DNA from: Rufibacter hautae
Lineage (GTDB): Bacteria > Bacteroidota > Bacteroidia > Cytophagales > Hymenobacteraceae
NCBI RefSeq assembly: GCF_008271695.1
Contig: NZ_VKKY01000002.1
Span: forward strand, 1,054,001-1,118,000
Length of the DNA stretch: 64,000 nt
Reading direction: 5' to 3'
Numbering within the stretch: position 1 is the first letter of the stretch; every line of letters begins with the position of its first letter. Below, piece by piece: positions 1-64,000 of the stretch. Both the position numbers and the translations under genes were made by a program. The notes below the pieces were generated by a model. That model saw only the letters and a program-made list of their open reading frames with translations, had not been told where the DNA came from and did not search any database.

Positions 1-68
1 TGCGTGACAAACAAGAAAGCATTCATGCTACGGCGGGTGCATCCATACCTGAACCGACTATTTCTTAA
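1..68 (+). CDS. 3' end of an upstream gene (partial)
   Basis: An open frame enters from the left edge and stops with TAA at 66-68. The 21 visible residues end in IPEPTIS. The start of the mocA-like gene follows after 5 nt, so the two are probably co-transcribed. In many bacteria an XdhC/CoxI-type chaperone gene sits beside mocA and the molybdo-hydroxylase genes, and this tail could belong to one. That is inference from position only; the residues seen are not diagnostic. Confidence 0.5.
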   Translation, partial: RDKQESIHATAGASIPEPTIS

Positions 69-73
69 CCTTG

Positions 74-667
74 ATGACAGGAATAATTGTACTCGCTGCC
101 GGTTCTTCCAGTAGGTTAGGGCAGCCCAAGCAACAACTCCTATACAAAGGGCAAACCTTGTTGCAACATTCCCTTCAGGCGGCCCTGGCATCTGGCGGAT
201 CACCGGTAATGGTGGTGTTAGGAGCCAACGCTGAAGCAATCCTTTCCAAAATAGAAGAAACAGAAACAATAGTACTTCATAACCCTCATTGGGAGGAAGG
301 AATGGCCTCTTCCATTCGGGTGGGCATATCTAAGCTATTGGAAGTTGCTCCTGAATCTACGTCGGCCTTGTTCCTGCTCTGTGACCAGCCCTTTGTTTCT
401 GCGGATTTGCTTAACCAGATGATCCAGCAGAAAGAGGAAACCCAGAAGGGGATTGTGGCTTGCGCTTATCAAAACACCTTGGGAGCGCCCGTTCTTTTTG
501 ATCAGCATTTCTTTCCCCGGCTCCAGCAACTGAAAGGCCAAGAAGGTGCAAAAAAGCTACTCGGCCAGTTTCCTGCTGAAGTTTCCCCTGTACCGTTCCC
601 CGCGGGAGCTGTTGACATTGACACCTTAGCTGATTATGCCTCCCTGAAAGCTGGCGAGGTACAATAA
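74..667 (+). CDS. mocA: Nucleotidyltransferase family protein, MocA-like (molybdopterin cytidylyltransferase)
   Basis: The protein of about 197 aa opens with the MobA/MocA signature LAAGSSSRLGQPKQQLL, a nucleotide-binding loop followed by the KQLL-type lysine. The LAAG form with a following K-x-L-L is more typical of MocA (CTP to molybdopterin) than of MobA (LAGG, GTP). A cytidylated cofactor is what xanthine-oxidase-family enzymes use, and such an enzyme is encoded just downstream. The mid-protein LLCDQPFVS matches the metal-binding Asp region of the family. Start: a TTG at 71 lies in frame directly before the ATG at 74; the ATG is preferred. A hairpin terminator at 693-715 follows, so this gene probably closes the upstream operon. 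Confidence 0.85.
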   Translation: MTGIIVLAAGSSSRLGQPKQQLLYKGQTLLQHSLQAALASGGSPVMVVLGANAEAILSKIEETETIVLHNPHWEEGMASSIRVGISKLLEVAPESTSALFLLCDQPFVSADLLNQMIQQKEETQKGIVACAYQNTLGAPVLFDQHFFPRLQQLKGQEGAKKLLGQFPAEVSPVPFPAGAVDIDTLADYASLKAGEVQ

Positions 668-692
668 TCTTTCTCCTTCCTTTGCTTTCCTG

Positions 693-715
693 AGGTTCTT
701 AAGGTAGAACCTTTT
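693..715 (+). terminator. Rho-independent terminator after mocA-like gene
   Basis: A 7-bp stem (AGGTTCT at 693-699 and AGAACCT at 706-712) with a 6-nt loop is followed by a short T run. It lies 26 nt after the mocA stop. Confidence 0.6.
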
Positions 716-740
716 AGGTCACGAGCTTCCAGGATCGGCC

Positions 741-786
741 GTTTTGAACCTGTTTTTTCAAAATCTACACGAAAACAGCCGTTTTT
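741..786. repeat. Dispersed palindrome copy 1 (degenerate)
   Basis: The left arm reads GTTTTGAACCTGTTTT and the right part GAAAACAGCCG, with a longer than usual centre. It matches the family consensus at both T/A blocks. Confidence 0.5.
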
Positions 787-978
787 AAATTGGGCTCTTT
801 TCTCCTTTCTGCCCCTATTTCCCTTAACTGAACTCCATTTTAACCGTTAGAAAGACAATTGAAAATGGTTCGTCTTTTCTGTTCGGTTTCATGGGCCTAC
901 CAAACGCCTTCAAGAAATTAGAAAAAGCGTAACTGGCGTCTGTTAAAAGAAAGTTTCACCAGTTCATTCACCGCCCCC

Positions 979-1506
979 ATGAACACACAAAATTCACTCG
1001 GGGCAGAAACGGCTGTACGGCCGCTGCTGCCAGAGACCAGAACCGTTACCCTCCGGGTGAACGGCACCACCCACCAACTCCAATTAGCTCCGTGGACCTC
1101 GGTACTGGATGCCTTGCGGGAGCACCTCCAGTTAACAGGCACCAAAAAAGGCTGCGACCATGGTCAATGTGGAGCCTGCACGGTGCTGCTCAATGGAAAG
1201 CGCATCAATTCCTGCCTTACCCTGGCAGTGATGCAGGAAAACAAAGAAATCACCACGGTAGAAGGCTTGGCACAGAATGGAGAATTACACCCGGTACAAC
1301 AAGCTTTTATTGACCACGATGCGTTCCAGTGCGGTTACTGCACCCCAGGACAAATCTGCTCGGTCATTGGCCTGGTAAACGAAGGGAAAGCAAAGACGCT
1401 GGACGACATCAAGGACCTCATGAGCGGAAATGTGTGCCGGTGCGGAGCCTATGTGAACATTGTAAAAGTGGCGCAGGAGGCCCTGGAAAAAAACACCGGA
1501 TTATGA
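979..1506 (+). CDS. paoA: (2Fe-2S)-binding subunit of a xanthine-oxidase-family enzyme, PaoA/YagT-like
   Basis: This 175-aa protein carries two [2Fe-2S] clusters that pass electrons from the molybdenum centre to the FAD subunit. Cluster I (plant-ferredoxin fold) uses Cys59, Cys64, Cys67 and Cys79, in GCDHGQCGACTVLL and the later NSC. Cluster II uses Cys118, Cys121, Cys153 and Cys155, in CGYCTPGQ and CRCGAY. E. coli PaoA has a long twin-arginine leader. Here the first 22 residues have no RR motif and no hydrophobic stretch, so the complex is probably cytoplasmic. The stop overlaps the next start as ATGA (1503-1506), indicating translational coupling. The symbol is by family resemblance; the substrate (aldehyde, purine or other) is not determined by the sequence. 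Confidence 0.88.
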   Translation: MNTQNSLGAETAVRPLLPETRTVTLRVNGTTHQLQLAPWTSVLDALREHLQLTGTKKGCDHGQCGACTVLLNGKRINSCLTLAVMQENKEITTVEGLAQNGELHPVQQAFIDHDAFQCGYCTPGQICSVIGLVNEGKAKTLDDIKDLMSGNVCRCGAYVNIVKVAQEALEKNTGL

Positions 1507-2495
1507 GACCATTCACCTTTACCCAATCCCAAGATGTAGACACCGCCGTACAGGAAGTCTCCAAGGAGGGCGCCAAATTCATTGCCGGCGGCACCAATCT
1601 GCTGGATTTGATGAAAATAGACGTCATGAGCCCCTCTCATCTGGTGGACATCACGCAAATAGCCTTAGACACCATAGAGGAAACCGAAGCAGGAGGAATC
1701 AGGTTAGGAGCCTTGGCCAAAAACGCCGACACTGCTTACCATGAACTGGTGGAAACCCGTTACCCGTTGCTTTCCCACGCTATTCTTGCCGGAGCTACCG
1801 CTCAGTTGCGCAACATGGCCACAGACGGCGGCAACCTGCTGCAACGCACCCGCTGCTACTATTTCTATGATACCCACACGCCTTGCAACAAACGGGAACC
1901 AGGCTCAGGCTGCTCAGCCATACAGGGCTACAACCGTGATTTAGCCATTCTGGGCACCAGCGAACATTGCATTGCCACCCATCCTTCTGATATGTGTGTA
2001 GCCTTGGCGGCGTTGGAGGCTACTGTTCAGGTAACCGGGAAAAACGGGGCTCGGTCTATCCCCTTTGCTAACTTCCACCGCCTGCCCGGTGACACCCCGC
2101 ACCTTGATTCCAACCTGCAACCTGATGAAATCATTACGGCCATTGAGTTGCCCGCCAACGGATTTGCCACACACTACACCTACTTGAAACTCCGGGACCG
2201 GGCATCGTACGCCTTTGCCTTGGTGTCAGTAGCCGCTGCGCTGGAATTGGAAGGTAATACAGTGAAAGAGGCGCGCATAGCGTTAGGCGGTGTGGCCCAT
2301 AAGCCGTGGCGCGTACCCCAGGCGGAAGCATTGCTGCACGGACAACAGGCTACGAGGGAAAATTTTCAAAAGGTGGCCGAAGCCTATCTGGAAGGCGCCA
2401 AAGGATTTGGCCACAACGATTTTAAAATAGAATTAGCCAAAAGGGCCATTGTGCGGGCGTTAGAACAAGCTACCAAAAAGGAGGCAACAGCATGA
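1503..2495 (+). CDS. paoB: FAD-binding subunit of a xanthine-oxidase-family enzyme, PaoB/YagS-like
   Basis: This 330-aa protein begins MRPFTFTQ, as FAD_binding_5 (CO-dehydrogenase flavoprotein) subunits do. FAD-loop motifs are IAGGTNLLDLM near residue 27 and TDGGNLLQR near residue 107. Between them and the C-terminal domain is a cysteine-rich insert (Cys118, Cys128, Cys137, Cys156) including PCNKREPGSGC, the signature of the extra [4Fe-4S] cluster that marks PaoB and 4-hydroxybenzoyl-CoA-reductase-type flavoproteins. The start is taken at the ATG in the ATGA overlap with paoA; the frame is open further upstream but that part overlaps paoA and is not family-like. Its stop again overlaps the next start (2492-2495). 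Confidence 0.88.
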   Translation: MRPFTFTQSQDVDTAVQEVSKEGAKFIAGGTNLLDLMKIDVMSPSHLVDITQIALDTIEETEAGGIRLGALAKNADTAYHELVETRYPLLSHAILAGATAQLRNMATDGGNLLQRTRCYYFYDTHTPCNKREPGSGCSAIQGYNRDLAILGTSEHCIATHPSDMCVALAALEATVQVTGKNGARSIPFANFHRLPGDTPHLDSNLQPDEIITAIELPANGFATHYTYLKLRDRASYAFALVSVAAALELEGNTVKEARIALGGVAHKPWRVPQAEALLHGQQATRENFQKVAEAYLEGAKGFGHNDFKIELAKRAIVRALEQATKKEATA

Positions 2496-4711
2496 AAGAG
2501 AACTATACGGGTACTCCCACCAACCGCGTAGACGGAAAAGCCAAAGTCACGGGAGAAGCAAAATACGCAGCTGAATTCGAAGCCCCTGGTTTGTTGCACG
2601 GCGTGGTAGTCAACAGCGCCATCGCCAAGGGAAAGATAAAGCGCATTGATACTTCTGCCGCACTGCAATTAGACGGAGTGCACCAGGTGTTCACCCATGA
2701 GAATCGGCCTGGATACTCCTGGTTTGACAAACACCATCAGGATGAGGATGCCCCACCCGGCTCCCCTTTCCGGCCCCTTGGCAGTGATGAGATAAAATTC
2801 AGCATGCAGCCCATTGCGTTGGTGGTGGCAGATACTTTTGAGTTGGCCCGGTATGCGGCGCTGCTGGTGCAGGTGGAGTATGAAACAGAGCCGCACGAGA
2901 CAAACCTGGAGGCAAACCTGGACCAGGCCTACAAACCCAAGAAGTATAAATCCCCTCCTCCCTCAAGTCCCCGCGGTGACGCAGCCCAGGCATTTGAACG
3001 TTCAGCGGTGAAACTGGAGGAAGCGTACGCCCATCCGGCCCACCACCACAACCCCATGGAAATGCACGCTTCCATTGCCATCTGGCACGAAGGAGGCAAG
3101 CTCACCGTCTATGATAAAATACAGGGGGTTCAGAACAGCCAGAAATACATCTCCACCGCTTTTGGCATCCCCCAGGAAGACGTACAGGTAATTTCCCCGT
3201 ATGTGGGTGGCGCCTTCGGCTCAGGGCTTCGGCCGCAGTACCAGTTGTTCTTGTCGGTTTTGGCAGCGCGGGAACTGAAGAGAGCGGTCAAAGTGGTGCT
3301 CACCCGCCAGCAGATGTTCTCCTTCGGGCACCGGCCCCACACCATCCAAAAGCTAGCCATCGGCGCTTCGGAAGAGGGCAAGCTGCAGGCCATCACCCAC
3401 CATGCCTTCGCCGAAACCTCTCGGTTTGAGGACTACAACGAGGATGTGGTTATCTGGCCCGGCGTGCTGTACGACTGCCACAACGTGGAGGTAAGCCACC
3501 AACTGGTAGGCTTGGATGTGTACACCCCGCTGGACATGCGCGCCCCCGGGGGCACCACCGGGACTTTCGCCCTGGAATGCGCCATAGATGAAATGGCCTA
3601 CAAGCTGAACATGGACCCGCTGGAATTCAGGTTGAAAAACTACTCAGAAAAGGACCTGAACGAAGACAAACCCCACTCCAGCAAGGAACTGAAAGAATGT
3701 TACCGCCAGGGTGCCGAGAAATTCGGCTGGGCCAACCGCATGATGGAGCCCCGCTCCATGAAAGAAGGGCACCAACTGATTGGTTGGGGAGTAGCGCACG
3801 GAGCCTGGGAAGCCCAACAGCAAGAAGCTTCGGCCAAAGCAGTGTTAAGCCCCGAAGGTAAGTTGAAGGTCTCCAGCGCCACCGCCGATATAGGGACCGG
3901 TACCTACACGGTGATGACCCAGATTGCCGCCGAAACCATGGGGCTTCCTTTGGAGGACGTGACGTTTGAACTCGGGGATTCTACCATGCCTAAATCCCCG
4001 CTGGAAGGCGGCTCCTGGACGGTGTCCTCCGTAGGCTCGGCTGTGAAGCTGGTGTGCGAGAAACTTCAGGAAGAGCTCTTGAAAATGGCTCAAAATATGA
4101 AAAACAGCCCATTTTCAGAAGCCAAACCAGAAGAGGTGTCTTTTGCCAACGGCCAGATGTTTCTAACCCACGCGCCGGCCACCTCCCTCCCCCTCACAGC
4201 CATCCTGGAACAACATGAAGGAGAACCAATAGAGGCCGAAGCTTCGCAAAAACCAGATAAGGAGCAGAAGAATTACTCCAGTTACTCCCACTCGGCTACG
4301 TTTGTGGAGGTACAGGTGGACGAAGAGTTAGGAACAGTGAAGGTAACCCGCATTGTCACCGCCGTGGCGGCCGGCCGCATCATCAATCCTAAAACCGGAA
4401 GAAGCCAGATATTGGGCGGGTCTGTTTGGGGCATCGGGGTGGCTTTGGAGGAGCATACCGTCTTGGATCATCAGTTAGGCAGGTTCATGACCCATGACCT
4501 TGACAAATACCACTTACCTGTCAATGCCGATGTCCATGAAACAGACGTTATCTTTGTGGAGGAAAAAGATGACATCGTGAACCCGCTGGGGGCGAAAGGC
4601 CTTGGCGAGGTAGGTATCGTGAGTGTGGCTCCGGCCATTTGCAACGCGGTTTTCCATGCCACCGGCAAAAGAATCCGGGAGCTACCAATTACCTTGGATA
4701 AGTTACTGTAA
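2492..4711 (+). CDS. paoC: Molybdopterin-binding catalytic subunit of a xanthine-oxidase-family enzyme, PaoC/YagR-like
   Basis: This 739-aa protein is close in length to E. coli PaoC (732 aa). Family landmarks appear in order: TGEAKYAAEF near the N terminus; VGGAFGSGL, a molybdenum-cofactor loop; MRAPGGTTGTFALECAIDE; IGTGTYTVMTQIAAE; and near the C terminus GAKGLGEVG, which contains the catalytic glutamate that acts as base in hydroxylation. The enzyme would oxidise an aldehyde or N-heterocycle with water as oxygen donor. Residues around 530-543 are encoded by a sequence that resembles the dispersed palindrome (4081-4116), placed in a variable stretch before the EEVSFANGQ segment. A strong hairpin copy of the same repeat overlaps the stop codon and probably ends the transcript. 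Confidence 0.9.
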   Translation: MKENYTGTPTNRVDGKAKVTGEAKYAAEFEAPGLLHGVVVNSAIAKGKIKRIDTSAALQLDGVHQVFTHENRPGYSWFDKHHQDEDAPPGSPFRPLGSDEIKFSMQPIALVVADTFELARYAALLVQVEYETEPHETNLEANLDQAYKPKKYKSPPPSSPRGDAAQAFERSAVKLEEAYAHPAHHHNPMEMHASIAIWHEGGKLTVYDKIQGVQNSQKYISTAFGIPQEDVQVISPYVGGAFGSGLRPQYQLFLSVLAARELKRAVKVVLTRQQMFSFGHRPHTIQKLAIGASEEGKLQAITHHAFAETSRFEDYNEDVVIWPGVLYDCHNVEVSHQLVGLDVYTPLDMRAPGGTTGTFALECAIDEMAYKLNMDPLEFRLKNYSEKDLNEDKPHSSKELKECYRQGAEKFGWANRMMEPRSMKEGHQLIGWGVAHGAWEAQQQEASAKAVLSPEGKLKVSSATADIGTGTYTVMTQIAAETMGLPLEDVTFELGDSTMPKSPLEGGSWTVSSVGSAVKLVCEKLQEELLKMAQNMKNSPFSEAKPEEVSFANGQMFLTHAPATSLPLTAILEQHEGEPIEAEASQKPDKEQKNYSSYSHSATFVEVQVDEELGTVKVTRIVTAVAAGRIINPKTGRSQILGGSVWGIGVALEEHTVLDHQLGRFMTHDLDKYHLPVNADVHETDVIFVEEKDDIVNPLGAKGLGEVGIVSVAPAICNAVFHATGKRIRELPITLDKLL
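4081..4116. repeat. Palindrome-like copy 2 inside the paoC-like gene
   Basis: GAAAATGGCT at the left and AGCCCATTTTC at the right form an inverted repeat with one indel around a TATGAAAAAC centre. In the gene's frame it encodes KMAQNMKNSPFS. The match to the dispersed family is good in layout and weaker in sequence. Confidence 0.45.
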
Positions 4712-4762
4712 ACGTTTTGCGCCTGTTTTTGACAAAATAGCCCTAAACAGGCGCAAACGTTT
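4711..4762. repeat. Dispersed palindrome copy 3, strong hairpin
   Basis: AACGTTTTGCGCCTGTTT and AAACAGGCGCAAACGTT pair with a single bulged T. It begins at the last base of the paoC stop codon and probably acts as its terminator. Confidence 0.75.
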
Positions 4763-4855
4763 GTCCGCTTTTGGTTGTAGCCAAATTGTGGTGTACATTT
4801 AAAATTGGCGCCTCTACAGAAAGTAAGTGGTTGCCCTTGATGAAAGATTAAACTG

Positions 4856-5095
4856 ATGGAAATACTCCTGTTTGGGATCACCCGGGAAATTGTAGGAGAA
4901 TCCACCTTAACGGTAGAACCTGAGGAAACGCTACAGACTGTAGGCCAATTGAAAGCATGGCTGGGGCAGCGGTATCCTGCCCTGCAAAAACTGAGTTCGC
5001 TGGCCGTGGCCGTTGACAGTGAATACGCCGATGACGCGCAGCCTCTTTCGCCGGGGCAGGAAGTGGCGCTTATTCCCCCGGTGAGCGGCGGGTAA
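4856..5095 (+). CDS. moaD: Molybdopterin synthase small subunit MoaD
   Basis: This 79-aa ubiquitin-like protein ends VALIPPVSGG. The C-terminal Gly-Gly is the tail that is adenylated by MoeB and then thiocarboxylated, to deliver sulfur to precursor Z (cPMP). Length and the PPVSGG ending are typical of MoaD. It is followed after 10 nt by moaE, its partner in the heterotetrameric synthase, and sits 144 nt downstream of the paoC-like gene, behind a probable terminator, so it likely begins a separate moaDEA transcript. Confidence 0.93.
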   Translation: MEILLFGITREIVGESTLTVEPEETLQTVGQLKAWLGQRYPALQKLSSLAVAVDSEYADDAQPLSPGQEVALIPPVSGG

Positions 5096-5105
5096 AAGAT
5101 AAAGC

Positions 5106-5516
5106 ATGTTAGTTAAACTAGTTACCGAGGTTGACCTAAACGAAGCCTTCCACTACTTACAGGATCCGGGCGCGGGCGGCATTGACCTATTTGTGGGTAC
5201 CGTCCGGAACCACGCGCACGGCAAAGAGGTTGTAAAACTGGTATTCGAGGCCTATGCGCCTATGGCTTTGAAGGAAATGCAGAAGCTGGCCGTGGCCGCC
5301 CAGCAGCAGTGGCCCATTGAGAAATTAGTCATCTTACACGCAGTGGGCGAGAAACTGGTAGGTGAGCCGGTCGTCATCATCGGGGTGGCCTCCGCGCACC
5401 GCGAGGTGGCCTTCACCGCTTGCCGGTTCCTCATTGACGAACTGAAAAAGACCGTTCCCATCTGGAAGAAAGAGTATTACCAAGACAACAGTGTGTGGGT
5501 CAACGCCCACCCCTAA
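5106..5516 (+). CDS. moaE: Molybdopterin synthase catalytic subunit MoaE
   Basis: This 136-aa protein matches MoaE. DLFVGTVRNHAHGKEV near residues 27-42 is the substrate-binding arginine/histidine region, VASAHREVAF lies near residue 95, and the lysine-rich VPIWKKEYY near residue 117 supplies catalytic lysines. MoaE converts cPMP to molybdopterin using thiocarboxylated MoaD. The gene is 3 nt from moaA. Confidence 0.94.
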   Translation: MLVKLVTEVDLNEAFHYLQDPGAGGIDLFVGTVRNHAHGKEVVKLVFEAYAPMALKEMQKLAVAAQQQWPIEKLVILHAVGEKLVGEPVVIIGVASAHREVAFTACRFLIDELKKTVPIWKKEYYQDNSVWVNAHP

Positions 5517-5519
5517 GCC

Positions 5520-6512
5520 ATGAGCAAGCCCCCATTGATTGATAAATACGGAAGGCAGTTGACGTACCTGCGGCTCTCGGTCACCGACCGGTGCAACTTC
5601 AGGTGCTATTACTGCATGCCAGAGGAAGGAATGGATTTTGCCGCCCGACAGGAACTGCTGTCCTTTGACGAACTCTACAGCCTCTCGGCGCTTTTTTGCA
5701 GCCTGGGGGTAAATAAGATAAGGATCACCGGCGGCGAACCCTTTGTGCGCGCTGGCATTATCCCGTTTTTGCGGCGATTGAGCAAAATTCCTGGGCTGGA
5801 AGAGATCACGGTGACCAGCAACGGCTCGCTCACCAGCGCCCAAATCAAAGCCCTGCAGGAAATCGGCATCCGAAAAATCAACATCAGCCTGGACTCTCTG
5901 GACCGCGACCGCTTCTTCCAAATCACCCGCCGTGACCGTTTTGAGGATGTGTACGCCAGTATCTTCCAACTCCTGAATTCTGGGTTTGAGGTAAAGCTCA
6001 ACTGCGTGGTGGCGGAGAACAAGAACATTCAGGACATCCTGCCCTTTGTGGAACTGACGAAGGACTACCCACTGGCGGTGCGTTTCCTGGAGGAGATGCC
6101 CTTCAACGGCAGCGACACCTTTCTCCTGCCGCAATGGAGTCACCGCGAGATTTACCAGCATATCCAGAGCCAATATTCTTTGTTGGAGAAACTGCAAAGC
6201 GAACCCACCTCCACCTCGGTCAACTACCGGGTTCCGGGCTACAAAGGCACCTTCGGGGTCATTCCCTCCTTCAGCCGGACCTTCTGCGGAACCTGTAACC
6301 GAATCAGGTTAGGCGCCACCGGGGAGTTACGCACCTGCCTGTACGGTCCTCCGGCCTTGAACTTGCGCGATCTAGTGCGGCAAGGCGCCAAAATTGAACA
6401 GTTGGAAAATGAACTCAGGATTGCCGTGAGCAACAGGGAGAAAGACGGCTTTGCCGCCGAGGCCAGTGTTCCTCAAACCACCCATGCCTCTATGTCGGTG
6501 TTGGGAGGTTAA
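5520..6512 (+). CDS. moaA: GTP 3',8-cyclase MoaA
   Basis: This 330-aa radical SAM enzyme starts the molybdenum-cofactor pathway by converting GTP to 3',8-cyclo-GTP. The N-terminal [4Fe-4S] cluster that binds SAM uses Cys25, Cys29 and Cys32 (CNFRCYYC). The C-terminal cluster uses Cys256, Cys259 and Cys273 (CGTCNRIRLG and TCLYG). RITGGEPFVR and NISLDSLD are the SAM-binding strands. The protein ends in VLGG; the terminal double glycine is conserved in MoaA and needed for activity in characterised members. Length equals the usual 329-330 aa. Confidence 0.96.
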   Translation: MSKPPLIDKYGRQLTYLRLSVTDRCNFRCYYCMPEEGMDFAARQELLSFDELYSLSALFCSLGVNKIRITGGEPFVRAGIIPFLRRLSKIPGLEEITVTSNGSLTSAQIKALQEIGIRKINISLDSLDRDRFFQITRRDRFEDVYASIFQLLNSGFEVKLNCVVAENKNIQDILPFVELTKDYPLAVRFLEEMPFNGSDTFLLPQWSHREIYQHIQSQYSLLEKLQSEPTSTSVNYRVPGYKGTFGVIPSFSRTFCGTCNRIRLGATGELRTCLYGPPALNLRDLVRQGAKIEQLENELRIAVSNREKDGFAAEASVPQTTHASMSVLGG

Positions 6513-6552
6513 TTGTAGGCTGGCTTTGATAGAGGTTGAAATAGCAAAAGCA

Positions 6553-6587
6553 TTTTAGGGCTGTTTTCGATAAAATGGACTTAAAAC
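6553..6587. repeat. Dispersed palindrome copy 4
   Basis: TTTTAGGGCTGTTTTC is followed by GATAAAATGGACTTAAAAC. This is one of the copies closest to consensus in the left arm. It lies 40 nt after the moaA stop. Confidence 0.75.
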
Positions 6588-6744
6588 AAAGGCAAATTTC
6601 TAAAAGACCTCCTGAGGCTTTTGGCTGATCAGGGCAAGTTCATTCTTCCTAATTTTGCTTCCTTATTCGAGTACAACCATCTGATTCGTTTCTCAACCAC
6701 TTTCCTGAAAACAGGCGATAAACGCTTATAACATAAGAAGTAAA

Positions 6745-7224
6745 ATGAGTTCACTTTCACATATAGATGAACATGGCCAGCCCAGCATGGTGGATGTATC
6801 CGGCAAGTCGGTGACCACCAGAACTGCCATTGCGGAGGGGTTGGTGCATTTCCCCGAGGCAGTTTTCCACCAGTTGGCAGAGCAAAATTTTCTAACCAAA
6901 AAAGGTGCGGTAATCCAGACAGCTATCATTGCCGGAGTCATGGCCGCAAAGAAAACCTCCGACCTCATTCCGCTCTGCCATCCGCTGGCGCTGTCTACCT
7001 GCAAAGTGGACATTGAACCTGCTGATGGCTTTGCTCTTAGGGTGACTTGCCTGGTGCGGTGCGAAGGAAAAACCGGCGTGGAAATGGAAGCCTTGACCGG
7101 CGTTTCTGCTGCGGCTCTCACCGTATATGACATGTGTAAGGCGCTCACCCACGATCTGGTGATTTCTGATATCCGGCTGGTAAAGAAAACGGGCGGGAAA
7201 TCAGATATTCATGCCTCCCGGTAA
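6745..7224 (+). CDS. moaC: Cyclic pyranopterin monophosphate synthase MoaC
   Basis: This 159-aa protein (161 in E. coli) converts 3',8-cyclo-GTP to cPMP. Active-site motifs are LCHPLALS near residue 75, GVEMEALTGV near residue 111, and YDMCKALTHDLVI with the following KKTGGKS near the C terminus, which holds the catalytic Asp and Lys residues. It is separated from moaA by 232 bp containing a palindrome copy, and lies 18 nt before the moeB-like gene, so it probably heads a moaC-moeB-tauE-moeA transcript. Confidence 0.95.
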   Translation: MSSLSHIDEHGQPSMVDVSGKSVTTRTAIAEGLVHFPEAVFHQLAEQNFLTKKGAVIQTAIIAGVMAAKKTSDLIPLCHPLALSTCKVDIEPADGFALRVTCLVRCEGKTGVEMEALTGVSAAALTVYDMCKALTHDLVISDIRLVKKTGGKSDIHASR

Positions 7225-7242
7225 TTACCACAAAACTGAACC

Positions 7243-8328
7243 ATGGAAAACCGATACAGCCGGCAACTGCAACTCCCCGGATTTGGCCCCGAAGCACAGC
7301 AGAAACTGAACAAATCCAACGTGCTGGTGGTGGGTGCGGGCGGTCTGGGGGTGCCGGTGCTGCAATACTTGGCCGGAATGGGCATCGGGACGCTGGGCCT
7401 GGTAGACGGCGACCACATCAGCCTCACCAATCTGCACCGGCAGGTCTTGTACAGCACCTCTGAGGTAGGCCAGTTGAAAGTGGAAGTAGCGGTGCAAAAG
7501 CTGGCTCAGCTGAACCCAGAGATACAGCTGATTCCTTTTCCCACGCACCTCACGCCGGAGAATGCGCTGGAGATCATGAAAGAATATGACCTGATTATTG
7601 ACGCTACCGATAACTTTGAGGCCCGTTACCTCATCAACGATGCCTGCGTGCTGTTGGGAAAACCCTTTGTATATGGAGCACTGCACCAGTTTGAGGGTCA
7701 GGTAAGCGTGTTCAACCTGGCGGACGGCCCTACCTATCGTTGCCTCTACCCTACGCCACCCTCAGCCCAGGAAATCCCCGACTGCAATACCGCTGGAGTA
7801 CTGGGGGTAGTGCCGGGGCTCATAGGATTACAGCAGGCCTTAGAAGCGGTGAAGGTGCTTACCGGCATCGGGAAGTCACTCTCTGGGTACCTGCTCATGC
7901 TGGATTTCCTGAACCAAACCCAATACAAGATAAAGCTGAAAGCCAACCCTGAAAACCAGCGAATTACCAGTCTACAGCCTTCCTATACTGTAGCCAGCTG
8001 CGCCAGCGTGCCTGAGGTAACCGCTACTGAGCTATACGGGTGGCTGAACAGCGGAAAGAAAATGCTGCTGCTGGATGTGCGTGAACAGGACGAGTACGTG
8101 CAGGGGCACCTGCAGAAATCTTTGCTGACACCTTTATCGGTGTTCCGAAACCAGATAGACCAATTGCCGCAGCACCTGCCCATTATTACGATTTGCCAAA
8201 AGGGCGGCCGCAGCCGCAAAGCCGCCGAACTGCTCTTGGGGAAAGAACCAAACGCTGACGTCTACAGTTTGGCGGGCGGTATGGAGGCCTGGCAGGCGCA
8301 ACTAACAAACAAACTAGTGGTGAAATGA
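7243..8328 (+). CDS. moeB: MoeB/ThiF-family adenylyltransferase with C-terminal rhodanese domain
   Basis: This 361-aa fusion has an E1-like domain (1-~245) and a rhodanese domain (~258-361). The first shows the nucleotide loop VVGAGGLGVPVL near residue 29, LTNLHRQVLY with the catalytic Arg, and IIDATDNFEARY with the magnesium Asp. The second shows LLLDVREQDEY and the active-site loop ICQKGGRS with persulfide Cys318. It would adenylate the MoaD C terminus and deliver sulfur to it. The zinc-binding cysteine pairs of E. coli MoeB are degenerate: only one Cys in PTYRC and one in ASCASV at roughly the expected places. MoaD-related sulfur-carrier activation is the likely role; thiamine or other carriers cannot be excluded. 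Confidence 0.9.
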   Translation: MENRYSRQLQLPGFGPEAQQKLNKSNVLVVGAGGLGVPVLQYLAGMGIGTLGLVDGDHISLTNLHRQVLYSTSEVGQLKVEVAVQKLAQLNPEIQLIPFPTHLTPENALEIMKEYDLIIDATDNFEARYLINDACVLLGKPFVYGALHQFEGQVSVFNLADGPTYRCLYPTPPSAQEIPDCNTAGVLGVVPGLIGLQQALEAVKVLTGIGKSLSGYLLMLDFLNQTQYKIKLKANPENQRITSLQPSYTVASCASVPEVTATELYGWLNSGKKMLLLDVREQDEYVQGHLQKSLLTPLSVFRNQIDQLPQHLPIITICQKGGRSRKAAELLLGKEPNADVYSLAGGMEAWQAQLTNKLVVK

Positions 8329-9092
8329 TAGCCCTTGATTACAACCTGATTTTACTCATCTTCAGTTTCTTTGTCATTGCCACGCTGTATTCATCGGTGG
8401 GTTTTGGCGGCGGCTCCAGTTACCTGGCGCTGCTGGCGCTTCTGTTGCCTAATTTCCTGGAGATAAAATCAACAGCCTTGCTCTGCAACCTGGTGGTGGT
8501 TACCGGCAGCACGAACCTCTTCATAAAGCAAGGGCTATTTGACTTAAAAAAATTCTTGCCTTTGGCGTTGTGCAGCGTGCCTGCTGCTTTTCTGGGGGCC
8601 ACCTTCAGCCTTACGCAATCGGTTTTCTTTATCTGCCTGGGCGCGGTGCTGGCTTTCTCCGGGGCATTATTGATTTTGCAGTTCTTCACGCAACCGGTGG
8701 CCAAAGGAGTTGAATACGGCCAGCATTCCTGGCTTTTCAACCTGCTGTTAGGCGCCGGTTCAGGTTTCGTATCAGGACTAGTAGGCATTGGCGGCGGTAT
8801 CCTGCTTTCGCCGGTGCTGCACCTGCTTCGCTGGGCCGATGCCCGGACCATTGCTGCCCTTGCCTCCTTTTTCATCCTGGTGAACTCCGTAGCCGGAGTC
8901 CTGGGCCAGGTGGCAAGTGGTAACTTCAGGGTAGATGGCGACTTTCTGTGGCCCCTGCTTTTAGCCGTATTTTTAGGCGGACAACTGGGCACAAGGTTAA
9001 GTTTGCAGAAGATCAAGCCCCAGGCGGTGAAGGGACTTACCGGCGCCTTTGTCCTGTTCATCGGGTTAAAGCTGGTTTTCAGTTATATTTAG
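8325..9092 (+). CDS. TauE/SafE-family sulfite/anion exporter
   Basis: This 255-aa polytopic membrane protein has about eight hydrophobic segments. The paired glycine-rich motifs SVGFGGGSSYL near residue 25 and SGLVGIGGGILLSP near residue 147 are the two halves of the TauE/SafE repeat. Its start overlaps the moeB-like stop (ATGA at 8325-8328), and moeA follows after 16 nt, so it is embedded in the cofactor operon. Family members move sulfite, sulfoacetate or other small anions. Inference: it could handle sulfite made during sulfur transfer or by the molybdoenzyme, or an oxyanion of the pathway. Confidence 0.88.
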   Translation: MIALDYNLILLIFSFFVIATLYSSVGFGGGSSYLALLALLLPNFLEIKSTALLCNLVVVTGSTNLFIKQGLFDLKKFLPLALCSVPAAFLGATFSLTQSVFFICLGAVLAFSGALLILQFFTQPVAKGVEYGQHSWLFNLLLGAGSGFVSGLVGIGGGILLSPVLHLLRWADARTIAALASFFILVNSVAGVLGQVASGNFRVDGDFLWPLLLAVFLGGQLGTRLSLQKIKPQAVKGLTGAFVLFIGLKLVFSYI

Positions 9093-9108
9093 GGCTTGAC
9101 GTACCTCC

Positions 9109-10296
9109 ATGATATCTGTAGAAGAAGCCTTACAACTGGTGCTGCAGCACAAAGCCACGCTGATTATTGAAGAAGTAGACTTATGGCAATCTGTGGGCCG
9201 GGTTTTAGCCCAGGAGGTAGTTGCCGACCGCGACTTCCCTCCTTTTGACCGCGTCACGATGGACGGAATCGCTATCAATGCCCAAACTTTCGCCGTTGGC
9301 ACCAAGGCTTTCCCCATAGAGCAGATCCAGGCAGCCGGTGCCCCGCAGACTACCTTACAGAACCCAGATCATTGTATTGAGATCATGACCGGAGCCATGC
9401 TCCCGGCCAATACAGATGCGGTGGTACCCTATGAAGACTGCCTTCTGCAGGACCATACAGCCACGGTGCAAGCCCAACAAGTAGTTCAAGGACAGAACAT
9501 TCACCGCCAGGGTTCTGATAAAAAAGCGGGCGAAGTGCTGCTTTCCGGCGGGGTACAGATTACCCCTGCCATTGTGGGAACGCTTGCCTCGGTGGGATTG
9601 GCCAAAGTGAAAGTCTATGCAATGCCCAAGGTAGCCATCTGCTCTACCGGTGATGAGTTAGTGGAGATCCAAGAGACGCCGCTGCCGCACCAGATCAGGC
9701 GCTCCAACGCGTATATGCTGGCAGCCGCGTTACAGCAGGAGAACATTCAAGCCTCCCTGCACCATCTGCCCGATGTTCCTGAAACCATGAAGGCTAGCTT
9801 AGAGCAGATCATCGCAGAGCACGAGGTATTGCTCTTGTCCGGGGCCGTTTCTAAAGGCAAATTCGATTTTTTGCCGCAGGTTTTAGAGGCTCTGGGGTTT
9901 ACGGCTGTTTTCCATAGAATAGCCCAAAAACCCGGCAAGCCGATGCTGTTTGGTACGCTGCCCGTCAACAAGGTGGTGTTTGGGCTGCCCGGTAACCCGG
10001 TGTCCACGTTTGTGTGTTACCAGCTGTTTTTCAGGCCATGGCTGCGCGCTTCTCTGCACCTTACCCCAGTTACGGCTTTTGCCCAACTAGCCCTTCCTAT
10101 TTCTTTTAGGCCAGCCCTCACGTACCACTTACCGGTTAAGCTGCGCAACCACGAAGGCCTTTTACAAGCCACCCCCATTTCCAACACCGGTTCCGGGGAC
10201 CTGACAAGCATTCTGGAAGCCGATGGATTGTTAAGCTTGCCGCCGGAGCCACAGACTTTCCCAGCGGGAAGTGCCGTTCCACTTACGTTATTATAA
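9109..10296 (+). CDS. moeA: Molybdopterin molybdenumtransferase MoeA
   Basis: This 395-aa protein inserts molybdate into adenylated molybdopterin. It begins ISVEEALQLVL and carries RDFPPFDRVTMDGIA (the DG loop), IMTGAMLPANTDAVVPYED, CSTGDELVEI (the MoCF-biosynthesis domain), LLLSGAVSKGKFD and VFGLPGNPVSTFVC, all standard MoeA signatures in the standard order. The usual SGG-x-S motif reads SGAVSKGKFD. No mogA or moaB, the adenylyltransferase partner, is visible in the window. Confidence 0.95.
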   Translation: MISVEEALQLVLQHKATLIIEEVDLWQSVGRVLAQEVVADRDFPPFDRVTMDGIAINAQTFAVGTKAFPIEQIQAAGAPQTTLQNPDHCIEIMTGAMLPANTDAVVPYEDCLLQDHTATVQAQQVVQGQNIHRQGSDKKAGEVLLSGGVQITPAIVGTLASVGLAKVKVYAMPKVAICSTGDELVEIQETPLPHQIRRSNAYMLAAALQQENIQASLHHLPDVPETMKASLEQIIAEHEVLLLSGAVSKGKFDFLPQVLEALGFTAVFHRIAQKPGKPMLFGTLPVNKVVFGLPGNPVSTFVCYQLFFRPWLRASLHLTPVTAFAQLALPISFRPALTYHLPVKLRNHEGLLQATPISNTGSGDLTSILEADGLLSLPPEPQTFPAGSAVPLTLL

Positions 10297-10438
10297 CCTT
10301 TTCATCAGGCTGTACAAAGCCACTTCGCTTTCATGTATTTCAAGCCTGATTTTAGGAATAGAGGCTAAAACCGAAAGTGAATTTCTCTTACTTTCAGCCT
10401 AAACACGTACAAGGAAGCTGAAACCAAAAATGTAAATC

Positions 10439-10759
10439 ATGGAAAATAAAGCGTGGAACGCCGACCACTATAAGGAGTTGAATGGGTACTTCCGGGAAAA
10501 AATCCAGCATCAATTGACAACTGATCCGCATCTGCAGAAACAGGTGGCCGAAGGAAAGAGCCTGCAGTTATCTGAAATTGTGGAGAGTATGACGCTCAAC
10601 GACCAGGTTCTGTGGAAAGAGTTTCTGCACCTGGATCAAATCAAAATGCACCAAGACTTGCAGAATCACTTCGAGGGAAAAGGCGCTCCCCTGCATGACA
10701 AATCTGGGTTCTACCGCCAACCTCACCAAGGAGATAGCGACGAGCAGCCGCTTTGGTAA
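10439..10759 (+). CDS. Hypothetical protein, 106 aa
   Basis: A hydrophilic, probably helical protein with no signal peptide or membrane segment. I do not recognise the family. It has a clear ATG start, ordinary codon usage, and its own gap of about 140 bp on the upstream side, so it is likely a real gene. Small hairpins (TCAGG/CCTGA near 10770-10781 and CAGGC/GCCTG near 10789-10804) follow its stop before the convergent DUF4268 gene. Confidence 0.65.
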   Translation: MENKAWNADHYKELNGYFREKIQHQLTTDPHLQKQVAEGKSLQLSEIVESMTLNDQVLWKEFLHLDQIKMHQDLQNHFEGKGAPLHDKSGFYRQPHQGDSDEQPLW

Positions 10760-10833
10760 AGAAAGCTGTTCAGGCACCTGATGATTTACAGGCTTTTCTG
10801 CCTGGCTGATGAATGCTACTAAATATTGGGCCT

Positions 10834-11295
10834 CTACTTCAACGACTCAAAACTGTACTGGGCATCGCTCCAGAACTCATCCAGGGCAATGATGCGAGGT
10901 TTGAAAAAGGAGATGAGCGTGGGCCAGTCCTCGCGGTTGAAGACGTTCACGGGTCCAATCTCTTTGTAGATCCTGCTGATGGTCTCGCCGTATTCATTGG
11001 TGGTGTGCAGGTCCCACTCCCACTCCTCCCCCAAGGTTTCATGCAGGTAGGATTTCAGCTCCAGAAACTGCTCAAAGAAAAGCTCCTGGATTTCTGGATC
11101 TGGGTGCGTCATCTCAATCCCAATGGAAGCCGATTTGTTTTCAGCCCGCATTCTGAAGTACACGTGTTTGAGGCCAGTCTTGTAGTTGGACCAGTTGATT
11201 TTCAGCCCCTCTGCCGAGGGATGCGGCGCGATGTACTGGCCAAACGTGGTCCAAAAACTTTGTCTTAGTTGGGAGGCTTGTTCTCTGGTGTACAT
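10834..11295 (-). CDS. DUF4268 domain-containing protein
   Basis: This 153-aa protein begins MYTREQASQLRQSFWTTFG, the usual opening of stand-alone DUF4268 proteins, so the start is set at 11295 rather than the in-frame ATG at 11331. Aromatic- and acidic-rich motifs (KTGLKHVYFRM, GEEWEWDLHT) are typical. The fold is thought to be nuclease-like because the domain also occurs at the C terminus of restriction-related proteins. No clear catalytic motif can be named here, so the function is unknown. Confidence 0.8.
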   Translation of the reverse strand: MYTREQASQLRQSFWTTFGQYIAPHPSAEGLKINWSNYKTGLKHVYFRMRAENKSASIGIEMTHPDPEIQELFFEQFLELKSYLHETLGEEWEWDLHTTNEYGETISRIYKEIGPVNVFNREDWPTLISFFKPRIIALDEFWSDAQYSFESLK

Positions 11296-11727
11296 ATCTG
11301 GGTATTTCTTCTGTTGTAATGAAGGTGCCAAGCCGAAACAGAATAGGCAACGACACTACAAAGAGAACGTCAAAAATAAAACTCAGGATTAGATATAAGT
11401 ACCTACATGGATTAAATACAACCGCTACTTTGCTTAGTCCAAAAAGGCTTGATACAAAGGCAGTTCCCCCTCACAAAAGGGTCAGAAATACTTACTTTTA
11501 GGTATTTCAAGTGGTTTATGAAAAACGGTACTTTGCTTGCAGATGGGGCTTGTTAATCAAACTTCATCACAGGGTTTTATATTTTGTCTGAGAAGGGGGC
11601 ATCGGGGGACGCCCCCTTTTTATTTGCCCACACCCCAAGTTTCCTTCTCCCCGCACCTCACCTTCAAGCAAGTTCCGGCAGCAGGAAAGAAGAAAACTTT
11701 TTAAGGAATGGGCCTATTGCACCAGAC
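11296..11727. other. Intergenic region, no supported gene
   Basis: About 430 bp between two leftward genes. It contains AT-rich sequence that may hold the DUF4268 promoter, and a GC-rich hairpin at 11593-11618. Short frames here have no recognisable protein features. Confidence 0.5.
11593..11618. terminator. GC-rich hairpin with T tract
   Basis: AAGGGGGC at 11593-11600 pairs with GCCCCCTT at 11611-11618, followed on the + strand by more T. No + strand gene ends just before it. The flanking leftward aldo/keto reductase ends 110 nt to the right, and on that strand the hairpin lacks a clean U run, so its role is uncertain. Confidence 0.4.
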
Positions 11728-12714
11728 TTACCACTGCTGGTGCACCGTTGGTTTGATGTACCGGTCATAGATGGAGCGCACGCCTTCCATTTGCTCCTGG
11801 GATAAAGCCGGCAAAGCAGCCGCCGCGAGGTTGGAGGTCACCTGTTCGGGTCGGGAGGCACCCGGGATCACGGTACTTACTTCTGTGAACATTAACACCC
11901 AACGAAGCGCCCATGCCGCCAGGGGCTCCTCTCCCGGAAACAGTTCTTTCAGCTCTTCCACGGCCTCTAGGCCCAAATCGAAATCAACCCCCGAGAAAGT
12001 CTCGCCTTTGTCAAACGCCTCGCCGTGGCGGTTGAATGCGCGGTGGTCCTGGGCATTGAACGTGGTTTGGTGCGACATCTTTCCGGTAAGTAATCCGCTG
12101 GCCAATGGCACCCGCACGATGAGGCCTATGTTGTTTTCTTTCGCGGCTGGGAACAGTTGCTCGGTGGGTTTCAGGCGGAACATGTTGAAGATAACCTGCA
12201 CCGTGGTCACGTTGGGGAAACGCATGGCCATCAACGCCTCGTCCACCAACTCCACGCTCACGCCCAGGTTCCTGATTTTACCCTGCTCCTTGAGGCGGTC
12301 AAAGGTTTCGAAGATCTCGGGGCGGGTATACACCTGGGTGGGCGGACAATGCAGCTGAATCAAATCCAGGGTGTCTAGTTTCATGTTGCGGAGGCTGCCC
12401 TCCACGTAGTTCGTGATGGATTCTGGGGTGTAGCCCTCGCTTACGTGCGGTTGAATCTGGCGGCCGCATTTGGTGGCGATGAAAACTTCCTCAGAGCGGC
12501 TTTTTACTACCTTAGCCACGGCCGCCTCACTCAGGCCATCGCTGTACACATCAGCGGTGTCAATGAAATTCACGCCCGCATCAATGGCCGAGTGGATGAT
12601 GGCTTCGGCGGTTTGCTCGTTAAAGGGCTCTCCCCAACGGCCTCCTACCTGCCAGGTTCCCAAAGACACTTCTGATACGTTGAATCCGGTTTTCCCTAAT
12701 ACTCTATAGTTCAT
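11728..12714 (-). CDS. Aldo/keto reductase
   Basis: This 328-aa NAD(P)H-dependent carbonyl reductase has the AKR (alpha/beta)8 layout. The start is set at MNYRVLGKTGF, the typical opening; 48 further codons are open upstream but read through a palindrome copy and are not family-like. Catalytic tetrad residues are visible as FIDTADVYSDG (Asp, Tyr), FIATKCGR (Lys) and LIQLHCPP (His). The C-terminal region VSTVIPGASRPEQV binds the cofactor phosphate in the family. It is the downstream member of two tandem leftward reductases, 188 nt apart. The substrate is unknown. Confidence 0.9.
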   Translation of the reverse strand: MNYRVLGKTGFNVSEVSLGTWQVGGRWGEPFNEQTAEAIIHSAIDAGVNFIDTADVYSDGLSEAAVAKVVKSRSEEVFIATKCGRQIQPHVSEGYTPESITNYVEGSLRNMKLDTLDLIQLHCPPTQVYTRPEIFETFDRLKEQGKIRNLGVSVELVDEALMAMRFPNVTTVQVIFNMFRLKPTEQLFPAAKENNIGLIVRVPLASGLLTGKMSHQTTFNAQDHRAFNRHGEAFDKGETFSGVDFDLGLEAVEELKELFPGEEPLAAWALRWVLMFTEVSTVIPGASRPEQVTSNLAAAALPALSQEQMEGVRSIYDRYIKPTVHQQW

Positions 12715-12814
12715 GTGTTCTGTTTTATGGATGCAATAAAGGTATGTACTCCAGACGGACCTGAAAAGATTAGACCCACCTTTGGCTTTAGTAATGTCAC
12801 AAAACAACCAGATT

Positions 12815-12852
12815 GTTTTAGGGCTTATTCTACGAAAAGGCCCTAGAAACAG
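12815..12852. repeat. Dispersed palindrome copy 5
   Basis: GTTTTAGGGCTTATTC and GAAAAGGCCCTAGAAAC flank a short centre. It lies between the two tandem aldo/keto reductase genes. Confidence 0.75.
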
Positions 12853-12902
12853 AAACAATAAAGCCAGTCTCGTTTGATCTCTTTTTTTTGTTTGGAATTT
12901 GG

Positions 12903-13796
12903 TTACCGGTGCTGCTGGTATATTTCCGGGGGAACCTGGGTCTGCAGCGACTTTATGGTTTCAGGGGAAAGTTCAGGAACTCCAGCCGAAGCCAAAGCCT
13001 GGGTTAGCTGCGGCTCAGTTCTGATGCCTAACACCGCCGAGGTCACCGCCGGATGATTCAGGACATATTTCACCGAGGCCTCCATTGCCTGCTCCGCTCC
13101 TACAATGGCCTTCAGAGCCTCGGCAGCCTGCGTCACTTCCACGGTGGTATGGTTTAGGTACGGTTTAGGCGTTTTACCCAACAAAAGCCCTTGTGCCAAG
13201 CTGCCTCGGGCCAGAACCCCAATTTCGTGCTGATGCAAAAGGTCCAGCATCTGTTCTTCGGGCCGGCGGTCCAGCAGGCTGTACTGCATCATGACACTCA
13301 CCAGTTTGGAGCGCTTCACATACTCCCTGATCACATTTGGCCTAATAGACGAGATGCCGTAGTACCTGATCTTGCCTTGTTCTTTCAGGAGTTCAAAGGC
13401 TTCGATGGTTTCCTCCATCGGGTCATCAATGGTGCCGCCGTGCAGTTGGTACAAATCAATGTAATCGGTCTGGAGACGCCGCAGGCTTTGTTCTACCGCC
13501 TCCAGAATGTACGCCTTGGTAGGGTTCCAATCCCAACCGCTCCCATCGGGACGCCACTGGTTTCCTACCTTGGTGGCAATCAGTACCTGGTCACGCTGTC
13601 CTTTGAAGGCCTTGCCGACCATTTCTTCATTGTGGCCTTTTTCATACAAGTCCGCAGTGTCAAAGAAGTTGATTCCATTTTCTCGCGCCAGGTGCAGAAG
13701 ACGGAGATTCTCTTCTTCAGGTCCAGTCAAAGACATACACCCAAAACTCACTTCGCTTACTTGTAACTCTGAGGTGCCTAGTGCTTTATAGTTCAT
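12903..13796 (-). CDS. Aldo/keto reductase
   Basis: This 297-aa aldo/keto reductase starts MNYKALGTSELQVSEVSFG. The longer open frame upstream runs through intergenic repeat sequence and is rejected. Catalytic residues are in FFDTADLYEKG (Asp, Tyr), VLIATKVGNQW (Lys) and DLYQLHGG (His). The C terminus HPAVTSAVLGIRTEPQL is the usual cofactor-binding end. It resembles the YajO/perakine-reductase type AKRs in layout. Its tandem neighbour at 11728 is clearly diverged, so this is an old duplication or two independent family members. Confidence 0.9.
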   Translation of the reverse strand: MNYKALGTSELQVSEVSFGCMSLTGPEEENLRLLHLARENGINFFDTADLYEKGHNEEMVGKAFKGQRDQVLIATKVGNQWRPDGSGWDWNPTKAYILEAVEQSLRRLQTDYIDLYQLHGGTIDDPMEETIEAFELLKEQGKIRYYGISSIRPNVIREYVKRSKLVSVMMQYSLLDRRPEEQMLDLLHQHEIGVLARGSLAQGLLLGKTPKPYLNHTTVEVTQAAEALKAIVGAEQAMEASVKYVLNHPAVTSAVLGIRTEPQLTQALASAGVPELSPETIKSLQTQVPPEIYQQHR

Positions 13797-14092
13797 AGGT
13801 TCGTATTCTTCTAATAATGGGGCAAAACCCCTCAACCCAAAGTTAACAGGAATCATGTAGTAGGGCTGATTTCTTAAAAGTAACCCTAAAATGCTGCTAC
13901 TAGGAAAATACATTAGGAACGAAGGGTCTTCTAAGAAGATGTAGTCATTTAGCTAAATGATCCTAAGTTTACTTTTTGATTGGTTCTTTCAATTCTTTAT
14001 GATTTATACCTAGTTTGCTAAATGTAAATTTCTCCTCACTTTAAGACTCACTAGTTTTTCAATCCGCTTAATTGTAGGTTTTAAAATCAAAA
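13797..14092. other. Divergent intergenic region
   Basis: 296 AT-rich bp between a leftward and a rightward gene, so it must carry promoters for both. Apart from palindrome copy 6, no convincing motif is seen. Confidence 0.45.
13859..13892. repeat. Dispersed palindrome copy 6
   Basis: AGTAGGGCTGATTTC followed by TTAAAAGTAACCCTAAAAT. It sits about 60 nt upstream of the aldo/keto reductase start. Confidence 0.65.
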
Positions 14093-14455
14093 ATGAAAAC
14101 TTGGATTCAAATAGAAGCTGAACAGAAAGAAATCTGCAAAAAGCTTGACTTGACATGGACACCGGTAGATGAACGCTTGATGATTGCCATCAATAAATCT
14201 ATCTTTTCTAACGTTCAACCCATAAACGGACTAAGACATCCAAAGCAAGAATCAATCAGTGGATGGTATCTCTGGAGTGGCGGAGAAATACCTCAAGATG
14301 ATAACAACTTTTTTCAACCCATTCATCCGATACATTTAATAGAAAGAAGGGAAATTATCCTCAAATATTTAGGTTTGCCAGTTGGCTGGAGATTCCAAAT
14401 TGACGACAGGGGTTATGAGGATGTCTGGTTTGACGAGGAAATTATAATTGAATAA
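14093..14455 (+). CDS. Small acidic hypothetical protein, 120 aa
   Basis: A soluble protein rich in Trp, Glu and Ile. Notable motifs are SGWYLWSGGEIP in the middle and LPVGWRFQIDDRGYEDVWFD at the end. The composition, size and single-gene context resemble small immunity-type or unassigned cytosolic proteins, but I do not recognise the family with confidence. The gene is more AT-rich than its neighbours, as is the whole stretch 13.9-16.4 kb, which could mean acquired DNA. Confidence 0.6.
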   Translation: MKTWIQIEAEQKEICKKLDLTWTPVDERLMIAINKSIFSNVQPINGLRHPKQESISGWYLWSGGEIPQDDNNFFQPIHPIHLIERREIILKYLGLPVGWRFQIDDRGYEDVWFDEEIIIE

Positions 14456-14591
14456 AAGAAACTTTAACTAAATAAAAGCCTTCTGACAGTGTCGTGCAAT
14501 CCTCAATTTATGGCTCGTCATACCTAAAGCTATTCCGAAAGTGGTAATTAAAGATTTTTATAAAATATTCATCCATCCTATACTGTCTAAA

Positions 14592-15296
14592 ATGAAATTA
14601 AAAAGCCTTATACCCTTGGTATTGCTGGCCTGCTTTCAATTTTCCTGTTTACAGGAAGAAGAGGACAAAGATAGGTTTACAGTAGAAGGGTTTATTAAAG
14701 ATGATGTCAATCATCAGCCTGTCCCCGAGGTTGACATTCTGGTCATGGCCATGACGCCAGGAGGATTATTTGGTGGAAGTCAGGAAAGTGTAGGAACTGG
14801 AAAAACAGATGCCAGGGGATATTATAATATAAAGATAAAGGCTAATGAAGGGGCTGAACGATTAGATTTCCACGTCAATGGCGACTATTCATTTCAAGAG
14901 TATGCCTATATGACCCGTTCTCTTTACACGAAAGATCTAAATAGAAGCCGAAGTAACCACTATGACCTTCCAATAAGCCCAGCCACTCTTCTTAAGATCA
15001 AGTTCAAGAACACCCATCCTTACTCTGACGCTGTCCTATTCTACTTCGGTCACACCTCCACGGGCAATGGGGCACCTCTCCCTAAGGCGGAAACTGTGAA
15101 TTGCGGTACAGTTCTGATGACCGAGGCTGGCACCTATATTGGCAAAGATGTTTGCGGGGTACACACGAGCTGGACCCTTGCTGATAGAAATACTACCATT
15201 TACTGGACTGTACGTAAAAATGGGGTCTATACCCAAAAAAGTGAAAAGGTGTTGGCGCAGCGTGGGAAAGCCTATGAGTTCACTATAGAGTATTGA
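14592..15296 (+). CDS. Lipoprotein with carboxypeptidase-regulatory-like domain
   Basis: This 234-aa protein starts MKLKSLIPLVLLACFQFSC, a lipoprotein leader with two candidate lipidated cysteines (LLAC and QFSC), followed by an acidic LQEEEDKD linker. Residues ~30-95 (EGFIKDDVNHQPVPEVDILV and TDARGYYNIKI) match a CarboxypepD_reg-like beta-sandwich. The second half is beta-rich, with SDAVLFYFGHTS. A GTG at 14541 is in frame but would place 17 residues before the leader, so the ATG at 14592 is used. Likely surface or periplasmic; function unknown. Confidence 0.7.
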   Translation: MKLKSLIPLVLLACFQFSCLQEEEDKDRFTVEGFIKDDVNHQPVPEVDILVMAMTPGGLFGGSQESVGTGKTDARGYYNIKIKANEGAERLDFHVNGDYSFQEYAYMTRSLYTKDLNRSRSNHYDLPISPATLLKIKFKNTHPYSDAVLFYFGHTSTGNGAPLPKAETVNCGTVLMTEAGTYIGKDVCGVHTSWTLADRNTTIYWTVRKNGVYTQKSEKVLAQRGKAYEFTIEY

Positions 15297-15693
15297 GGAA
15301 AAGCCAATAGGACAAAGTCACCTAATTTGACCACCTCAACCTTGATGAAGCAGTTGAAAAGCCTAATTTGAATTAAAGACTGTATTTAAGATTCTCTTGT
15401 TTTAAAAGCTAAGCGCATGTTTTTTAAAAAAAATTTAAGTAGAATTTCAAGGTTCCCCAAAATTCCAACCATATTAAATATAATAAAGAGAAAAAATATC
15501 GCTAAAGCCATTTACTTTCACACAATAATTTAAATAATTTTACATTAAAACAAATATTGCTTTTATTCCTTTAGCTTTGTTTAAAAGAAATTAACAAACC
15601 TAAAAACTAACTTGACTTTTACATTTTAATATAGCGTTTATCTTAGTAGTTAATTGAATATCTAATTAAATTCTTAATCACTAAATATAAATA
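15297..15693. other. AT-rich intergenic region
   Basis: About 400 bp, very AT-rich, with no ORF. It contains the likely promoter of the gene at 15694. Confidence 0.5.
15612..15646 (+). promoter_or_regulatory. Possible promoter for the gene at 15694
   Basis: TTGAC at 15612-15616 and TATCTTAG at 15639-15646 loosely resemble the Bacteroidota -33 (TTTG) and -7 (TAnnTTTG) boxes, with a somewhat long spacer. It lies 48 nt before the ATG. Weak evidence. Confidence 0.25.
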
Positions 15694-16401
15694 ATGAAAA
15701 AGTTAACTTTTCTCATCTTTAGTATTTTCTACTACTCCATTATCGCGCAAGCCCAGACTACAGATACATTAAAGGCTGCCAACCCCAGATTCTACGTGGG
15801 TCTGGGACTAAACGGAAGATATTTTGAAGTAAGTTATAACCATCAGAATTACCTTCTAAAAAATTCAGGATACTTCCATGCCAAGCCTTACCTTCACTTT
15901 GGCTATAAATTAAATAAACGGATTAGGTTAGAAGCCGGGGTTGCGTATGTTAATGATAAAGATCATTATTACGTTACCTATGTGGAAGCACCTAAATCGT
16001 ACATTAATTACCATGATTACAACCAAACAAAAGGCTTTGTAATACCCCTAAAGATAACCCACGATTTTTTTCACGTCTTCAAAGGGAAGGTGGCTGTTTA
16101 TGGCACCGGCACCATCTTGCCTACCTACTCAAAAACCAGGGTTTGGAAGGTGGAAGAAAAAGCGGATGTATTCAATACCACCTTAGATATACAAGATTCT
16201 GCCCTCAGCACTTTCGCGTCTTTGGGAATCGGGGCAAGCGTTAGAATATGGAAAAAGTTTTCTGGGTACCATGAGGTGAACATATGGAACAGAAATCTTA
16301 CCTCTGGCAGAAACATGGATCCCTTTTCAAATGTAAGAAGCCAAATACCTCTAAGTCATTTAAGCTTTGGCATTGGGCTAAATTACGATTTGAATTTGTA
16401 G
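15694..16401 (+). CDS. Outer-membrane beta-barrel-like protein
   Basis: This 235-aa protein has a signal peptide (MKKLTFLIFSIFYYS, ending near AQAQT). The mature part has alternating hydrophobic/aromatic strands such as NPRFYVGLGLNGRYFEVSY and PYLHFGYKLNKRIRLEAGVAY, and ends LSFGIGLNYDLNL with the terminal aromatic/hydrophobic strand typical of barrel proteins inserted by BamA. It resembles the small porin-like families of Bacteroidota. No specific function can be assigned. Confidence 0.7.
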   Translation: MKKLTFLIFSIFYYSIIAQAQTTDTLKAANPRFYVGLGLNGRYFEVSYNHQNYLLKNSGYFHAKPYLHFGYKLNKRIRLEAGVAYVNDKDHYYVTYVEAPKSYINYHDYNQTKGFVIPLKITHDFFHVFKGKVAVYGTGTILPTYSKTRVWKVEEKADVFNTTLDIQDSALSTFASLGIGASVRIWKKFSGYHEVNIWNRNLTSGRNMDPFSNVRSQIPLSHLSFGIGLNYDLNL

Positions 16402-16491
16402 GGCAATCCTAGCTCACAATATCAGAGACGCAATGGGTAGCTTCTAACCGTAAAAGATTTTACAGTTTTACCTTACTTCATAGTTTTTGGT

Positions 16492-16821
16492 ATGCAAGAA
16501 AACTATTACACCCATGCGCTCTGGCATGTGAAAGAAGGAAAGGCAGAAGAATTTCTGGTGGCTTGGAAAAAGTTTGCCCATTCCTTATCTCAAGTGCCCA
16601 ATTCTCCATCGGTAAGAGGAACCTTGATACAGAGTATCACTGATCCGCTGGTGTTCTATTCCTTTGGCCCTTGGGAGACCTTGGAAGACATCCATACCAT
16701 GCGAAACAATGAAAAGGTGAAATTAGCCTTTACAGAAATAGTGGAACTTTGTCAAGATACCAAACCCGCTCATTATAAGACAGTGATGCAGTTAACTTTT
16801 CCTAGTTCAAGGAAGCAATAA
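16492..16821 (+). CDS. Antibiotic biosynthesis monooxygenase (ABM) family protein
   Basis: This 109-aa protein has the dimeric ferredoxin-like ABM layout: an opening strand YYTHALWHVKEGKAEEFLVAW, a helix, LIQSITDPLVFYSFGPWET, and a second helix. Members include quinol and heme monooxygenases and many proteins of unknown role. No heme or substrate residues can be singled out. It stands alone between a barrel protein and a convergent membrane protein. Confidence 0.75.
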   Translation: MQENYYTHALWHVKEGKAEEFLVAWKKFAHSLSQVPNSPSVRGTLIQSITDPLVFYSFGPWETLEDIHTMRNNEKVKLAFTEIVELCQDTKPAHYKTVMQLTFPSSRKQ

Positions 16822-16909
16822 CCTCAAACTTCTTTCAGCTGATTTCGCCTTTACATCTCCTACAGAAAATCAAACTTAGATTAACTGATTAGGTCTTTCT
16901 AATGAGTGG

Positions 16910-17632
16910 TTAAAGCCTTTTCCAAGGTTGAATGCCTTCTGTTTTTAATACCCTGTAGAGCAGCAGTACGTACACCAAGTCCAGCACGAAAATGCCGAAG
17001 TAGAGCAGCATGAGCAGGTAAGAATTAGGGAAGTACAGGTAAAAAAGCACCGAGGGAAAAATGGTACCCACCATTTTACTCAGGCCAATGTACAGCGACT
17101 GTCCTGCTGAGCTGTTCCTTTTCAGCAACATCCGCACGAAAAGCACCGACATCATGAGGTTTTGCGCAAAGGCGGCGTAAATGCCGATATAGTCGTTGAA
17201 CTCCCGGGCCATCATCGAGATCATCAATCCGCAGTAAACCAAGGTGAAGAGGAAAGTGGCGAAGAAAAGCTTATGGGGTAGATGATCGGGGAACTCGCCG
17301 CGGCCAAACCGCAGGTACTGCACCATAATGCCTATGTCAAACAACAACCACAGGTAATCAATGGACAACTGCGGCTGCGGATGTGGGTGAACAAAGGAAA
17401 AGATGAACTCCCAAGCCAAATTGGCGCATAAAGCCACCATGGGCATGCCATAAAACCTGTCTTTGAATCCCCTGCGTAGGATTAGAAGGTAAGCGATGGT
17501 CCAGAAGAGGCCACTGCCTACCATCAGAAAACTGCTTATCTCAGCATCAAGGTGAACCGGATCTTGCAACATATGCACTGCTAACCACAATTTCCCGTTT
17601 TTGGTTAGGGTGATTAGAGAATTTTTCTCCAT
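16910..17632 (-). CDS. Seven-helix membrane protein resembling Pyr4/PaxB-type terpene cyclases
   Basis: This 240-aa integral membrane protein has seven predicted hydrophobic segments. In segment 2-3 it has CANLAWEFIFSF, and in the last segment YFGIFVLDLVYVLLLY. Counted from the start used here, these place a Glu at residue 75 and an Asp at 218. Fungal Pyr4-type cyclases (~242 aa) depend on one Glu in an N-x-A-W-E motif and one Asp in the last helix, so size, topology and both acidic residues agree. The assignment is from memory of the family, and bacterial members are largely uncharacterised. An in-frame ATG at 17671 would add 13 residues; the chosen start has AAGAGG shortly upstream. Confidence 0.6.
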   Translation of the reverse strand: MEKNSLITLTKNGKLWLAVHMLQDPVHLDAEISSFLMVGSGLFWTIAYLLILRRGFKDRFYGMPMVALCANLAWEFIFSFVHPHPQPQLSIDYLWLLFDIGIMVQYLRFGRGEFPDHLPHKLFFATFLFTLVYCGLMISMMAREFNDYIGIYAAFAQNLMMSVLFVRMLLKRNSSAGQSLYIGLSKMVGTIFPSVLFYLYFPNSYLLMLLYFGIFVLDLVYVLLLYRVLKTEGIQPWKRL

Positions 17633-17740
17633 TGGCCTCTTCTTCCAGTTTTCAGGCTTAAAGTGAACCATGGACCGCTAAAGCAGTAGAACCGTACAAC
17701 CTAAGGCCATGAAAAACTGATCATCCTTTCTATAAAACCG

Positions 17741-18271
17741 ATGGAGTTGAACCCGCTTATCCTAACGCTCACCCTTGACCCCGAGGCCGCTGAGTTCTTC
17801 ACCCGCCTACGCAGTCAGCATTTCCCGCCCGAACGGAATTACTTGCAAGCTCACCTTACCCTGTTCCACCACTTGCCTCCCACGGAGAAATCCATCAAAG
17901 ACGTTTTAGCAAGGGTTTCCGAAGAACAGGCGATAATCAACTTACAGGTGACAGACCTTATGAGCCTGGGAAGAGGGGTTGCCTACAGAATCAATAGTGG
18001 GGAATTGCAGACGATGCACAGGTTCTTACAAGAGCAATGGGCTTCGTTTCTTATACCGCAGGACAAACAGAAGCTTCGGCCGCACATCACCATCCAGAAC
18101 AAAGTAAAACCCGAGGAAGCCAAAGCCTTGGAGCAAAACCTGAGACAGACTTTCCAACCCTTCCAAATAAGGGGAATAGGATTTACCCTTTGGGAATACC
18201 AAGGCGGCCCTTGGCAGCTACTTCAGCAATTCCCTTTTAAGCCCGTTTTTGATAAAACAGCTCAAGAATAG
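17741..18271 (+). CDS. 2'-5' RNA ligase superfamily (2H phosphoesterase) protein
   Basis: This 176-aa protein has both H-x-T/S catalytic motifs of the 2H superfamily, HLTLFHHL near residue 33 and HITIQNKV near residue 112. It is more divergent than the ThpR gene at 34792. It would act on 2',3'-cyclic or 2'-5' phosphodiesters. The last 11 codons (PFKPVFDKTAQ) are encoded by a copy of the dispersed palindrome at 18234-18266, so the C-terminal tail derives from the repeat. It is divergent from the membrane protein upstream. Confidence 0.85.
   Translation: MELNPLILTLTLDPEAAEFFTRLRSQHFPPERNYLQAHLTLFHHLPPTEKSIKDVLARVSEEQAIINLQVTDLMSLGRGVAYRINSGELQTMHRFLQEQWASFLIPQDKQKLRPHITIQNKVKPEEAKALEQNLRQTFQPFQIRGIGFTLWEYQGGPWQLLQQFPFKPVFDKTAQE
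18234..18266. repeat. Dispersed palindrome copy 7, inside coding sequence
   Basis: CTTTTAAGCCCGTTTTTG and ATAAAACAGCTCAAG. It covers the 3' end of the 2H phosphoesterase gene and encodes PFKPVFDKTAQ just before the stop. Confidence 0.7.
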
Positions 18272-18321
18272 AAATAGAGGCACACCCTTTTAACTGGAAT
18301 AAGGGTTGGTAAAAGTAAAAA

Positions 18322-18381
18322 CGGTTTACCCTTTCCCTCCTGATCACCTTTATGGAGATGCAGGAAGGAAAAAGTAAACCG
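18322..18381. terminator. Bidirectional terminator-like hairpin
   Basis: CGGTTTACCCTTTCCCTCCT (18322-18341) pairs with AGGAAGGAAAAAGTAAACCG (18362-18381) with three mismatches. It lies between two convergent genes. Confidence 0.55.
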
Positions 18382-18411
18382 CCTTTATATGGAGGAAATG
18401 TGCCAGGTAGC

Positions 18412-21400
18412 TTAGTTGAAGTTGGCTAAAGAGACAATGTAATCTTTACTGCCATCCGTTACCCAGGCATCTAGCTGCGCGGGGTCTTTCATCTGCTGGC
18501 CCCTTTGCCGCGGAACGGCAATGTATCCGCATTTAATATCCGGCAGCGCCGACATATCACTCCAGAGTTTTTCTATTTGGGCTACCGGGTAAATGTCCTC
18601 CTGGCCGTGTCCCCAACGGTATTTCACGTCTTTGATGGTCACGTAGGTGGGCATGCGGTGGGCCACGCTTCGTACGGCTTTGGCCAGCAAGGCCTCCTCC
18701 CCTTTCAGATCGGCACGCGTGAGGCCGAACAAAGCCAGCAGCGGATCAATCTGAATCCAGGTGGTCATGGTATTGTAGTAGCTCAGGTTCAGCTCGTCTT
18801 CTTCTCGAGGCTGGGCCAATCCTTCTAGCAGCCGCACTTTCCCGTTCACGCGGGCCAATCCGCCACCCCGGTCCTCAATCCGGCGTGGCACCACCTCAAA
18901 CGTGAGCACGTTCCCAGAATCCAGGTGATGTCCTAAAGCGGCCGGGTTAATATCGGCACCCAGCGTATCAATGTTGTGCAGCATGATGGTCTCCAGTTGC
19001 GGATGCTCCTCCAGAATCTGCGCCAACACGCCGTTCCGCAGCATGTTGGATACCTCGTACCAGTGACCCAGCGGCGAGAAGCGCTGCGAGGCGATGTTGT
19101 CTACGTAGTCAGAGCCTTCGCCCTTGGACTTCGCCCAGCCAATCATAGCCCGTCGGCCAGATTCCCGCACTTTCTGCTTGTTCTCGTCCAGGGTTTCCTG
19201 CGGCATTTCCTCCCACAGGAACCGCAAATCACGCTCCATAGGCACATACCGCTGCCCAATGGACCGACCCGTAGACAGGTACACCGGACCCTCGTACCCG
19301 TACTTCTGCGTCAGTTCCAGTTTCTTCCGGATAGGCTCATGGGTCAGGTAACTCGTGGCCACGATGTGCGGCAGCAAAGCCCCGTATTTAGCGGCGACCG
19401 CTTTGGTTTTGGCTAGGTGAATCTCCAGGAAACTACGGTGCACACCTTCCACCTCCACAAACGGGTTCAGGGCTTTGATTACCCCAGCTCCTTTGGTCCA
19501 ACGGCTTCCAACCCCGGCGGCTAAACTCAGCACGGCTACCTTACCGGCTTTAATGGCTGCTTCTCCGGTCTGCGTGGCTTGACCCAGGCTTTCCAGTTTG
19601 GCGATGTCTGAGGGCTGCACGTCTTCAATGGTGGTCTCGTTAGGCAGACGGTTGCGTGACAAGCCAATGTAGCCTTTCTGCAACTGCTCCCTTATTTCCT
19701 CGTGCTGGATAAAGTCAAAACCGTTCTCCTTTTTGATGCGGTCGGCTTTCTCGTTTTCATTGCTGCGGCTCCCTTGGCTGGAGGGATCAGACACCTTGAA
19801 CAGGTTGCTCACTATGGTGCGCAGCAGCGGATACGCCACGTTGTTTTGCCCGCACTGGGTGGTGAAGAAGTCTATCTCGGCGCGCCGAACATAGGATATG
19901 GACTGCGGATCTTTCTTCACCAGATCAGAGACGTGAATGGCATAATATTGCTCCGGCATCAAAGCATCGGTTCCCTGGTGCAGGTAAGACCACGATCCTT
20001 TCTCGTTGATGCGCCAGTTGTAGACCACCGGTTCCATGGCGAACGGCAACGAATCGGAAAGCTCCGCTTTGGTAGCGCGCAGAATCTCCAGCACGTTGCC
20101 TTTGTACTCCTCGTACTGCGCCGGGTTCACGAACATCCCCATCCCGCCGCCGGACATGCCGCCCAGCATCAGGAAACCCAGGTAATTCTCCCCGAACTGT
20201 TTCTTGGCCCTCCGGATGATTTCCTCTGTGAAATGCGTGGAAGCCCAAGGAATGATGGTTTTGATGGGCTTTTCAAAATTATGGGCCGTATTCGCCGCCA
20301 GCTTACGTATGTCTCCTTCTTTGAGGGCTGCCAGAATATTGTCAAACACTTGGTTTGTCTGTTGGCGGGCCTCCCACTCGTTCTCGCCGCGGAGCAGGTA
20401 TTTCTCAGTCACCATTTCCAAAATAGGACCCACGTTGGAAGCCATGCCGCCGTGCATGAGCACTAGCGAGTTCATGAGTTTATGCGCCATCTCCGGGTGG
20501 ATGTCTCCGTTCTGCAGCACGCGGTGCCGCGGCAACAAGGTACCCCGGCTAATGCCGGATTCTGGGTCGCCCTCCTGGGCAAATGTCCCCTGAATGGCTT
20601 TGATGCCTGGCCATACGCCGCCCGAGTCCTGCCAACCGCCGCCGGAACCACCAATCCACTCACCCAGAATAGCCCTTGAAGCCACCAGGCGTCTTTCGCT
20701 TTCCTCCAGGCCGCCCACCAAGTGACGGGTCTGACCGGTGGCCCGCATAAGCAAGCTGATGATGGAACCCAACAGGTTCGTAGACACGGCAAACCTTGAC
20801 CCTTTGGGAATATCGTTCACCCGGGTCACCAGTTCAATTCCCATGCCGGGCGCCACGATGCGGGCCAGAATCTCTGGTAAAGACTGGTTTGTGCCCTCAA
20901 ATGACGGTGGAATTAAGCCAGAGGCAATGACCCCGGCCTTCACCAAGCTCAGGTAATCGTTCCCGAAGTTGAAGAGGTCATCCAGTTCGGTGATGTCTTT
21001 GGAAGTATTTAGGTCAATACTGGTCAAGCGCAGCACCGGCTCGGGAATCACGCGCACGTAAGACTGCAAAGGCGGTCTTATGTCTTTGTCACGGCCGAAC
21101 ACGCCAAGGTCAATGGAGATGTTGAGCACGCGGGCCCCCTCGGGATAATCCATGCCCAAGAAGAAGATATCGGACCAGCCGCTGTGGGTCAGGTCCATCC
21201 GTACGGAGGTCTGTTCCTCCAGCACCGGGTAGAAAAGCGAACTTTCCTGCCGCTGCAGTAATTGCGGGTGGATTCTGATGGGATGCTCCTCCTGGTGCCC
21301 TACCCTGAACATCCATTGGTTTCCCTTGCTTGAACGGACGCTCTTGCGCACCTGGTCGGCCAGAATCTGGAACGACAGATGGTGGTAGCTATCGGCTAGG

Positions 21401-21744
21401 CCGCTGAACAAAGCCGCGTTGGCTCCGTGCGAATCAATTTCCTTGTAGAAGGTAGTGATGGCTTGCTCAAACCGCCGCGACAGAAGGTCTTCAAACCCAG
21501 CATACGGGATCTTGCCGGTGGCTGGGGTCTCGGCAGACTCCATGAGGAAAAACCGGAAACCGGCCGCCAGGAAAAGAATGGCGCGTACTTTATCGTATAA
21601 ACTGGGGGTTGTTTTCCTGAAGTCATCCAGCTCCCGCAAGGCCTGGAAGAGCTCCCTGGCAGAAAGGCCCTGGCTCATCTTAAAAAAAGAGCGGTTCCGT
21701 TCCTCGGGGTTCGTGGAGGTAATGGTTTGTATAAATATGTTCAT
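18412..21744 (-). CDS. Bifunctional GHMP kinase / UTP-sugar-1-phosphate uridylyltransferase fusion
   Basis: This 1110-aa protein has two enzyme halves. After a helical region (~1-180), the GHMP-kinase half carries VRVIPEPVLRL, the nucleotide motif GGSGGGWQDSGGVWPG near residue 370, and GGMSGGGMGMFV near 550, resembling L-fucokinase and heptokinase types. From ~740 to the end is a UDPGP-type nucleotidyltransferase with VLSLAAGVGSRWTKG, and later TIMLHNIDTLGADI, matching UTP-glucose-1-phosphate uridylyltransferases. Such a protein could phosphorylate a free sugar at C1 and convert it to a UDP-sugar. The order is the reverse of Bacteroides Fkp (pyrophosphorylase first, kinase second). The start at 21744 (GAGAGAG upstream) is preferred to 21762. 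It lies 38 nt after a GalU-like gene on the same strand. Confidence 0.8.
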   Translation of the reverse strand: MNIFIQTITSTNPEERNRSFFKMSQGLSARELFQALRELDDFRKTTPSLYDKVRAILFLAAGFRFFLMESAETPATGKIPYAGFEDLLSRRFEQAITTFYKEIDSHGANAALFSGLADSYHHLSFQILADQVRKSVRSSKGNQWMFRVGHQEEHPIRIHPQLLQRQESSLFYPVLEEQTSVRMDLTHSGWSDIFFLGMDYPEGARVLNISIDLGVFGRDKDIRPPLQSYVRVIPEPVLRLTSIDLNTSKDITELDDLFNFGNDYLSLVKAGVIASGLIPPSFEGTNQSLPEILARIVAPGMGIELVTRVNDIPKGSRFAVSTNLLGSIISLLMRATGQTRHLVGGLEESERRLVASRAILGEWIGGSGGGWQDSGGVWPGIKAIQGTFAQEGDPESGISRGTLLPRHRVLQNGDIHPEMAHKLMNSLVLMHGGMASNVGPILEMVTEKYLLRGENEWEARQQTNQVFDNILAALKEGDIRKLAANTAHNFEKPIKTIIPWASTHFTEEIIRRAKKQFGENYLGFLMLGGMSGGGMGMFVNPAQYEEYKGNVLEILRATKAELSDSLPFAMEPVVYNWRINEKGSWSYLHQGTDALMPEQYYAIHVSDLVKKDPQSISYVRRAEIDFFTTQCGQNNVAYPLLRTIVSNLFKVSDPSSQGSRSNENEKADRIKKENGFDFIQHEEIREQLQKGYIGLSRNRLPNETTIEDVQPSDIAKLESLGQATQTGEAAIKAGKVAVLSLAAGVGSRWTKGAGVIKALNPFVEVEGVHRSFLEIHLAKTKAVAAKYGALLPHIVATSYLTHEPIRKKLELTQKYGYEGPVYLSTGRSIGQRYVPMERDLRFLWEEMPQETLDENKQKVRESGRRAMIGWAKSKGEGSDYVDNIASQRFSPLGHWYEVSNMLRNGVLAQILEEHPQLETIMLHNIDTLGADINPAALGHHLDSGNVLTFEVVPRRIEDRGGGLARVNGKVRLLEGLAQPREEDELNLSYYNTMTTWIQIDPLLALFGLTRADLKGEEALLAKAVRSVAHRMPTYVTIKDVKYRWGHGQEDIYPVAQIEKLWSDMSALPDIKCGYIAVPRQRGQQMKDPAQLDAWVTDGSKDYIVSLANFN

Positions 21745-21782
21745 CTGGCTCTCTCTATGCAATCTGGAATGCTTTTGCTGGC

Positions 21783-22733
21783 TTAGTTGGTTTTCCGCTG
21801 ATTGGCCTCGGCGAGGAGCTCCACCATGGAGGTTAGCGTCTCATCGTGGGCCTGGCCAGCCAAACCAAGGGCAATCTGGGCCTGCAGCAAACCTTGCTTT
21901 TTACTCAGGTCATAGCGGTTGCCTTTCACTTCTAACGCCAGGTATTTCTCAGTTGCCGCCAGTTCCTGCAAAGCAGGCGTGAGCTGCACGTTTTGGGCGC
22001 CGTTTTTCAGATTTGCCTCTAAAATACCGAAGACCGAAGGCGTTAACACGTGCATCCCAAAGAAGCAGAGGTAATAACCGGCCCTTAAGCCAGGGGTCTG
22101 TAGTTCCAGTTCGGCAGTGCTCAAAGAGGGCTTTTCAATGATCCGGTCTATCAAGTAAACCCCTTTCTGGTTGGGTTGGTGCTTGCCCGTTAAGGTGCCG
22201 TACCGGTGGATCTGGTGTTCAATGGTAGGGTTCACCGCCGATACCGCGCACCCTTCCTGCACGGCCAGGTTGATCAGCTGCGTAGTGCAACGTTGGCGTT
22301 GCAGGTCAGAAACATACAGGTGGTCTCCCAGTAAAAGCAAAAAGGGCTCTTCCTTCACAAAATCACGGGCGCAGTACACGGCGTGCCCAAAACCCAAAGG
22401 TTCTGTCTGTTCCACAAACTGAAGGCGGGTACGCAGGTTGTCTACTTTTTCGGCCTCTTCCTTGGCCCAATCGGTGCTGGAAAAAGATTCTATGAGGTTG
22501 TTGCGCAGAGAGGTGAAGGCCTCTTGGTAACGCGGTCCGTCGCCGGGCGCACAGATAACGCAGATTTCCTCAATGCCACTGGCAAACGCCTCCTCGGCGA
22601 TGATCTGGATGACGGGTTTTGAAAGTCCGTCAATATCCACGACTGGCAACATGGCTTTTTGTACGGTATCAGCTACCGGGTATAGTCTTTCGCCGCGGGC
22701 GGCAGCTGTAATGACAGCTTTTCTTACTTTCAT
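21783..22733 (-). CDS. GalU-like sugar-phosphate nucleotidyltransferase
   Basis: This 316-aa protein has the GalU/RfbA fold: it opens KAVITAAARGERLYPVAD (a variant of the usual AAGLGTRLLP loop), then KAMLPVVDIDGLSKPVIQ, and LLLLGDHLYVS with the metal Asp. GIIEKP-type sequence appears as DRIIEKPSLSTAE. It would make a UDP- or dTDP-sugar from the sugar 1-phosphate. The R-G-E variant of the loop and the pairing with a kinase-uridylyltransferase fusion suggest a specialised sugar rather than housekeeping UDP-glucose. It is first in a two-gene leftward operon. Confidence 0.82.
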   Translation of the reverse strand: MKVRKAVITAAARGERLYPVADTVQKAMLPVVDIDGLSKPVIQIIAEEAFASGIEEICVICAPGDGPRYQEAFTSLRNNLIESFSSTDWAKEEAEKVDNLRTRLQFVEQTEPLGFGHAVYCARDFVKEEPFLLLLGDHLYVSDLQRQRCTTQLINLAVQEGCAVSAVNPTIEHQIHRYGTLTGKHQPNQKGVYLIDRIIEKPSLSTAELELQTPGLRAGYYLCFFGMHVLTPSVFGILEANLKNGAQNVQLTPALQELAATEKYLALEVKGNRYDLSKKQGLLQAQIALGLAGQAHDETLTSMVELLAEANQRKTN

Positions 22734-22909
22734 ATGTAGAAGTGGTATCAGTGATTTGGGGAATCAGCAAAATATTCCAAGTACTAAGTAAGCACATAAT
22801 GTTGGAATTGCATGAAAAGCGAATAAGGATCAAACGCTATTGTACCTTTTACTTTTGGAAGCTGTTGAAGGAATGGACTTTAGGATTTTCAGCTACTGTT
22901 CTGTTTTAT

Positions 22910-22935
22910 CTGTGTTTTTGAGAAAAGCCCTAAGA
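22910..22935. repeat. Dispersed palindrome copy 8 (partial)
   Basis: CTGTGTTTTTGAGAAAAG followed by CCCTAAG. The TTAGGGC end on the minus strand contains the TAG stop codon of the Mut7-C gene. Confidence 0.5.
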
Positions 22936-23679
22936 AATACGAAGATGGAGGCGGTCCAGAAAACCTTGCATTTTGTCAAAGTGAGAGCCTTTCCAATATA
23001 CCCTATGGCATTTAAGGCATTGGTAGAATTCATGGAAGTATATCCTGGTTTTAGGTGGCAACAGCGGCAGAACAGATTCCTTGGGCACTTCTGCAATTCT
23101 GCCATCACACGCCATGCAGCGGGTAAAAGGTTGTATCTGGGACTTCAAGCCATACCGGATGATGACTTCCCTTAACTGCTCTTCCCACTGCTGCGATCGT
23201 AGCCAATAGCCCCACACAACCACCTTCTGCTTGAGCAAACCTATGTCTCTGGTGAGGACGATACGCTTCTCCTGGCCGGAAATCTGAGCAATGGTCTGGT
23301 CGTCATAATGGTTCTCGTACAAGGTATCAAAACCCAGCAATCGCAGGTAGCGCGCCAACTTTCCCAGGTGAACATCCAGCACAAAGCGGGCCGGCTGTGG
23401 GCTCTTGATCTGCAAGGGTGGCAACCCCCCGCTTTCCCCTTCGGGTACCACTGGGAAGACCTCTGCTTTAGCTCCGTCAGGCGTGGAATTCAGCAAACCA
23501 GATTCCTGTCCGTTTAGAATTATATTCCCTATTTCGGGATGCGGGATGCCTAAAGCCTCTATCGTGTCCTTGAGAGCCGGTGCTCCCGAGAAAGAATACG
23601 GGATCCATTTTTGCCTTTGGTGCCTGGGTAAGAAGTCCTGTAAGCTGCCGTGAAATAGAAAGTGGGCGATGTTCTCCAT
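22930..23679 (-). CDS. Mut7-C RNase domain protein with N-terminal ubiquitin-like domain
   Basis: This 249-aa protein has two parts. Residues ~1-85 match the Ub-Mut7C ubiquitin-like domain (FLFHGSLQDFLP, FPVVPEGES). Residues ~97-240 match Mut7-C, a PIN-related RNase fold: RFVLDVHLGKLARYLRLLGFDT has the first catalytic Asp, VLTRDIGLL the second. A zinc ribbon follows (CMACDGRI and CLKCHRVYWKGSH). Likely an endoribonuclease of unknown target. It stands alone. Confidence 0.88.
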   Translation of the reverse strand: MENIAHFLFHGSLQDFLPRHQRQKWIPYSFSGAPALKDTIEALGIPHPEIGNIILNGQESGLLNSTPDGAKAEVFPVVPEGESGGLPPLQIKSPQPARFVLDVHLGKLARYLRLLGFDTLYENHYDDQTIAQISGQEKRIVLTRDIGLLKQKVVVWGYWLRSQQWEEQLREVIIRYGLKSQIQPFTRCMACDGRIAEVPKESVLPLLPPKTRIYFHEFYQCLKCHRVYWKGSHFDKMQGFLDRLHLRIS

Positions 23680-23833
23680 CTTTAACCCCTACTCTTTCGC
23701 ATCTTAAAGGTTCCTTGGACTAAGTACTGGATGGGAATGGTAGTGGCCTCTTTTTCCGTACCGTTCAAACAAAACCATCTTTTTTGAGGTTATAGCCTTT
23801 ATCACTCATACTTCTATCACTAGTTTCAGTCTA

Positions 23834-25168
23834 TTGCAAGTACCTATTGTTCTTTTCTGGTTTCGACGCGATTTGCGGCTATCAGATAATGCCGGCCTTT
23901 ACCATGCACTCACTTCTGGGTTTCCAGTGCTGCCGGTTTTCATTTTTGACCAGGATATTCTGGATCAGTTTCCGGCTGGTACAGACCGACGGGTAGAATT
24001 CATTCACAATACCCTAAAGGCAATGTTTGGTGTATTGCAAGCCTTGGGTTCTTCCCTGGAGGTTAAACATGGCAAACCTCTTGAGATGCTGGGGATGCTT
24101 ACGGCGCAATACGATGTAAAAGCGGTTTATGCCAACCATGACTACGAACCAGAAGCCATCAGGCGGGATGAGCAGGTGGCCCGCTTTCTTGAAAGTAAAG
24201 GAATTGCTTTCCATACCTATAAAGACCAGGTTGTTTTTGAAAAGCATGAAGTGGTGAAGGATGATGGCACGCCCTACCGTGTGTTTGGGGCCTACCGGAA
24301 AAGGTGGATGAAAAAGCTATCAGACTTCTACCTTTCCTCCTACCCTACAGAAAAGTACCAGCACAATTTCTTTCAGACATCACCCATTCCCATCATCAGG
24401 CTGGAAGAAATTGGTTTTACCCAAAGCGGGGAGCCCACTTTTCCTCCAACGGAACTGCCAAAAACCATCATCAGAACCTACGAACTTACCCGGGATCTAC
24501 CTTCCTTGGCAGGAACGTCGCGGTTAGGGCTGCACCTGCGGTTTGGGACGGTTAGCGTGCGGGCTTTAACAAGGCAAGCTTTGCAACTGAATGCCGTTTG
24601 GCTGGGAGAGCTTATCTGGCGCGAGTTCTTCATGATGATTCTCTTTCACTTTCCGCATGTTTCCGGCAGACCCTATAACCTGGAGTATGAGCACATGGCC
24701 TGGCTGAACCAGGAAGACCAGTTTGAGCGCTGGTGCAACGGAACTACCGGCTACCCCATTGTGGATGCCGGTATGCGGGAACTCAACGCCACTGGGTTCA
24801 TGCACAACCGGGTTCGGATGATTGTGGCCAGTTTCATGGTCAAGCACCTGCTCATTGACTACCGCTGGGGCGAGGCCTATTTCGCCGGAAAACTGCTGGA
24901 TTATGACATGGCCGCCAACAACGGTAATTGGCAATGGTGTGCCGGCACCGGGTGCGATGCGGCTCCTTACTTCAGGGTCTTCAACCCCGAAACCCAGGCA
25001 AAGAAATTTGATAAGCACCAAGAGTACATAAGGAAATGGGTACCGGAGTTGGGCACCCCCGCCTACCCTGCTCCCATGGTGGACCATGCGTTTGCCCGCG
25101 ACAGGGCCCTCAGGACCTACAAGGCTGCCTTGAACAAAGCAAGAGGCATAAGTAGCGGCTCTGAGTAA
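23834..25168 (+). CDS. phrB: Deoxyribodipyrimidine photolyase / cryptochrome family protein
   Basis: This 444-aa flavoprotein repairs UV pyrimidine dimers in light. The N-terminal alpha/beta domain opens VLFWFRRDLRLSDNAGL. The FAD domain shows RLGLHLRFGTVSVRAL, ELIWREFFMMIL, GYPIVDAGMRELNATGFMHNR and DYDMAANNGNWQWCAGTG, followed by FRVFNPETQAKKFD. These are the DNA- and FAD-binding landmarks of class I CPD photolyases. No in-frame ATG precedes the conserved start; the TTG at 23834 gives (M)QVPIVLFW and is the best initiation codon. Cryptochrome-like signalling cannot be excluded. Confidence 0.92.
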   Translation: MQVPIVLFWFRRDLRLSDNAGLYHALTSGFPVLPVFIFDQDILDQFPAGTDRRVEFIHNTLKAMFGVLQALGSSLEVKHGKPLEMLGMLTAQYDVKAVYANHDYEPEAIRRDEQVARFLESKGIAFHTYKDQVVFEKHEVVKDDGTPYRVFGAYRKRWMKKLSDFYLSSYPTEKYQHNFFQTSPIPIIRLEEIGFTQSGEPTFPPTELPKTIIRTYELTRDLPSLAGTSRLGLHLRFGTVSVRALTRQALQLNAVWLGELIWREFFMMILFHFPHVSGRPYNLEYEHMAWLNQEDQFERWCNGTTGYPIVDAGMRELNATGFMHNRVRMIVASFMVKHLLIDYRWGEAYFAGKLLDYDMAANNGNWQWCAGTGCDAAPYFRVFNPETQAKKFDKHQEYIRKWVPELGTPAYPAPMVDHAFARDRALRTYKAALNKARGISSGSE

Positions 25169-25190
25169 GTCAACTTTAATCAGGAACGCC

Positions 25191-25225
25191 TTTTAGGGCT
25201 GGTTTACAGAAAATAGCTTTAAAAT
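25191..25225. repeat. Dispersed palindrome copy 9
   Basis: TTTTAGGGCTGGTTTACAG followed by AAAATAGCTTTAAAAT. It lies 22 nt after the photolyase stop. Confidence 0.75.
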
Positions 25226-25332
25226 GACGGGCAAATAGGCATACGGTTTACTAATTTACTAAAGGTAACAGCTCTCTTACAACTTCTTCGCCAGAAAAAG
25301 GTACATCCTTAGACCATAATATATGTACTACT

Positions 25333-26208
25333 ATGGCTGATACACCAAAGACATTTAACCCAACTTATAGCTTAGGGGCTGATATAACCGTCAACCGCAT
25401 GGGTTTCGGAGCGATGCGCATCACCGGCGAAGGCATCTGGGGACCACCCAAAGATCGGGACGAGGCCATCAGGGTTTTGCAGAGATCGGTAGAGCTGGGC
25501 ATCAACTTCATTGACACCGCTGATTCCTACGGGCCCTTTATCTCAGAGGAACTCATTGCCGAGGCGTTGTATCCTTACCCCAAGGACTTGGTTATAGGAA
25601 CCAAAGGCGGCTTGCTGCGCACCGGACCAAACCAGTGGCCCATCAACGCCAAACCAGATCATTTAAAAGAAGCACTGGAAGGAAGTCTGCAGCGCCTGAA
25701 ACTTGACCGGATTGACCTTTACCAACTGCACCGGATAGACCCTGAGATTCCATTTGAGCGGACACTGGAGTTTCTGCAAGATGCCCAGGAACAAGCCCTG
25801 ATCAAGCACATTGGGTTGTCTGAAGTGAATGTGGAGCAGATTCAGTTGGCGCAAAAATACGTGGAGGTAGTATCAGTGCAGAACATGTACAGCTTTGACA
25901 ACCGCAAATGGGAAGCAGAGCTCATGTACTGTGAAGACAATGCCATGGCTTTTATCCCCTGGTATCCGTTGGGCGGCGGGAACATGAAAGCCCAGGAAAC
26001 CTTAGACCAGGTGAGCCAAAAGTACAACGCCACGCCTCACCAGATTGCCCTAAGCTGGCTTCTCCACCGATCGCCAAACATTCTGCTTATTCCGGGTACC
26101 TCCAAAGTAAAACACCTGGAGGAAAACTTCCAGGCTGCCTCCATTTCCTTATCTGAGGAAGACTATGAGGCTTTAAATCAAATTGGCGCTGACACTTTCA
26201 TCAGTTAG
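25333..26208 (+). CDS. Aldo/keto reductase (third in the window)
   Basis: This 291-aa aldo/keto reductase shows RMGFGAMRITGEGIWG near the N terminus, FIDTADSYGPFISE (Asp, Tyr), LVIGTKGGLLR (Lys), IDLYQLHRIDP (His) and ILLIPGTSKVKHLEEN near the C terminus, which matches the cofactor end of the YdbC/oxidoreductase-type AKR group. It is flanked by palindrome copies on both sides and ends convergent with msrA. Confidence 0.92.
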   Translation: MADTPKTFNPTYSLGADITVNRMGFGAMRITGEGIWGPPKDRDEAIRVLQRSVELGINFIDTADSYGPFISEELIAEALYPYPKDLVIGTKGGLLRTGPNQWPINAKPDHLKEALEGSLQRLKLDRIDLYQLHRIDPEIPFERTLEFLQDAQEQALIKHIGLSEVNVEQIQLAQKYVEVVSVQNMYSFDNRKWEAELMYCEDNAMAFIPWYPLGGGNMKAQETLDQVSQKYNATPHQIALSWLLHRSPNILLIPGTSKVKHLEENFQAASISLSEEDYEALNQIGADTFIS

Positions 26209-26287
26209 CACCCAATAAGAAAAGCATAAATTTGAAAGAAAAAGGCAAAGGTGAGAGGTTGATTTATATGCCAAAAAGGGCTTATCA

Positions 26288-26320
26288 TTTTTAGGCTGTT
26301 TTAAGAAATTCAGGCAAAAT
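26288..26320. repeat. Dispersed palindrome copy 10
   Basis: TTTTTAGGCTGTTTTAAG followed by AAATTCAGGCAAAAT. It lies in the convergent gap before msrA. Confidence 0.6.
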
Positions 26321-26373
26321 ATAGCAGGAAATGTCTTTGCTTAATTGATCAGGAAATAAGCGATTTTATAAGC

Positions 26374-26411
26374 AAAAAGAGAGGAACAGATTAGGCTATT
26401 TCTCTCTTTTT
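26374..26411. terminator. Bidirectional terminator
   Basis: A perfect 10-bp stem, AAAAAGAGAG (26374-26383) and CTCTCTTTTT (26402-26411), has A and T tracts on both sides. It separates the convergent aldo/keto reductase and msrA genes. Confidence 0.8.
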
Positions 26412-26503
26412 GATTTTACTTTTTACAGAACTTATTTAAGAAACTTCCTGCTATTTTATTTCCAATACCCTTTTAAAAAACCAATTGAACCAGATTTAGG
26501 GCC

Positions 26504-27055
26504 TTAGCTTTTCCCCCAGTTTCTCTCCAAAAACCCGGCTCTACCGGATCCCACGAAATATCTGCCGTAATGGCTGGGGTTCTTTTTGTAGTAATCCTGG
26601 TGGTATTCCTCGGCCCGGTAAAAGGGAGCGGCAGGCAAAATAGGCGTGACAATGGGGCTCTCAAAGGGACCGCTTTTCTGAATCTCTTTTTTAGAGGCTT
26701 CGGCTTGTTCTTTCTGCTGCTCCGAATGATAGAAGATGGCTGTTTTGTAGCTTGAACCCCTGTCCCCGAATTGTCCGCCCGCATCTGTAGGGTCAATGGA
26801 CTCCCAGAAAATGTTCAGGATCTCTGGGTAGGAAATCACCTCTGGATCAAAGGTGACCTGCACTGCCTCGTAATGGCCCGTGGTCTCAGAACAAACCTGC
26901 TCGTACGTGGGATTGGGAACGTGCCCGCCCGTGTAACCTGAGACCACCTCTGTGACGCCCTCGTATTTGTGAAAGGGTTTCACCATGCACCAAAAGCAGC
27001 CGCCCGCAAACGTAGCGAGTTCATATTGTTTATCTTTTTGCGTAGTGTCTTCCAT
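26504..27055 (-). CDS. msrA: Peptide-methionine (S)-S-oxide reductase MsrA
   Basis: This 183-aa enzyme repairs oxidised methionine. The active-site motif [13 protein letters not shown] gives the catalytic Cys20, followed by [23 protein letters not shown] and [29 protein letters not shown], all canonical. There is no fused MsrB domain and no signal peptide, so it acts in the cytoplasm. Confidence 0.95.
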
Positions 27056-27479
27056 ATAGGTTTTCTTTATTTAATGCTTTTACCTTCTCTAAACTCTTTC
27101 TATGTTCTTTTGTTGCAACCCTCTTCTACTCCTGAAATTTCATGAATCCTCAATAAAGAAAAAAGGCTAAGGTTTGAACAACTAAGTTGAAAGGCAATTT
27201 TTATCAAAATTTGTCTACTTAAATAATGTAACGCAAATAGAAATATCGGTTTAAAGGCTATCAAACGCCAAGAGAAGAAAGCCTTTAATTGAACCTCAAA
27301 GTTTATACAAGAGACCTTGTAAAGAGTGATTCAACTACAGTTTCTTAAAAACAGTTGTAAAACAGAAATAAATAAAAAAAATAATTAAATAGGTCGACAT
27401 TTAATTAAGCAGTTTCGAGTTACAGCCTAATTATCTAATTACCGTTAAAGGGAAAACTGCTTTCCTAAAACATTAACCT
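27056..27479. other. AT-rich divergent intergenic region
   Basis: 424 bp between leftward msrA and the rightward DUF1622 gene. It is strongly AT-rich and must hold both promoters. No ORF or strong inverted repeat stands out. Confidence 0.5.
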
Positions 27480-27938
27480 ATGGACTACTTTCTACAGAAC
27501 ACATCTGGCTCTGAGGTGACCAGACCAGCTTTCGGGGAAATTGAGGAAACCATTATCCAAGGGGTACAAGGCATGAAACTGTTTATAGAAACCTTGGGTG
27601 CCATTATCATCGGCATTGGAGTGCTCATCGCGCTTTTTTACCTGATAAAGGGCCTGATTCCGCCGCAGGTGGAAAGCTACAATAAAATCAGGTTGGTTCT
27701 GGCGCGTTACTTAGCCTTGGCGCTTGAATTCCAGTTGGGTGCCGATATCCTGTCCACGGCCATTGCCCCTTCCTGGGACCAGATCGGGAAGTTGGGGGCT
27801 ATTGCGGTCATCAGAACTGCCCTCAATTTTTTCCTGGCGCAGGAAATGAAAGAGGAAAGGAGAGCCGAACAGGAACCGCCTCAGGACAGATCCTTGGTGC
27901 CAGATCCCAAAGAGAAGAAAAACCCTCCACTGGCATAA
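27480..27938 (+). CDS. DUF1622 family membrane protein
   Basis: This 152-aa protein has two or three membrane segments (LGAIIIGIGVLIALFYLIKG and a second around LAIALEF-type sequence), followed by FQLGADILSTAIAPSWDQIG and LGAIAVIRTALNFFLAQEM, which are the conserved DUF1622 elements. A charged, proline-rich C-terminal tail faces the cytoplasm. Function unknown. Confidence 0.88.
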   Translation: MDYFLQNTSGSEVTRPAFGEIEETIIQGVQGMKLFIETLGAIIIGIGVLIALFYLIKGLIPPQVESYNKIRLVLARYLALALEFQLGADILSTAIAPSWDQIGKLGAIAVIRTALNFFLAQEMKEERRAEQEPPQDRSLVPDPKEKKNPPLA

Positions 27939-28010
27939 AGGAGGAAAATTTTAAGCCTATATACTCTTTAAATTCTGTTGTCCTTCTTGCGACACCAAGG
28001 ATAAGAAGTA

Positions 28011-28048
28011 GCTTTTCACCTGATTCTACAAAATCAGCCGCTAAAAGC
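28011..28048. repeat. Dispersed palindrome copy 11
   Basis: GCTTTTCACCTGATTC and AAAATCAGCCGCTAAAAGC around a short centre. It lies just after the DUF1622 gene and before the convergent lipoprotein stop. Confidence 0.65.
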
Positions 28049-28052
28049 AAGG

Positions 28053-29903
28053 CTAATCCTTGGAGGCAGTCACTTTCTCTCTCCGCTGGATGGCGATGTA
28101 AATGGCATCCAAAATACGCTGCCGGGTTTTCAGGGAAATCAATTTATTGGAGACCTTGGGGTGCACGCGGTTGGAAAGAAAAACATATACCAGCTCGTTT
28201 TTAGGGTCTACCCAGACGCAGGTTCCGGTATATCCGGTGTGCCCGTAGGTCTCGGGTGTAGCCAGTTGTGAAGGGTACATTTTGGTGGAGTCCGGGTCCC
28301 AACGGTCAAAGCCCAGGCCTCTTCGGCTCGCCGAGGAGTGTTTGGCGGTGAACAATTGAACGGTCTCGTGTTTGAGGTAGTTTTTGCCCCCGTAAGAACC
28401 GCCGTTCAGCATCATCTGGTAAAGGATGGCAATGTCATTGGCAGTAGCGAAAAGGCCGGCGTGTCCAGCTACCCCGCCCATGCGGGCCGCGCCGCCGTCG
28501 TGCACGTAGCCGCGCAGCAAGGTCTTCCGGAAAGTGGCGTCAAATTCAGTGGGTACGATGCGGCTCTGCGGGAATCGGTTCAGGGGCAGGTAGCCTGCTG
28601 TCTGCATGCCCAGTGGGTCATAGAATTGCTTCGCCACAAAGGTGTCCAAAGAGATACCGGCTTGCCGCTCCACGGCCTCCTTCAGGTAAAACATACTCAC
28701 ATCGGCGTACACGTATTTGCCTTTTACGCCCATTTTGGCGTTGAGCATCCGTGGCCAAAGCACGGTGTCAAAGTAGTTTTTCCTGATATAGGCGCTATCT
28801 GAGGCTTTCACCGTGTATTGCTCTGTGGGCACGCGGCTCACATCCTGCGCCTGCAAAGGCAGGTACACCCCGGCCGGCAATCCCGACTGGTGCAACAACA
28901 GATCCTTGATGCTAATACCTGCTTTGTTTGTGTTCCTGGCCGAGGGCACGTAAAACCCGAAGCTAGAGTCCAAAGCGATTTTCTGCTGGTCATACAGGTT
29001 CATGACGGCCATGGTGGTGGCAGAGATCTTGGTCAGGGAGGCTACGTCAAAGATATCAGAGATTTGGGTGGCCTGGGTATTCTCGTAGGTGTGCGAGCCG
29101 TAGGCTTTCTGAAAAATAACCTTCCCGCCTTTGGCTACCAGCACCACTGCCCCCGGCGTGGCCTGCGCCCGGATGGCCTCGGCCATAATAACATCAATAG
29201 GTTCCTGCAACTCAGAGATTTTGATGCCAACTTCTTCGGGCACGCTGTACTTGAGCCGGATGGCCTGGGTTTTGAATCCATGCCCCTTCTTGTACTTGCC
29301 TGAGAAATCCCGCGGCAAGGTGCTGGAGGCCGGCACTCCGCCAAAAATAAGCTGGGCAACATAGCCTGCCGCCGCCGCGGATTCCTCTTTAGACCAGATG
29401 AGCGGCGCAGTAAGTGCATCAGCTGATTCCAGATTCTCTGGGTCCCCGAAAACCGCCACCACCAGTTTTTTCCGGCGCTGTAACTCCAGCAGAAAATTGA
29501 GGTTGCGCGGGTCTTCCAGCGCAGAGGCCTTTACCTGCACAATCACCGTCCCGTAGGTGGACAGATCACTTAAGAGCCGACCAAAGGAGGCTTCCTGCAC
29601 ATAAGCCGCCGCCGGAAAAGCAGTCACGGCCGTGTACTTGTTCAAAAGGCTGTCAAACTGCGCGGCATGGGTCACCTGGAGCGAGACACTGGCAATTTTC
29701 TGCTCCAGGTTTTTGATGGGCACCAACCCGCTTTGATTGTTAAGAAGGACCGTGTTTTTGGCTGCCTCCTTGTGCTGCTGCAGCCACGTCTGGCTTTTTT
29801 TATTTTCGATGCGTTGGGCCTTGGTGCCGCAGGAAAATCCTGTGACCAGGAATAGGGTGAGAAATACCTGAGTGACGAAGCGTTTAGGGAATCTGGACTG
29901 CAT
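28053..29903 (-). CDS. Lipoprotein with GH3 C-terminal-like domain and class C beta-lactamase-type serine hydrolase domain
   Basis: This 616-aa protein starts MQSRFPKRFVTQVFLTLFLV with a leader ending TGFSC (Cys25, probable lipidation). Residues ~45-200 (AAKNTVLLNNQSGLVPIKNL and LVVAVFGDPENL) match the C-terminal domain of glycoside hydrolase family 3. Residues ~225-610 are a serine beta-lactamase/transpeptidase fold: SLTK at 289-292 holds the nucleophile, YAD in YVYADVSMFYL is in the place of Y-x-N, and HTG in GHTGYTGTC is the third motif. Bacteroidota often have a ~1000-aa protein joining a complete GH3 (NagZ-like) to this domain. Here the GH3 catalytic barrel is absent. A peptidoglycan-recycling role is plausible. 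Confidence 0.82.
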   Translation of the reverse strand: MQSRFPKRFVTQVFLTLFLVTGFSCGTKAQRIENKKSQTWLQQHKEAAKNTVLLNNQSGLVPIKNLEQKIASVSLQVTHAAQFDSLLNKYTAVTAFPAAAYVQEASFGRLLSDLSTYGTVIVQVKASALEDPRNLNFLLELQRRKKLVVAVFGDPENLESADALTAPLIWSKEESAAAAGYVAQLIFGGVPASSTLPRDFSGKYKKGHGFKTQAIRLKYSVPEEVGIKISELQEPIDVIMAEAIRAQATPGAVVLVAKGGKVIFQKAYGSHTYENTQATQISDIFDVASLTKISATTMAVMNLYDQQKIALDSSFGFYVPSARNTNKAGISIKDLLLHQSGLPAGVYLPLQAQDVSRVPTEQYTVKASDSAYIRKNYFDTVLWPRMLNAKMGVKGKYVYADVSMFYLKEAVERQAGISLDTFVAKQFYDPLGMQTAGYLPLNRFPQSRIVPTEFDATFRKTLLRGYVHDGGAARMGGVAGHAGLFATANDIAILYQMMLNGGSYGGKNYLKHETVQLFTAKHSSASRRGLGFDRWDPDSTKMYPSQLATPETYGHTGYTGTCVWVDPKNELVYVFLSNRVHPKVSNKLISLKTRQRILDAIYIAIQRREKVTASKD

Positions 29904-30089
29904 GCTATGAAAAATGGCCCGCGAGGCTAGAGAGGTTGAACCTTCCATTTCCTGTGGGTGCCTGTAAAACAGAAAGATAGGCAAAGCTACTAAAAAGGCC
30001 CGAGGGTTTGACCAGCGGGTGGACTTTACAGGATAACTATCCACCCAAAATTATATTTTGATCTAGGCCCAATAAAATTAAGCCTTGTT

Positions 30090-30125
30090 GTTTTAAAGCT
30101 ATTTTTTAGAAAACTGCCCCAAAAC
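30090..30125. repeat. Dispersed palindrome copy 12
   Basis: GTTTTAAAGCTATTTTTTAG followed by AAAACTGCCCCAAAAC. It lies in the divergent gap upstream of the DUF4126 gene. Confidence 0.7.
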
Positions 30126-30209
30126 CGCCTCCTTTCACTTAAGGGTTTTAGGTGAAGGTTACAATAAGCCCACATCTTCCGTATAGCCTAGAAAACCAAC
30201 CACAAAACT

Positions 30210-30689
30210 ATGGAACTCTCTCTTTCTTCTACCCATCAGAAAGCCTTTGCGATGGGCGCCGTTGCCGGCATGCGGGCCATGACGGCCCCCGCCATTCTTT
30301 CCAATCACTTCATAGATTCCCCCTCCCTTGGCTTGGCAGGGTCTAACTTCAACTACTTACAAAAATCAGGGGTGGCCACGGGCATGAAAATCCTGGCCTT
30401 TGCTGAAATGTTTGGCGATAAAATTCCCAAAGTGCCTAACCGGATTGCACCCATTGAGTTGCTGCCGAGGGTTTTCTCCGGGGCTTTAGTGGGCGCAACC
30501 ATCGCCGAGGCGAACGGTGAAAGCAGAATAACCGGGGGATTGTTGGGAATTGTAGGTGCCGTGGCCTCATCTTACGCCTTCTACTATCTGCGCAAAAAGC
30601 TGGGCAAAGCCACCGGACTGCCAGATGCAGCCCTAGCCTTAGCCGAAGATGCTTTGGCGGTAAAGCTGGGCACTACCATCTTAAGATAG
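30210..30689 (+). CDS. DUF4126 family membrane protein
   Basis: This 159-aa protein is rich in Gly/Ala helices: GAVAGMRAMTAPAILSNHF near the N terminus, EMFGDKIPKVPNRIAP in the middle, and RVFSGALVGATIAEANGES after it. These match the DUF4126/DUF4126-like family of small membrane proteins. Function unknown. Confidence 0.85.
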   Translation: MELSLSSTHQKAFAMGAVAGMRAMTAPAILSNHFIDSPSLGLAGSNFNYLQKSGVATGMKILAFAEMFGDKIPKVPNRIAPIELLPRVFSGALVGATIAEANGESRITGGLLGIVGAVASSYAFYYLRKKLGKATGLPDAALALAEDALAVKLGTTILR

Positions 30690-30857
30690 CCCTAAACTTC
30701 TAGATATCTCCATCTATTTCTGTCCTGTTGAAAGTGCATGAAAGCTCTTTATTCTATGAGGTTCAAGCGCGCTCAGCAGGACAGATATACAAAGATACAT
30801 TTGCTCCCTGGAAGAAATTGCAACGTGTTTACAGATGAATGTAGAAGCTACTTGGCG

Positions 30858-31721
30858 TTAGCTGTTCTCGTCTGCCTCCTCTACAAATTTGCCGTGTTTT
30901 GGAATAGCGATGGTGTCAAAATCGCGGACAAGCTTGCGTAAACCCATGGTCAGTGCCTTGCCAGACATGTGTTTGCCGTGGCCGGGAACCAACAGGTTGG
31001 GCCTGAGCAGTTCCAGTTGCCTGGCAGATTCCCAGGCAGCCTGCCAATCGGTGGTGAAATAACGGGGTGGGCCCTGTACTTCCTCTGTTTGCAGCAGTAC
31101 CTTATAGAAAGAATCCTGCTTTACAGTAATCACGGCATCGGCGGAGATCAAGGTACGGTCTGCCTCCCTGAAAAGCGCCACCTGGCCGGGGGAATGGCCG
31201 GGCGTCAAGATCCACTTCCAACCGGGCAGCTGCGGAACCTCGCCGTCATCAGGCAGCGGCCGTAGAATTGCCTCACTGATGCTGATAGGGTCATTCGGAT
31301 AAATAGAAGCGATCTTGGCCAATATTCCACCTTCTACCGAGGAGTCAGGCTCAGGATAAGCTTTTCGGCCAGTCAGGTACGGAAACTCATAAGGGTGGGC
31401 ATACACAAATACCTGCTGCCAATGCTCCAGCAGCCCTTTGAGGCTGCCCACATGGTCAAAATGGCCGTGGGTAAGGATAATGGCCGCCGGTGGGTTCCCC
31501 TGCCCGAAAACCGCTTCCGCCACTTCCAGAATCTCCTCTGTGCATTTAGGCATTCCCGCATCTATGAGTACCCAGTGCGAAGGGGTGCCTACCATCACAA
31601 AATTCACGATCTGGTTTGTACAATAATACACATCGGGGCAGACCTGCCAGATTTTCCCGGAGGAAACCGATGACATGGGTATGAACTTATAATCCTGGCC
31701 AACGCGTACATTCGCATCCAT
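30858..31721 (-). CDS. MBL-fold metallo-hydrolase
   Basis: This 287-aa protein has the metallo-beta-lactamase metal site HGHFDH in ILTHGHFDHVGSL, a further His in LTPGHSPGQVAL, and LVPGHGKHMSG toward the C terminus. The opening DVYYCTNQIVNFVMV and VLIDAGMP are typical of the glyoxalase-II-like branch. The start is uncertain: ATG codons at 31769, 31721 and 31676 are in frame, and 31721 is chosen because MDANVRVGQDYKF resembles related openings. It is convergent with the DUF4126 gene. The substrate is unknown. Confidence 0.85.
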   Translation of the reverse strand: MDANVRVGQDYKFIPMSSVSSGKIWQVCPDVYYCTNQIVNFVMVGTPSHWVLIDAGMPKCTEEILEVAEAVFGQGNPPAAIILTHGHFDHVGSLKGLLEHWQQVFVYAHPYEFPYLTGRKAYPEPDSSVEGGILAKIASIYPNDPISISEAILRPLPDDGEVPQLPGWKWILTPGHSPGQVALFREADRTLISADAVITVKQDSFYKVLLQTEEVQGPPRYFTTDWQAAWESARQLELLRPNLLVPGHGKHMSGKALTMGLRKLVRDFDTIAIPKHGKFVEEADENS

Positions 31722-32057
31722 AGGAATCAGGTTTTGGGAAGGGGAATTCGCATGCACCTCAAGAACCAAGTACCTCTGCCTGTAAAATAATAGGAAGTAC
31801 TTTCAGTGTCTGCCACAGACCAACATGCCTGCGAAAGCCAGAATGGTTTTCGCTTTGTTTTTCAGAAAACAGGGTCAAAACAGGAGAAGATATCCCTTGG
31901 TACCACCCTTCATTATGGTTTGGCCCGGAAAGCCATAAGGCTACTTTCCTGAGAACCAGATAGGTTTATTTTAACGAACTTAAGCCAAGGCCGTTCAGAA
32001 AGCCACCTTGTTAAAGGCTATATAACTGTAAAATCCGTATTTACCCTGAGGTTCATT
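31722..32057. other. Intergenic region between two leftward genes
   Basis: 336 bp holding palindrome copy 13 and probably the promoter of the MBL gene. No ORF is supported. Confidence 0.45.
31847..31881. repeat. Dispersed palindrome copy 13
   Basis: TTTTCGCTTTGTTTTTC followed by AGAAAACAGGGTCAAAAC. Confidence 0.65.
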
Positions 32058-32756
32058 TTACCCAAGTCCGGCCTCTTTGGCCAGGACTACTAGATCGGCC
32101 ACGTTGGAGGTGCCTAACCGGGCCTGGATGTTGCGCCGGTGGGTATTCACGGTGTGCACGCTTAAGAAGAGCTGGTCGGCGATGCTTCTGGAACTTCTCC
32201 CCTTGCACACTAGACTAAGGATTTCAATTTCGCGCTTGCTCAGGCTCTTGATAAGGAGTTCGTTTTTGTGCTTCAGGTTTTCCTGCAAGGCGGCTATCAA
32301 CTGGGTATCGGTGTTCATGCGCGGGCTCATGTCCACATCCACGCAGAGGATTTCACTGATTTGACCGTCTTGCTCATGGGAAAAGGCTTTCGCCCAGCCT
32401 ATAAACCAATTGTATTCCTCCTTTTCTTTGTGCCTGGCCCTGAAGACACCCCCGAACTCGGCACCCGTGAACTCCTGGTAATGGGCGATGCTGTCTCCGG
32501 GAATGTTAAGGTCCTCGGGGTGGACAATCCGCTGCATGTACTCCAACCCGCCCATGCTCTTGATTTCCTCCAGCGTATAACCCAGGGTTTCCTCGTTGGT
32601 TTTGTTGCACCAAACTACCCCTTCCTGCAGGTCAGAGATATAGATATTGGCCGGGACCTCATGGATCACCCGTTCCAAAAAGGCAACTTTTTCCTCTAAT
32701 TCCCGGACCTTCTGCTCCAATGCCTTCATTTTCTCTAATGAGGATTCCTTGATCAT
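32058..32756 (-). CDS. PAS-domain LuxR-type transcriptional regulator
   Basis: This 232-aa protein begins with a coiled-coil (KMKALEQKVRELEEKVAFLE), then a PAS fold (VPANIYISDLQEGVVWCNKTNEETLGYT), and ends with a LuxR/GerE helix-turn-helix: LSKREIEILSLVCKGRSS, then LFLSVHTVNTHRRNIQARL. It lacks a receiver domain, so the PAS module presumably senses a ligand or partner. The arrangement (PAS then GerE) is common in Bacteroidota. Its targets are unknown. Confidence 0.9.
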   Translation of the reverse strand: MIKESSLEKMKALEQKVRELEEKVAFLERVIHEVPANIYISDLQEGVVWCNKTNEETLGYTLEEIKSMGGLEYMQRIVHPEDLNIPGDSIAHYQEFTGAEFGGVFRARHKEKEEYNWFIGWAKAFSHEQDGQISEILCVDVDMSPRMNTDTQLIAALQENLKHKNELLIKSLSKREIEILSLVCKGRSSRSIADQLFLSVHTVNTHRRNIQARLGTSNVADLVVLAKEAGLG

Positions 32757-33114
32757 GGGGACTGATGTTAGGTTTTACTTTTGGCCTTAGAAGGTACTAC
32801 AAAGTTTGGGTATATAAGAAAGAACGATGTTTTGTGCTTGAAGAAACAGCTAAAAACTTCCCCTTCCGGTACAACCAAACCCTTGTCTACCAGAAAATCA
32901 CCACTTTAAAGTTAAAATCAAAATTAGTTTTCTTCTGCAGTAGGAGCAAACGCAGAAAGTACAAAAACCCCTAATTTTTGAAATAAGAAGGGAAAAAGGT
33001 GACGAAGGAAGGATGTTTTCGGTCAAAAAAACACAAAGTGACTTCTGAGAGGTTCTTTTTCCACCACAGTGACTCAAAAATCACAACCCCAACGGCTAAA
33101 ATCTGACATTTAAA
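32757..33114. other. Intergenic region upstream of the PAS-LuxR gene
   Basis: 358 bp between two leftward genes. A 69-codon rightward frame here has basic, low-complexity content, no family resemblance and no good start, so it is not called. The PAS-LuxR promoter should lie within. Confidence 0.45.
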
Positions 33115-33735
33115 TCAAAGGGATTCTTTTATACCTACCTCCACCTCTTGTTTAAGCTCGAATTGAGATACTTCCTGAACCTCTCCGGTCCCTAGGGAAC
33201 CCAAGGTAATGGCCCCAATTCTTACCCTGATGAGGCGCAGCGTAGGAAAGCCCACCGCCGCAGTCATTTTCCTGACTTGCCGGTTTTTGCCTTCCGTAAG
33301 CGTGATGGATACCCAACTGGTGGGGCCATGCCGGTCATCGCGTACCCGGCGGGAGCGCTCCGGCACCTCGGGGGCAGGGTTTAGTAGGGAAGCCGAGCAT
33401 GGCAGGGTAAAATACGGTTGCTTTTCATGCGAGATCTCAATGCCGCCCTGCTGCAAGCGAGTAATCGCTTCTTCCGTGATGAGACCGTCCACCTGGGCGT
33501 AGTATTCTTTTTCCACCTTCCGTCCGCGCACGTACTCACTCATTTTGCCGTCGGTGGTGAGCAGCAGGAGGCCTTCGCTGTCCTGGTCCAAACGCCCGAT
33601 GGCCATGGTGCCCGCCGGAAAATCATACATGTGTCCCAACAGCTTCTTGTTCTTCGGACTCCCGATGAACTGGCTGAGGTACCCGAAAGGCTTGTGCAAA
33701 ATGAAATGGCGGTGGAGGATTTCTGGCTCGGTCAA
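33115..33735 (-). CDS. rluE: 23S rRNA pseudouridine synthase, RluE/RsuA family
   Basis: This 206-aa protein lacks an S4 domain, as RluE does. It opens HFILHKPFGYLSQF and has the catalytic Asp in IGRLDQDSEGLLLLT near residue 46, then YYAQVDGLI and LTEGKNRQVRKMTAAVGFPTL, the standard family motifs. It would modify a uridine of 23S rRNA (U2457 in E. coli for RluE). The linker NPAPEVPERSRRVRDD before PTSW is proline/arginine-rich. Confidence 0.9.
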   Translation of the reverse strand: MTEPEILHRHFILHKPFGYLSQFIGSPKNKKLLGHMYDFPAGTMAIGRLDQDSEGLLLLTTDGKMSEYVRGRKVEKEYYAQVDGLITEEAITRLQQGGIEISHEKQPYFTLPCSASLLNPAPEVPERSRRVRDDRHGPTSWVSITLTEGKNRQVRKMTAAVGFPTLRLIRVRIGAITLGSLGTGEVQEVSQFELKQEVEVGIKESL

Positions 33736-33746
33736 GGAAAAGAGAA

Positions 33747-33780
33747 TTTTAGGGCTAATTTCCGGAAAACGGGCCAGAAA
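33747..33780. repeat. Dispersed palindrome copy 14
   Basis: TTTTAGGGCTAATTTCCG followed by GAAAACGGGCCAGAAA. It lies 12 nt upstream of the rluE start. Confidence 0.7.
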
Positions 33781-33825
33781 TGGAAACCAGAAGCAAAGGT
33801 ACTCTCCGCAACATTAAAAGGAGAG

Positions 33826-33862
33826 CTTTTTAGGGGTAGGTTCGGAAAAAGAGATAAAAATC
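33826..33862. repeat. Dispersed palindrome copy 15
   Basis: CTTTTTAGGGGTAGGTTCG followed by GAAAAAGAGATAAAAATC. Two copies lie within 120 bp here (with copy 14). Confidence 0.6.
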
Positions 33863-34007
33863 AGAAAGCGCGTCTGGTGAGGAATTCGGGTTGAGGTAAG
33901 GAAAACGAGAACAAACCAAATCCTGAAGCTGGGTTCAATTTCAGGTTCACAGGCATAGCAGGTTTACCAGAACTTTTCTATCTTTCAATACTTTAGCCTT
34001 TGAGAAG

Positions 34008-34820
34008 ATGCAAGCCACGCAAACCGCCACCCGCACTTGCCCCAACTGTTCTGCCCCTTATGAACAAACCCAAAGTTATTGCCCGTCCTGCGGACAAAGC
34101 ACCCACTTGCACCGGCTTACGGTAGGACATATCCTGCACGAGTTCTTCCACGCGATCTTCCATACAGACACCAGCATCTTGGGGGTCATCAAACATCTGA
34201 TGGTGAGGCCTGGGCATATTGCCAGAGCCTATGTAGACGGAAAACGGAAGAGCCTCTACAACCCCTTCAACTTTCTGGTGGTGTTGGTGGCCTTGTCCAT
34301 CCTGATCATCAACCTTTCTGGCGTCGATGTATTCCAGGCCAAAAACGGCAACCCTGTGGCCAACCTCATGACCAAACATTTCAACCTGGTTATTTTCTTT
34401 ACCGTGCCGCTCACTGCTTTGTACACCTCCCTCCTGTTCAGGAAACAAGGTGTCAACTTTGCCGAGGCTGCCGTGCTTGCCTGCTACACCGCCGGCGAAC
34501 GCACGGTCTTCTTCCTGCTGCTGGTCATCCCGCTGATGAAGTTCTTCCCTGAACATCACCTAGCCATCATTTGGGCCTATCTAGGATTGTACGCCGTGTA
34601 TTATGCGGTGGCTTGCCTGCAATTCACGGGGCAGAGATCGGTTCTTGGGTTTTTCAAAGGCCTCTTGCCCACCATCCTGCTCCAGGTTTCTTTGTACCTG
34701 CTAATTTTTCTTGGGCATTCACTTATACCACATCCTGAAATAAACCCTTATAAGCCTGTTTTCTGGAAACAAGCCCTAAAAGCCCTCCTTGCTATCCTAG
34801 GGAAAGTGTTTGCGCGTTAA
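34008..34820 (+). CDS. DUF3667 family protein
   Basis: This 270-aa protein has an N-terminal zinc ribbon (Cys11, Cys14, Cys25, Cys28 in CPNCSAPYEQTQSYCPSC), then HEFFHAIFHTDTSILGVIKHL and RPGHIARAYVDGKRKSLYNP, the DUF3667 signature, and four to five membrane helices. The C-terminal PYKPVFWKQALK is encoded by a copy of the dispersed palindrome at 34747-34782. The gene's last 29 nt overlap the convergent thpR gene. Function unknown. Confidence 0.9.
   Translation: MQATQTATRTCPNCSAPYEQTQSYCPSCGQSTHLHRLTVGHILHEFFHAIFHTDTSILGVIKHLMVRPGHIARAYVDGKRKSLYNPFNFLVVLVALSILIINLSGVDVFQAKNGNPVANLMTKHFNLVIFFTVPLTALYTSLLFRKQGVNFAEAAVLACYTAGERTVFFLLLVIPLMKFFPEHHLAIIWAYLGLYAVYYAVACLQFTGQRSVLGFFKGLLPTILLQVSLYLLIFLGHSLIPHPEINPYKPVFWKQALKALLAILGKVFAR
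34747..34782. repeat. Dispersed palindrome copy 16, inside coding sequence
   Basis: CTTATAAGCCTGTTTTCTG followed by GAAACAAGCCCTAAAAG. It encodes PYKPVFWKQALK near the C terminus of the DUF3667 protein, in the same frame as the coding copy at 18234. Confidence 0.75.
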
Positions 34821-35364
34821 GCGGATATTCTTCTACCACCGTGTAAATAGGATGCGGCGAGGCCAGCTGCGATTGCCAAAGGGCAAAGGATGCCACTGGG
34901 TACAAAATCTCCTCTGGCGGGGAAACAAGGGGTAGGTCTCTGGGCGCAGCGCCTTCTTTCTTAAAGCGGCAAAGCGTCACGTGCGGAATAAACTTCTCCT
35001 GTTTGGGGGGTGCGGGCGCCAGTGCTTGCGTTAAATCTTGGCTAAGGGCTGAAAATGCCTCGTTTTGGCTTAAACGTGCCCAAACCAGGCGTGGGGACCG
35101 GAGCTTGGGTCCGGGCTCCAATTGCTCCAGGGAAAGGGTAAAAGGGGCGTGCCGTTGTGCTACCTGCGCCAGCGTTTGCCTGATGTAGGTGTCTTCCGTA
35201 TAGGGCACGTTCCCGATGAAATACAGCGTTAGGTGCAGATTCTCTTCCGGTACCGCCCTGATGTTGGGGTCATGATAGGCTTCACGTGCTTGAACCAGGT
35301 AAGATTGTACCTTGGTCGGCAACTTGGCAGCCACAAATAATCTGATGTTGTCTTTCATGGTCAT
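34792..35364 (-). CDS. thpR: RNA 2',3'-cyclic phosphodiesterase ThpR
   Basis: This 190-aa 2H-family protein has both catalytic motifs, HLTLYFIG near residue 44 and HVTLCRFK near residue 127, and opens IRLFVAAKLP, standard for ThpR/LigT. It hydrolyses 2',3'-cyclic phosphates on RNA and can show 2'-5' ligase activity. Start: MTMKDNIR gives an alternative ATG two codons in (35358). Its 3' end overlaps the DUF3667 gene by 29 nt. Confidence 0.92.
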   Translation of the reverse strand: MTMKDNIRLFVAAKLPTKVQSYLVQAREAYHDPNIRAVPEENLHLTLYFIGNVPYTEDTYIRQTLAQVAQRHAPFTLSLEQLEPGPKLRSPRLVWARLSQNEAFSALSQDLTQALAPAPPKQEKFIPHVTLCRFKKEGAAPRDLPLVSPPEEILYPVASFALWQSQLASPHPIYTVVEEYPLNAQTLSLG

Positions 35365-35901
35365 AGGCGCAAGAACTGAAAACTAGACCCACCCCTTTAC
35401 GTTTGGCAAGGCAACTCCAGCCAGAAAATATTTTCAAAAAAGAATCTGTTGATAGACAAGTATTTAGCTGCTTTAGCCAGGAGTAACAAGATAATGCTTT
35501 AGGAATAAGCCTATTTTCTGCTGCTTGTCAACCTGCTTTATAAATCCTTCTGCAATGTGGTAAATTCTATACCTTAAGCCCTTTTTCTCTTCCTGTTTTG
35601 CAGTTCATCCTCTTTCAATCAGCCTAAAGTAGCTCATTATACCAAACTACATCTTGTTTCTGTTCTATCACAAACTTATTCTGTACTTAATCTTGCTTAA
35701 TATAAATTTTCATCAAGCACTTAGCTTAGGATCAGTGGATTAGGCCTATAATTAAAGTTTCAACTGGAATATTCCTGAAATTAACAATTATTTTAATTAT
35801 ATATTTTAAACTTAAAATCCAATCTTATATAGCTTGACGTAGATTTCGGGGTAAGGCTTACTGAGTAGTAAGTGATCTATATCACCTAACATTTCAAGCT
35901 T
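35365..35901. other. Long AT-rich divergent intergenic region
   Basis: 537 bp between leftward thpR and the rightward DUF4331 gene. It is strongly AT-rich, with no ORF or palindrome copy, and contains the short inverted repeat at 35857-35872 close to the DUF4331 start. Its length suggests a regulated promoter. Confidence 0.5.
35857..35872 (+). promoter_or_regulatory. Short perfect inverted repeat before the DUF4331 gene
   Basis: CTTACT (35857-35862) and AGTAAG (35867-35872) are separated by GAGT and end 29 nt before the ATG. It could be an operator or a 5'-UTR stem-loop. There is no direct evidence for either. Confidence 0.3.
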
Positions 35902-37998
35902 ATGAAAATTTTTACCGGATTAACACCTAAAATATGGGTAACCGGACTGGCCATTGCTGGTCTGTTTACGGTAGGGGTAACCAGTAATTACCTGGAATCC
36001 TCCAGCCACCGGGAGGCACCTATCATTGCCAACGACCCTCTCGCCGATAACACCGACGTGTACGCCTTCCGGAGCCCAACCAACCCGGAGAACATGGTCA
36101 TCATCGCGAACTATATCCCTTTCCAGCTGCCGCATGGTGGCCCCAACTATTATAACTTCGGGGAGGATATTGCCTATGACATTCACATTAAAAACAACGC
36201 CAGAACCACCAAAGACGACATCATCTACCGGTTTGAGTTCAAGAAACAGAACCAGGATCCTACCACCTTCTTTAAAATAAGGCTGGGCAAGGAAAACGAG
36301 AAAGCCACCTACACGGTGAAGAAAAGTATGGACGGCGGCTCTACCTGGGAAACCGTGCTAGGAATGGGCAAAGTGGCACCGTACAACGTAGGGCCCCGCT
36401 CCATTGAAGGCGCCGTGGGCCTCAACTCCAATTATGACGCCCTCATGAAAGCGTCCATCATGAAATTGTCTGATGATTCCAAAGTGTTCTGCGGACCTAT
36501 TGATGATCCGTTTTTTGTGGATGCGGGCGGCATATTTGATTTAGGCAACATCAGGGCCCAGGCGGCGCCAGATGGGTTGGCCAAACTGAACGTGCACACC
36601 ATCGCTATGGAAATCCCTTCTTACCGCTTGTCAGATTACAAGAGAAGCGTGAACCGGGCTTTCAACGTTCTGGATTCCAGGTTTGTGATTGGGGTTTGGG
36701 CTTCGGCCAGCCGCAAACAGATGACGGTTAGAAACACCAATGGAACCGTGACCAGCTCCGGAGATTACGTACAGGTTTCTCGCTTGGGTATGCCATTGAC
36801 CAACGAGGTAATCATTCCTATCGGACGTAAAGACGAGTGGAACGCCACGCCATCTACCATGGAGAACGGCAAGTATGATGAGTACTTCGTGAACCCAGAA
36901 CTGGCCTTGTACATGGATGATTCTCAATTCGGGGGTGCCGTACCGGGCTTTGCTCCGCTCAGAATCCAATCTAAGTCATTAGGTACTTATGACTTCCGGA
37001 ACGGAAAACCTGGTTTGTACCCACTTGTGGGAAACAGCGCGCTAAACGGAACTGCGTTAGACCCCAAATTATACGGCAATTATCTGCTTCGGCCTAACGC
37101 GCCACGCTCCGTGGACTTGCTGCCTATCTTCATGACCGGCGTACCTAACCTGGCCCCATATCAACTGGCAACCGGCAAAAACGGCAACCCACTGGCCAAA
37201 GGAAAACCATTCATCAACAACTTCCTGCCTACCTTTGGTGATATGCTGCGGGTGAACATGGCCGTTCCTGCCACCCCGCGTAACTCTCCAGATTTCAGCA
37301 GCCTGGGCTTGGTGCAAGCCGCAGTGCTGGGCTTAACGGATGCAAGGTTCAACACCAATACCAAACTTGAGTTCATCCCTAACATGGACGGTTTCCCTAA
37401 TGGCCGCCGTTTAGAGGATGACGTGACCCGCATTGAATTGCAGGCAGTGGGCGGTATAGTGCTGGCAGCTATTGGTTTGTGGTACGATGATTACATCCCG
37501 GGTAGCAGTTCTAGTCCGGTGACCACAGACCTTCTTGACGTGTATACCTTCACCACTGGCGTAGAGCAAAACGACAAACCGTTCCAGGCCATGTTCCCAT
37601 ATGTTGCCAAACCATGGGATGGCTTCTCTGAGGGTCATATCGCTATCAACTGTGACCTGAACGGCAATGCCAGACCTGCTTCCCTGAACATCCAGAATAC
37701 GAATGGCTTGGGATTGGCTGCGCCAGAAGTACTGCTGCAACGGGTAGAGAGCTATCCTAACCCTGCCCGTGACGTTACCACCTTCCGGTACAAAATAGGC
37801 CAACCTAGCGCTGTGAGTCTCCAGATTTACAATGAGGCTGGTGTGCTGGTGTCTGCTCCGTTGAAAAACGTGCAGAAAGCCTCTGGCGTGCATGAAACCG
37901 TGGTAGACGTGAAAAACCTGAAAAGCGGTCTGTATTTCGCCCGCATCCAAACCGGCGAAAACACCTTTGAGACCATCAAGTTCATTGTGACAAAGTAA
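35902..37998 (+). CDS. Secreted DUF4331 protein with type IX secretion C-terminal domain
   Basis: This 698-aa protein opens with a membrane-spanning leader (VTGLAIAGLFTVGVTSNYL) followed by SSSHREAPIIANDPLADNTD, the hallmark of DUF4331. The last ~75 residues (VESYPNPARDVTTFRY to the end, with SGLYFARIQTG) are a type A T9SS sorting domain, so it is exported across the outer membrane and probably anchored or released at the surface. A rho-independent terminator at 38011-38046 follows, and TPR and TonB-receptor genes come next on the same strand. Function unknown; the context suggests ligand capture for the receptor (inference). Confidence 0.92.
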   Translation: MKIFTGLTPKIWVTGLAIAGLFTVGVTSNYLESSSHREAPIIANDPLADNTDVYAFRSPTNPENMVIIANYIPFQLPHGGPNYYNFGEDIAYDIHIKNNARTTKDDIIYRFEFKKQNQDPTTFFKIRLGKENEKATYTVKKSMDGGSTWETVLGMGKVAPYNVGPRSIEGAVGLNSNYDALMKASIMKLSDDSKVFCGPIDDPFFVDAGGIFDLGNIRAQAAPDGLAKLNVHTIAMEIPSYRLSDYKRSVNRAFNVLDSRFVIGVWASASRKQMTVRNTNGTVTSSGDYVQVSRLGMPLTNEVIIPIGRKDEWNATPSTMENGKYDEYFVNPELALYMDDSQFGGAVPGFAPLRIQSKSLGTYDFRNGKPGLYPLVGNSALNGTALDPKLYGNYLLRPNAPRSVDLLPIFMTGVPNLAPYQLATGKNGNPLAKGKPFINNFLPTFGDMLRVNMAVPATPRNSPDFSSLGLVQAAVLGLTDARFNTNTKLEFIPNMDGFPNGRRLEDDVTRIELQAVGGIVLAAIGLWYDDYIPGSSSSPVTTDLLDVYTFTTGVEQNDKPFQAMFPYVAKPWDGFSEGHIAINCDLNGNARPASLNIQNTNGLGLAAPEVLLQRVESYPNPARDVTTFRYKIGQPSAVSLQIYNEAGVLVSAPLKNVQKASGVHETVVDVKNLKSGLYFARIQTGENTFETIKFIVTK

Positions 37999-38010
37999 CC
38001 TGTTGATCTA

Positions 38011-38046
38011 AGGCCGGTGCTGTAGGGCACCGGCCTTTATTTCTGT
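38011..38046 (+). terminator. Rho-independent terminator or attenuator after the DUF4331 gene
   Basis: A 10-bp stem, AGGCCGGTGC (38011-38020) and GCACCGGCCT (38027-38036), with a 6-nt loop is followed by a T-rich tract. Only 26 nt separate it from the next start, so it may tune expression of the downstream genes rather than end the operon fully. Confidence 0.8.
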
Positions 38047-38072
38047 TTTCCCATCATTTTACTGAAACCGGC

Positions 38073-39416
38073 ATGAAAAAAATCTACCTTTTTACCGCCA
38101 TTCTGGCTACCGCATTAGTGGTGACGTTCGGGTTCTTCCAGTATAACAAGTACCAGCAGGAACCGGCAATTCCGCAGTTGAAAGAACGGCACGGGCCTAT
38201 CTCTACCTCCAGCGAATGGCTCAACACCAAAGCCGCCATTGCCGGACTGCAGCGGAAATTGCGCGAGAAACCCAGGGACTACCGCAGCAAACTGCTCCTG
38301 GCGTTGGCCTACATGCAAGAGGCCCGGGTGACCGGTGACCACCCCTACTACTTTCCGGCAGCCTTGGAGTTGGTAGACGATATCCTGGACGCGGAACCCT
38401 CCGATGAGGTGTTGGTGTACGAGACCACCGTGGCCAAAGCCTCCATTCAGCTATCGCTCCATCAGTTTGAGAAAGCCCTGGAGACCGGCAAACAGGCAGT
38501 GGCCATGAACCCGCGGGGTGCGGCGGTGTACGGGGTGCTCTGTGACGCTAACGTGGAGTTGGGCAACTACGAAGAAGCCATCCGGATGGCCGACCAGATG
38601 ACGTCCCTCCGCCCTGACCTAAAATCCTATTCCCGCATTTCTTACCTACGCGAAATCCACGGGGATTTGCCGGGCGCTATTGAAGCCATGCAAGCCGCCG
38701 TGAAAGCTGGATTCCCGGGCCTGGAGCAAACTGCCTGGAGCCAGGTAACCCTGGGCACCCTGTATGAGAAAACCGGCGACCTTGCCCAAGCCGAGTACTA
38801 TTACCAACGCGCTTTGGCTGAATACAACCAGTATGCCTTCGCGCTGGGTGGTTTAGGCCGCATTGCGGTGAAAAGAGGCCAAAAACAGGAAGCCATGAAA
38901 TTATTCACCCAGGCCGCCAACACTCTGCCGGAGTTCTCCTTCCAGGAGGAATTGATACGTCTTTACCAAAAACAGGGCGAAAACGCCAAAGCCAAAGCCA
39001 CTTTGCGGGAGATGCTGGCGGGCATGGAAGAAGACCAGGAGGCCGGGCATAACATGGACCTGGAACTGGCCAATATTTATATGGAGCTGCAGAAAGATTA
39101 CTCCAAAGCCCTGAAATATGCACTCAAAGAATACGAAAGAAGACCCAACAACATTGACGTCAATAAAACGCTGGCCAACATCTACTACCACCAACAGAAC
39201 TACGCCAAAGCTGCCGCGCACATCCAGAAGGCTAACCGTACCCAAAGCCAGAACGCTGACTTACTTTGCCTCCATGGTCTGATTGACTACCGTCTGGGCA
39301 AAATGGCCGCCGGGCAAAGCCTCATCAAAAAATCATTCACCATTAATCCGTTCCAGAATACGGCGCTCAGCACCGAAGGGAAAAGCCTGTTGGTTTCTTC
39401 ATTGTCTAAATTATAA
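38073..39416 (+). CDS. Tetratricopeptide-repeat protein with N-terminal membrane anchor
   Basis: This 447-aa protein has an N-terminal hydrophobic segment (IYLFTAILATALVVTFGFF) that is a signal anchor or leader, then successive TPR units. Examples are LLLALAYMQEARVTGDHPYY, TLGTLYEKTGDLAQAEYYYQ and ALGGLGRIAVKRGQKQEAMK, with the W-LG-Y-A-P spacing. It would act as a periplasmic or membrane-attached scaffold. It lies 11 nt before the TonB receptor, so they are one transcriptional unit. Confidence 0.88.
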   Translation: MKKIYLFTAILATALVVTFGFFQYNKYQQEPAIPQLKERHGPISTSSEWLNTKAAIAGLQRKLREKPRDYRSKLLLALAYMQEARVTGDHPYYFPAALELVDDILDAEPSDEVLVYETTVAKASIQLSLHQFEKALETGKQAVAMNPRGAAVYGVLCDANVELGNYEEAIRMADQMTSLRPDLKSYSRISYLREIHGDLPGAIEAMQAAVKAGFPGLEQTAWSQVTLGTLYEKTGDLAQAEYYYQRALAEYNQYAFALGGLGRIAVKRGQKQEAMKLFTQAANTLPEFSFQEELIRLYQKQGENAKAKATLREMLAGMEEDQEAGHNMDLELANIYMELQKDYSKALKYALKEYERRPNNIDVNKTLANIYYHQQNYAKAAAHIQKANRTQSQNADLLCLHGLIDYRLGKMAAGQSLIKKSFTINPFQNTALSTEGKSLLVSSLSKL

Positions 39417-39427
39417 GAACTTCGGGC

Positions 39428-41701
39428 ATGAAAAAACTTTGGTTGCTCCTGCTGCTCTGCTTTCATTTGGTAGAGGTGGCGCATGGCCACGAGGCTTCCA
39501 TCAAAGGGGTGGTGTACAACAAAGGCACCAATACTCCCCTTGAAGGTGCCGTGGTGTCTATCCCCCTGCTGGAAAAAATCTCCGTGACGGATCGGTTCGG
39601 GAAATATGCCTTCCATAACCTGCAGGCCGGCGAGTACGAGTTGCGCATCTCCTACCTGGGCTTTGAGCAGGAAACCAAAACGGTGGCCGTGCACACCAAC
39701 GCCCCTGCCCTCCTGACTTCCCACCTGGAAACCAGCAACCTGGAGCTGCAGGAAGTATCTGTGGCGGCCAAGCGGGAAAACCCGCTTCACCTGATCAGCG
39801 CCGTGGATGCCCAGTTGCGGCCCATCCAAAATGCTCAGGAGATGCTGCGCATGGTACCAGGTTTGGTGATTGCCCAGCACGCGGGCGGCGGCAAAGCCGA
39901 ACAGATCTTTCTACGCGGTTTTGACATTGACCACGGAACCGACATCAGCTTGACCGCCGACGGAATGCCCGTGAACATGGTCTCGCACGCGCACGGCCAG
40001 GGCTACTCAGACTTGCATTTCCTTATCCCGGAAACCATTGAAACCGTTGATTTCGGGAAAGGGCCTTATTATGCTGAGAAAGGCAACTTCGCCACTGCTG
40101 GCTACGCCGATTTCAGGACCAAAAGTGTGCTGGACCAAAGCATGCTCAAAGTGGAGGCCGGTCGGTTTGATACCTACCGCGCCGTGGGCATGGTGAACCT
40201 GCTGGGTCAGAGAGCCCGGGCCAACCAGCAGAACGCCTACCTGGCCTCAGAGTACTTGTTCAATAACGGCTACTTTGAATCGCCGCAGGGATTGATCCGG
40301 TTCAACGTGCTGGGCCGCTACCAGGGCATTTTCAACAACAACACCATCTTTACGGCTTCATTGTCCGCGTTCAAAAGCAACTGGGATGCCTCGGGGCAGA
40401 TACCAGAGCGAGCTGTGGCCGATGGCCGCATCGGGCGGTTTGGCGCCATTGACGATACGGAGGGCGGCTACACCTCTCGCTACAATGCCAACTTCACGCT
40501 GGACAAAACCTTAAGCAACGGTGCCCTTTTGAAGAACCAGGCCTACGCCGTGAAGTACGGGTTTGAGCTGTACTCCAATTTTACCTTTTTCCTCAACGAC
40601 CCTGAAAACGGCGACCAGATCAGGCAGAAAGAAAACCGGATGATCTACGGGTACCAAAGTAGTTACGAGCAGAACCTATCCTTCCTGGGTTTTCCGCTGC
40701 GGCACAAAATGGGCGCGGGTTTCCGGTATGATGATATCAGGGGTTCTGAGTTGTCCCGCACCAAGAACCGGACTACTACCCTCTCCCAGGTTCAGAAAGG
40801 CGACATTGACGAGCTGAATGCATTTACCTACCTGAGCGAGACCTGGGAACTGACTTCCCGCTTTACTGTGAACGCAGCCCTCCGCGCCGACCGCATCTTT
40901 TTCACTTACAGAAGTGCCTTAGTGGGGGAAGGAACACCAGCCGTGCAGAAAAACGCACAGAACCGCTTCAGTTCTAAGCTGAACCTCACCTATGCCGTGT
41001 CACCGGTGATGCAGGTGTACCTCAATTCCGGTATGGGCTACCACTCCAATGACACGCGCGTCTCGGCGGGTTCCAGCGGCAGAGCGGCTTTACCCGCTGC
41101 CAGGGGCACCGACTTGGGCTTGACGTTTAAACCGGCTAACCGCTGGTTCCTGAATACCGCCGTATGGTTCCTGGACTTAGACCAGGAGTTGGTGTATGTG
41201 GGCGATGAAGGCGTGGTGGAACCCTCGGGTAAATCGCGCCGATATGGGTTGGATGTTTCGGTGCGGGGCCAGTTAACCGATTACCTGTACCTGGATACGG
41301 ATCTGAACCTAGCCAAACCCCGCGCCCGCGAGGAGGAAAAAGGCAATGATTACATTCCGCTGGCTCCTACCATCACCAGCACCGGCGGCCTGAGTTTTCA
41401 AAACAAGAAAGGCTGGAAAGCTAGCATGCGCTACCGCTTTGTAGGTGACCGCGCCGCCAACGAGGACTACAGCCTAACCGCTGATGGTTATTTCCTGCTG
41501 GATGCCGTGGCCAGTTACACCTTTAAGAACCTGGAATTCAAGCTCAGCGGCGAAAACCTGTTGAACAGCAACTGGAAAGAGGCGCAGTTTGAAACCGAGT
41601 CACGGCTGGCCAATGAAGTAGACCCTGTTTCTGAAATCCACTTTACGCCCGGTACGCCATTCTTCCTCAAACTCGGCGTTTCGTATACCTTCGGCTTATA
41701 A
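39428..41701 (+). CDS. TonB-dependent receptor with carboxypeptidase-regulatory N-domain
   Basis: This 757-aa outer-membrane receptor has a signal peptide (MKKLWLLLLLCFHLVEV), a CarboxypepD_reg-like domain (ASIKGVVYNKGTNTPLEGAV to ~110), a plug domain, and a ~22-strand barrel ending FFLKLGVSYTFGL. The plug has a histidine-rich loop (GFDIDHGTDISLTADGMPV, then SHAHGQGYSDLHFL), which could bind metal or a metal complex. The substrate is not known. It is co-oriented with the TPR and DUF4331 genes and followed by an AraC regulator. Confidence 0.9.
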   Translation: MKKLWLLLLLCFHLVEVAHGHEASIKGVVYNKGTNTPLEGAVVSIPLLEKISVTDRFGKYAFHNLQAGEYELRISYLGFEQETKTVAVHTNAPALLTSHLETSNLELQEVSVAAKRENPLHLISAVDAQLRPIQNAQEMLRMVPGLVIAQHAGGGKAEQIFLRGFDIDHGTDISLTADGMPVNMVSHAHGQGYSDLHFLIPETIETVDFGKGPYYAEKGNFATAGYADFRTKSVLDQSMLKVEAGRFDTYRAVGMVNLLGQRARANQQNAYLASEYLFNNGYFESPQGLIRFNVLGRYQGIFNNNTIFTASLSAFKSNWDASGQIPERAVADGRIGRFGAIDDTEGGYTSRYNANFTLDKTLSNGALLKNQAYAVKYGFELYSNFTFFLNDPENGDQIRQKENRMIYGYQSSYEQNLSFLGFPLRHKMGAGFRYDDIRGSELSRTKNRTTTLSQVQKGDIDELNAFTYLSETWELTSRFTVNAALRADRIFFTYRSALVGEGTPAVQKNAQNRFSSKLNLTYAVSPVMQVYLNSGMGYHSNDTRVSAGSSGRAALPAARGTDLGLTFKPANRWFLNTAVWFLDLDQELVYVGDEGVVEPSGKSRRYGLDVSVRGQLTDYLYLDTDLNLAKPRAREEEKGNDYIPLAPTITSTGGLSFQNKKGWKASMRYRFVGDRAANEDYSLTADGYFLLDAVASYTFKNLEFKLSGENLLNSNWKEAQFETESRLANEVDPVSEIHFTPGTPFFLKLGVSYTFGL

Positions 41702-41720
41702 GTCAACGGCTTCTCATAAG

Positions 41721-41760
41721 CTGTTTCGGAGCTGTTTTGCTGAAAACGGCTCCGAAACAG
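41721..41760. repeat. Dispersed palindrome copy 17, strong hairpin
   Basis: CTGTTTCGGAGC (41721-41732) pairs perfectly with GCTCCGAAACAG (41749-41760). The arm sequence differs from consensus but both arms changed together. It lies 20 nt after the TonB receptor stop and probably terminates it. Confidence 0.8.
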
Positions 41761-41830
41761 AACCTTTCCGTTTCTACCCAATAGGAAACCTAAGCGCCAA
41801 CTCTTAGAACAATCTGGTAAGAAGTAGCGG

Positions 41831-42778
41831 ATGAACGGAAACCTGGCTAGCTTTGGACCGTCAATCATAAGGTACCAGACAGAAGCAGGATTGGAAAACA
41901 TCAGATTTCATAAAACCCAGTGCGGAGTTGAGCTGTTACTTAATGTAGGCGCTGGCCATGAACTGCAGCAGATTAGCCCCAGTTTCAACGTCCATGATTC
42001 TGGCGTGTACACCACCGACTCCTTTGAAATCTACTTTTTCAAGAAGGCCAGCGGCTACGTGGTCCTTAACCAGCGCAAGATTCAGGTAAGGGACAATACG
42101 GTTCTGTTTATGTCCCCTTTTCAGAAAAGGCAGTGGGAACTGGATAAGGGTCCGTTGGATTACACCTTTCTTATCTTTCAGGAAGACTTTCTGAATGACT
42201 TCTTCGCCGACAAATTGTTCACGTACCGTCTGCTCTACTTTTACCAATTGGATTATCCGCTTGACCTGGCGGTGCAAAAGGAGGAGTTGGAGAGCCTCTG
42301 CGGAAAACTGACCGAGATCAAATCAGAGCTTGTGCGGCCCAAAGTGGACAGTGAGCACCTTGTACGGTCACTGCTGTACTATATCCTCCTGAAACTGAAC
42401 CGGCAGTATGCCACCCAGAACAACCTGCCGCTGGAGAAACCCGAGCACAACTACGCCTTCCAGTTCAAGAAACTGATTGAACAGCACGTAAAGGAAAAGC
42501 AGCGGATAGATGAATATGTGGCCCTCCTAGGCATCAGCCGGATTACGTTGAACAAAGCGGTGCAAGCACAATTCCATGTCACGGCCACGCATCTACTGAA
42601 ACAAAGGCTGGTGTTCGAGATCAAAAACTACCTGATCCATGCCGAACTGAAGGTCAATGAAATCGCCCAGGTTCTTCACTTCTCAGAACCCAACCACCTG
42701 ATGCGGTTCTTCAAGGCGCAGACTGGTCTTACCACCTCCCAGTTCCTGGCAGATTATCAAAATGGTACCATTGCCTAA
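41831..42778 (+). CDS. AraC-family transcriptional regulator
   Basis: This 315-aa protein has an N-terminal sensing region with a cupin-like stretch (FEIYFFKKASGYVVLNQRKI, VLFMSPFQKRQWEL) and a C-terminal pair of AraC helix-turn-helices (VALLGISRITLNKAVQAQF and VNEIAQVLHFSEPNHLMRFF). It sits between the TonB receptor and a secreted MBL protein on the same strand and may control either. The effector is unknown. Confidence 0.9.
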   Translation: MNGNLASFGPSIIRYQTEAGLENIRFHKTQCGVELLLNVGAGHELQQISPSFNVHDSGVYTTDSFEIYFFKKASGYVVLNQRKIQVRDNTVLFMSPFQKRQWELDKGPLDYTFLIFQEDFLNDFFADKLFTYRLLYFYQLDYPLDLAVQKEELESLCGKLTEIKSELVRPKVDSEHLVRSLLYYILLKLNRQYATQNNLPLEKPEHNYAFQFKKLIEQHVKEKQRIDEYVALLGISRITLNKAVQAQFHVTATHLLKQRLVFEIKNYLIHAELKVNEIAQVLHFSEPNHLMRFFKAQTGLTTSQFLADYQNGTIA

Positions 42779-42891
42779 CGCTTTGGTAGGAGTACCTCCT
42801 TTTCTTTTCCGGACCTTTGCCCTGCGTTCTTCCTCTCTTACTTATGAATGCCAGAGGGGTGAAACGCAATCAGTCACCAAAAAGAAAAGAA

Positions 42892-43725
42892 ATGAAAAAA
42901 GTACTTCTAGCAGTAGCGTTCACCTTAACGGCTACCTTCTCCTTTGCCCAAGGCAAAACAAACACCAAAGCCAGTCTTCAGCTAATTAGAAATGCTACCA
43001 TAGTTCTGGAGTATGCCGGGCATAAAATCCTGGTAGACCCTATGTTGTCGCCGAAAGGAACCATTGAATCTTGGGGAGGGGTGGAAAGAAACCCTACGGT
43101 GGAATTGAAAATGCCCGTGAGCGACATCACCAACAATCTGGATCTAGTTATGGTGACGCATAGCCACGCAGATCACTTTGATGAAGCCGCCAGCAAAGCC
43201 CTTCCTAAAACCATTGCCTTGATGTACCAGCCCTCTGACAAGGACTTCTTTGCCAAGGAAGGATTCACCAACGCAACGGCCGTGGAAGACAACCACACCT
43301 GGAAGAACCTCAACATCCATCGGGTAGCGGCCCAGCATGGCACCGGCGAAGTTTTGAAGATGATGGGCAAAACCTCTGGGTATGTGCTGCAAGCCAAAAA
43401 TCTGCCTACCGTCTATGTGGTGGGCGATGCCATCTGGACAGAGGAAATCAAAAAGACTATCAAAACCTATAAGCCTGACTATATCATTGTCAACTCCGGT
43501 GGGGCTGTCATGAAGGGATTTGAGCAAACGCCCATCCTCATGGAGGAAGAGCAAACCATGGCCCTGATACGGGAAAGCGGCAAAGCGAAAGTTATTGCCG
43601 TCCATATGAATGCCCTGGACCATTGCCGCACCACCAGAGCCTCCCTTCGGAAGAAAGCCGATGAGTTGAAGATCAGCCCTAAAAAACTGCTGATACCGCA
43701 GGATGGAGAAACCATTGTTCTGTAA
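42892..43725 (+). CDS. Secreted MBL-fold (UlaG-like) metallo-hydrolase
   Basis: This 277-aa protein starts MKKVLLAVAFTLTATFSFAQ, a cleavable signal peptide; upstream in-frame codons are rejected for that reason. The metal site HSHADHFDE fits H-x-H-x-D-H. The opening LQLIRNATIVLEYAGHKILV and the following DPMLSPKG resemble the UlaG/lactonase-like branch. Export to the periplasm is unusual for UlaG itself, which is cytoplasmic. The substrate is unknown. A hairpin follows at 43761. Confidence 0.88.
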   Translation: MKKVLLAVAFTLTATFSFAQGKTNTKASLQLIRNATIVLEYAGHKILVDPMLSPKGTIESWGGVERNPTVELKMPVSDITNNLDLVMVTHSHADHFDEAASKALPKTIALMYQPSDKDFFAKEGFTNATAVEDNHTWKNLNIHRVAAQHGTGEVLKMMGKTSGYVLQAKNLPTVYVVGDAIWTEEIKKTIKTYKPDYIIVNSGGAVMKGFEQTPILMEEEQTMALIRESGKAKVIAVHMNALDHCRTTRASLRKKADELKISPKKLLIPQDGETIVL

Positions 43726-43760
43726 AGCGCAAGATCACTAGCGAGATATTGTTTACAGCG

Positions 43761-43803
43761 GAGGCTGATGAAGGCACTGGTTTCGGTGGCTTTCATCAGC
43801 CTC
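43761..43803 (+). terminator. Terminator-like hairpin after the secreted MBL gene
   Basis: A 12-bp perfect stem, GAGGCTGATGAA (43761-43772) and TTCATCAGCCTC (43792-43803). The T run after it is weak. Confidence 0.55.
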
Positions 43804-43903
43804 CTTGCGTTTCCGGCACCTGAGGTTTGTGCGGGGCTTTCTCAACTACTCCCTTCGGCTACCGTAGAAAGAGAACCCTTTTGGGAAAACACTCACTAAA
43901 CGG

Positions 43904-44137
43904 ATGCACACCATGGAACAGAATGATAAAGAACAGGATCCAAATCCTACCACCGGCAAAAAGAGCGAAGCAGATCCTAATGCCACCTACCATTTAGACA
44001 GCGAAGAACTGAGAAACAGCCCTTCGTCTTCTATCTATGATGCAGGCTCCTCGGGGAACACTGGCCACGAAGGTTTCCTTTCCCGCCAGGACGAGGACGA
44101 CCTGAAAAGCAGATCGAACGAACCGGAGAACAGATAA
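43904..44137 (+). CDS. Small hydrophilic hypothetical protein, 77 aa
   Basis: A Glu/Asp/Ser/Asn-rich, probably disordered protein with no hydrophobic segment. An ATG at 43913 (MEQNDKEQDPN) is a possible alternative start. A palindromic terminator follows at 44167-44230, which supports real transcription. I do not recognise a family. Confidence 0.6.
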   Translation: MHTMEQNDKEQDPNPTTGKKSEADPNATYHLDSEELRNSPSSSIYDAGSSGNTGHEGFLSRQDEDDLKSRSNEPENR

Positions 44138-44166
44138 TTAATCTCCGCCGGAAGTGGAGTTTTGGG

Positions 44167-44230
44167 TAAGTACCTAATGAACCGAGGAAGCAACTAAAAG
44201 GCTTTAGGTGAAGTAGGTACTTATTTTTTT
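44167..44230 (+). terminator. Inverted repeat with T tract
   Basis: TAAGTACCTA (44167-44176) and TAGGTACTTA (44214-44223) are perfect complements with a 37-nt loop, followed directly by seven Ts. It could end the small gene upstream, or, since AAGTACC/GGTACTT half-sites precede a QorB-like gene, serve as an operator pair. Confidence 0.5.
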
Positions 44231-44379
44231 GTACTTGCAGACCCAGGCTCCCCCGCTTTCCTCCGAGAAACCATCCCGGGTAATTAGTTCCTCCAGAAAA
44301 ACTTTACCTTACTCCCGAAAGCCATGCGTTTTCAGCCCTGAAACCAAAAAAACAACCCAAAAACTAAAAAAGCCATCAT

Positions 44380-45231
44380 ATGAACATAGGAATCTCTGCC
44401 GCAACCGGCCAATTGGGCCGCTTGGTGGTGAGCAAACTCAAAGCCCTGGCAACAGACCATACCCTAGTAGCGCTGGTGCGCAACCCGCAGAAAGCGTCTG
44501 ACCTGGGCGTGGAAACCCGCGAAGCCGATTACGCCAAACCAGAAACGCTGGAAGCCGCTTTGCCCGGCATTGATACGCTGCTGCTCATCTCTTCCAGCGA
44601 AGTAGGCCAACGCGCTACCCAGCACAAAAACGTAATTGCCGCCGCTCAAAAGGCAGGTGTAAAACACATTGTCTACACCAGCCTGCTGCACGCCGATACT
44701 TCTTCGCTGAGCTTGGCCGAGGAGCACCTGGCCACTGAGGCAGCCCTGAAGGAGTCCGGCATTCCGTACACGCTCCTGCGCAATGGCTGGTACACCGAGA
44801 ACTACACTGGTTCCATTGGCGGAGCTTTGGCCGGGGGCGCGTTCATCGGCAGTGCCGGCGAAGGCAGAATCTCAGGCTCCACCCGCGAGGATTACGCCGA
44901 AGCCGCGGTAGCCGTTCTAACTTCCCCTGGGCACGAGGGCAAAGTCTATGAACTCGCCGGCGATGAAGCCTTCACCTTACAAGACCTGGCTGCTGAGATC
45001 TCCCGCCAGACGGGCAAAGACATTCCCTACAAGAACCTGCCAGAGGGAGATTACGCCGCCGCGCTAGCCAGCTTCGGCGTGCCAGAAGGTTTCGCCCACG
45101 CCATTGCCGGTTGGGATGTATCTGCCTCTTCCGGTGCCCTGTATGATGAAAGCCACCAACTCTCTAAATTGATCGGTAGGCCAACCACTCCCCTTGCCAA
45201 GGCAGTGTCGCAGGCATTGCCATCGGTGTAA
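44380..45231 (+). CDS. NAD(P)H-binding SDR-like quinone oxidoreductase, QorB-like
   Basis: This 283-aa atypical short-chain dehydrogenase resembles QorB (YtfG, 286 aa). The Rossmann motif ISAATGQLGRLVV is at the N terminus. LLISSSEVGQR, VYTSLLHAD, LLRNGWYTENYTGSI and RISGSTREDYAEAAVAVL match the NmrA/QorB group. It would reduce quinones with NAD(P)H. QorB genes are often next to an HxlR regulator; none is seen here. Confidence 0.88.
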   Translation: MNIGISAATGQLGRLVVSKLKALATDHTLVALVRNPQKASDLGVETREADYAKPETLEAALPGIDTLLLISSSEVGQRATQHKNVIAAAQKAGVKHIVYTSLLHADTSSLSLAEEHLATEAALKESGIPYTLLRNGWYTENYTGSIGGALAGGAFIGSAGEGRISGSTREDYAEAAVAVLTSPGHEGKVYELAGDEAFTLQDLAAEISRQTGKDIPYKNLPEGDYAAALASFGVPEGFAHAIAGWDVSASSGALYDESHQLSKLIGRPTTPLAKAVSQALPSV

Positions 45232-45234
45232 CTC

Positions 45235-45269
45235 TTTTTGGCCTTCTTTTCAAGAAAGAGGTTTAAAAC
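45235..45269. repeat. Dispersed palindrome copy 18
   Basis: TTTTTGGCCTTCTTTTCAAG followed by AAAGAGGTTTAAAAC. It starts 4 nt after the QorB-like stop and overlaps the beginning of the terminator at 45264. Confidence 0.6.
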
Positions 45270-45313
45270 AGAAAAGCCTGGGCCAAAAGTTTGGCGCAGG
45301 CTTTTCTGTTTTA
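45264..45313. terminator. Bidirectional terminator, 17-bp perfect stem
   Basis: TAAAACAGAAAAGCCTG (45264-45280) and CAGGCTTTTCTGTTTTA (45297-45313) are perfect complements between two convergent genes. Confidence 0.88.
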
Positions 45314-45327
45314 AGAAGGTAGGCTAA

Positions 45328-45864
45328 TTACTTAATCGCCACCGGCACTTCCAGGTTCTCCCACATCAGGGAAAAACCTTTGCCCGTGATGGCATACTTC
45401 AGGCTTTCATTCATTTGGGCCGATTTTTTTGGCGTCACGTTCACTGCGAGCACATTGTTGGCTGGGTCAAAGTTGGCGCCTTCGCGGTTGGTGCCCCACT
45501 GGCCGGTCTGCGAATTGAAGATGATTTGCCACTGACCTTCGGTAGGCACCATAAACACGCTGTACTTGCCGGCTTTCAGGGCTTTGCCTTGTACCATGAT
45601 GTCTTTGTCTGTGGTGAAGGTAGTGGCCTCATTGGCCCCGGCTCTCCAGGCTTTGCCATACGGCACCAGCTCTCCCCACACTTTCCGTCCTTTCACCGAT
45701 GGGCTGCTGTAGGCGATAGAAATGTTAGCGGCACCCACTTTGCCAGTAGCCGTTTGCGCCGGGCTGGCTTTCGGTTTAGGAGCGTCCTGGGCAAATACCG
45801 AGGTAGTCATGGCTAACAGGAAAAGGACTGTTAGTACTAAGAAGTTGTTCTTTGGCGTATTCAT
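45328..45864 (-). CDS. DUF2911 family secreted protein
   Basis: This 178-aa protein has a signal peptide (FLVLTVLFLLAMTTSVFAQ) and a DUF2911 domain: ISIAYSSPSVKGRKVWGELV, then VPYGKAWRAGANEATTFTT, KAGKYSVFMVPTEGQWQII and FNSQTGQWGTNREG. Common in Bacteroidota; probably periplasmic; function unknown. Confidence 0.92.
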   Translation of the reverse strand: MNTPKNNFLVLTVLFLLAMTTSVFAQDAPKPKASPAQTATGKVGAANISIAYSSPSVKGRKVWGELVPYGKAWRAGANEATTFTTDKDIMVQGKALKAGKYSVFMVPTEGQWQIIFNSQTGQWGTNREGANFDPANNVLAVNVTPKKSAQMNESLKYAITGKGFSLMWENLEVPVAIK

Positions 45865-46081
45865 AGTTGCATTTTATTAGTTACACCTCTAAAATTAAAG
45901 GATTTTCCTTCTAAACGAAATCTTTAGGGATTATTGCTATCCTTGGGTTCCAGAAGAAAAGCTAGTATGATATAATCTTTTGCCTTAAAAAGAAGATTGG
46001 CTACAACAACCATAGATTTGGCTACAGAACCCCAGCGCTTTATAAGGAAATTTGCTTCTGTTAAACCTAAAAGCAAATACC

Positions 46082-46975
46082 ATGAAGATTGTAGTAACAG
46101 GCTCGTTGGGGCACATCAGTAAACCACTTTGTGAAGAGTTAGTGCAAAAAGGACACGCCGTAACCGTCATCAGCAGCAACCCCGAGAAGCGAAAAGCCAT
46201 TGAAGCCTTGGGTGCTGCGGCGGCCATCGGCACTCTGGAAGATATCCCATTTCTGGTTTCTACTTTTAGTGGAGCCGATGCGGTCTATACGATGGTGCCC
46301 CCCAACAACTATTTTGATCCCTCCCTGGATTTACTGGCCTATTACCGTAGGTTAGGTAAAAACTATGAACAAGCCATCCGGCAGGCAGGTGTAAAACGAG
46401 TGGTAAATCTTAGTAGCATTGGAGCGCATCTGGTGAAGGGCAATGGTATTCTGTTAGGGGCCCATGATGTAGAACAAATCTTAAACAAACTGCCTGAGGA
46501 GGTAACCATCACCCACCTACGCCCTACCTCATTCTATTATAACCTTTATGGCTATGTAGACATGATTAAACAGTATGGTTTCATTGCAGCAAATTACGGA
46601 GCCGAGGACCTGATTCCGTGGGTCTCTCCTATTGACATTGCGGCGGCTGTGGCCGATGAATTAACCAGTCTGGGTCAGGGCCGAATAATCCGCTATGTTG
46701 CCAGTGAAGATCTTACCGGAAGCCAAACAGCCCATATCATAGGGGCTGCTATTGGAAAACCAGAATTGGAATGGAAGGTGGTTTCAGATGAGCAAACTAA
46801 AAATGGCTTGGTAGCTGCCGGTATGAACCCGCAAATTGCCGCCGGATTAACTGAAATGTATGCCGGTTTCCACAGCGGGTTACTCGCTGAAGATTATTTC
46901 AGAAACCGGCCGGCAGAAATGGGCAAGGTGAAACTAAGCCAGTTTGCTCAAGAGTTTGCCGCCGCTTTTCATTAA
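46082..46975 (+). CDS. NmrA-family NAD(P)-binding protein
   Basis: This 297-aa protein opens MKIVVTGSLGHISKPLCEEL, a Rossmann start; the ten in-frame codons upstream are not family-like. Other motifs are AVYTMVPPNNYFDP, VKRVVNLSSIGAHL and RPTSFYYNLYGYVDM. It resembles NmrA/HSCARG-like sensors or reductases. It is followed after 19 nt by an AraC regulator that is probably co-transcribed. Confidence 0.9.
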   Translation: MKIVVTGSLGHISKPLCEELVQKGHAVTVISSNPEKRKAIEALGAAAAIGTLEDIPFLVSTFSGADAVYTMVPPNNYFDPSLDLLAYYRRLGKNYEQAIRQAGVKRVVNLSSIGAHLVKGNGILLGAHDVEQILNKLPEEVTITHLRPTSFYYNLYGYVDMIKQYGFIAANYGAEDLIPWVSPIDIAAAVADELTSLGQGRIIRYVASEDLTGSQTAHIIGAAIGKPELEWKVVSDEQTKNGLVAAGMNPQIAAGLTEMYAGFHSGLLAEDYFRNRPAEMGKVKLSQFAQEFAAAFH

Positions 46976-46994
46976 TTTAACTTGAAAACGCGTT

Positions 46995-47915
46995 ATGACA
47001 GGCCAGGGACCAATCAGATTCAAAACCATTGCAGCGTATCATCAATACATGGGGCTGCCGAAGCCGGAGCACCCTTTGGTGAGTGTCATCAACCTTGACG
47101 CAGTTCCGTATTCCGCGGACCAGGGTACCAGAAGTTTTGTCCTTGATTTTTATTCCATCGCCCTAAAACGCAACGCAAATGTGCGTTTTAAATACGGGCA
47201 GCAGGAGTATGACTTTTCTGAAGGCCTGCTATTTTTCATCTCGCCGGGCCAGGTGTATAGAATTGAGGTAAGCAACGAGGAAGATGTCAAAAGGTCTGGA
47301 TGGATATTACAACTTCACCCAGACTTCCTTTGGAACACCCCGCTGGCGCAGACCATCAAGCAGTATGAATTCTTTGACTACTCCGTGAATGAAGCCTTGT
47401 TTCTGTCTGAGAAAGAAGAAACCATTATGACAAGTCTCCTGAAAAGCATACAGCAGGAATATCAATCAAATCTTGACAAGTACAGCCAACCGGTGATCAT
47501 CGCCCAAGTAGAATTGTTACTAACGTACGCGGAACGGTTTTACCACCGGCAATTCCTCACCCGAAAGATCACCAACCACCAAATCCTGAACCGGGTGGAA
47601 GAAATCCTGAACAGCTATTTCAAGAGCGAAGATTTAGAGAAAACCGGATTGCCTACCGTTCAATACATCGCCGATGCCTTACATCTTTCCCCCACTTACC
47701 TAAGCAGTTTGCTGAAAGCCCTAACGGGACAAAGCACCCAGCAACACATTCATGACAAACTGATTGAGAAGGCAAAGGAACGATTGTCTACCACCACCTT
47801 ATCTATCAGCGAGATTGCCTTTGAGTTGGGGTTTGAGCATTCGCAATCCTTCAGCAAATTATTTAAAACCAAGACAAACCTTTCCCCTCTTGAATTTAGG
47901 CAATCCTTTAACTAA
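46995..47915 (+). CDS. AraC-family transcriptional regulator
   Basis: This 306-aa protein has an N-terminal cupin-like domain (VRFKYGQQEYDFSEGLLFFI) and two C-terminal helix-turn-helix motifs (YIADALHLSPTYLSSLLKAL and ISEIAFELGFEHSQSFSKLF). It is coupled to the NmrA-family gene, suggesting that it regulates that gene or its pathway. A very strong terminator follows. Confidence 0.92.
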   Translation: MTGQGPIRFKTIAAYHQYMGLPKPEHPLVSVINLDAVPYSADQGTRSFVLDFYSIALKRNANVRFKYGQQEYDFSEGLLFFISPGQVYRIEVSNEEDVKRSGWILQLHPDFLWNTPLAQTIKQYEFFDYSVNEALFLSEKEETIMTSLLKSIQQEYQSNLDKYSQPVIIAQVELLLTYAERFYHRQFLTRKITNHQILNRVEEILNSYFKSEDLEKTGLPTVQYIADALHLSPTYLSSLLKALTGQSTQQHIHDKLIEKAKERLSTTTLSISEIAFELGFEHSQSFSKLFKTKTNLSPLEFRQSFN

Positions 47916-47980
47916 TGAATTCTTACAATTGAAATGGATGCCTCCTTAATTAAATGAATAGATTATCTCCCTGATTTAAA

Positions 47981-48033
47981 AAAACAGAAGAAAAGCCATG
48001 GAAGTATCTCTCCCATGGCTTTTCTTCTGTTTT
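47981..48033. terminator. Bidirectional terminator, 21-bp perfect stem
   Basis: The arms at 47981-48001 (starting AAAACAGAAGAAAAG) and 48013-48033 are perfect complements over 21 bp with an 11-nt loop. It lies between the AraC gene and the convergent treY-malQ gene. Confidence 0.9.
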
Positions 48034-48046
48034 CTGCAGTTACTCC

Positions 48047-51000
48047 TTAATCCCGGTTATACAACTTGGTCCACTCGCGCAGCTGATCCTCGGTTTGCTT
48101 GTTGATCTGACCCGGCATTAAGCGCCAGCCCCAGTTGCCTTCGCCTTTACCGGGAGTATTCATGCGGCCCAGTTCATCAATGCCCAGAACGTCTTGCAGT
48201 GGCAGGATGGCAGTTTTCGCCACAGAGGCATAGGCCAGACGGGCGAAGACCCACCAAATGTCATCTTCGCTTAGGCTGCGGCCCACGTAGTGCTCGATTT
48301 GCTGGTGGAACTCCTTGCCTTCGTTGCGGTACCAGCCCAAGGTGGTGTTGTTATCATGGGTACCAGTGTAGGCGATGAAGTTGCGGGCGTAGTTGTGCGG
48401 CATGTACGCGTTCTGCGGCATCTCGTCGCCCCAGGCGAACTGCAGGATCTTCATGCCCGGTAGGTTGAAATCATCGCGCAGTTTCAGCACCAGGTCGTTG
48501 ATCTCACCCAGGTCCTCGGCAATGAACGGAAGGCTGCCCAGCTCCTTCTCCACGAAGGTGAAGAAATCGGCGCCCGGCCCTAGTTTCCACTCGCCTTTTT
48601 TGGCGGTGGTTTCCCCGGCGGGTACTTCCCAGTAATCGGCGAAGGCCCGGAAATGGTCTAAACGCACTATGTCAAATAGCTCCATGTTCTTGCGCAAACG
48701 GCCAATCCACCAGCCGTAGTCCTGCTCTTTGAGTACCTCCCACTTGAATACCGGCATGCCCCAAAGCTGACCGTCTTCTGAGAAATCATCGGGTGGCACG
48801 CCCGCTACGCCTGTCATCTGCCCCTGCTCGTCCACGGCAAAGATCTCGCGGTTACCCCAAACATCTACAGAGTCATAACTGATGTAGAACGGCATGTCAC
48901 CGAACATCTGGATGCCGCGGTTGTTGCAGTACGTGCGCAGGCGCTTCCACTGTTTGTTGAAGATGAACTGCACCCATTTGGTTTTGTCTACCAGATCGGC
49001 GTTATCCTTGGCCAGTTTCTCCAGCGCCTCCGGGTCACGTTGCTTGTACTCATCGGCCCATTGAAACCAGGCGCTGCCGCCGTTCTGCTCTTTCAATAGC
49101 ACGTACAGTGCAAAGTCATGGAGCCAACTGGCCTCTGAGCCGCAGTAATCAATGAACTGCTGCTGCAGCGTAGGGAAATCACCAGACTTGAACGTCTGCC
49201 AGGCTTTTTCCAGTAACTCATCTTTTACGCGCTGGGCCTGCACATAGTCCACGTTGCCGGTCTGCGGCAGGTGGTGCTGGTTCAGGTCGGCCTCGTTCAG
49301 CAAGCCTTCTTTGGCCAGCAGCACCGGACTGATGAGCAACGGATTGCCCGCCCGGCTGGAGATGGAGCTGTACGGTGAGTAACCCTGCCCTGCCTCAATG
49401 GGATTGAGCGGCAACAACTGCCAGTACTTCTGGTTGCTGGCCTGCAGGAAATCAGCGAATTTACGCGCCTCTGGTCCCATGTCGCCAATCCCGAAGGCCG
49501 ATGGCAGTGAGGTGATGTGCAGCAGGATTCCCGCGCCGCGCTCGTTCTGTGCCTGCAGTTTGAGCAAGGCCAGCGGGAAAATTCCGAACAAGTCGGCCAC
49601 GCTCAGTTCATGCGCGTAATTGCCGGTGCTCCGGATGAACATGTCCTGCCAATCCTTTGGTGCGTCTTCCGGGATGATCACCTTGGTGTCTTTCCAGTCG
49701 ATGTCCTGCACGGTTTCCACGCCTTGCGCTTTGGCCAGGGCGGCCAGGTGCAGCGGTACGGCTACCACGTACCAGGTACGCAGGTGTTTCCGCACGAAAG
49801 CCAGCACATGGTCTTTGTATTCACCTTCCACCGCCAGCGGCAGGTATTCGCCTTTGGCAAAAAGGTCGGCGTTGTTTTTGCGCTCGGTGAACAGGGTGCG
49901 GGTGAGCCACAGTTTGATGCGGGCATCATAGCGGTTATCCCAGAGTTGCTCCCACAGCACATCCTGCTTGTTGAGGTCATAGTCATGGAGTTCCTCCAGC
50001 CATGCCTGCCGCTGCTCATAGTTCACCGCCCGGCGGTTGTCTGGGTCTACCAAGCTGAAGTCCCACAGCTCGGTGCCTTGGTAAACATCCGGAATGCCCG
50101 GTGTGGTGAATTTCAGGAGCGTCTGGCTCAAAGAGTTCACAATCCCGAAATCGGTGGTTTTGGCCCTGAATTCCTCAAAACGGGCCCAAAACGGACGGCT
50201 CCTGTCCAGCAGTTTCACCGCGAAGTTCTTCGTGGCGGTTTCGTATTCCTCGTTGGGGGTGGTCCAGTAGGAATTGACTTTGGCTTCCCGCAGGGCTTTC
50301 TGCAGGTATTCCTGTACGCGGTTCTCAAAATCATCCTCGTCCTGGCCGGGCATTGGGAACGCGCCCAACAAGGTCTGGTAGATGAGGTATTCGTCGTTGA
50401 CGCTGGGCGCATCGTTCTGCTTCAGGTCTTGGTTCAGCTCGCGCCATTCCTGCACGGCAGCGGTCCACTCCTCTGGTAATTCGGTAAGCACGTTCAGGCG
50501 GGCGCGGACGTCCTCGCCGCGTTTGGTGTCATGCGTGGAGGTTCCGTTGATGGCTAGTGGCCATTTCTGCCGCCGCTCCTGCATGGCCGTATGGAATTCC
50601 TCGGCGCTCATCCCGAAGGCTTCGGGTGCATCCCCCACTTCGTTGTGCCCGATAAACCGGTTGTAGGTGTACATGATGGTGTCTTCCACCCCTTTGGCCA
50701 TGAGCGGACCACTGAACTGCATCAGGCGCTGGTAGAACTTCTGCGAGCGCTCCAGGTACGTATCGTCCTCGCCTTCAGGGGCAGCCCCCAGAATCGCTCT
50801 TTCCAGCAACTCTACGGCTCCGGCCATTTCGGGCTTACTTTCGCGAATTCGGTTGAAAATCAGCTGCACGGCTTCGGCCTCAGCGCCGTCCAGCGGCATC
50901 TGATTTCCATAATAGCGGTACACCGGGCACTGAATCAGGAACTCCCCGATGGCTGCTTTCATGGTCTGGGGCTCCACGCTGCTCAGCACTTCTTCATCTA

Positions 51001-52279
51001 CCAATCGCTGGTGCAGGAACAGTTGGTAAAGGTTCTCCAGTTCACCGCCCATGTGCTCGTTCAGAATGTAGGCTTTCTTCTCATGGATTTGCTCCTGCAC
51101 CTCGGCACCCTCGCCTACCAGCTGGTGGTAGAGTTGGTTGAAAGCTTCCTCGCCGGGTTTGTAGGTAAAAAGGTTGTTCACCAACGAAAGGAAATCATAG
51201 CCGCTGCTGCCCTGGATGGGCCAGTTCTGCGGAAGTTCCTCACCGGGTTCCAAGATTTTCTCTACTACGATATAGGTTTCATCGCCGGCCAGTTCGCGCA
51301 GTTGCTGCAGGTACCCGGTAGGGTCATACAGGCCGTCTACGTGGTCAATGCGGAGGCCCTGGAATACACCTTCGTCCTGAAGTTGCTTGATGTACTGGTG
51401 ATAGGTAGAAAATACCTCGGGGTCCTGGATGTTGAGGCAGATGAGCCCGTTCACCGTAAAGAACCGCCGGAAGTTGATCTGTGAATCGGTTTCCTGCCAA
51501 TGGCAGAGTTGGTACACTTGTTCCTGGGCTAATTGCAACAGGCGGTCCTTGTCTTGGTTGAAGGCCTGCAGACTCGCCTCCACCGATGTCTGTACCACGT
51601 CGTTTTTCATCAGTGACGTGAGTTGCTGCCGGAACTCATCCCATTTCAAAGAGTAGGTCATAGGCTCCTCGGACTGGTGCGCTTGCTCCAGTTTCTCCAG
51701 GAGTTGGTCAATTGCCTGGTTGGGCTCTCCCTCTCCTTTCAATAAGGTCTCATAAGAGCGTGGGCTCAAGGGATAGGCACTGTCATAGTACTTGAACACC
51801 AGACGCATCTGCTCCTCGTCAAAGGCCACCTGCAGTTCGCCGTTTTGCACCACTTCTTCCAATTTCGCCCCTAAAAACGGCACCATCACCCGGCCGTTGT
51901 ACAAGGAGCTGGTCCACCCTATGTCAAAGAATGTATGGTATTGGCTCAAGGTCCCTTTCTCCAGCACATCTATCAACCAGGGGTTGTTAGGATGGTAGGC
52001 CATATGGTTCGGCACGATGTCCTGTAGCCAACTGATGCCGTTTTCCTTCAAGTGCCCGCTTACCGTTTTCAACTGCTCCTCGGTCCCTACTTCGGGATTC
52101 ACGCGGTGCGGATTCACCCCGTCATACCCGTGGGTACTGCCCGGCGTGGCCTCAAAGATGGGCGACGCATAAATGGTGCTCACCCCCAATTTCTGTAGAT
52201 ATGGAATAATGCGCTCAAAGTCCTGAAAGGTAAACTCTTTGTGGAACTGCAAGCGGTACGTCGCGACAGGGTTATGCAT
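48047..52279 (-). CDS. treY-malQ: Malto-oligosyltrehalose synthase / 4-alpha-glucanotransferase fusion (TreY-MalQ)
   Basis: This 1410-aa protein joins two enzymes. The TreY half (~1-900) opens ATYRLQFHKEFTFQDFERII and has GLRIDHVDGLYDP (nucleophile Asp), IVVEKILEPGEELP (acid Glu) and GTSTHDTKRGEDVRARL. The MalQ half (~925-1410) starts RGAGILLHITSLPSAFGIGD and has IVRLDHFRAFADYWEVPAG, PFIAEDLGEIN and YTGTHDNNTTLGWY with the GH77 catalytic residues. TreY turns the reducing end of maltodextrin into a trehalose linkage; TreZ (next gene upstream) releases trehalose; MalQ reshuffles short glucans back into usable lengths. The fusion is known from other Bacteroidota. Confidence 0.95.
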   Translation of the reverse strand: MHNPVATYRLQFHKEFTFQDFERIIPYLQKLGVSTIYASPIFEATPGSTHGYDGVNPHRVNPEVGTEEQLKTVSGHLKENGISWLQDIVPNHMAYHPNNPWLIDVLEKGTLSQYHTFFDIGWTSSLYNGRVMVPFLGAKLEEVVQNGELQVAFDEEQMRLVFKYYDSAYPLSPRSYETLLKGEGEPNQAIDQLLEKLEQAHQSEEPMTYSLKWDEFRQQLTSLMKNDVVQTSVEASLQAFNQDKDRLLQLAQEQVYQLCHWQETDSQINFRRFFTVNGLICLNIQDPEVFSTYHQYIKQLQDEGVFQGLRIDHVDGLYDPTGYLQQLRELAGDETYIVVEKILEPGEELPQNWPIQGSSGYDFLSLVNNLFTYKPGEEAFNQLYHQLVGEGAEVQEQIHEKKAYILNEHMGGELENLYQLFLHQRLVDEEVLSSVEPQTMKAAIGEFLIQCPVYRYYGNQMPLDGAEAEAVQLIFNRIRESKPEMAGAVELLERAILGAAPEGEDDTYLERSQKFYQRLMQFSGPLMAKGVEDTIMYTYNRFIGHNEVGDAPEAFGMSAEEFHTAMQERRQKWPLAINGTSTHDTKRGEDVRARLNVLTELPEEWTAAVQEWRELNQDLKQNDAPSVNDEYLIYQTLLGAFPMPGQDEDDFENRVQEYLQKALREAKVNSYWTTPNEEYETATKNFAVKLLDRSRPFWARFEEFRAKTTDFGIVNSLSQTLLKFTTPGIPDVYQGTELWDFSLVDPDNRRAVNYEQRQAWLEELHDYDLNKQDVLWEQLWDNRYDARIKLWLTRTLFTERKNNADLFAKGEYLPLAVEGEYKDHVLAFVRKHLRTWYVVAVPLHLAALAKAQGVETVQDIDWKDTKVIIPEDAPKDWQDMFIRSTGNYAHELSVADLFGIFPLALLKLQAQNERGAGILLHITSLPSAFGIGDMGPEARKFADFLQASNQKYWQLLPLNPIEAGQGYSPYSSISSRAGNPLLISPVLLAKEGLLNEADLNQHHLPQTGNVDYVQAQRVKDELLEKAWQTFKSGDFPTLQQQFIDYCGSEASWLHDFALYVLLKEQNGGSAWFQWADEYKQRDPEALEKLAKDNADLVDKTKWVQFIFNKQWKRLRTYCNNRGIQMFGDMPFYISYDSVDVWGNREIFAVDEQGQMTGVAGVPPDDFSEDGQLWGMPVFKWEVLKEQDYGWWIGRLRKNMELFDIVRLDHFRAFADYWEVPAGETTAKKGEWKLGPGADFFTFVEKELGSLPFIAEDLGEINDLVLKLRDDFNLPGMKILQFAWGDEMPQNAYMPHNYARNFIAYTGTHDNNTTLGWYRNEGKEFHQQIEHYVGRSLSEDDIWWVFARLAYASVAKTAILPLQDVLGIDELGRMNTPGKGEGNWGWRLMPGQINKQTEDQLREWTKLYNRD

Positions 52280-52372
52280 AGGTTGATGTTTTGGGGATAT
52301 GGAAATAGCCAGAGGTGATAATGAATCTTTGTGTGGCTTGTCTTACTAGTAAGGCCATGTAGTGTACGGCGG

Positions 52373-52408
52373 TTTTGGCCGGTTTTACGGAAAATGACCT
52401 TAAAAGAG
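52373..52408. repeat. Dispersed palindrome copy 19
   Basis: GTTTTGGCCGGTTTTACG followed by GAAAATGACCTTAAAAG. It lies about 95 nt upstream of the treY-malQ start. Confidence 0.65.
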
Positions 52409-52567
52409 TTATATCTTTTTCACTCTTTCTTTCTGGTCTGGTTTCACAGGAGGTACTTCCCGATAGAAGTTTGCAGGAATGGTTTCAATAGAATGGTCAT
52501 GATGGCTGATATTCCTATTACCTATTAGAGAAGGGCAACCACAAGGAATTTCTGCTACGGCTTCTCC

Positions 52568-52661
52568 GCTGGCGCGAGCTTGCAGCTCGTGTCCGCACGC
52601 ATTCCATGCCAATTGATTTATCAACAATGTGAAGGCATGAGCTGCAAGCCTGCGCCAGCTT
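52568..52661. repeat. REP-like inverted repeat, outer unit A
   Basis: GCTGGCGCGAGCTTGCAGCT at 52568 and AGCTGCAAGCCTGCGCCAGC at about 52640 are imperfect inverted copies around an AT-rich centre. This G/C-rich style is unlike the surrounding sequence and resembles REP elements associated with RAYT (Y1) transposases. No transposase gene is present here. Confidence 0.65.
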
Positions 52662-52675
52662 GCAGCAACATGCCG

Positions 52676-52815
52676 CAAGTTTGAGCGAAGCGGTAACTTG
52701 TGGCTGGCCTTGATGCCAGTTTGTAACTGGCGTGATTCATAATCAGGTTATTGGGTTTCGCCAGTTGCAAACTGGCGGTCATAGTTACTCCAAGTTACCG
52801 CTTCGCTCAAACTTG
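52676..52815. repeat. Perfect 25-bp inverted repeat enclosing inner palindromes
   Basis: The arms at 52676-52700 (starting CAAGTTTGAGCGAAGC) and 52791-52815 are perfect complements over 25 bp. Inside are GCCAGTTTGTAACTGGC (about 52715-52731) and GCCAGTTGCAAACTGGC (about 52760-52776), themselves near-palindromic and inverted copies of each other. The whole could fold as one long stem. It looks like a small non-autonomous mobile element or BIME-type repeat. Confidence 0.75.
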
Positions 52816-52827
52816 AAATAGAATAGG

Positions 52828-52870
52828 AATGGTTTAGGGGCTTCTTTTTGAAAACAGCCCCTAAACCATT
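52828..52870. repeat. Dispersed palindrome copy 20, strong hairpin
   Basis: AATGGTTTAGGGGCT (52828-52842) and AGCCCCTAAACCATT (52856-52870) form a perfect 15-bp stem. It lies 12 nt beyond the treZ stop and probably terminates the glgX-treZ transcript. Confidence 0.85.
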
Positions 52871-52882
52871 TGGTGCGTTGCC

Positions 52883-54721
52883 TTATGCTCCGTACACCAC
52901 CACGCTTTCTGGTTGCAGGGTCACTTCTGTTCCGCCGTTTACGGAAGTATCAGTGGCTTGGGGACCGTTCCATTCTGGGGCTGCGGAATCTAGGATCATG
53001 TTCCAGGTCTTGCCACCGGATGGCAGGTTCATGGGTTGCGGGGAGGCGGAGAAGTTCATCAGGCAGACTACTTGCTGATCTCCGTGCCAGCGGCGCAGGG
53101 TCAAGGTCTTCCGGGCCTCATCACAGGAAACTTCCACAGATTGGCGGTCCAGGTGCTTCAACGCGGGGAGTTCCCGGCGAAGGCGCAGCAGGGTTTGGTA
53201 GTACCGGAACATGACTTGGTGCTGTCCTTCCTGAATCAGGTTCCATTGCAGTTTGGAGTTCTGGAAGGTTTCCTCGGCCATGGGGTCAGGTGCTTCGCCT
53301 TGGGCGTGGAAAGCGGCGAATTCCGCTTTGCGGCCTTTGCGCACGGCCTCTGCCAGCTCTGGATCCGTGTGGCTCACGAAGTACTGAAAGCGGTTTGGCT
53401 CGGCGTACTCCTCGCCCATCCAGAGCATGGGCAGGAACGGGCTGAAGATGACCGCGGTGGCAGCCAGTTTCTGCATCTCAAAGCTTACCAGTTCGCCCAA
53501 GCGTTCTCCCAACATGCGGTTCCCTACCTGGTCGTGGTTTTGGGTGAAGACAATGAACTGCTGTCCGGGATTACTTTCGGCTTTGATCCCGAAGGTTTTG
53601 TTGCGGTGCGGGGAGAACTGCCCGTCATAGACGTAGGCGTCTTCATAGGCTTTGGCCAGGTGCGCAATGCCGCTGAAGTCTGAGTAGTAGCCGGTGTTCT
53701 CACCGGTCATGGTCACCCGTAACGCATGGTGGAACTCGTCTACCCATTGGGCATCCATTCCGTAGCCTTGCTCTTCCAGCGGATTGATGAAGCGGGTGTC
53801 ATTCAGGTCCAGTTCCACAATCATGTAGTGCTGGCGACCGGTAGAGGCCGTGAGCTCGTTCACGTGCTGCTTCATCTCCCGCAGGATATGGTTCGGGCTG
53901 AAGTCTTTGATAGCATGCACCGCGTCCATGCGAACGGCGTCAATATGGAAGTCCCGGAACCACATCAACAGGTTCTCGGTGAAGTAGCGGCGTACGCCAT
54001 CGCACCAGGCATCGTCAAAGTTGAGGGCTGGGCCCCAAGGAGTATTGTATTTGTCGGTGAAGTAATGGCCATAGAGACCCAGGTAATTCCCTTCGGGTCC
54101 CAGGTGGTTGTACACCACGTCCAGCACCACGGCCAAGCCTTTCTGATGACAGGTATTCACCAGGTGCTGCAAGGCTTTGGGCCCGCCGTAAGAATCTTGT
54201 ACTGCGTACGGGAAAACGCCGTCATACCCCCAGTTGCGGTTTCCGGGAAACTGCGCCACGGGCATGATCTCAATGGCGTTTACGCCCAATTCCTTGAGGT
54301 AGTCCAGTTTTTCCTCCAAGCCGGCAAAAGTACCGTCTTCCGAGAAAGTGCCGGTGTGCAGCTCGTAGAGCACATAGTCCTGCAAAGGCAGGTTGTTCCA
54401 GTTGTCGTCCGTCCAGTTGAACTTTTGCAGGTCCAGGGCCTGCGAAGGACCGTGCACACTCTGCGGCTGGGAAATAGACGCAGGATCGGGGAATTCCTGG
54501 TCTTCGTCTATCCTATATTTATAAGTGTCACCGGGGGCGAGTTGGTCGGTGGTTTCATGCCAGTAGCCAAACTCCCCTTTTCTCAAGGGAATGATGGTGT
54601 TGCCCTCGTTCAGGCACAATTCTACTTGTTCTGCCTTGGGAGCCCAGACCAGCACCTCGGCCAGGCCGTTGCTGGTGAAGGAAACTCCCAAGGATCTTTT
54701 GGTCACGTCTATTTTATTCAT
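52883..54721 (-). CDS. treZ: Malto-oligosyltrehalose trehalohydrolase TreZ
   Basis: This 612-aa GH13 enzyme has an N-terminal carbohydrate-binding E-set domain (AEVLVWAPKAEQVELCL) and a catalytic barrel. Landmarks are YELHTGTFSEDGTFAGLEEK, VLDVVYNHLGPEGNYL, IDAVRMDAVHAIKDFS (nucleophile Asp), IVELDLNDTRF (acid Glu; many homologs read E-S-D-L-N-D) and FTQNHDQVGNRMLGERL. It cleaves trehalose from the product of TreY. Its start overlaps the glgX end by 8 nt, so glgX and treZ are one operon. Confidence 0.95.
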   Translation of the reverse strand: MNKIDVTKRSLGVSFTSNGLAEVLVWAPKAEQVELCLNEGNTIIPLRKGEFGYWHETTDQLAPGDTYKYRIDEDQEFPDPASISQPQSVHGPSQALDLQKFNWTDDNWNNLPLQDYVLYELHTGTFSEDGTFAGLEEKLDYLKELGVNAIEIMPVAQFPGNRNWGYDGVFPYAVQDSYGGPKALQHLVNTCHQKGLAVVLDVVYNHLGPEGNYLGLYGHYFTDKYNTPWGPALNFDDAWCDGVRRYFTENLLMWFRDFHIDAVRMDAVHAIKDFSPNHILREMKQHVNELTASTGRQHYMIVELDLNDTRFINPLEEQGYGMDAQWVDEFHHALRVTMTGENTGYYSDFSGIAHLAKAYEDAYVYDGQFSPHRNKTFGIKAESNPGQQFIVFTQNHDQVGNRMLGERLGELVSFEMQKLAATAVIFSPFLPMLWMGEEYAEPNRFQYFVSHTDPELAEAVRKGRKAEFAAFHAQGEAPDPMAEETFQNSKLQWNLIQEGQHQVMFRYYQTLLRLRRELPALKHLDRQSVEVSCDEARKTLTLRRWHGDQQVVCLMNFSASPQPMNLPSGGKTWNMILDSAAPEWNGPQATDTSVNGGTEVTLQPESVVVYGA

Positions 54722-56861
54722 GGTGGGTATGAAAAATAGGGTTCTTCAAGACTAAAACTGAGCGGCCTTCTACGTAGAATGACTCACCGGCCTTATACGT
54801 AACGGGTTCTTCCGGTTCCACCTGGTCGCGGAAAGTATCCAGCACCACGGTCCATTTCTCGCCGTATTTTGCATTTGGGGCATGAAACACAATAGAGTCA
54901 TGGTAAGCATTGAAGATCACGAAGAACGAATCATCTAGTACCACCTCGCCTTTGGGCCCGCGGGAATGCACCCCCCGGCCGTTGAGGTAAACCGCCAGCG
55001 ATTTAGCGTGGTCCTGCTCCCAATGCTCATAGGACATTTCCTCACCGGTGGGCAGGAACCAGGCAATGTCCTCTACCCCTTGCCCTTTGATAGCCCGGCC
55101 CTGGAACCACCGGCGGCGTCTGAACACCGGGTGGTTTTTCCGGAAGTGAATGAGCTTTTTGGAGAACTCCAGGAGGTGTTGGTCTGCCCCGGCCCAGTTA
55201 AGCCAAGAAATCTCATTGTCCTGGCAGTAGGCGTTGTTGTTACCGCCCTGGGTACGCCCTAACTCATCACCGGCCACCAGCATGGGTACGCCCTGTGACA
55301 GGAACATAGTGGCCAAGAAATTGCGCTTCTGCCGGTTTCTAAGGTCAATGACCCACTGGTCATCGGTTGGGCCTTCCACGCCGCAGTTCCAGGAACGGTT
55401 ATGGTCATCGCCGTCTTTGCCGTCCTCGCCGTTAGCGTCATTGTGTTTCTCGTTGTAAGAAACCAGGTCATGCAGGGTGAAGCCGTCATGGGCAGTGATG
55501 AAGTTGATACTGGCGGTAGGCCGGCGGTAATCATCATAGTAGAGGTCGGAAGAGCCGGTGAACCGGTTGGCGAACTCAGCCAGCATACTTTCTTCGCCGC
55601 GCCAGAAATCACGCATGCAGTCGCGGTATTTTCCGTTCCACTCGGTCCAGCCCGGCGGAAAGTTGCCCACTTGGTAACCGCCCTCGCCCACATCCCAAGG
55701 CTCGGCAATCAGCTTCACCTGAGAAATCACAGGGTCCTGGTGGATGATGTCAAAGAAGGAGCTCAGCCGATCTACGGCATGCAGTTCCCGCGCCAAGGCA
55801 GAGGCCAGGTCAAACCGGAAACCGTCTACGTGCATGTCCAGAATCCAATAGCGCAGGCTGTCCATGATGAGGCGCAGCACGCTAGGCAAGTTGGCATTCA
55901 AGGTGTTCCCGGTGCCGGTATAGTCCATGTAATACCGCGGGTTGTCATCTACCAGGCGGTAATAAGAGGCGTTGTCAATGCCTTTGAAAGAAAGGGTTGG
56001 CCCACGCTCGTTGCCTTCGCCGGTATGGTTGTAGACCACGTCCAGAATCACTTCAATGCCGGCTTTGTGCAAGGCTTTGACCATGTTCTTGAACTCAATG
56101 ACCTGCTCCCCCAGAACGCCGCTGCTGGAGTACCGCACATCGGGCGCGAAGAAACCAATGGTGTTATAGCCCCAGTAGTTCGTGAGCCCTTTGTCTTGCA
56201 GGTACCAGTCGGTCACGAAGTGGTGCACGGGCAGCAGTTCAATAGCCGTTACGCCTAAATCCAAAAGGTACTGGATGGTGGCCGGATGCCCGATACCCGC
56301 GTAGGTTCCCCTGATTTCTTCCGGGATGTCTGGATGGGTCTGGGTAAAGCCTTTGACGTGCGCCTCGTAGATGATGGACTTGTGGTAAGCTGTTTTAGGC
56401 GGGGTATCGTCTTCCCAGTCAAAGAACGGGTCAATCACCACCGATTTTGGAATATAAGGCGCGCTATCCAGATCGCTGTAACTGAGGTCTTCATCCTCGT
56501 GCCCGAACTTATAGCCGAACAGGGACTCGTGCCAGTTGATGGTGCCGGAGATGGCTTTGGCGTAAGGGTCAATCAACAACTTGTTGGGGTTGAACCGATG
56601 GCCCTCTTCTGGCTCATAGGCCCCGTACACCCGGTACCCATACAATTGGCCGGGCTTTAGTTCTGGCAGGTACATATGCCACACCTCATAAGAACGTTCC
56701 TCCATTTTAATCCGGGCAGATTCCTTTTCAGACTCAGGGGAATCAAAGAGGCAAAGTTCTACGCCGATGGCGTTATGGGCATATAAAGCAAAGTTGACGC
56801 CCTCTCCGTCATAAGTGGCTCCTAATGGGAAAGGCTTTCCCGGATAGGTAATGATGTTCAT
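54714..56861 (-). CDS. glgX: Glycogen debranching enzyme GlgX
   Basis: This 715-aa GH13 isoamylase-type enzyme opens YPGKPFPLGATYDGEGVNFA, the CBM48 domain. Catalytic landmarks are YEAHVKGFTQTHPDIPEEIR, DVVYNHTGEGNERGPTLSF, GFRFDLASALARE (nucleophile Asp), LIAEPWDVGEGGYQVGNFP (acid Glu) and NFITAHDGFTLHDLVSYN. It trims branches from glycogen to give linear maltodextrins, the substrate of TreY-TreZ. It is first in the leftward glgX-treZ unit. Confidence 0.95.
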   Translation of the reverse strand: MNIITYPGKPFPLGATYDGEGVNFALYAHNAIGVELCLFDSPESEKESARIKMEERSYEVWHMYLPELKPGQLYGYRVYGAYEPEEGHRFNPNKLLIDPYAKAISGTINWHESLFGYKFGHEDEDLSYSDLDSAPYIPKSVVIDPFFDWEDDTPPKTAYHKSIIYEAHVKGFTQTHPDIPEEIRGTYAGIGHPATIQYLLDLGVTAIELLPVHHFVTDWYLQDKGLTNYWGYNTIGFFAPDVRYSSSGVLGEQVIEFKNMVKALHKAGIEVILDVVYNHTGEGNERGPTLSFKGIDNASYYRLVDDNPRYYMDYTGTGNTLNANLPSVLRLIMDSLRYWILDMHVDGFRFDLASALARELHAVDRLSSFFDIIHQDPVISQVKLIAEPWDVGEGGYQVGNFPPGWTEWNGKYRDCMRDFWRGEESMLAEFANRFTGSSDLYYDDYRRPTASINFITAHDGFTLHDLVSYNEKHNDANGEDGKDGDDHNRSWNCGVEGPTDDQWVIDLRNRQKRNFLATMFLSQGVPMLVAGDELGRTQGGNNNAYCQDNEISWLNWAGADQHLLEFSKKLIHFRKNHPVFRRRRWFQGRAIKGQGVEDIAWFLPTGEEMSYEHWEQDHAKSLAVYLNGRGVHSRGPKGEVVLDDSFFVIFNAYHDSIVFHAPNAKYGEKWTVVLDTFRDQVEPEEPVTYKAGESFYVEGRSVLVLKNPIFHTHHE

Positions 56862-57106
56862 AGATGCTGGGTCAGGTAAATGGGATGGCAGAACAATGGA
56901 TTTGTTTTACTCGCGTACCGTCTACGCATAAACCGGGGCAAGGTCTACACCCAAAGTATGAGAATATAGAATTATGTATAAGTTCGGATATTTATACGGA
57001 TGCCCTCCTGCCCCATATTTTATTCTCATTTACAGAAACTTATACTTGGTGTAGGTGAGCAAAAAAGAAGCTTAAAAAAAATTAACCAATTCCTTTACAA
57101 AAGGCC

Positions 57107-57141
57107 AAAAAAATAAGCCACCCCGGATACCCGAAGTGGCT
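57107..57141 (-). terminator. Rho-independent terminator of the NADP-GAPDH gene
   Basis: Read on the minus strand: AGCCAC, an inner CGG/CCG pair, then GTGGCT, followed by TTATTTTTTT. It lies about 40 nt after the stop. Confidence 0.8.
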
Positions 57142-57145
57142 TTGA

Positions 57146-57176
57146 GGCCATTTTAGCCAAAACAAGCCTAAAACAG
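57146..57176. repeat. Dispersed palindrome copy 21 (short form)
   Basis: GGCCATTTTAGCC followed by AAAACAAGCCTAAAACAG. It abuts the stop codon of the NADP-GAPDH gene. Confidence 0.5.
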
Positions 57177-57177
57177 T

Positions 57178-58830
57178 TTAGAAGATAAACTTGGTGCTAA
57201 GGAAGTTGGACTGCTCCTCGCTCACAATCTGGTTTAACAACTGCTTGTTGTTCTCGTTGAACTTGGTGGCCACCAAAGACCTGATGGAAAACGACCGCAA
57301 GGCATCCACCACGGAAAGCGTACCCTCGGCAGAATCTTTGCGCCCCGTGAACGGGAAAGCATCCGGTCCGCGCTGGCACTGGCAGTTGATGTTCACGCGG
57401 CTCACCTGATTTACCAACGGATCAATGAGCGAGGCGATCTCTGAGGCATACTGGCTGAAGACACTCACCTGCTGACCGTGGGTAGATTCTATCAGATATT
57501 GGATGGGTTCCTCCAAGTCATCAAAAGCCACCACCGGAATAATAGGCCCGAACTGCTCCTCGCGGTAGAGTTTCATCTTCTCGTTGACAGGGTACAAAAT
57601 GGCCGGGTACACGAAAGACTCAAAAGCGGTGCCTCCGCCCGGGTTCACTACCTTGGCACCGTGGGCCTGGGCGTCTTCAATGCATTCATTGAGGTAGGCT
57701 GGTTTGTGCGGCTCAGGCAGAGGGGTCAATGAAACGCCTTTCTCCCAGGGCATGCCGTATTTCAGTTTGCTTACGGCTTGGGTAAGCAGTTCCAGGAAAG
57801 CGTCTACTTTGGACCGGTGCACAAACGCAATCTTCAAAGCCGTGCAACGCTGCCCGTTGAAAGACAAAGCGCCCAATACCGTTTCCTCCACCGCCAGTTT
57901 CAGGTCTGCGTGTTGGGTGATGATGGCAGCGTTTTTGGCGTCTAATCCTAAAATGGCGCGTAAACGGTTCACCTTTGGGTGAAGCTTCTTCAGTTCATCA
58001 GCCACCTTGCTGGCCCCGATGAGTGTAAGCACATTCACTTTCCCGGACTGCATCAAGGCTGGCACAATAGCGTGCCCCCGGCCATAAATGGTGTTCACCA
58101 CACCCTCAGGGAATGAGTCGCGGAAGGCTTCCAGCAGCGGGTAGAACAAGAGCGTACCGTGCTTGGGTGGTTTGAAGAGGATGGTATTGCCCATGATGAG
58201 CGCCGGGATCAACGTGGTGAAGGTCTCGTTCAAGGGGTAGTTGAAGGGTCCCATGCACAAGACTACGCCCAAAGGCGAGCGCCGCACCTGTGCCACAATG
58301 CCCTGCTCAATCTCAAAGCGGGAGCTCTGGCGGTCAAGGTTCTTGAGGGCGTCAATGGTGGCGTAGATGTATTCCACGGTGCGGTCAAACTCCTTCACCG
58401 AGTCGGCGTAGGATTTGCCTATCTCCCACATAATCAGCTTGACCACAATGTCTTTCTGAGCAATAATTTTCTGGGTAAAACGCTCCACGCACTTGATGCG
58501 TCCGTCCACCCCCATGGTGGGCCAGGCGCCACGCCCGTTGTCATAAGCGGCTACGGCTGCGTCCAATGCCTCCAGGGCTTCCTTCTCCGTACACACTGGG
58601 TAAGTACCAATGAGTTTCCGGGCGTAAGAGCCGTCTGGTTGGGCCAGCGCCACCGGTGAGTACACCTCATGTGAGGGACCGTTCCAAGCCTTCATGAATC
58701 CGTTGGAGAGATACTCTTTCTGGTGTACGTCCTGGGGCAGCGCGAACTCTACCGGCACCTCTGCCTCCGTCACGAAAATGGACCTGAGCAGGTCCGCGGT
58801 TACTGGTTGGATTTGATCTTTTACTTCCAT
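57178..58830 (-). CDS. gapN: NADP-dependent glyceraldehyde-3-phosphate dehydrogenase (ALDH superfamily)
   Basis: This 550-aa ALDH-family enzyme matches the non-phosphorylating GAPDH-like group. Motifs are VVLCMGPFNYPLNETFTTLI, NTILFKPPKHGTLLFYPLL, LTLIGASKVADEL, LSFNGQRCTALKIAF (catalytic Cys) and EEQFGPIIPVVAFDD. It would oxidise glyceraldehyde-3-phosphate to 3-phosphoglycerate and make NADPH. The canonical ELGGK segment reads LGLDAK, so the usual general-base Glu is not where it is in most ALDHs. The start at 58830 (MEVKDQIQ) is preferred; an in-frame ATG at 58863 would add 11 residues. Confidence 0.88.
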   Translation of the reverse strand: MEVKDQIQPVTADLLRSIFVTEAEVPVEFALPQDVHQKEYLSNGFMKAWNGPSHEVYSPVALAQPDGSYARKLIGTYPVCTEKEALEALDAAVAAYDNGRGAWPTMGVDGRIKCVERFTQKIIAQKDIVVKLIMWEIGKSYADSVKEFDRTVEYIYATIDALKNLDRQSSRFEIEQGIVAQVRRSPLGVVLCMGPFNYPLNETFTTLIPALIMGNTILFKPPKHGTLLFYPLLEAFRDSFPEGVVNTIYGRGHAIVPALMQSGKVNVLTLIGASKVADELKKLHPKVNRLRAILGLDAKNAAIITQHADLKLAVEETVLGALSFNGQRCTALKIAFVHRSKVDAFLELLTQAVSKLKYGMPWEKGVSLTPLPEPHKPAYLNECIEDAQAHGAKVVNPGGGTAFESFVYPAILYPVNEKMKLYREEQFGPIIPVVAFDDLEEPIQYLIESTHGQQVSVFSQYASEIASLIDPLVNQVSRVNINCQCQRGPDAFPFTGRKDSAEGTLSVVDALRSFSIRSLVATKFNENNKQLLNQIVSEEQSNFLSTKFIF

Positions 58831-59385
58831 TAAGATTGGGTCTGAAGACGCGTTTAACATCAAGCTGATTTGCCAATCTTATGCATTATTGAAATAGGCT
58901 CAAAACAATTTTTTAATATTTGCCATATTTTAATTTAAACACACCATTTTTTACATTTTTTCATTTTAAAAGCTTTTAAATAAATTATTTTTAAACCAAA
59001 AACCCCTAACAGTTGTTTGTTTGATAATTTTTCAATACCAATCACTCTATCTTAGACGTAACGCAAAGGGGCTGTAGCAGGTAAAAAAACTGTAAAATTT
59101 ATTGGAGTAAAAGAGAAGCTGTCTCTATATTGACGCCGGTAAATTTCATTCCGTAATTAATAAATAAAGAAGGGCTAATTCCGCTGCAAGGGCACTGTGT
59201 ACCAGGTCAATTGCACTGTCTGAAGAAAACAGATCAGGTAGTGCAAAAAACAGGGCAATTGGTGTGCAACAGGGGGTTTTTGAAAAGAAGTAGGTTCTGC
59301 ATAACACTTTTCATTTTATGGCTCTTTTGGCTAACTTCGCCGCGAGGCGCAACAACCTAACTAAACACACCTTTAAAGAAGTAAT
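58831..59385. other. Long AT-rich divergent region between gapN and gltA
   Basis: About 555 bp with runs of A and T near 58910-59000 and no ORF. It must carry promoters for two central-metabolism genes on opposite strands. TAACTTCG at 59332-59339 weakly resembles a Bacteroidota -7 box upstream of gltA, without a good -33 partner. Confidence 0.5.
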
Positions 59386-60672
59386 ATGTCTGATTTTGCT
59401 GAACTAACGCTTGAGGGCAAATCGTACCAGTTTCCGGTAATAACGGGCTCTGAGAACGAGAAGGCCATTGATATTAATGCTTTACGCGCGCAAACTGGTT
59501 ACATCACCCTTGACTCTGGTTACAAAAACACCGGTGCCACCGAGAGTGCCATCACGTTTCTAGACGGTGAGGAAGGCGTGCTTCGGTACAGAGGGTACCC
59601 TATAGAGCAACTGGCAGAGAAATCCTCTTTCATTGAAGTGGCTTACCTGCTCATCTACGGCAAACTGCCTTCTCAAGCGGAATTTGATACCTTCGCAAAT
59701 CAGATCAAAGTTCATACGCTGGTGAACGAGGACATGCGAAAGATCCTGGACGGTTTCCCTTCCACGGCGCACCCCATGGGTATCCTGTCTGCCTTGGTAA
59801 GCTCCCTTACCGCGTTCTATCCAGAGTCTGTGAAATCAAACCAGACCAAAGAGGAGATTGACCTGACCATTATCCGTTTAATGGCGAAGCTTTCTACCAT
59901 TGCCGCCTGGTCTTACAAGAACTCTGTGGGTCACCCGGTGAACTACCCTAAGAACAAGCTGGACTACTGCTCTAACTTCCTGCACATGATGTTCGCGTAC
60001 CCTACCGAGGAGTACGAGATCAACCCTGTGGTAGTGGATGCCCTGAACAAGCTGTTGATCCTGCACGCAGACCACGAGCAGAACTGCTCTACCTCTACCG
60101 TGCGCCTGGTGGGTTCTGCCCACGCCAGCCTGTACTCTTCTGTATCGGCCGGTATCAGCGCCCTTTGGGGACCATTGCACGGCGGTGCGAACCAAGCGGT
60201 GATTGAAATGCTGGAGGCCATCAAAGCCGATGGCGGGGATTCCAAAAAGTACATTGAGAAAGCCAAAGACAAAAACGATCCGTTCCGTTTGATGGGCTTC
60301 GGGCACCGCGTATACAAGAACTTTGATCCACGCGCGACCATCATCAAGAAAACCGCCGATGAGGTATTGACGGCCCTGGGCATCAATGACCCTATCCTAA
60401 GCATTGCCATGGAACTGGAGCAAGCCGCTTTGACCGATCCTTATTTTGTGGAGCGCAAGCTGTACCCGAACGTAGACTTCTACTCTGGAATCATCTACCG
60501 TGCCATCGGTATCCCTACTGAGATGTTCACCGTGATGTTTGCCTTAGGACGTCTACCCGGCTGGATTGCCCAGTGGAAAGAGATGCGTGAGGCAAAAGAG
60601 CCAATCGGTCGTCCACGTCAGGTGTATACCGGTGCCCCAGCCCGCGACTACACGCCGGTGAGCGAGCGCTAG
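59386..60672 (+). CDS. gltA: Citrate synthase
   Basis: This 428-aa type II citrate synthase catalyses the first step of the TCA cycle. Motifs are EGVLRYRGYPIEQLAEKSSF, LILHADHEQNCSTSTVRLVG (active-site His), ALWGPLHGGANQAVIEML (His) and LMGFGHRVYKNFDPRA (with the catalytic Asp further on). Length and order are typical. A perfect 19-bp terminator follows. Confidence 0.97.
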   Translation: MSDFAELTLEGKSYQFPVITGSENEKAIDINALRAQTGYITLDSGYKNTGATESAITFLDGEEGVLRYRGYPIEQLAEKSSFIEVAYLLIYGKLPSQAEFDTFANQIKVHTLVNEDMRKILDGFPSTAHPMGILSALVSSLTAFYPESVKSNQTKEEIDLTIIRLMAKLSTIAAWSYKNSVGHPVNYPKNKLDYCSNFLHMMFAYPTEEYEINPVVVDALNKLLILHADHEQNCSTSTVRLVGSAHASLYSSVSAGISALWGPLHGGANQAVIEMLEAIKADGGDSKKYIEKAKDKNDPFRLMGFGHRVYKNFDPRATIIKKTADEVLTALGINDPILSIAMELEQAALTDPYFVERKLYPNVDFYSGIIYRAIGIPTEMFTVMFALGRLPGWIAQWKEMREAKEPIGRPRQVYTGAPARDYTPVSER

Positions 60673-60688
60673 TCTTTATATTAAACTA

Positions 60689-60729
60689 AAAAGGAGAAGG
60701 TCAGGCAAAATGCCTGACCTTCTCCTTTT
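60689..60729 (+). terminator. Terminator after gltA, 19-bp perfect stem
   Basis: The arms at 60689-60707 (AAAAGGAGAAGGTCAGGCA) and 60711-60729 are perfect complements with a 3-nt loop. The T-rich 3' arm provides termination. Confidence 0.9.
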
Positions 60730-60742
60730 CTAAGCCTTTCTG

Positions 60743-60777
60743 GTTTAAGGGTTATTTTCGAAAATCGACTTTAAAAC
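60743..60777. repeat. Dispersed palindrome copy 22
   Basis: GTTTAAGGGTTATTTTCG followed by AAAATCGACTTTAAAAC. It lies between the gltA terminator and the convergent YwqK-like gene. Confidence 0.7.
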
Positions 60778-60841
60778 ATTAAGCTTAATTAGTACAGGTG
60801 GTAGGGACGAGAATATATTAATCCTTATCTCTAATTAAAGT

Positions 60842-61336
60842 CTACTTTACCCCTTCAGTAACTACCGGTTTGCCAGAGATAGGTTGCTGGGACATGGCTT
60901 TGCCCCGTTGGTAAGCAATCCAGCCCCGGAAAGTACCTGTGGAGTCATAGTATTCCCAGTTGCCGTGCCATTTGTACATGAGCAGGTTATTTTCCTCAAA
61001 GAGGAAAGCCAGACCTTCGTGCGAGACCTTTCCATTAGGGTGGTAAAAGGTTGTTTTGATGCGTTTGAGTTTGGGCTCGTACTTCTCCAGGCGTTCTAGT
61101 TGGCCGTTCTCAGAATAGGTTTTCCAGGTTCCTCGTTCCTGTCCATTCCTGAACCGGCCGGTGTACATGAGTTGATCGGGTTTATGGTCATAATAGGCGC
61201 GCCACTTCCCTTGCCGATTTCCTTCTTTATTGACCTGGTTCCATTTCCAGGGCCAGGGAAAGCCATGGCCTACAGCCGGAACCAACATAAACACTATTAC
61301 CGCAAGTACCCAGATCTCTCTTCTTAGAATTTGCAC
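60842..61336 (-). CDS. Secreted YwqK/MORN-like repeat protein (tandem copy 2)
   Basis: This 164-aa protein has a signal peptide (IWVLAVIVFMLVPAVGHG) and, just after it, a WPWKWN motif. The mature part has repeated beta-hairpins, GKWRAYYDHKPDQLMYTGRF, GTWKTYSENGQLERLEKY, YHPNGKVSHEGLAFLF and GNWEYYDSTGTFRGW, as in YwqK/MORN_2 antitoxin-like repeats. It is clearly related to the gene just upstream (61390) and probably arose by tandem duplication. Function unknown. Confidence 0.75.
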   Translation of the reverse strand: MQILRREIWVLAVIVFMLVPAVGHGFPWPWKWNQVNKEGNRQGKWRAYYDHKPDQLMYTGRFRNGQERGTWKTYSENGQLERLEKYEPKLKRIKTTFYHPNGKVSHEGLAFLFEENNLLMYKWHGNWEYYDSTGTFRGWIAYQRGKAMSQQPISGKPVVTEGVK

Positions 61337-61389
61337 AGATTGGAATTTATAGCCTTTAAATGATATAATCTCTGAAAGGAATATTTAAT

Positions 61390-61896
61390 TTATTTACGGC
61401 CTCGCACACTGCCAAAGACCGGAGTGTTAGTCGTAGGGTTTCCTTTTACGAAGGTTTTCACGCCCAAGGGCCGGCCCTCCAAGTCAAAGTACTCCCAGTC
61501 TCCCTCCCAGTAGAATTGAACCCCGCCGTCCTCGGCATCGCGGAGGTAAGCCATCCCGCGGTGTGAGACTTTCCCGTTGGGGTGGTAATATACTGTTTTA
61601 TAGCTTTTGTCGCGGCGCTTTATCTTCTCGGTGAAGTAAAGGTTACCATCGGCAGTGAAGGTTTTCCAGACGCCTACCTCTTTGCCGTGCCGGTACCTGC
61701 CTTTGTAATGCAAAACCTTCTCCTCGTAGTCATGGAAGGCCCGCCAGCGGCCGTTTTTCAGCTGCTTGGCATCATAGCGGTTCCAGCTCCAAGGCCAAGC
61801 CTGGGCAGGTGGACAGACGAAGATTAGTCCCTGAAATATGGTTACAATCATCCAGGTTCTGGGGGAAAGCGAAGGGTGGTTTAGCGTCTTTTCCAT
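61390..61896 (-). CDS. Secreted YwqK/MORN-like repeat protein (tandem copy 1)
   Basis: This 168-aa protein has a signal peptide (WMIVTIFQGLIFVCPPAQA) followed by WPWSWN. Its repeats, NGRWRAFHDYEEKVLHYKGR, GVWKTFTADGNLYFTEKI, YHPNGKVSHRGMAYL and GDWEYFDLEGRPLGVKTFV, align one for one with its neighbour. The start at MEKTLNH (61896) is preferred to 61917. The gap to copy 2 is 53 nt. Confidence 0.75.
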   Translation of the reverse strand: MEKTLNHPSLSPRTWMIVTIFQGLIFVCPPAQAWPWSWNRYDAKQLKNGRWRAFHDYEEKVLHYKGRYRHGKEVGVWKTFTADGNLYFTEKIKRRDKSYKTVYYHPNGKVSHRGMAYLRDAEDGGVQFYWEGDWEYFDLEGRPLGVKTFVKGNPTTNTPVFGSVRGRK

Positions 61897-62049
61897 GGTA
61901 AAATGGGGATAGAACAAGCTACAGATGAGAAAACGGAAGCTTAAAATTTAATCTTCAAATTATCTTCTTTAAAACGAAATATTCACCATCTTAGGTATCA
62001 AGGACGTGCGTCTTTGCATGGCTATTCTTCCACCTTTAAATCCGTTCGT

Positions 62050-63426
62050 GTGCAGACAGTTAGTAAACCCCGCAAACGAGCCGCTAAGTCGGCTGGTGAG
62101 GCAACGAAACAGAAAAAAGCCTTTGTGTTGGACACATCCGTCATCTTGTACGACCACAGCGCCGTGGAGCATTTCGGGGAACATGACGTGGCCATCCCCA
62201 TCACGGTGCTGGAGGAACTGGACAACTTCAAAAAAGGAAACGACATCAAGAACTTTGAGGCGCGGGAGTTTATCCGCTACATAGACAACCTTTCCTCGCA
62301 GCACATGCTCCAGAGTTGGATTCCGTTGGAAGGCTCTAACAAAGGACGGTTTAAAGTGCTGATGGGCAACGGATCTCCAATTGACGCGGAGAAGATCTTC
62401 AACGAAGACAAAGCCGATCACAAGATCCTGAACGCTACCCTGTCCCTACAGCACGAAATGCCCGACCACCGGGTTACCCTGGTGACAAAGGACATCAACC
62501 TGCGGCTTAAGGCCCGAGCCCTCAATTTATCCGCGGAGGATTACGAGACCGGCAAGATCCAGAACGTAACCAACCTGTACCGCGGCAACGACTTGGTAGA
62601 GGATATTCCGCATACGGTGATCACCAAGCTGTACGAGGAGGGCGAGTGCCCGGTGGAGGAAGCCCTGCCCAATCCGCCCAAAGACAACCACTACTTTATT
62701 CTGCGCAGCGCCAAATCTTCTGCCCTGGCGTATTACAACCCCGAGGACCGGATTCTGGAACGCGTAGACAAGCCGCATGCCGTGGGCATCAAACCCCGCA
62801 ACGCCGAGCAGACCTTTGCCTTGCACGCCATCCTGCACCCTGATATCAAACTGGTTTCGATCCAAGGCGTGGCCGGAACCGGCAAAACTTTGCTGGCCTT
62901 GGCCGGTGCGTTGGAACAACGGGAAGTGTACCGGCAGATTTACCTCGCCCGCCCCATCATTCCGCTCAGTAACCGGGACCTGGGTTTCCTGCCCGGCGAC
63001 GTAAACTCAAAAATTGGGCCTTACATGGAGCCATTATGGGACAACCTCAAGTTCATCCAGAACCAGTTTCCCGAGCACAGCAAGGAAAGCAACCGCATCA
63101 AAGAAATGGTAGAGGATGACCGCTTAGTCATTACACCGTTGGCGTATATCAGAGGTCGGAGCTTGTCTAACATCATCTTCATCGTGGACGAGGCCCAGAA
63201 CCTGACCCCGCACGAAATTAAAACGATTATCTCCCGAGCCGGCGAAAACACCAAGATCATCTTCACCGGTGACATCTACCAAATAGACACACCCTACCTG
63301 GACAGCCAAAGCAACGGCCTCTCCTACCTCATTGACAAAGTGAAGAACCATCCGTTGTACGCCCACGTGACCCTGCAACGCGGCGAGCGCTCTGAACTAG
63401 CCAACTTGGCCAACCAGCTTCTTTGA
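62050..63426 (+). CDS. PIN-PhoH family ATPase / RNase protein
   Basis: This ~458-aa protein has an N-terminal PIN domain (AFVLDTSVILYDHSAVEHF with a catalytic Asp, then VTLVTKDINLRLKARAL) and a C-terminal PhoH ATPase. The ATPase shows Walker A GVAGTGKTLLALAGAL, then PIIPLSNRDLGFLPGD, and Walker B IIFIVDEAQNLTPHE. The pair is thought to act as an RNA helicase-nuclease. No ATG is available upstream of the conserved region: GTG at 62050 (then QTVSKPRKRA) or TTG at 62014 are the options, and GTG is preferred. Confidence 0.92.
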   Translation: MQTVSKPRKRAAKSAGEATKQKKAFVLDTSVILYDHSAVEHFGEHDVAIPITVLEELDNFKKGNDIKNFEAREFIRYIDNLSSQHMLQSWIPLEGSNKGRFKVLMGNGSPIDAEKIFNEDKADHKILNATLSLQHEMPDHRVTLVTKDINLRLKARALNLSAEDYETGKIQNVTNLYRGNDLVEDIPHTVITKLYEEGECPVEEALPNPPKDNHYFILRSAKSSALAYYNPEDRILERVDKPHAVGIKPRNAEQTFALHAILHPDIKLVSIQGVAGTGKTLLALAGALEQREVYRQIYLARPIIPLSNRDLGFLPGDVNSKIGPYMEPLWDNLKFIQNQFPEHSKESNRIKEMVEDDRLVITPLAYIRGRSLSNIIFIVDEAQNLTPHEIKTIISRAGENTKIIFTGDIYQIDTPYLDSQSNGLSYLIDKVKNHPLYAHVTLQRGERSELANLANQLL

Positions 63427-63471
63427 TTGTTGGTTGTTGATTGTTAGTTGTTTTAGAACAAGCCTGTAAAG

Positions 63472-63525
63472 TAAGAATCCCTTTTGGAGCCGTTTTATGT
63501 AAAACAGCCCCAAAAGGGATTCTTA
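63472..63525. repeat. Dispersed palindrome copy 23, strong hairpin
   Basis: TAAGAATCCCTTTTGGAGC (63472-63490) and GCCCCAAAAGGGATTCTTA (63507-63525) form a 19-bp stem with one mismatch, around CGTTTTATGTAAAACA. ATTGTT-type repeats lie outside it on both sides. It separates convergent phoH and dinB genes. Confidence 0.8.
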
Positions 63526-63583
63526 ATTAATATTACGCCGTAAAAAAGAACAATCAGTAATTAACAATCAGCCATCAGCCAAA

Positions 63584-64000
63584 TTACAATTTAACCAGGT
63601 ACCGTTCTTTGAGGATGTTCAGGTGGTGGCGCTCATGGCCGGCAATGATAAAGGCCAGGGCGGCTGGGGTCACGGGGCTTCCGTTGGCGTTGCCAAGCCT
63701 GGTCAAACTTACCTCAGGCAGAGAATCAAATAGAGAGATAGTGGCTTCCCTTACAGTATTGTGCTCGGCCAGGAGACCGTTGATGGTGCGGTCTTTGAAA
63801 AATGCATGGGCCACATACGTATTCTCATCGAAGCCCGGCAGCGGATTCTGTTCTCCCCGGGCCACGCACAGCGCCCGGTACGCCATGATGCGTTCGGTAT
63901 CATTCATGTGGCCCAACAATTCTTTTACTGACCATTTCCCTGGCTCATAGGCGAAGTTTGCCTCTCCCTCACTCACGCGGCCAAACAACTGCACCACTTC
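63584..64000 (-). CDS. DinB family protein (N terminus beyond the window)
   Basis: About 138 residues of a four-helix DinB/YfiT protein are visible. Metal-site elements are GKWSVKELLGHMNDTERIMAY (first His) and LAFIIAGHERHHLNILKER (His pair near the C terminus). The frame is open to the right edge, so the start lies outside; family members usually have ~170 aa. These proteins include thiol transferases; the substrate is unknown. Confidence 0.88.
   Translation of the reverse strand, partial: EVVQLFGRVSEGEANFAYEPGKWSVKELLGHMNDTERIMAYRALCVARGEQNPLPGFDENTYVAHAFFKDRTINGLLAEHNTVREATISLFDSLPEVSLTRLGNANGSPVTPAALAFIIAGHERHHLNILKERYLVKL

What the first reader, a model, noticed from the sequence alone, without database searches (positions are those of the whole stretch)
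741..63525. A ~35-bp interrupted palindrome dispersed about 23 times through the window
Reading the gaps shows one sequence over and over: left arm TTTTAGGGCTGTTTTC, 0-4 nt, right arm GAAAACAGCCCTAAAA, with drift. Copies start at about 741, 4081, 4711, 6553, 12815, 13859, 18234, 22910, 25191, 26288, 28011, 30090, 31847, 33747, 33826, 34747, 41721, 45235, 52373, 52828, 57146, 60743 and 63472. That is about one per 2.8 kb, nearly all between genes and many within 40 nt of a stop codon. No transposase is linked. I know of no described family with this consensus. It could be a miniature mobile palindrome, a lineage-specific terminator or mRNA-stability element, or a protein-binding site.
Basis: partly seen in the sequence, partly recalled or inferred. 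Interest (0 to 1): 0.82.

Follow-up and report, generated by a model that had tools for sequence, protein, structure and literature searches.

The report
Genus-wide palindromic gene-end DNA site
The bacterial genus Rufibacter carries, mostly in the gaps just after its genes, a mirror-image DNA sign of roughly 36 letters repeated an estimated 2,600 times per genome, which looks like the docking site of a still unidentified DNA-binding protein and not like a mobile element or a simple RNA hairpin.

Summary
In 797.6 kb of this Rufibacter genome a two-arm model finds 354 copies against 6 in shuffled sequence; about 2,600 per genome by extrapolation. The core pattern TTT-N9-TTT-N4-AAA-N9-AAA is strongly enriched in 16 of 16 genomes of the genus and at or near control level in 184 genomes of five sister genera; a stricter pattern gives at most 4 hits in 394 other Bacteroidota. 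Copies lie mostly after stop codons and recur in the same gaps in other species. The T/A tracts are conserved above the flanks, the GC core is not. Core positions of the two arms do not covary, so for most copies the palindrome seems to act as duplex DNA. Each arm is a direct repeat of about CYGTTTT, period 11 bp. About 13% of copies (44 of 334) are also nested in, or form, true hairpins. No sign of recent copying, RAYT linkage or REP tags. Best reading: binding site of a dimeric or tetrameric protein in the spacers between transcription units, as boundary or termination aid. The protein was not identified.

The parts
742..775 (.). motif copy
   Evidence: score 27.6, spacer 2; copy in the same gap in G051 and G042
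4715..4748 (.). motif copy just after the stop at 4711
   Evidence: score 34.8; copy in the same gap in G051, G042
6553..6586 (.). motif copy
   Evidence: score 38.6; does not align to a copy in G051, though that gap holds one
9897..9930 (.). motif copy inside the moeA-like gene 9109-10296
   Evidence: score 31.5; MoeA domains; kept in G051 and G042 with core changes, not in G012
   Evidence: score 29.2; in G051, G042, absent in G012
12816..12848 (.). motif copy
   Evidence: score 29.4; in G051, not in G042 or G012
13858..13891 (.). motif copy
   Evidence: score 28.9
18235..18268 (.). motif copy at the end of a called ORF
   Evidence: score 34.7
22904..22935 (.). weak motif copy, spacer 0
   Evidence: score 22.7
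25191..25224 (.). motif copy
   Evidence: score 37.3; copy in the same gap in G051
26288..26321 (.). motif copy, no longer recognised in G051
   Evidence: score 27.1; alignment
28012..28045 (.). weak motif copy between convergent genes
   Evidence: score 23.6; in G051
30091..30124 (.). motif copy in a divergent gap
   Evidence: score 37.2; in G051, not in G042
31847..31880 (.). motif copy
   Evidence: score 33.9; in G051
33747..33780 (.). motif copy
   Evidence: score 36.9; in G051
33828..33859 (.). weak motif copy, spacer 0
   Evidence: score 20.8
34748..34781 (.). motif copy near the end of a called ORF
   Evidence: score 33.1; the G051 counterpart scores only 15
41724..41757 (.). motif copy forming a near-perfect inverted repeat
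   Evidence: score 31.5; sequence
   Evidence: score 26.5; weak copies in the same gap in G051, G042
45235..45268 (.). motif copy beside a bidirectional terminator-like hairpin whose T tract it shares
   Evidence: score 30.0
50158..50191 (.). motif copy inside the alpha-amylase/GH77 fusion gene 48047-52279
   Evidence: score 33.4; Pfam; kept in G051, G042, G012
52372..52405 (.). motif copy
   Evidence: score 30.5
52833..52865 (.). motif copy in a longer inverted repeat
   Evidence: score 33.2; sequence
57140..57173 (.). motif copy
   Evidence: score 31.7; a copy in the same gap in 9 of 9 genomes where the gap was recognised
60744..60776 (.). motif copy downstream of citrate synthase, beyond its own terminator-like hairpin
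   Evidence: score 33.0; hairpin visible, 8 of 10 genome rows have a copy of score >=18 in this gap
63482..63515 (.). motif copy downstream of phoH, hairpin class
   Evidence: score 39.3

Best explanation
Each copy is a two-fold symmetric recognition site in duplex DNA of about 36-40 bp made of four like sub-sites (two direct repeats 11 bp apart, facing their mirror image): roughly CYGTTTT-N4-CYGWTTT-Y-NN-R-AAAWCRG-N4-AAAACRG. A sequence-specific protein, with two or four like DNA-binding domains per site, most likely binds about 2,600 such sites per genome in the spacers between transcription units, mainly just after gene ends. There it would act as a boundary: a bound body that separates neighbouring units topologically and/or backs up termination for both directions. 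Shown: existence, genus restriction within the sample, geometry, position, conservation of the tracts, lack of core covariation. Inferred: that a protein binds, its oligomeric state, and the boundary role. My split: about 0.75 that this is a protein site on duplex DNA; about 0.5 that the role is a general spacer boundary and not one of the rivals.
For: Fixed spacing (277 of 392 at 2 nt, 85 at 1 nt). Strong half-sites are mostly paired: at score >=17, 14 unpaired of 214 (1 in shuffled sequence). TTTN9TTTN4AAAN9AAA alone: 138 hits vs 1 reversed control in the held sequence. Between G000 and G051 (19 copies) the TT/AA positions are 133/152 (87.5%) identical, against 4282/6646 (64.4%) for spacer DNA outside the motif and 1039/1472 (70.6%) for TTT/AAA runs there; the core is 187/304 (61.5%). 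Over all 262 copies with 2-nt spacing, unfiltered, core positions 6-11 pair as often as permuted arms (z -0.7 to 0.4); after setting the hairpin class aside, 749 pairs vs 766 expected in 227 copies and folding energy equal to arm-swapped chimeras (-7.5 vs -7.1, n=104; -7.1 vs -7.9, n=54; this filtered test is partly circular, since the class is defined by low pairing). Internal 11-bp direct repeat (column correlation 0.73 at period 11, next best 0.37). 18 of 19 motif-bearing and 14 of 16 motif-free gaps agree between G000 and G051. Present in 80-91% of convergent gaps of 80-400 bp and 58-74% of tandem gaps of 120-400 bp, nearer the upstream stop in 74% of 132 tandem cases. Two of four in-gene matches checked are kept in other species.
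Against: No binding protein was found; two nucleoid-protein families tested show no genus-specific member. Arm positions 3 and 4 do covary in the unfiltered set (z 6.2 and 4.4; position 4 still z 2.2 after filtering), which I put down to the hairpin class without a separate test of position 3. Divergent spacers carry fewer copies (14-55% over gaps of 80-800 bp) and gaps over 400 bp fewer than medium ones (convergent 56% at 400-800 bp). Information content (about 32 bits, from selected copies) far exceeds the 11 bits needed to find 2,600 sites. Spacing along the chromosome is only marginally more regular than random (CV 0.74 vs 0.81, untested).
Confidence: 0.5

Rival explanations
1. Roadblock terminator: the same protein-bound site mainly stops RNA polymerase at gene ends in both directions, as the genus's own termination aid.
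For: Bias to 3' ends: 159 of 329 copy-to-stop distances are 0-60 nt. In tandem gaps of 100-500 bp in G000, 69 of 161 gene ends have the motif and no detected intrinsic terminator (101 motif, 32 both). DNA-bound proteins can terminate transcription (passages of PMC10310618).
Against: Intrinsic terminators are not depleted against three sister genera sampled evenly: convergent 69/122 in G000 and 14/28 in G017 vs 4/18, 14/20, 11/24; tandem 42/161 and 12/43 vs 10/44, 8/39, 7/41 (reversed controls 9/122, 5/28, 3/18, 1/20, 0/24 and 12/161, 6/43, 4/44, 2/39, 6/41; ends of convergent gaps count twice). An earlier sample of orthologous Pontibacter and Botryobacter loci had suggested depletion. Terminators and motif co-occur. 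Copies also occur in genes and divergent gaps.
Confidence: 0.2
2. DNA uptake-sequence-like signal spread by molecular drive, with inverted pairs recruited as terminators, as in Neisseria and Haemophilus.
For: Thousands of copies, lineage-specific, enriched at gene ends, a subset in hairpins; DUS and USS do the same (passages of PMC3630211; PMC5217627). Information content exceeds need.
Against: Known uptake sequences are single non-palindromic units (recalled); here strong half-sites are mostly paired, the invariant letters are T/A tracts, and only 46 of 353 copies are in called genes. Competence was not examined.
Confidence: 0.12
3. RNA hairpin (intrinsic terminator or mRNA-stabilising stem).
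For: 44 of 334 copies have extended stems or near-perfect arms; after phoH 14 of 15 genome rows and at the next tandem site 12 of 12 rows carry stems, judged by eye, whose outer parts differ between species yet still pair; this class folds at -20.7 vs -10.8 kcal/mol for swapped arms (n=35; the class is chosen for pairing). Covariation at arm positions 3-4.
Against: Core positions do not covary in the unfiltered set and the core is not conserved. In the consensus the right arm ends in A and is not followed by a U tract.
Confidence: 0.1
4. Miniature mobile palindrome (MITE/REP) or its remnant.
For: High copy number, intergenic, one genus; a gain of a hairpin-type copy in G012 at the place of window 10760-10833.
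Against: Nearest-neighbour identity between 252 copies is close to independent draws from the matrix (30.1 vs 29.8 of 40; SD of the mean 0.15, so about 2 SD above). The losses aligned are base changes in place. Y1_Tnp (RAYT-type) has no match in G017, which has 752 exact tract matches, and has matches in 28 of 33 sister-genus genomes. No terminal GTAG/CGTC.
Confidence: 0.06

Closest known systems
REP/BIME elements (GTAG- and CGTC-tagged repeats, RAYT-associated)
   Same: Short palindromes of 20-40 bp, high copy number, intergenic, sometimes intragenic (PMC3733652, passages read)
   Different: No GTAG/CGTC tag, no core pairing in most copies, no RAYT correlation, no clear copy families
Inverted-pair uptake sequences at terminators (Neisseria DUS, Haemophilus USS)
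   Same: Lineage-specific, thousands of copies, found at gene ends and in terminator hairpins (PMC3630211 and PMC5217627, passages read)
   Different: Here two halves at fixed spacing, and T/A tracts instead of a core word are invariant
Protein roadblock sites (Reb1 in yeast; LacI, Fis and others in bacteria)
   Same: Sequence-specific DNA-bound protein that can limit read-through (PMC10310618, passages and a reference title read)
   Different: No bacterial case spread over most gene ends is known to me (recalled); the protein here is unidentified
Chromosome-architecture sites such as parS and matS (recalled)
   Same: Palindromic or dimer-bound sites with conserved positions
   Different: About 2,600 sites instead of tens, and longer (sizes recalled)
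11-bp direct-repeat boxes of OmpR/PhoB-type winged helices, or two-HTH AraC sites (recalled)
   Same: Two sub-sites one helical turn apart per half-site; a CTGT-like word
   Different: Resemblance only; no such protein was tested

Membership tests
REP element (GTAG or CGTC superfamily) | GTAG or CGTC tetranucleotide at one end | tested here: not met
   656 copy ends: GTAG 12, CGTC 6, against 38 and 36 (scaled) in control windows about 300 bp away
REP element (GTAG or CGTC superfamily) | base-paired stem | tested here: not met
   core positions 6-11 do not covary over 262 unfiltered copies; met for 44 of 334 copies
REP element (GTAG or CGTC superfamily) | RAYT transposase (GTAG type) | tested here: not met
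   PF01797: 0 matches in G017, 1-4 in the other 7 Rufibacter searched, and matches in 28 of 33 sister-genus genomes. Whether any such gene is flanked by the motif was not tested
MITE / insertion-sequence derivative | copy families from recent duplication | tested here: not met
   nearest-neighbour identity close to independent draws, about 2 SD above
MITE / insertion-sequence derivative | target-site duplications at empty/filled sites | tested here: inconclusive
   few gains and losses; those aligned are substitutions, and the G012 gain has flanks I could not align by eye
Intrinsic terminator | GC-rich stem followed by a U tract | tested here: not met
   most copies lack a stem. Separate terminator-like hairpins cluster beside the motif: 158 calls within 130 bp against 27 at positions shifted by 400 bp; 29 against 1 with the U tract within 5 nt of the motif start
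DNA uptake sequence | single non-palindromic unit, common in genes (recalled) | tested here: not met
   unpaired strong half-sites are few (14 of 214 at >=17; 1 in shuffle); 46 of 353 copies in called genes
DNA uptake sequence | biased uptake in transformation | not testable with these tools
   needs experiments
HU/IHF-type (DNABII) site | genus-specific DNABII protein | tested here: not met
   8 of 8 Rufibacter searched have one strong PF00216 match, as sister genera do (G017 a second, weak one); PF18291 gives one weak match each, at the same gene where compared (G000)
Operator of a symmetric DNA-binding protein | two-fold symmetry, fixed spacing, tracts conserved above background, no core covariation | tested here: met
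   positions 3-4 covary in the unfiltered set
Operator of a symmetric DNA-binding protein | a protein that binds it | not testable with these tools
   no candidate identified
Described RNA family | Rfam match | tested here: not met
   0 matches in the window at gathering scores

The most novel reading that the evidence does not exclude
Rufibacter has a dedicated, genus-specific boundary system: one DNA-binding protein sits on a four-sub-site palindrome at most transcription-unit ends (about 2,600 places), separating neighbouring units and blocking read-through in both directions, a bacterial counterpart of Reb1- or CTCF-like boundary proteins.
Probability: 0.3. Interest if true: 0.92.

Novelty: new variant of a known kind. 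Interest (0 to 1): 0.72.

Why it matters
Bacterial gene ends are thought to be handled by RNA hairpins and Rho. A sequence-specific duplex-DNA site at most of the gene ends sampled in one genus, with tracts under selection, would mean either a protein layer that separates transcription units or a new kind of chromosome-organising site. Because it is present in every Rufibacter genome searched and missing from the sister genera searched, its origin and its effect on transcription and chromosome structure can be tested by comparison.

Tried and rejected
RNA structure: covariation, WC+GU counts, oriented pair counts and folding energy against arm swaps; kept for about 13% of copies. The filtered tests are partly circular; the unfiltered one is the main evidence. 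Terminator replacement: seemed supported from a small set of orthologous Pontibacter and Botryobacter loci, dropped after even sampling of three sister genera. RAYT/REP. HU/IHF-type protein, suggested by tract geometry: not supported; two of the seven Rufibacter rows picked a wrong ORF, so that comparison rests on five. Analogous spaced palindromes in other Cytophagales loci: none as strong, by a simple 4-mer test. Motif in viral contigs with a stricter pattern: 0. tRNA ends: too few (2 of 6 with a copy within 250 nt 3'). Spacing regularity: slight, untested. A second repeat (TTGTTGATTG) noticed round phoH is not enriched genome-wide (6 vs 4 in shuffle). Literature: nine searches listed no title or abstract start on this motif; lists were partial for (10 of 13 shown; 15 of 17; 12 of 28). 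Passages were seen in PMC5217627, PMC3733652, PMC10310618 and PMC3630211; none was read whole.
Full report
What is there. The window is a stretch of a 5.84-Mb Rufibacter genome (G000:C2:1054001-1118000; the nearest named relatives by PhoH are Rufibacter latericius, Rufibacter sp. XAAS-G3-1 and R. immobilis at 96, 94 and 91% identity). In 797.6 kb of the genome a symmetric matrix finds 354 copies at score >=18 against 6 in an order-3 shuffle. The bare tract pattern TTTN9TTTN4AAAN9AAA occurs 138 times there against 1 for the reversed control, and 1,059 against 12 in the whole genome. By extrapolation I estimate about 2,600 copies per genome.

Distribution. All 16 genomes of the genus have 531-1,710 exact tract matches (controls 6-21). 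In 184 genomes of five other genera of the family counts are 0-39 with controls 0-38; the two highest, 39 and 38, have controls of 17 and 18 and belong to one genus, g4. In 395 Bacteroidota genomes (G000, three of the same family already, and others) a slightly stricter pattern gives 521 (control 0) in G000 and at most 4 in any of the 394 others. So it is confined to one genus as far as sampled.

Anatomy. The arms are 16 nt with 2 nt between them in 277 of 392 copies and 1 nt in 85. TT at arm positions 1-2 and 12-13 is 95-98% conserved, a flanking G is at 78%, and the core between is mixed G/C. The half-site is itself a direct repeat of about CYGTTTT with period 11 bp, so each site has four like sub-sites. 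Strong half-sites are mostly paired: 14 of 214 at score >=17 stand alone.

Place. 46 of 353 copies lie in called genes; the rest follow stop codons (median 55 nt, n=329) more closely than they precede starts (median 125 nt, n=241). They are in 80-91% of convergent gaps of 80-400 bp, 58-74% of tandem gaps and 22-53% of divergent gaps of 120-400 bp, and in fewer of the longest gaps. In a second species, G017 (200 kb), 26 of 28 convergent and 33 of 43 tandem gene ends with gaps of 100-500 bp carry one, convergent gaps counting twice. Gene calls come from a simple codon-bias caller, not from a curated annotation.

Conservation. In 16 genomes compared round phoH the motif recurs in the same gaps with changed letters: downstream of phoH itself a copy is seen within 230 nt in 15 of 16, one of them (G037) degraded. 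Between G000 and G051, 18 of 19 motif-bearing and 14 of 16 motif-free gaps agree; with G042 10 of 15 and 11 of 13; with G012 6 of 8 and 4 of 7; with G006, where only 8 orthologues were found, 1 of 2 and 3 of 3 (short gaps included). In G000-G051 alignments of 19 copies the tracts are 87.5% identical, other spacer DNA 64.4%, TTT/AAA runs elsewhere 70.6%, the core 61.5%; in the more distant G042 (16 copies) 64.8, 45.5, 49.3 and 39.8%. Selection appears to be on the tracts.

Two classes. In 44 of 334 copies the palindrome extends into a stem or the arms are near-perfect. After phoH 14 of 15 genome rows, and at the neighbouring tandem site 12 of 12 rows, have such stems, by eye, with different outer sequences that still pair; these are probably RNA hairpins, perhaps terminators. 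Over all 262 copies with 2-nt spacing, without any filter, core positions 6-11 pair no more than permuted arms (z -0.7 to 0.4), whereas positions 3 and 4 do (z 6.2, 4.4) and the outer flank weakly. With the hairpin class removed the core total is 749 against 766 expected and folding equals that of arm swaps; that filter makes those two tests partly circular. Terminator-like hairpins cluster beside the motif and may use its outer T tract, yet intrinsic terminators are not depleted against sister genera.

What it does. Symmetry with fixed spacing, tract-only conservation, the missing core covariation and an 11-bp sub-site period point to a protein on duplex DNA, probably a dimer or tetramer. Its place after gene ends suggests a boundary between transcription units, with roadblock termination as the nearest rival. 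The protein is not identified: RAYT-type transposases, HU and HU-HIG families do not track the motif.

Known relatives. It behaves partly like REP elements and like inverted uptake sequences at terminators, but fails tests of both. Nine searches of the held literature listed nothing on it; most subscription papers and preprints are outside that library.

Noticed in passing
window 63427-63583 and counterparts in L120-L135: The spacer after phoH is flanked on both sides by TTGTTGATTGCTGATTG-like runs that mirror each other, in many of the 16 genomes; the words are not enriched genome-wide.
   Followed up: partly
L001, L012, L013, L015 and others, beside motif copies: A recurrent terminator-like stem with base ACAGAAG...CTTCTGTTTT: 12 matches over both strands in G000 sequence (a bidirectional one counts twice), 0 in a shuffle, 2 in 200 kb of G017, 0 in 200 kb each of three sister genera.
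   Followed up: partly
window 48047-52279: 1,410-aa fusion of an alpha-amylase-type (treY-like, my reading) domain and a GH77 4-alpha-glucanotransferase, with a motif copy in its coding sequence.
   Followed up: partly
L037 (contig C6, 7,526 bp): A small separate contig with three motif copies, two well inside ORFs, and BatA/DUF4199/glycosyltransferase genes.
   Followed up: partly
L035, L036 (20 kb each of contigs C4, C5) and L006: Only one motif copy each, below the usual 6-15 per 20 kb; perhaps plasmids or recently acquired DNA.
   Followed up: no
G012 counterpart of window 10760-10833: A motif copy with a long perfect outer stem that the three other species with this gap lack: an apparent gain of a hairpin-type copy.
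   Followed up: partly
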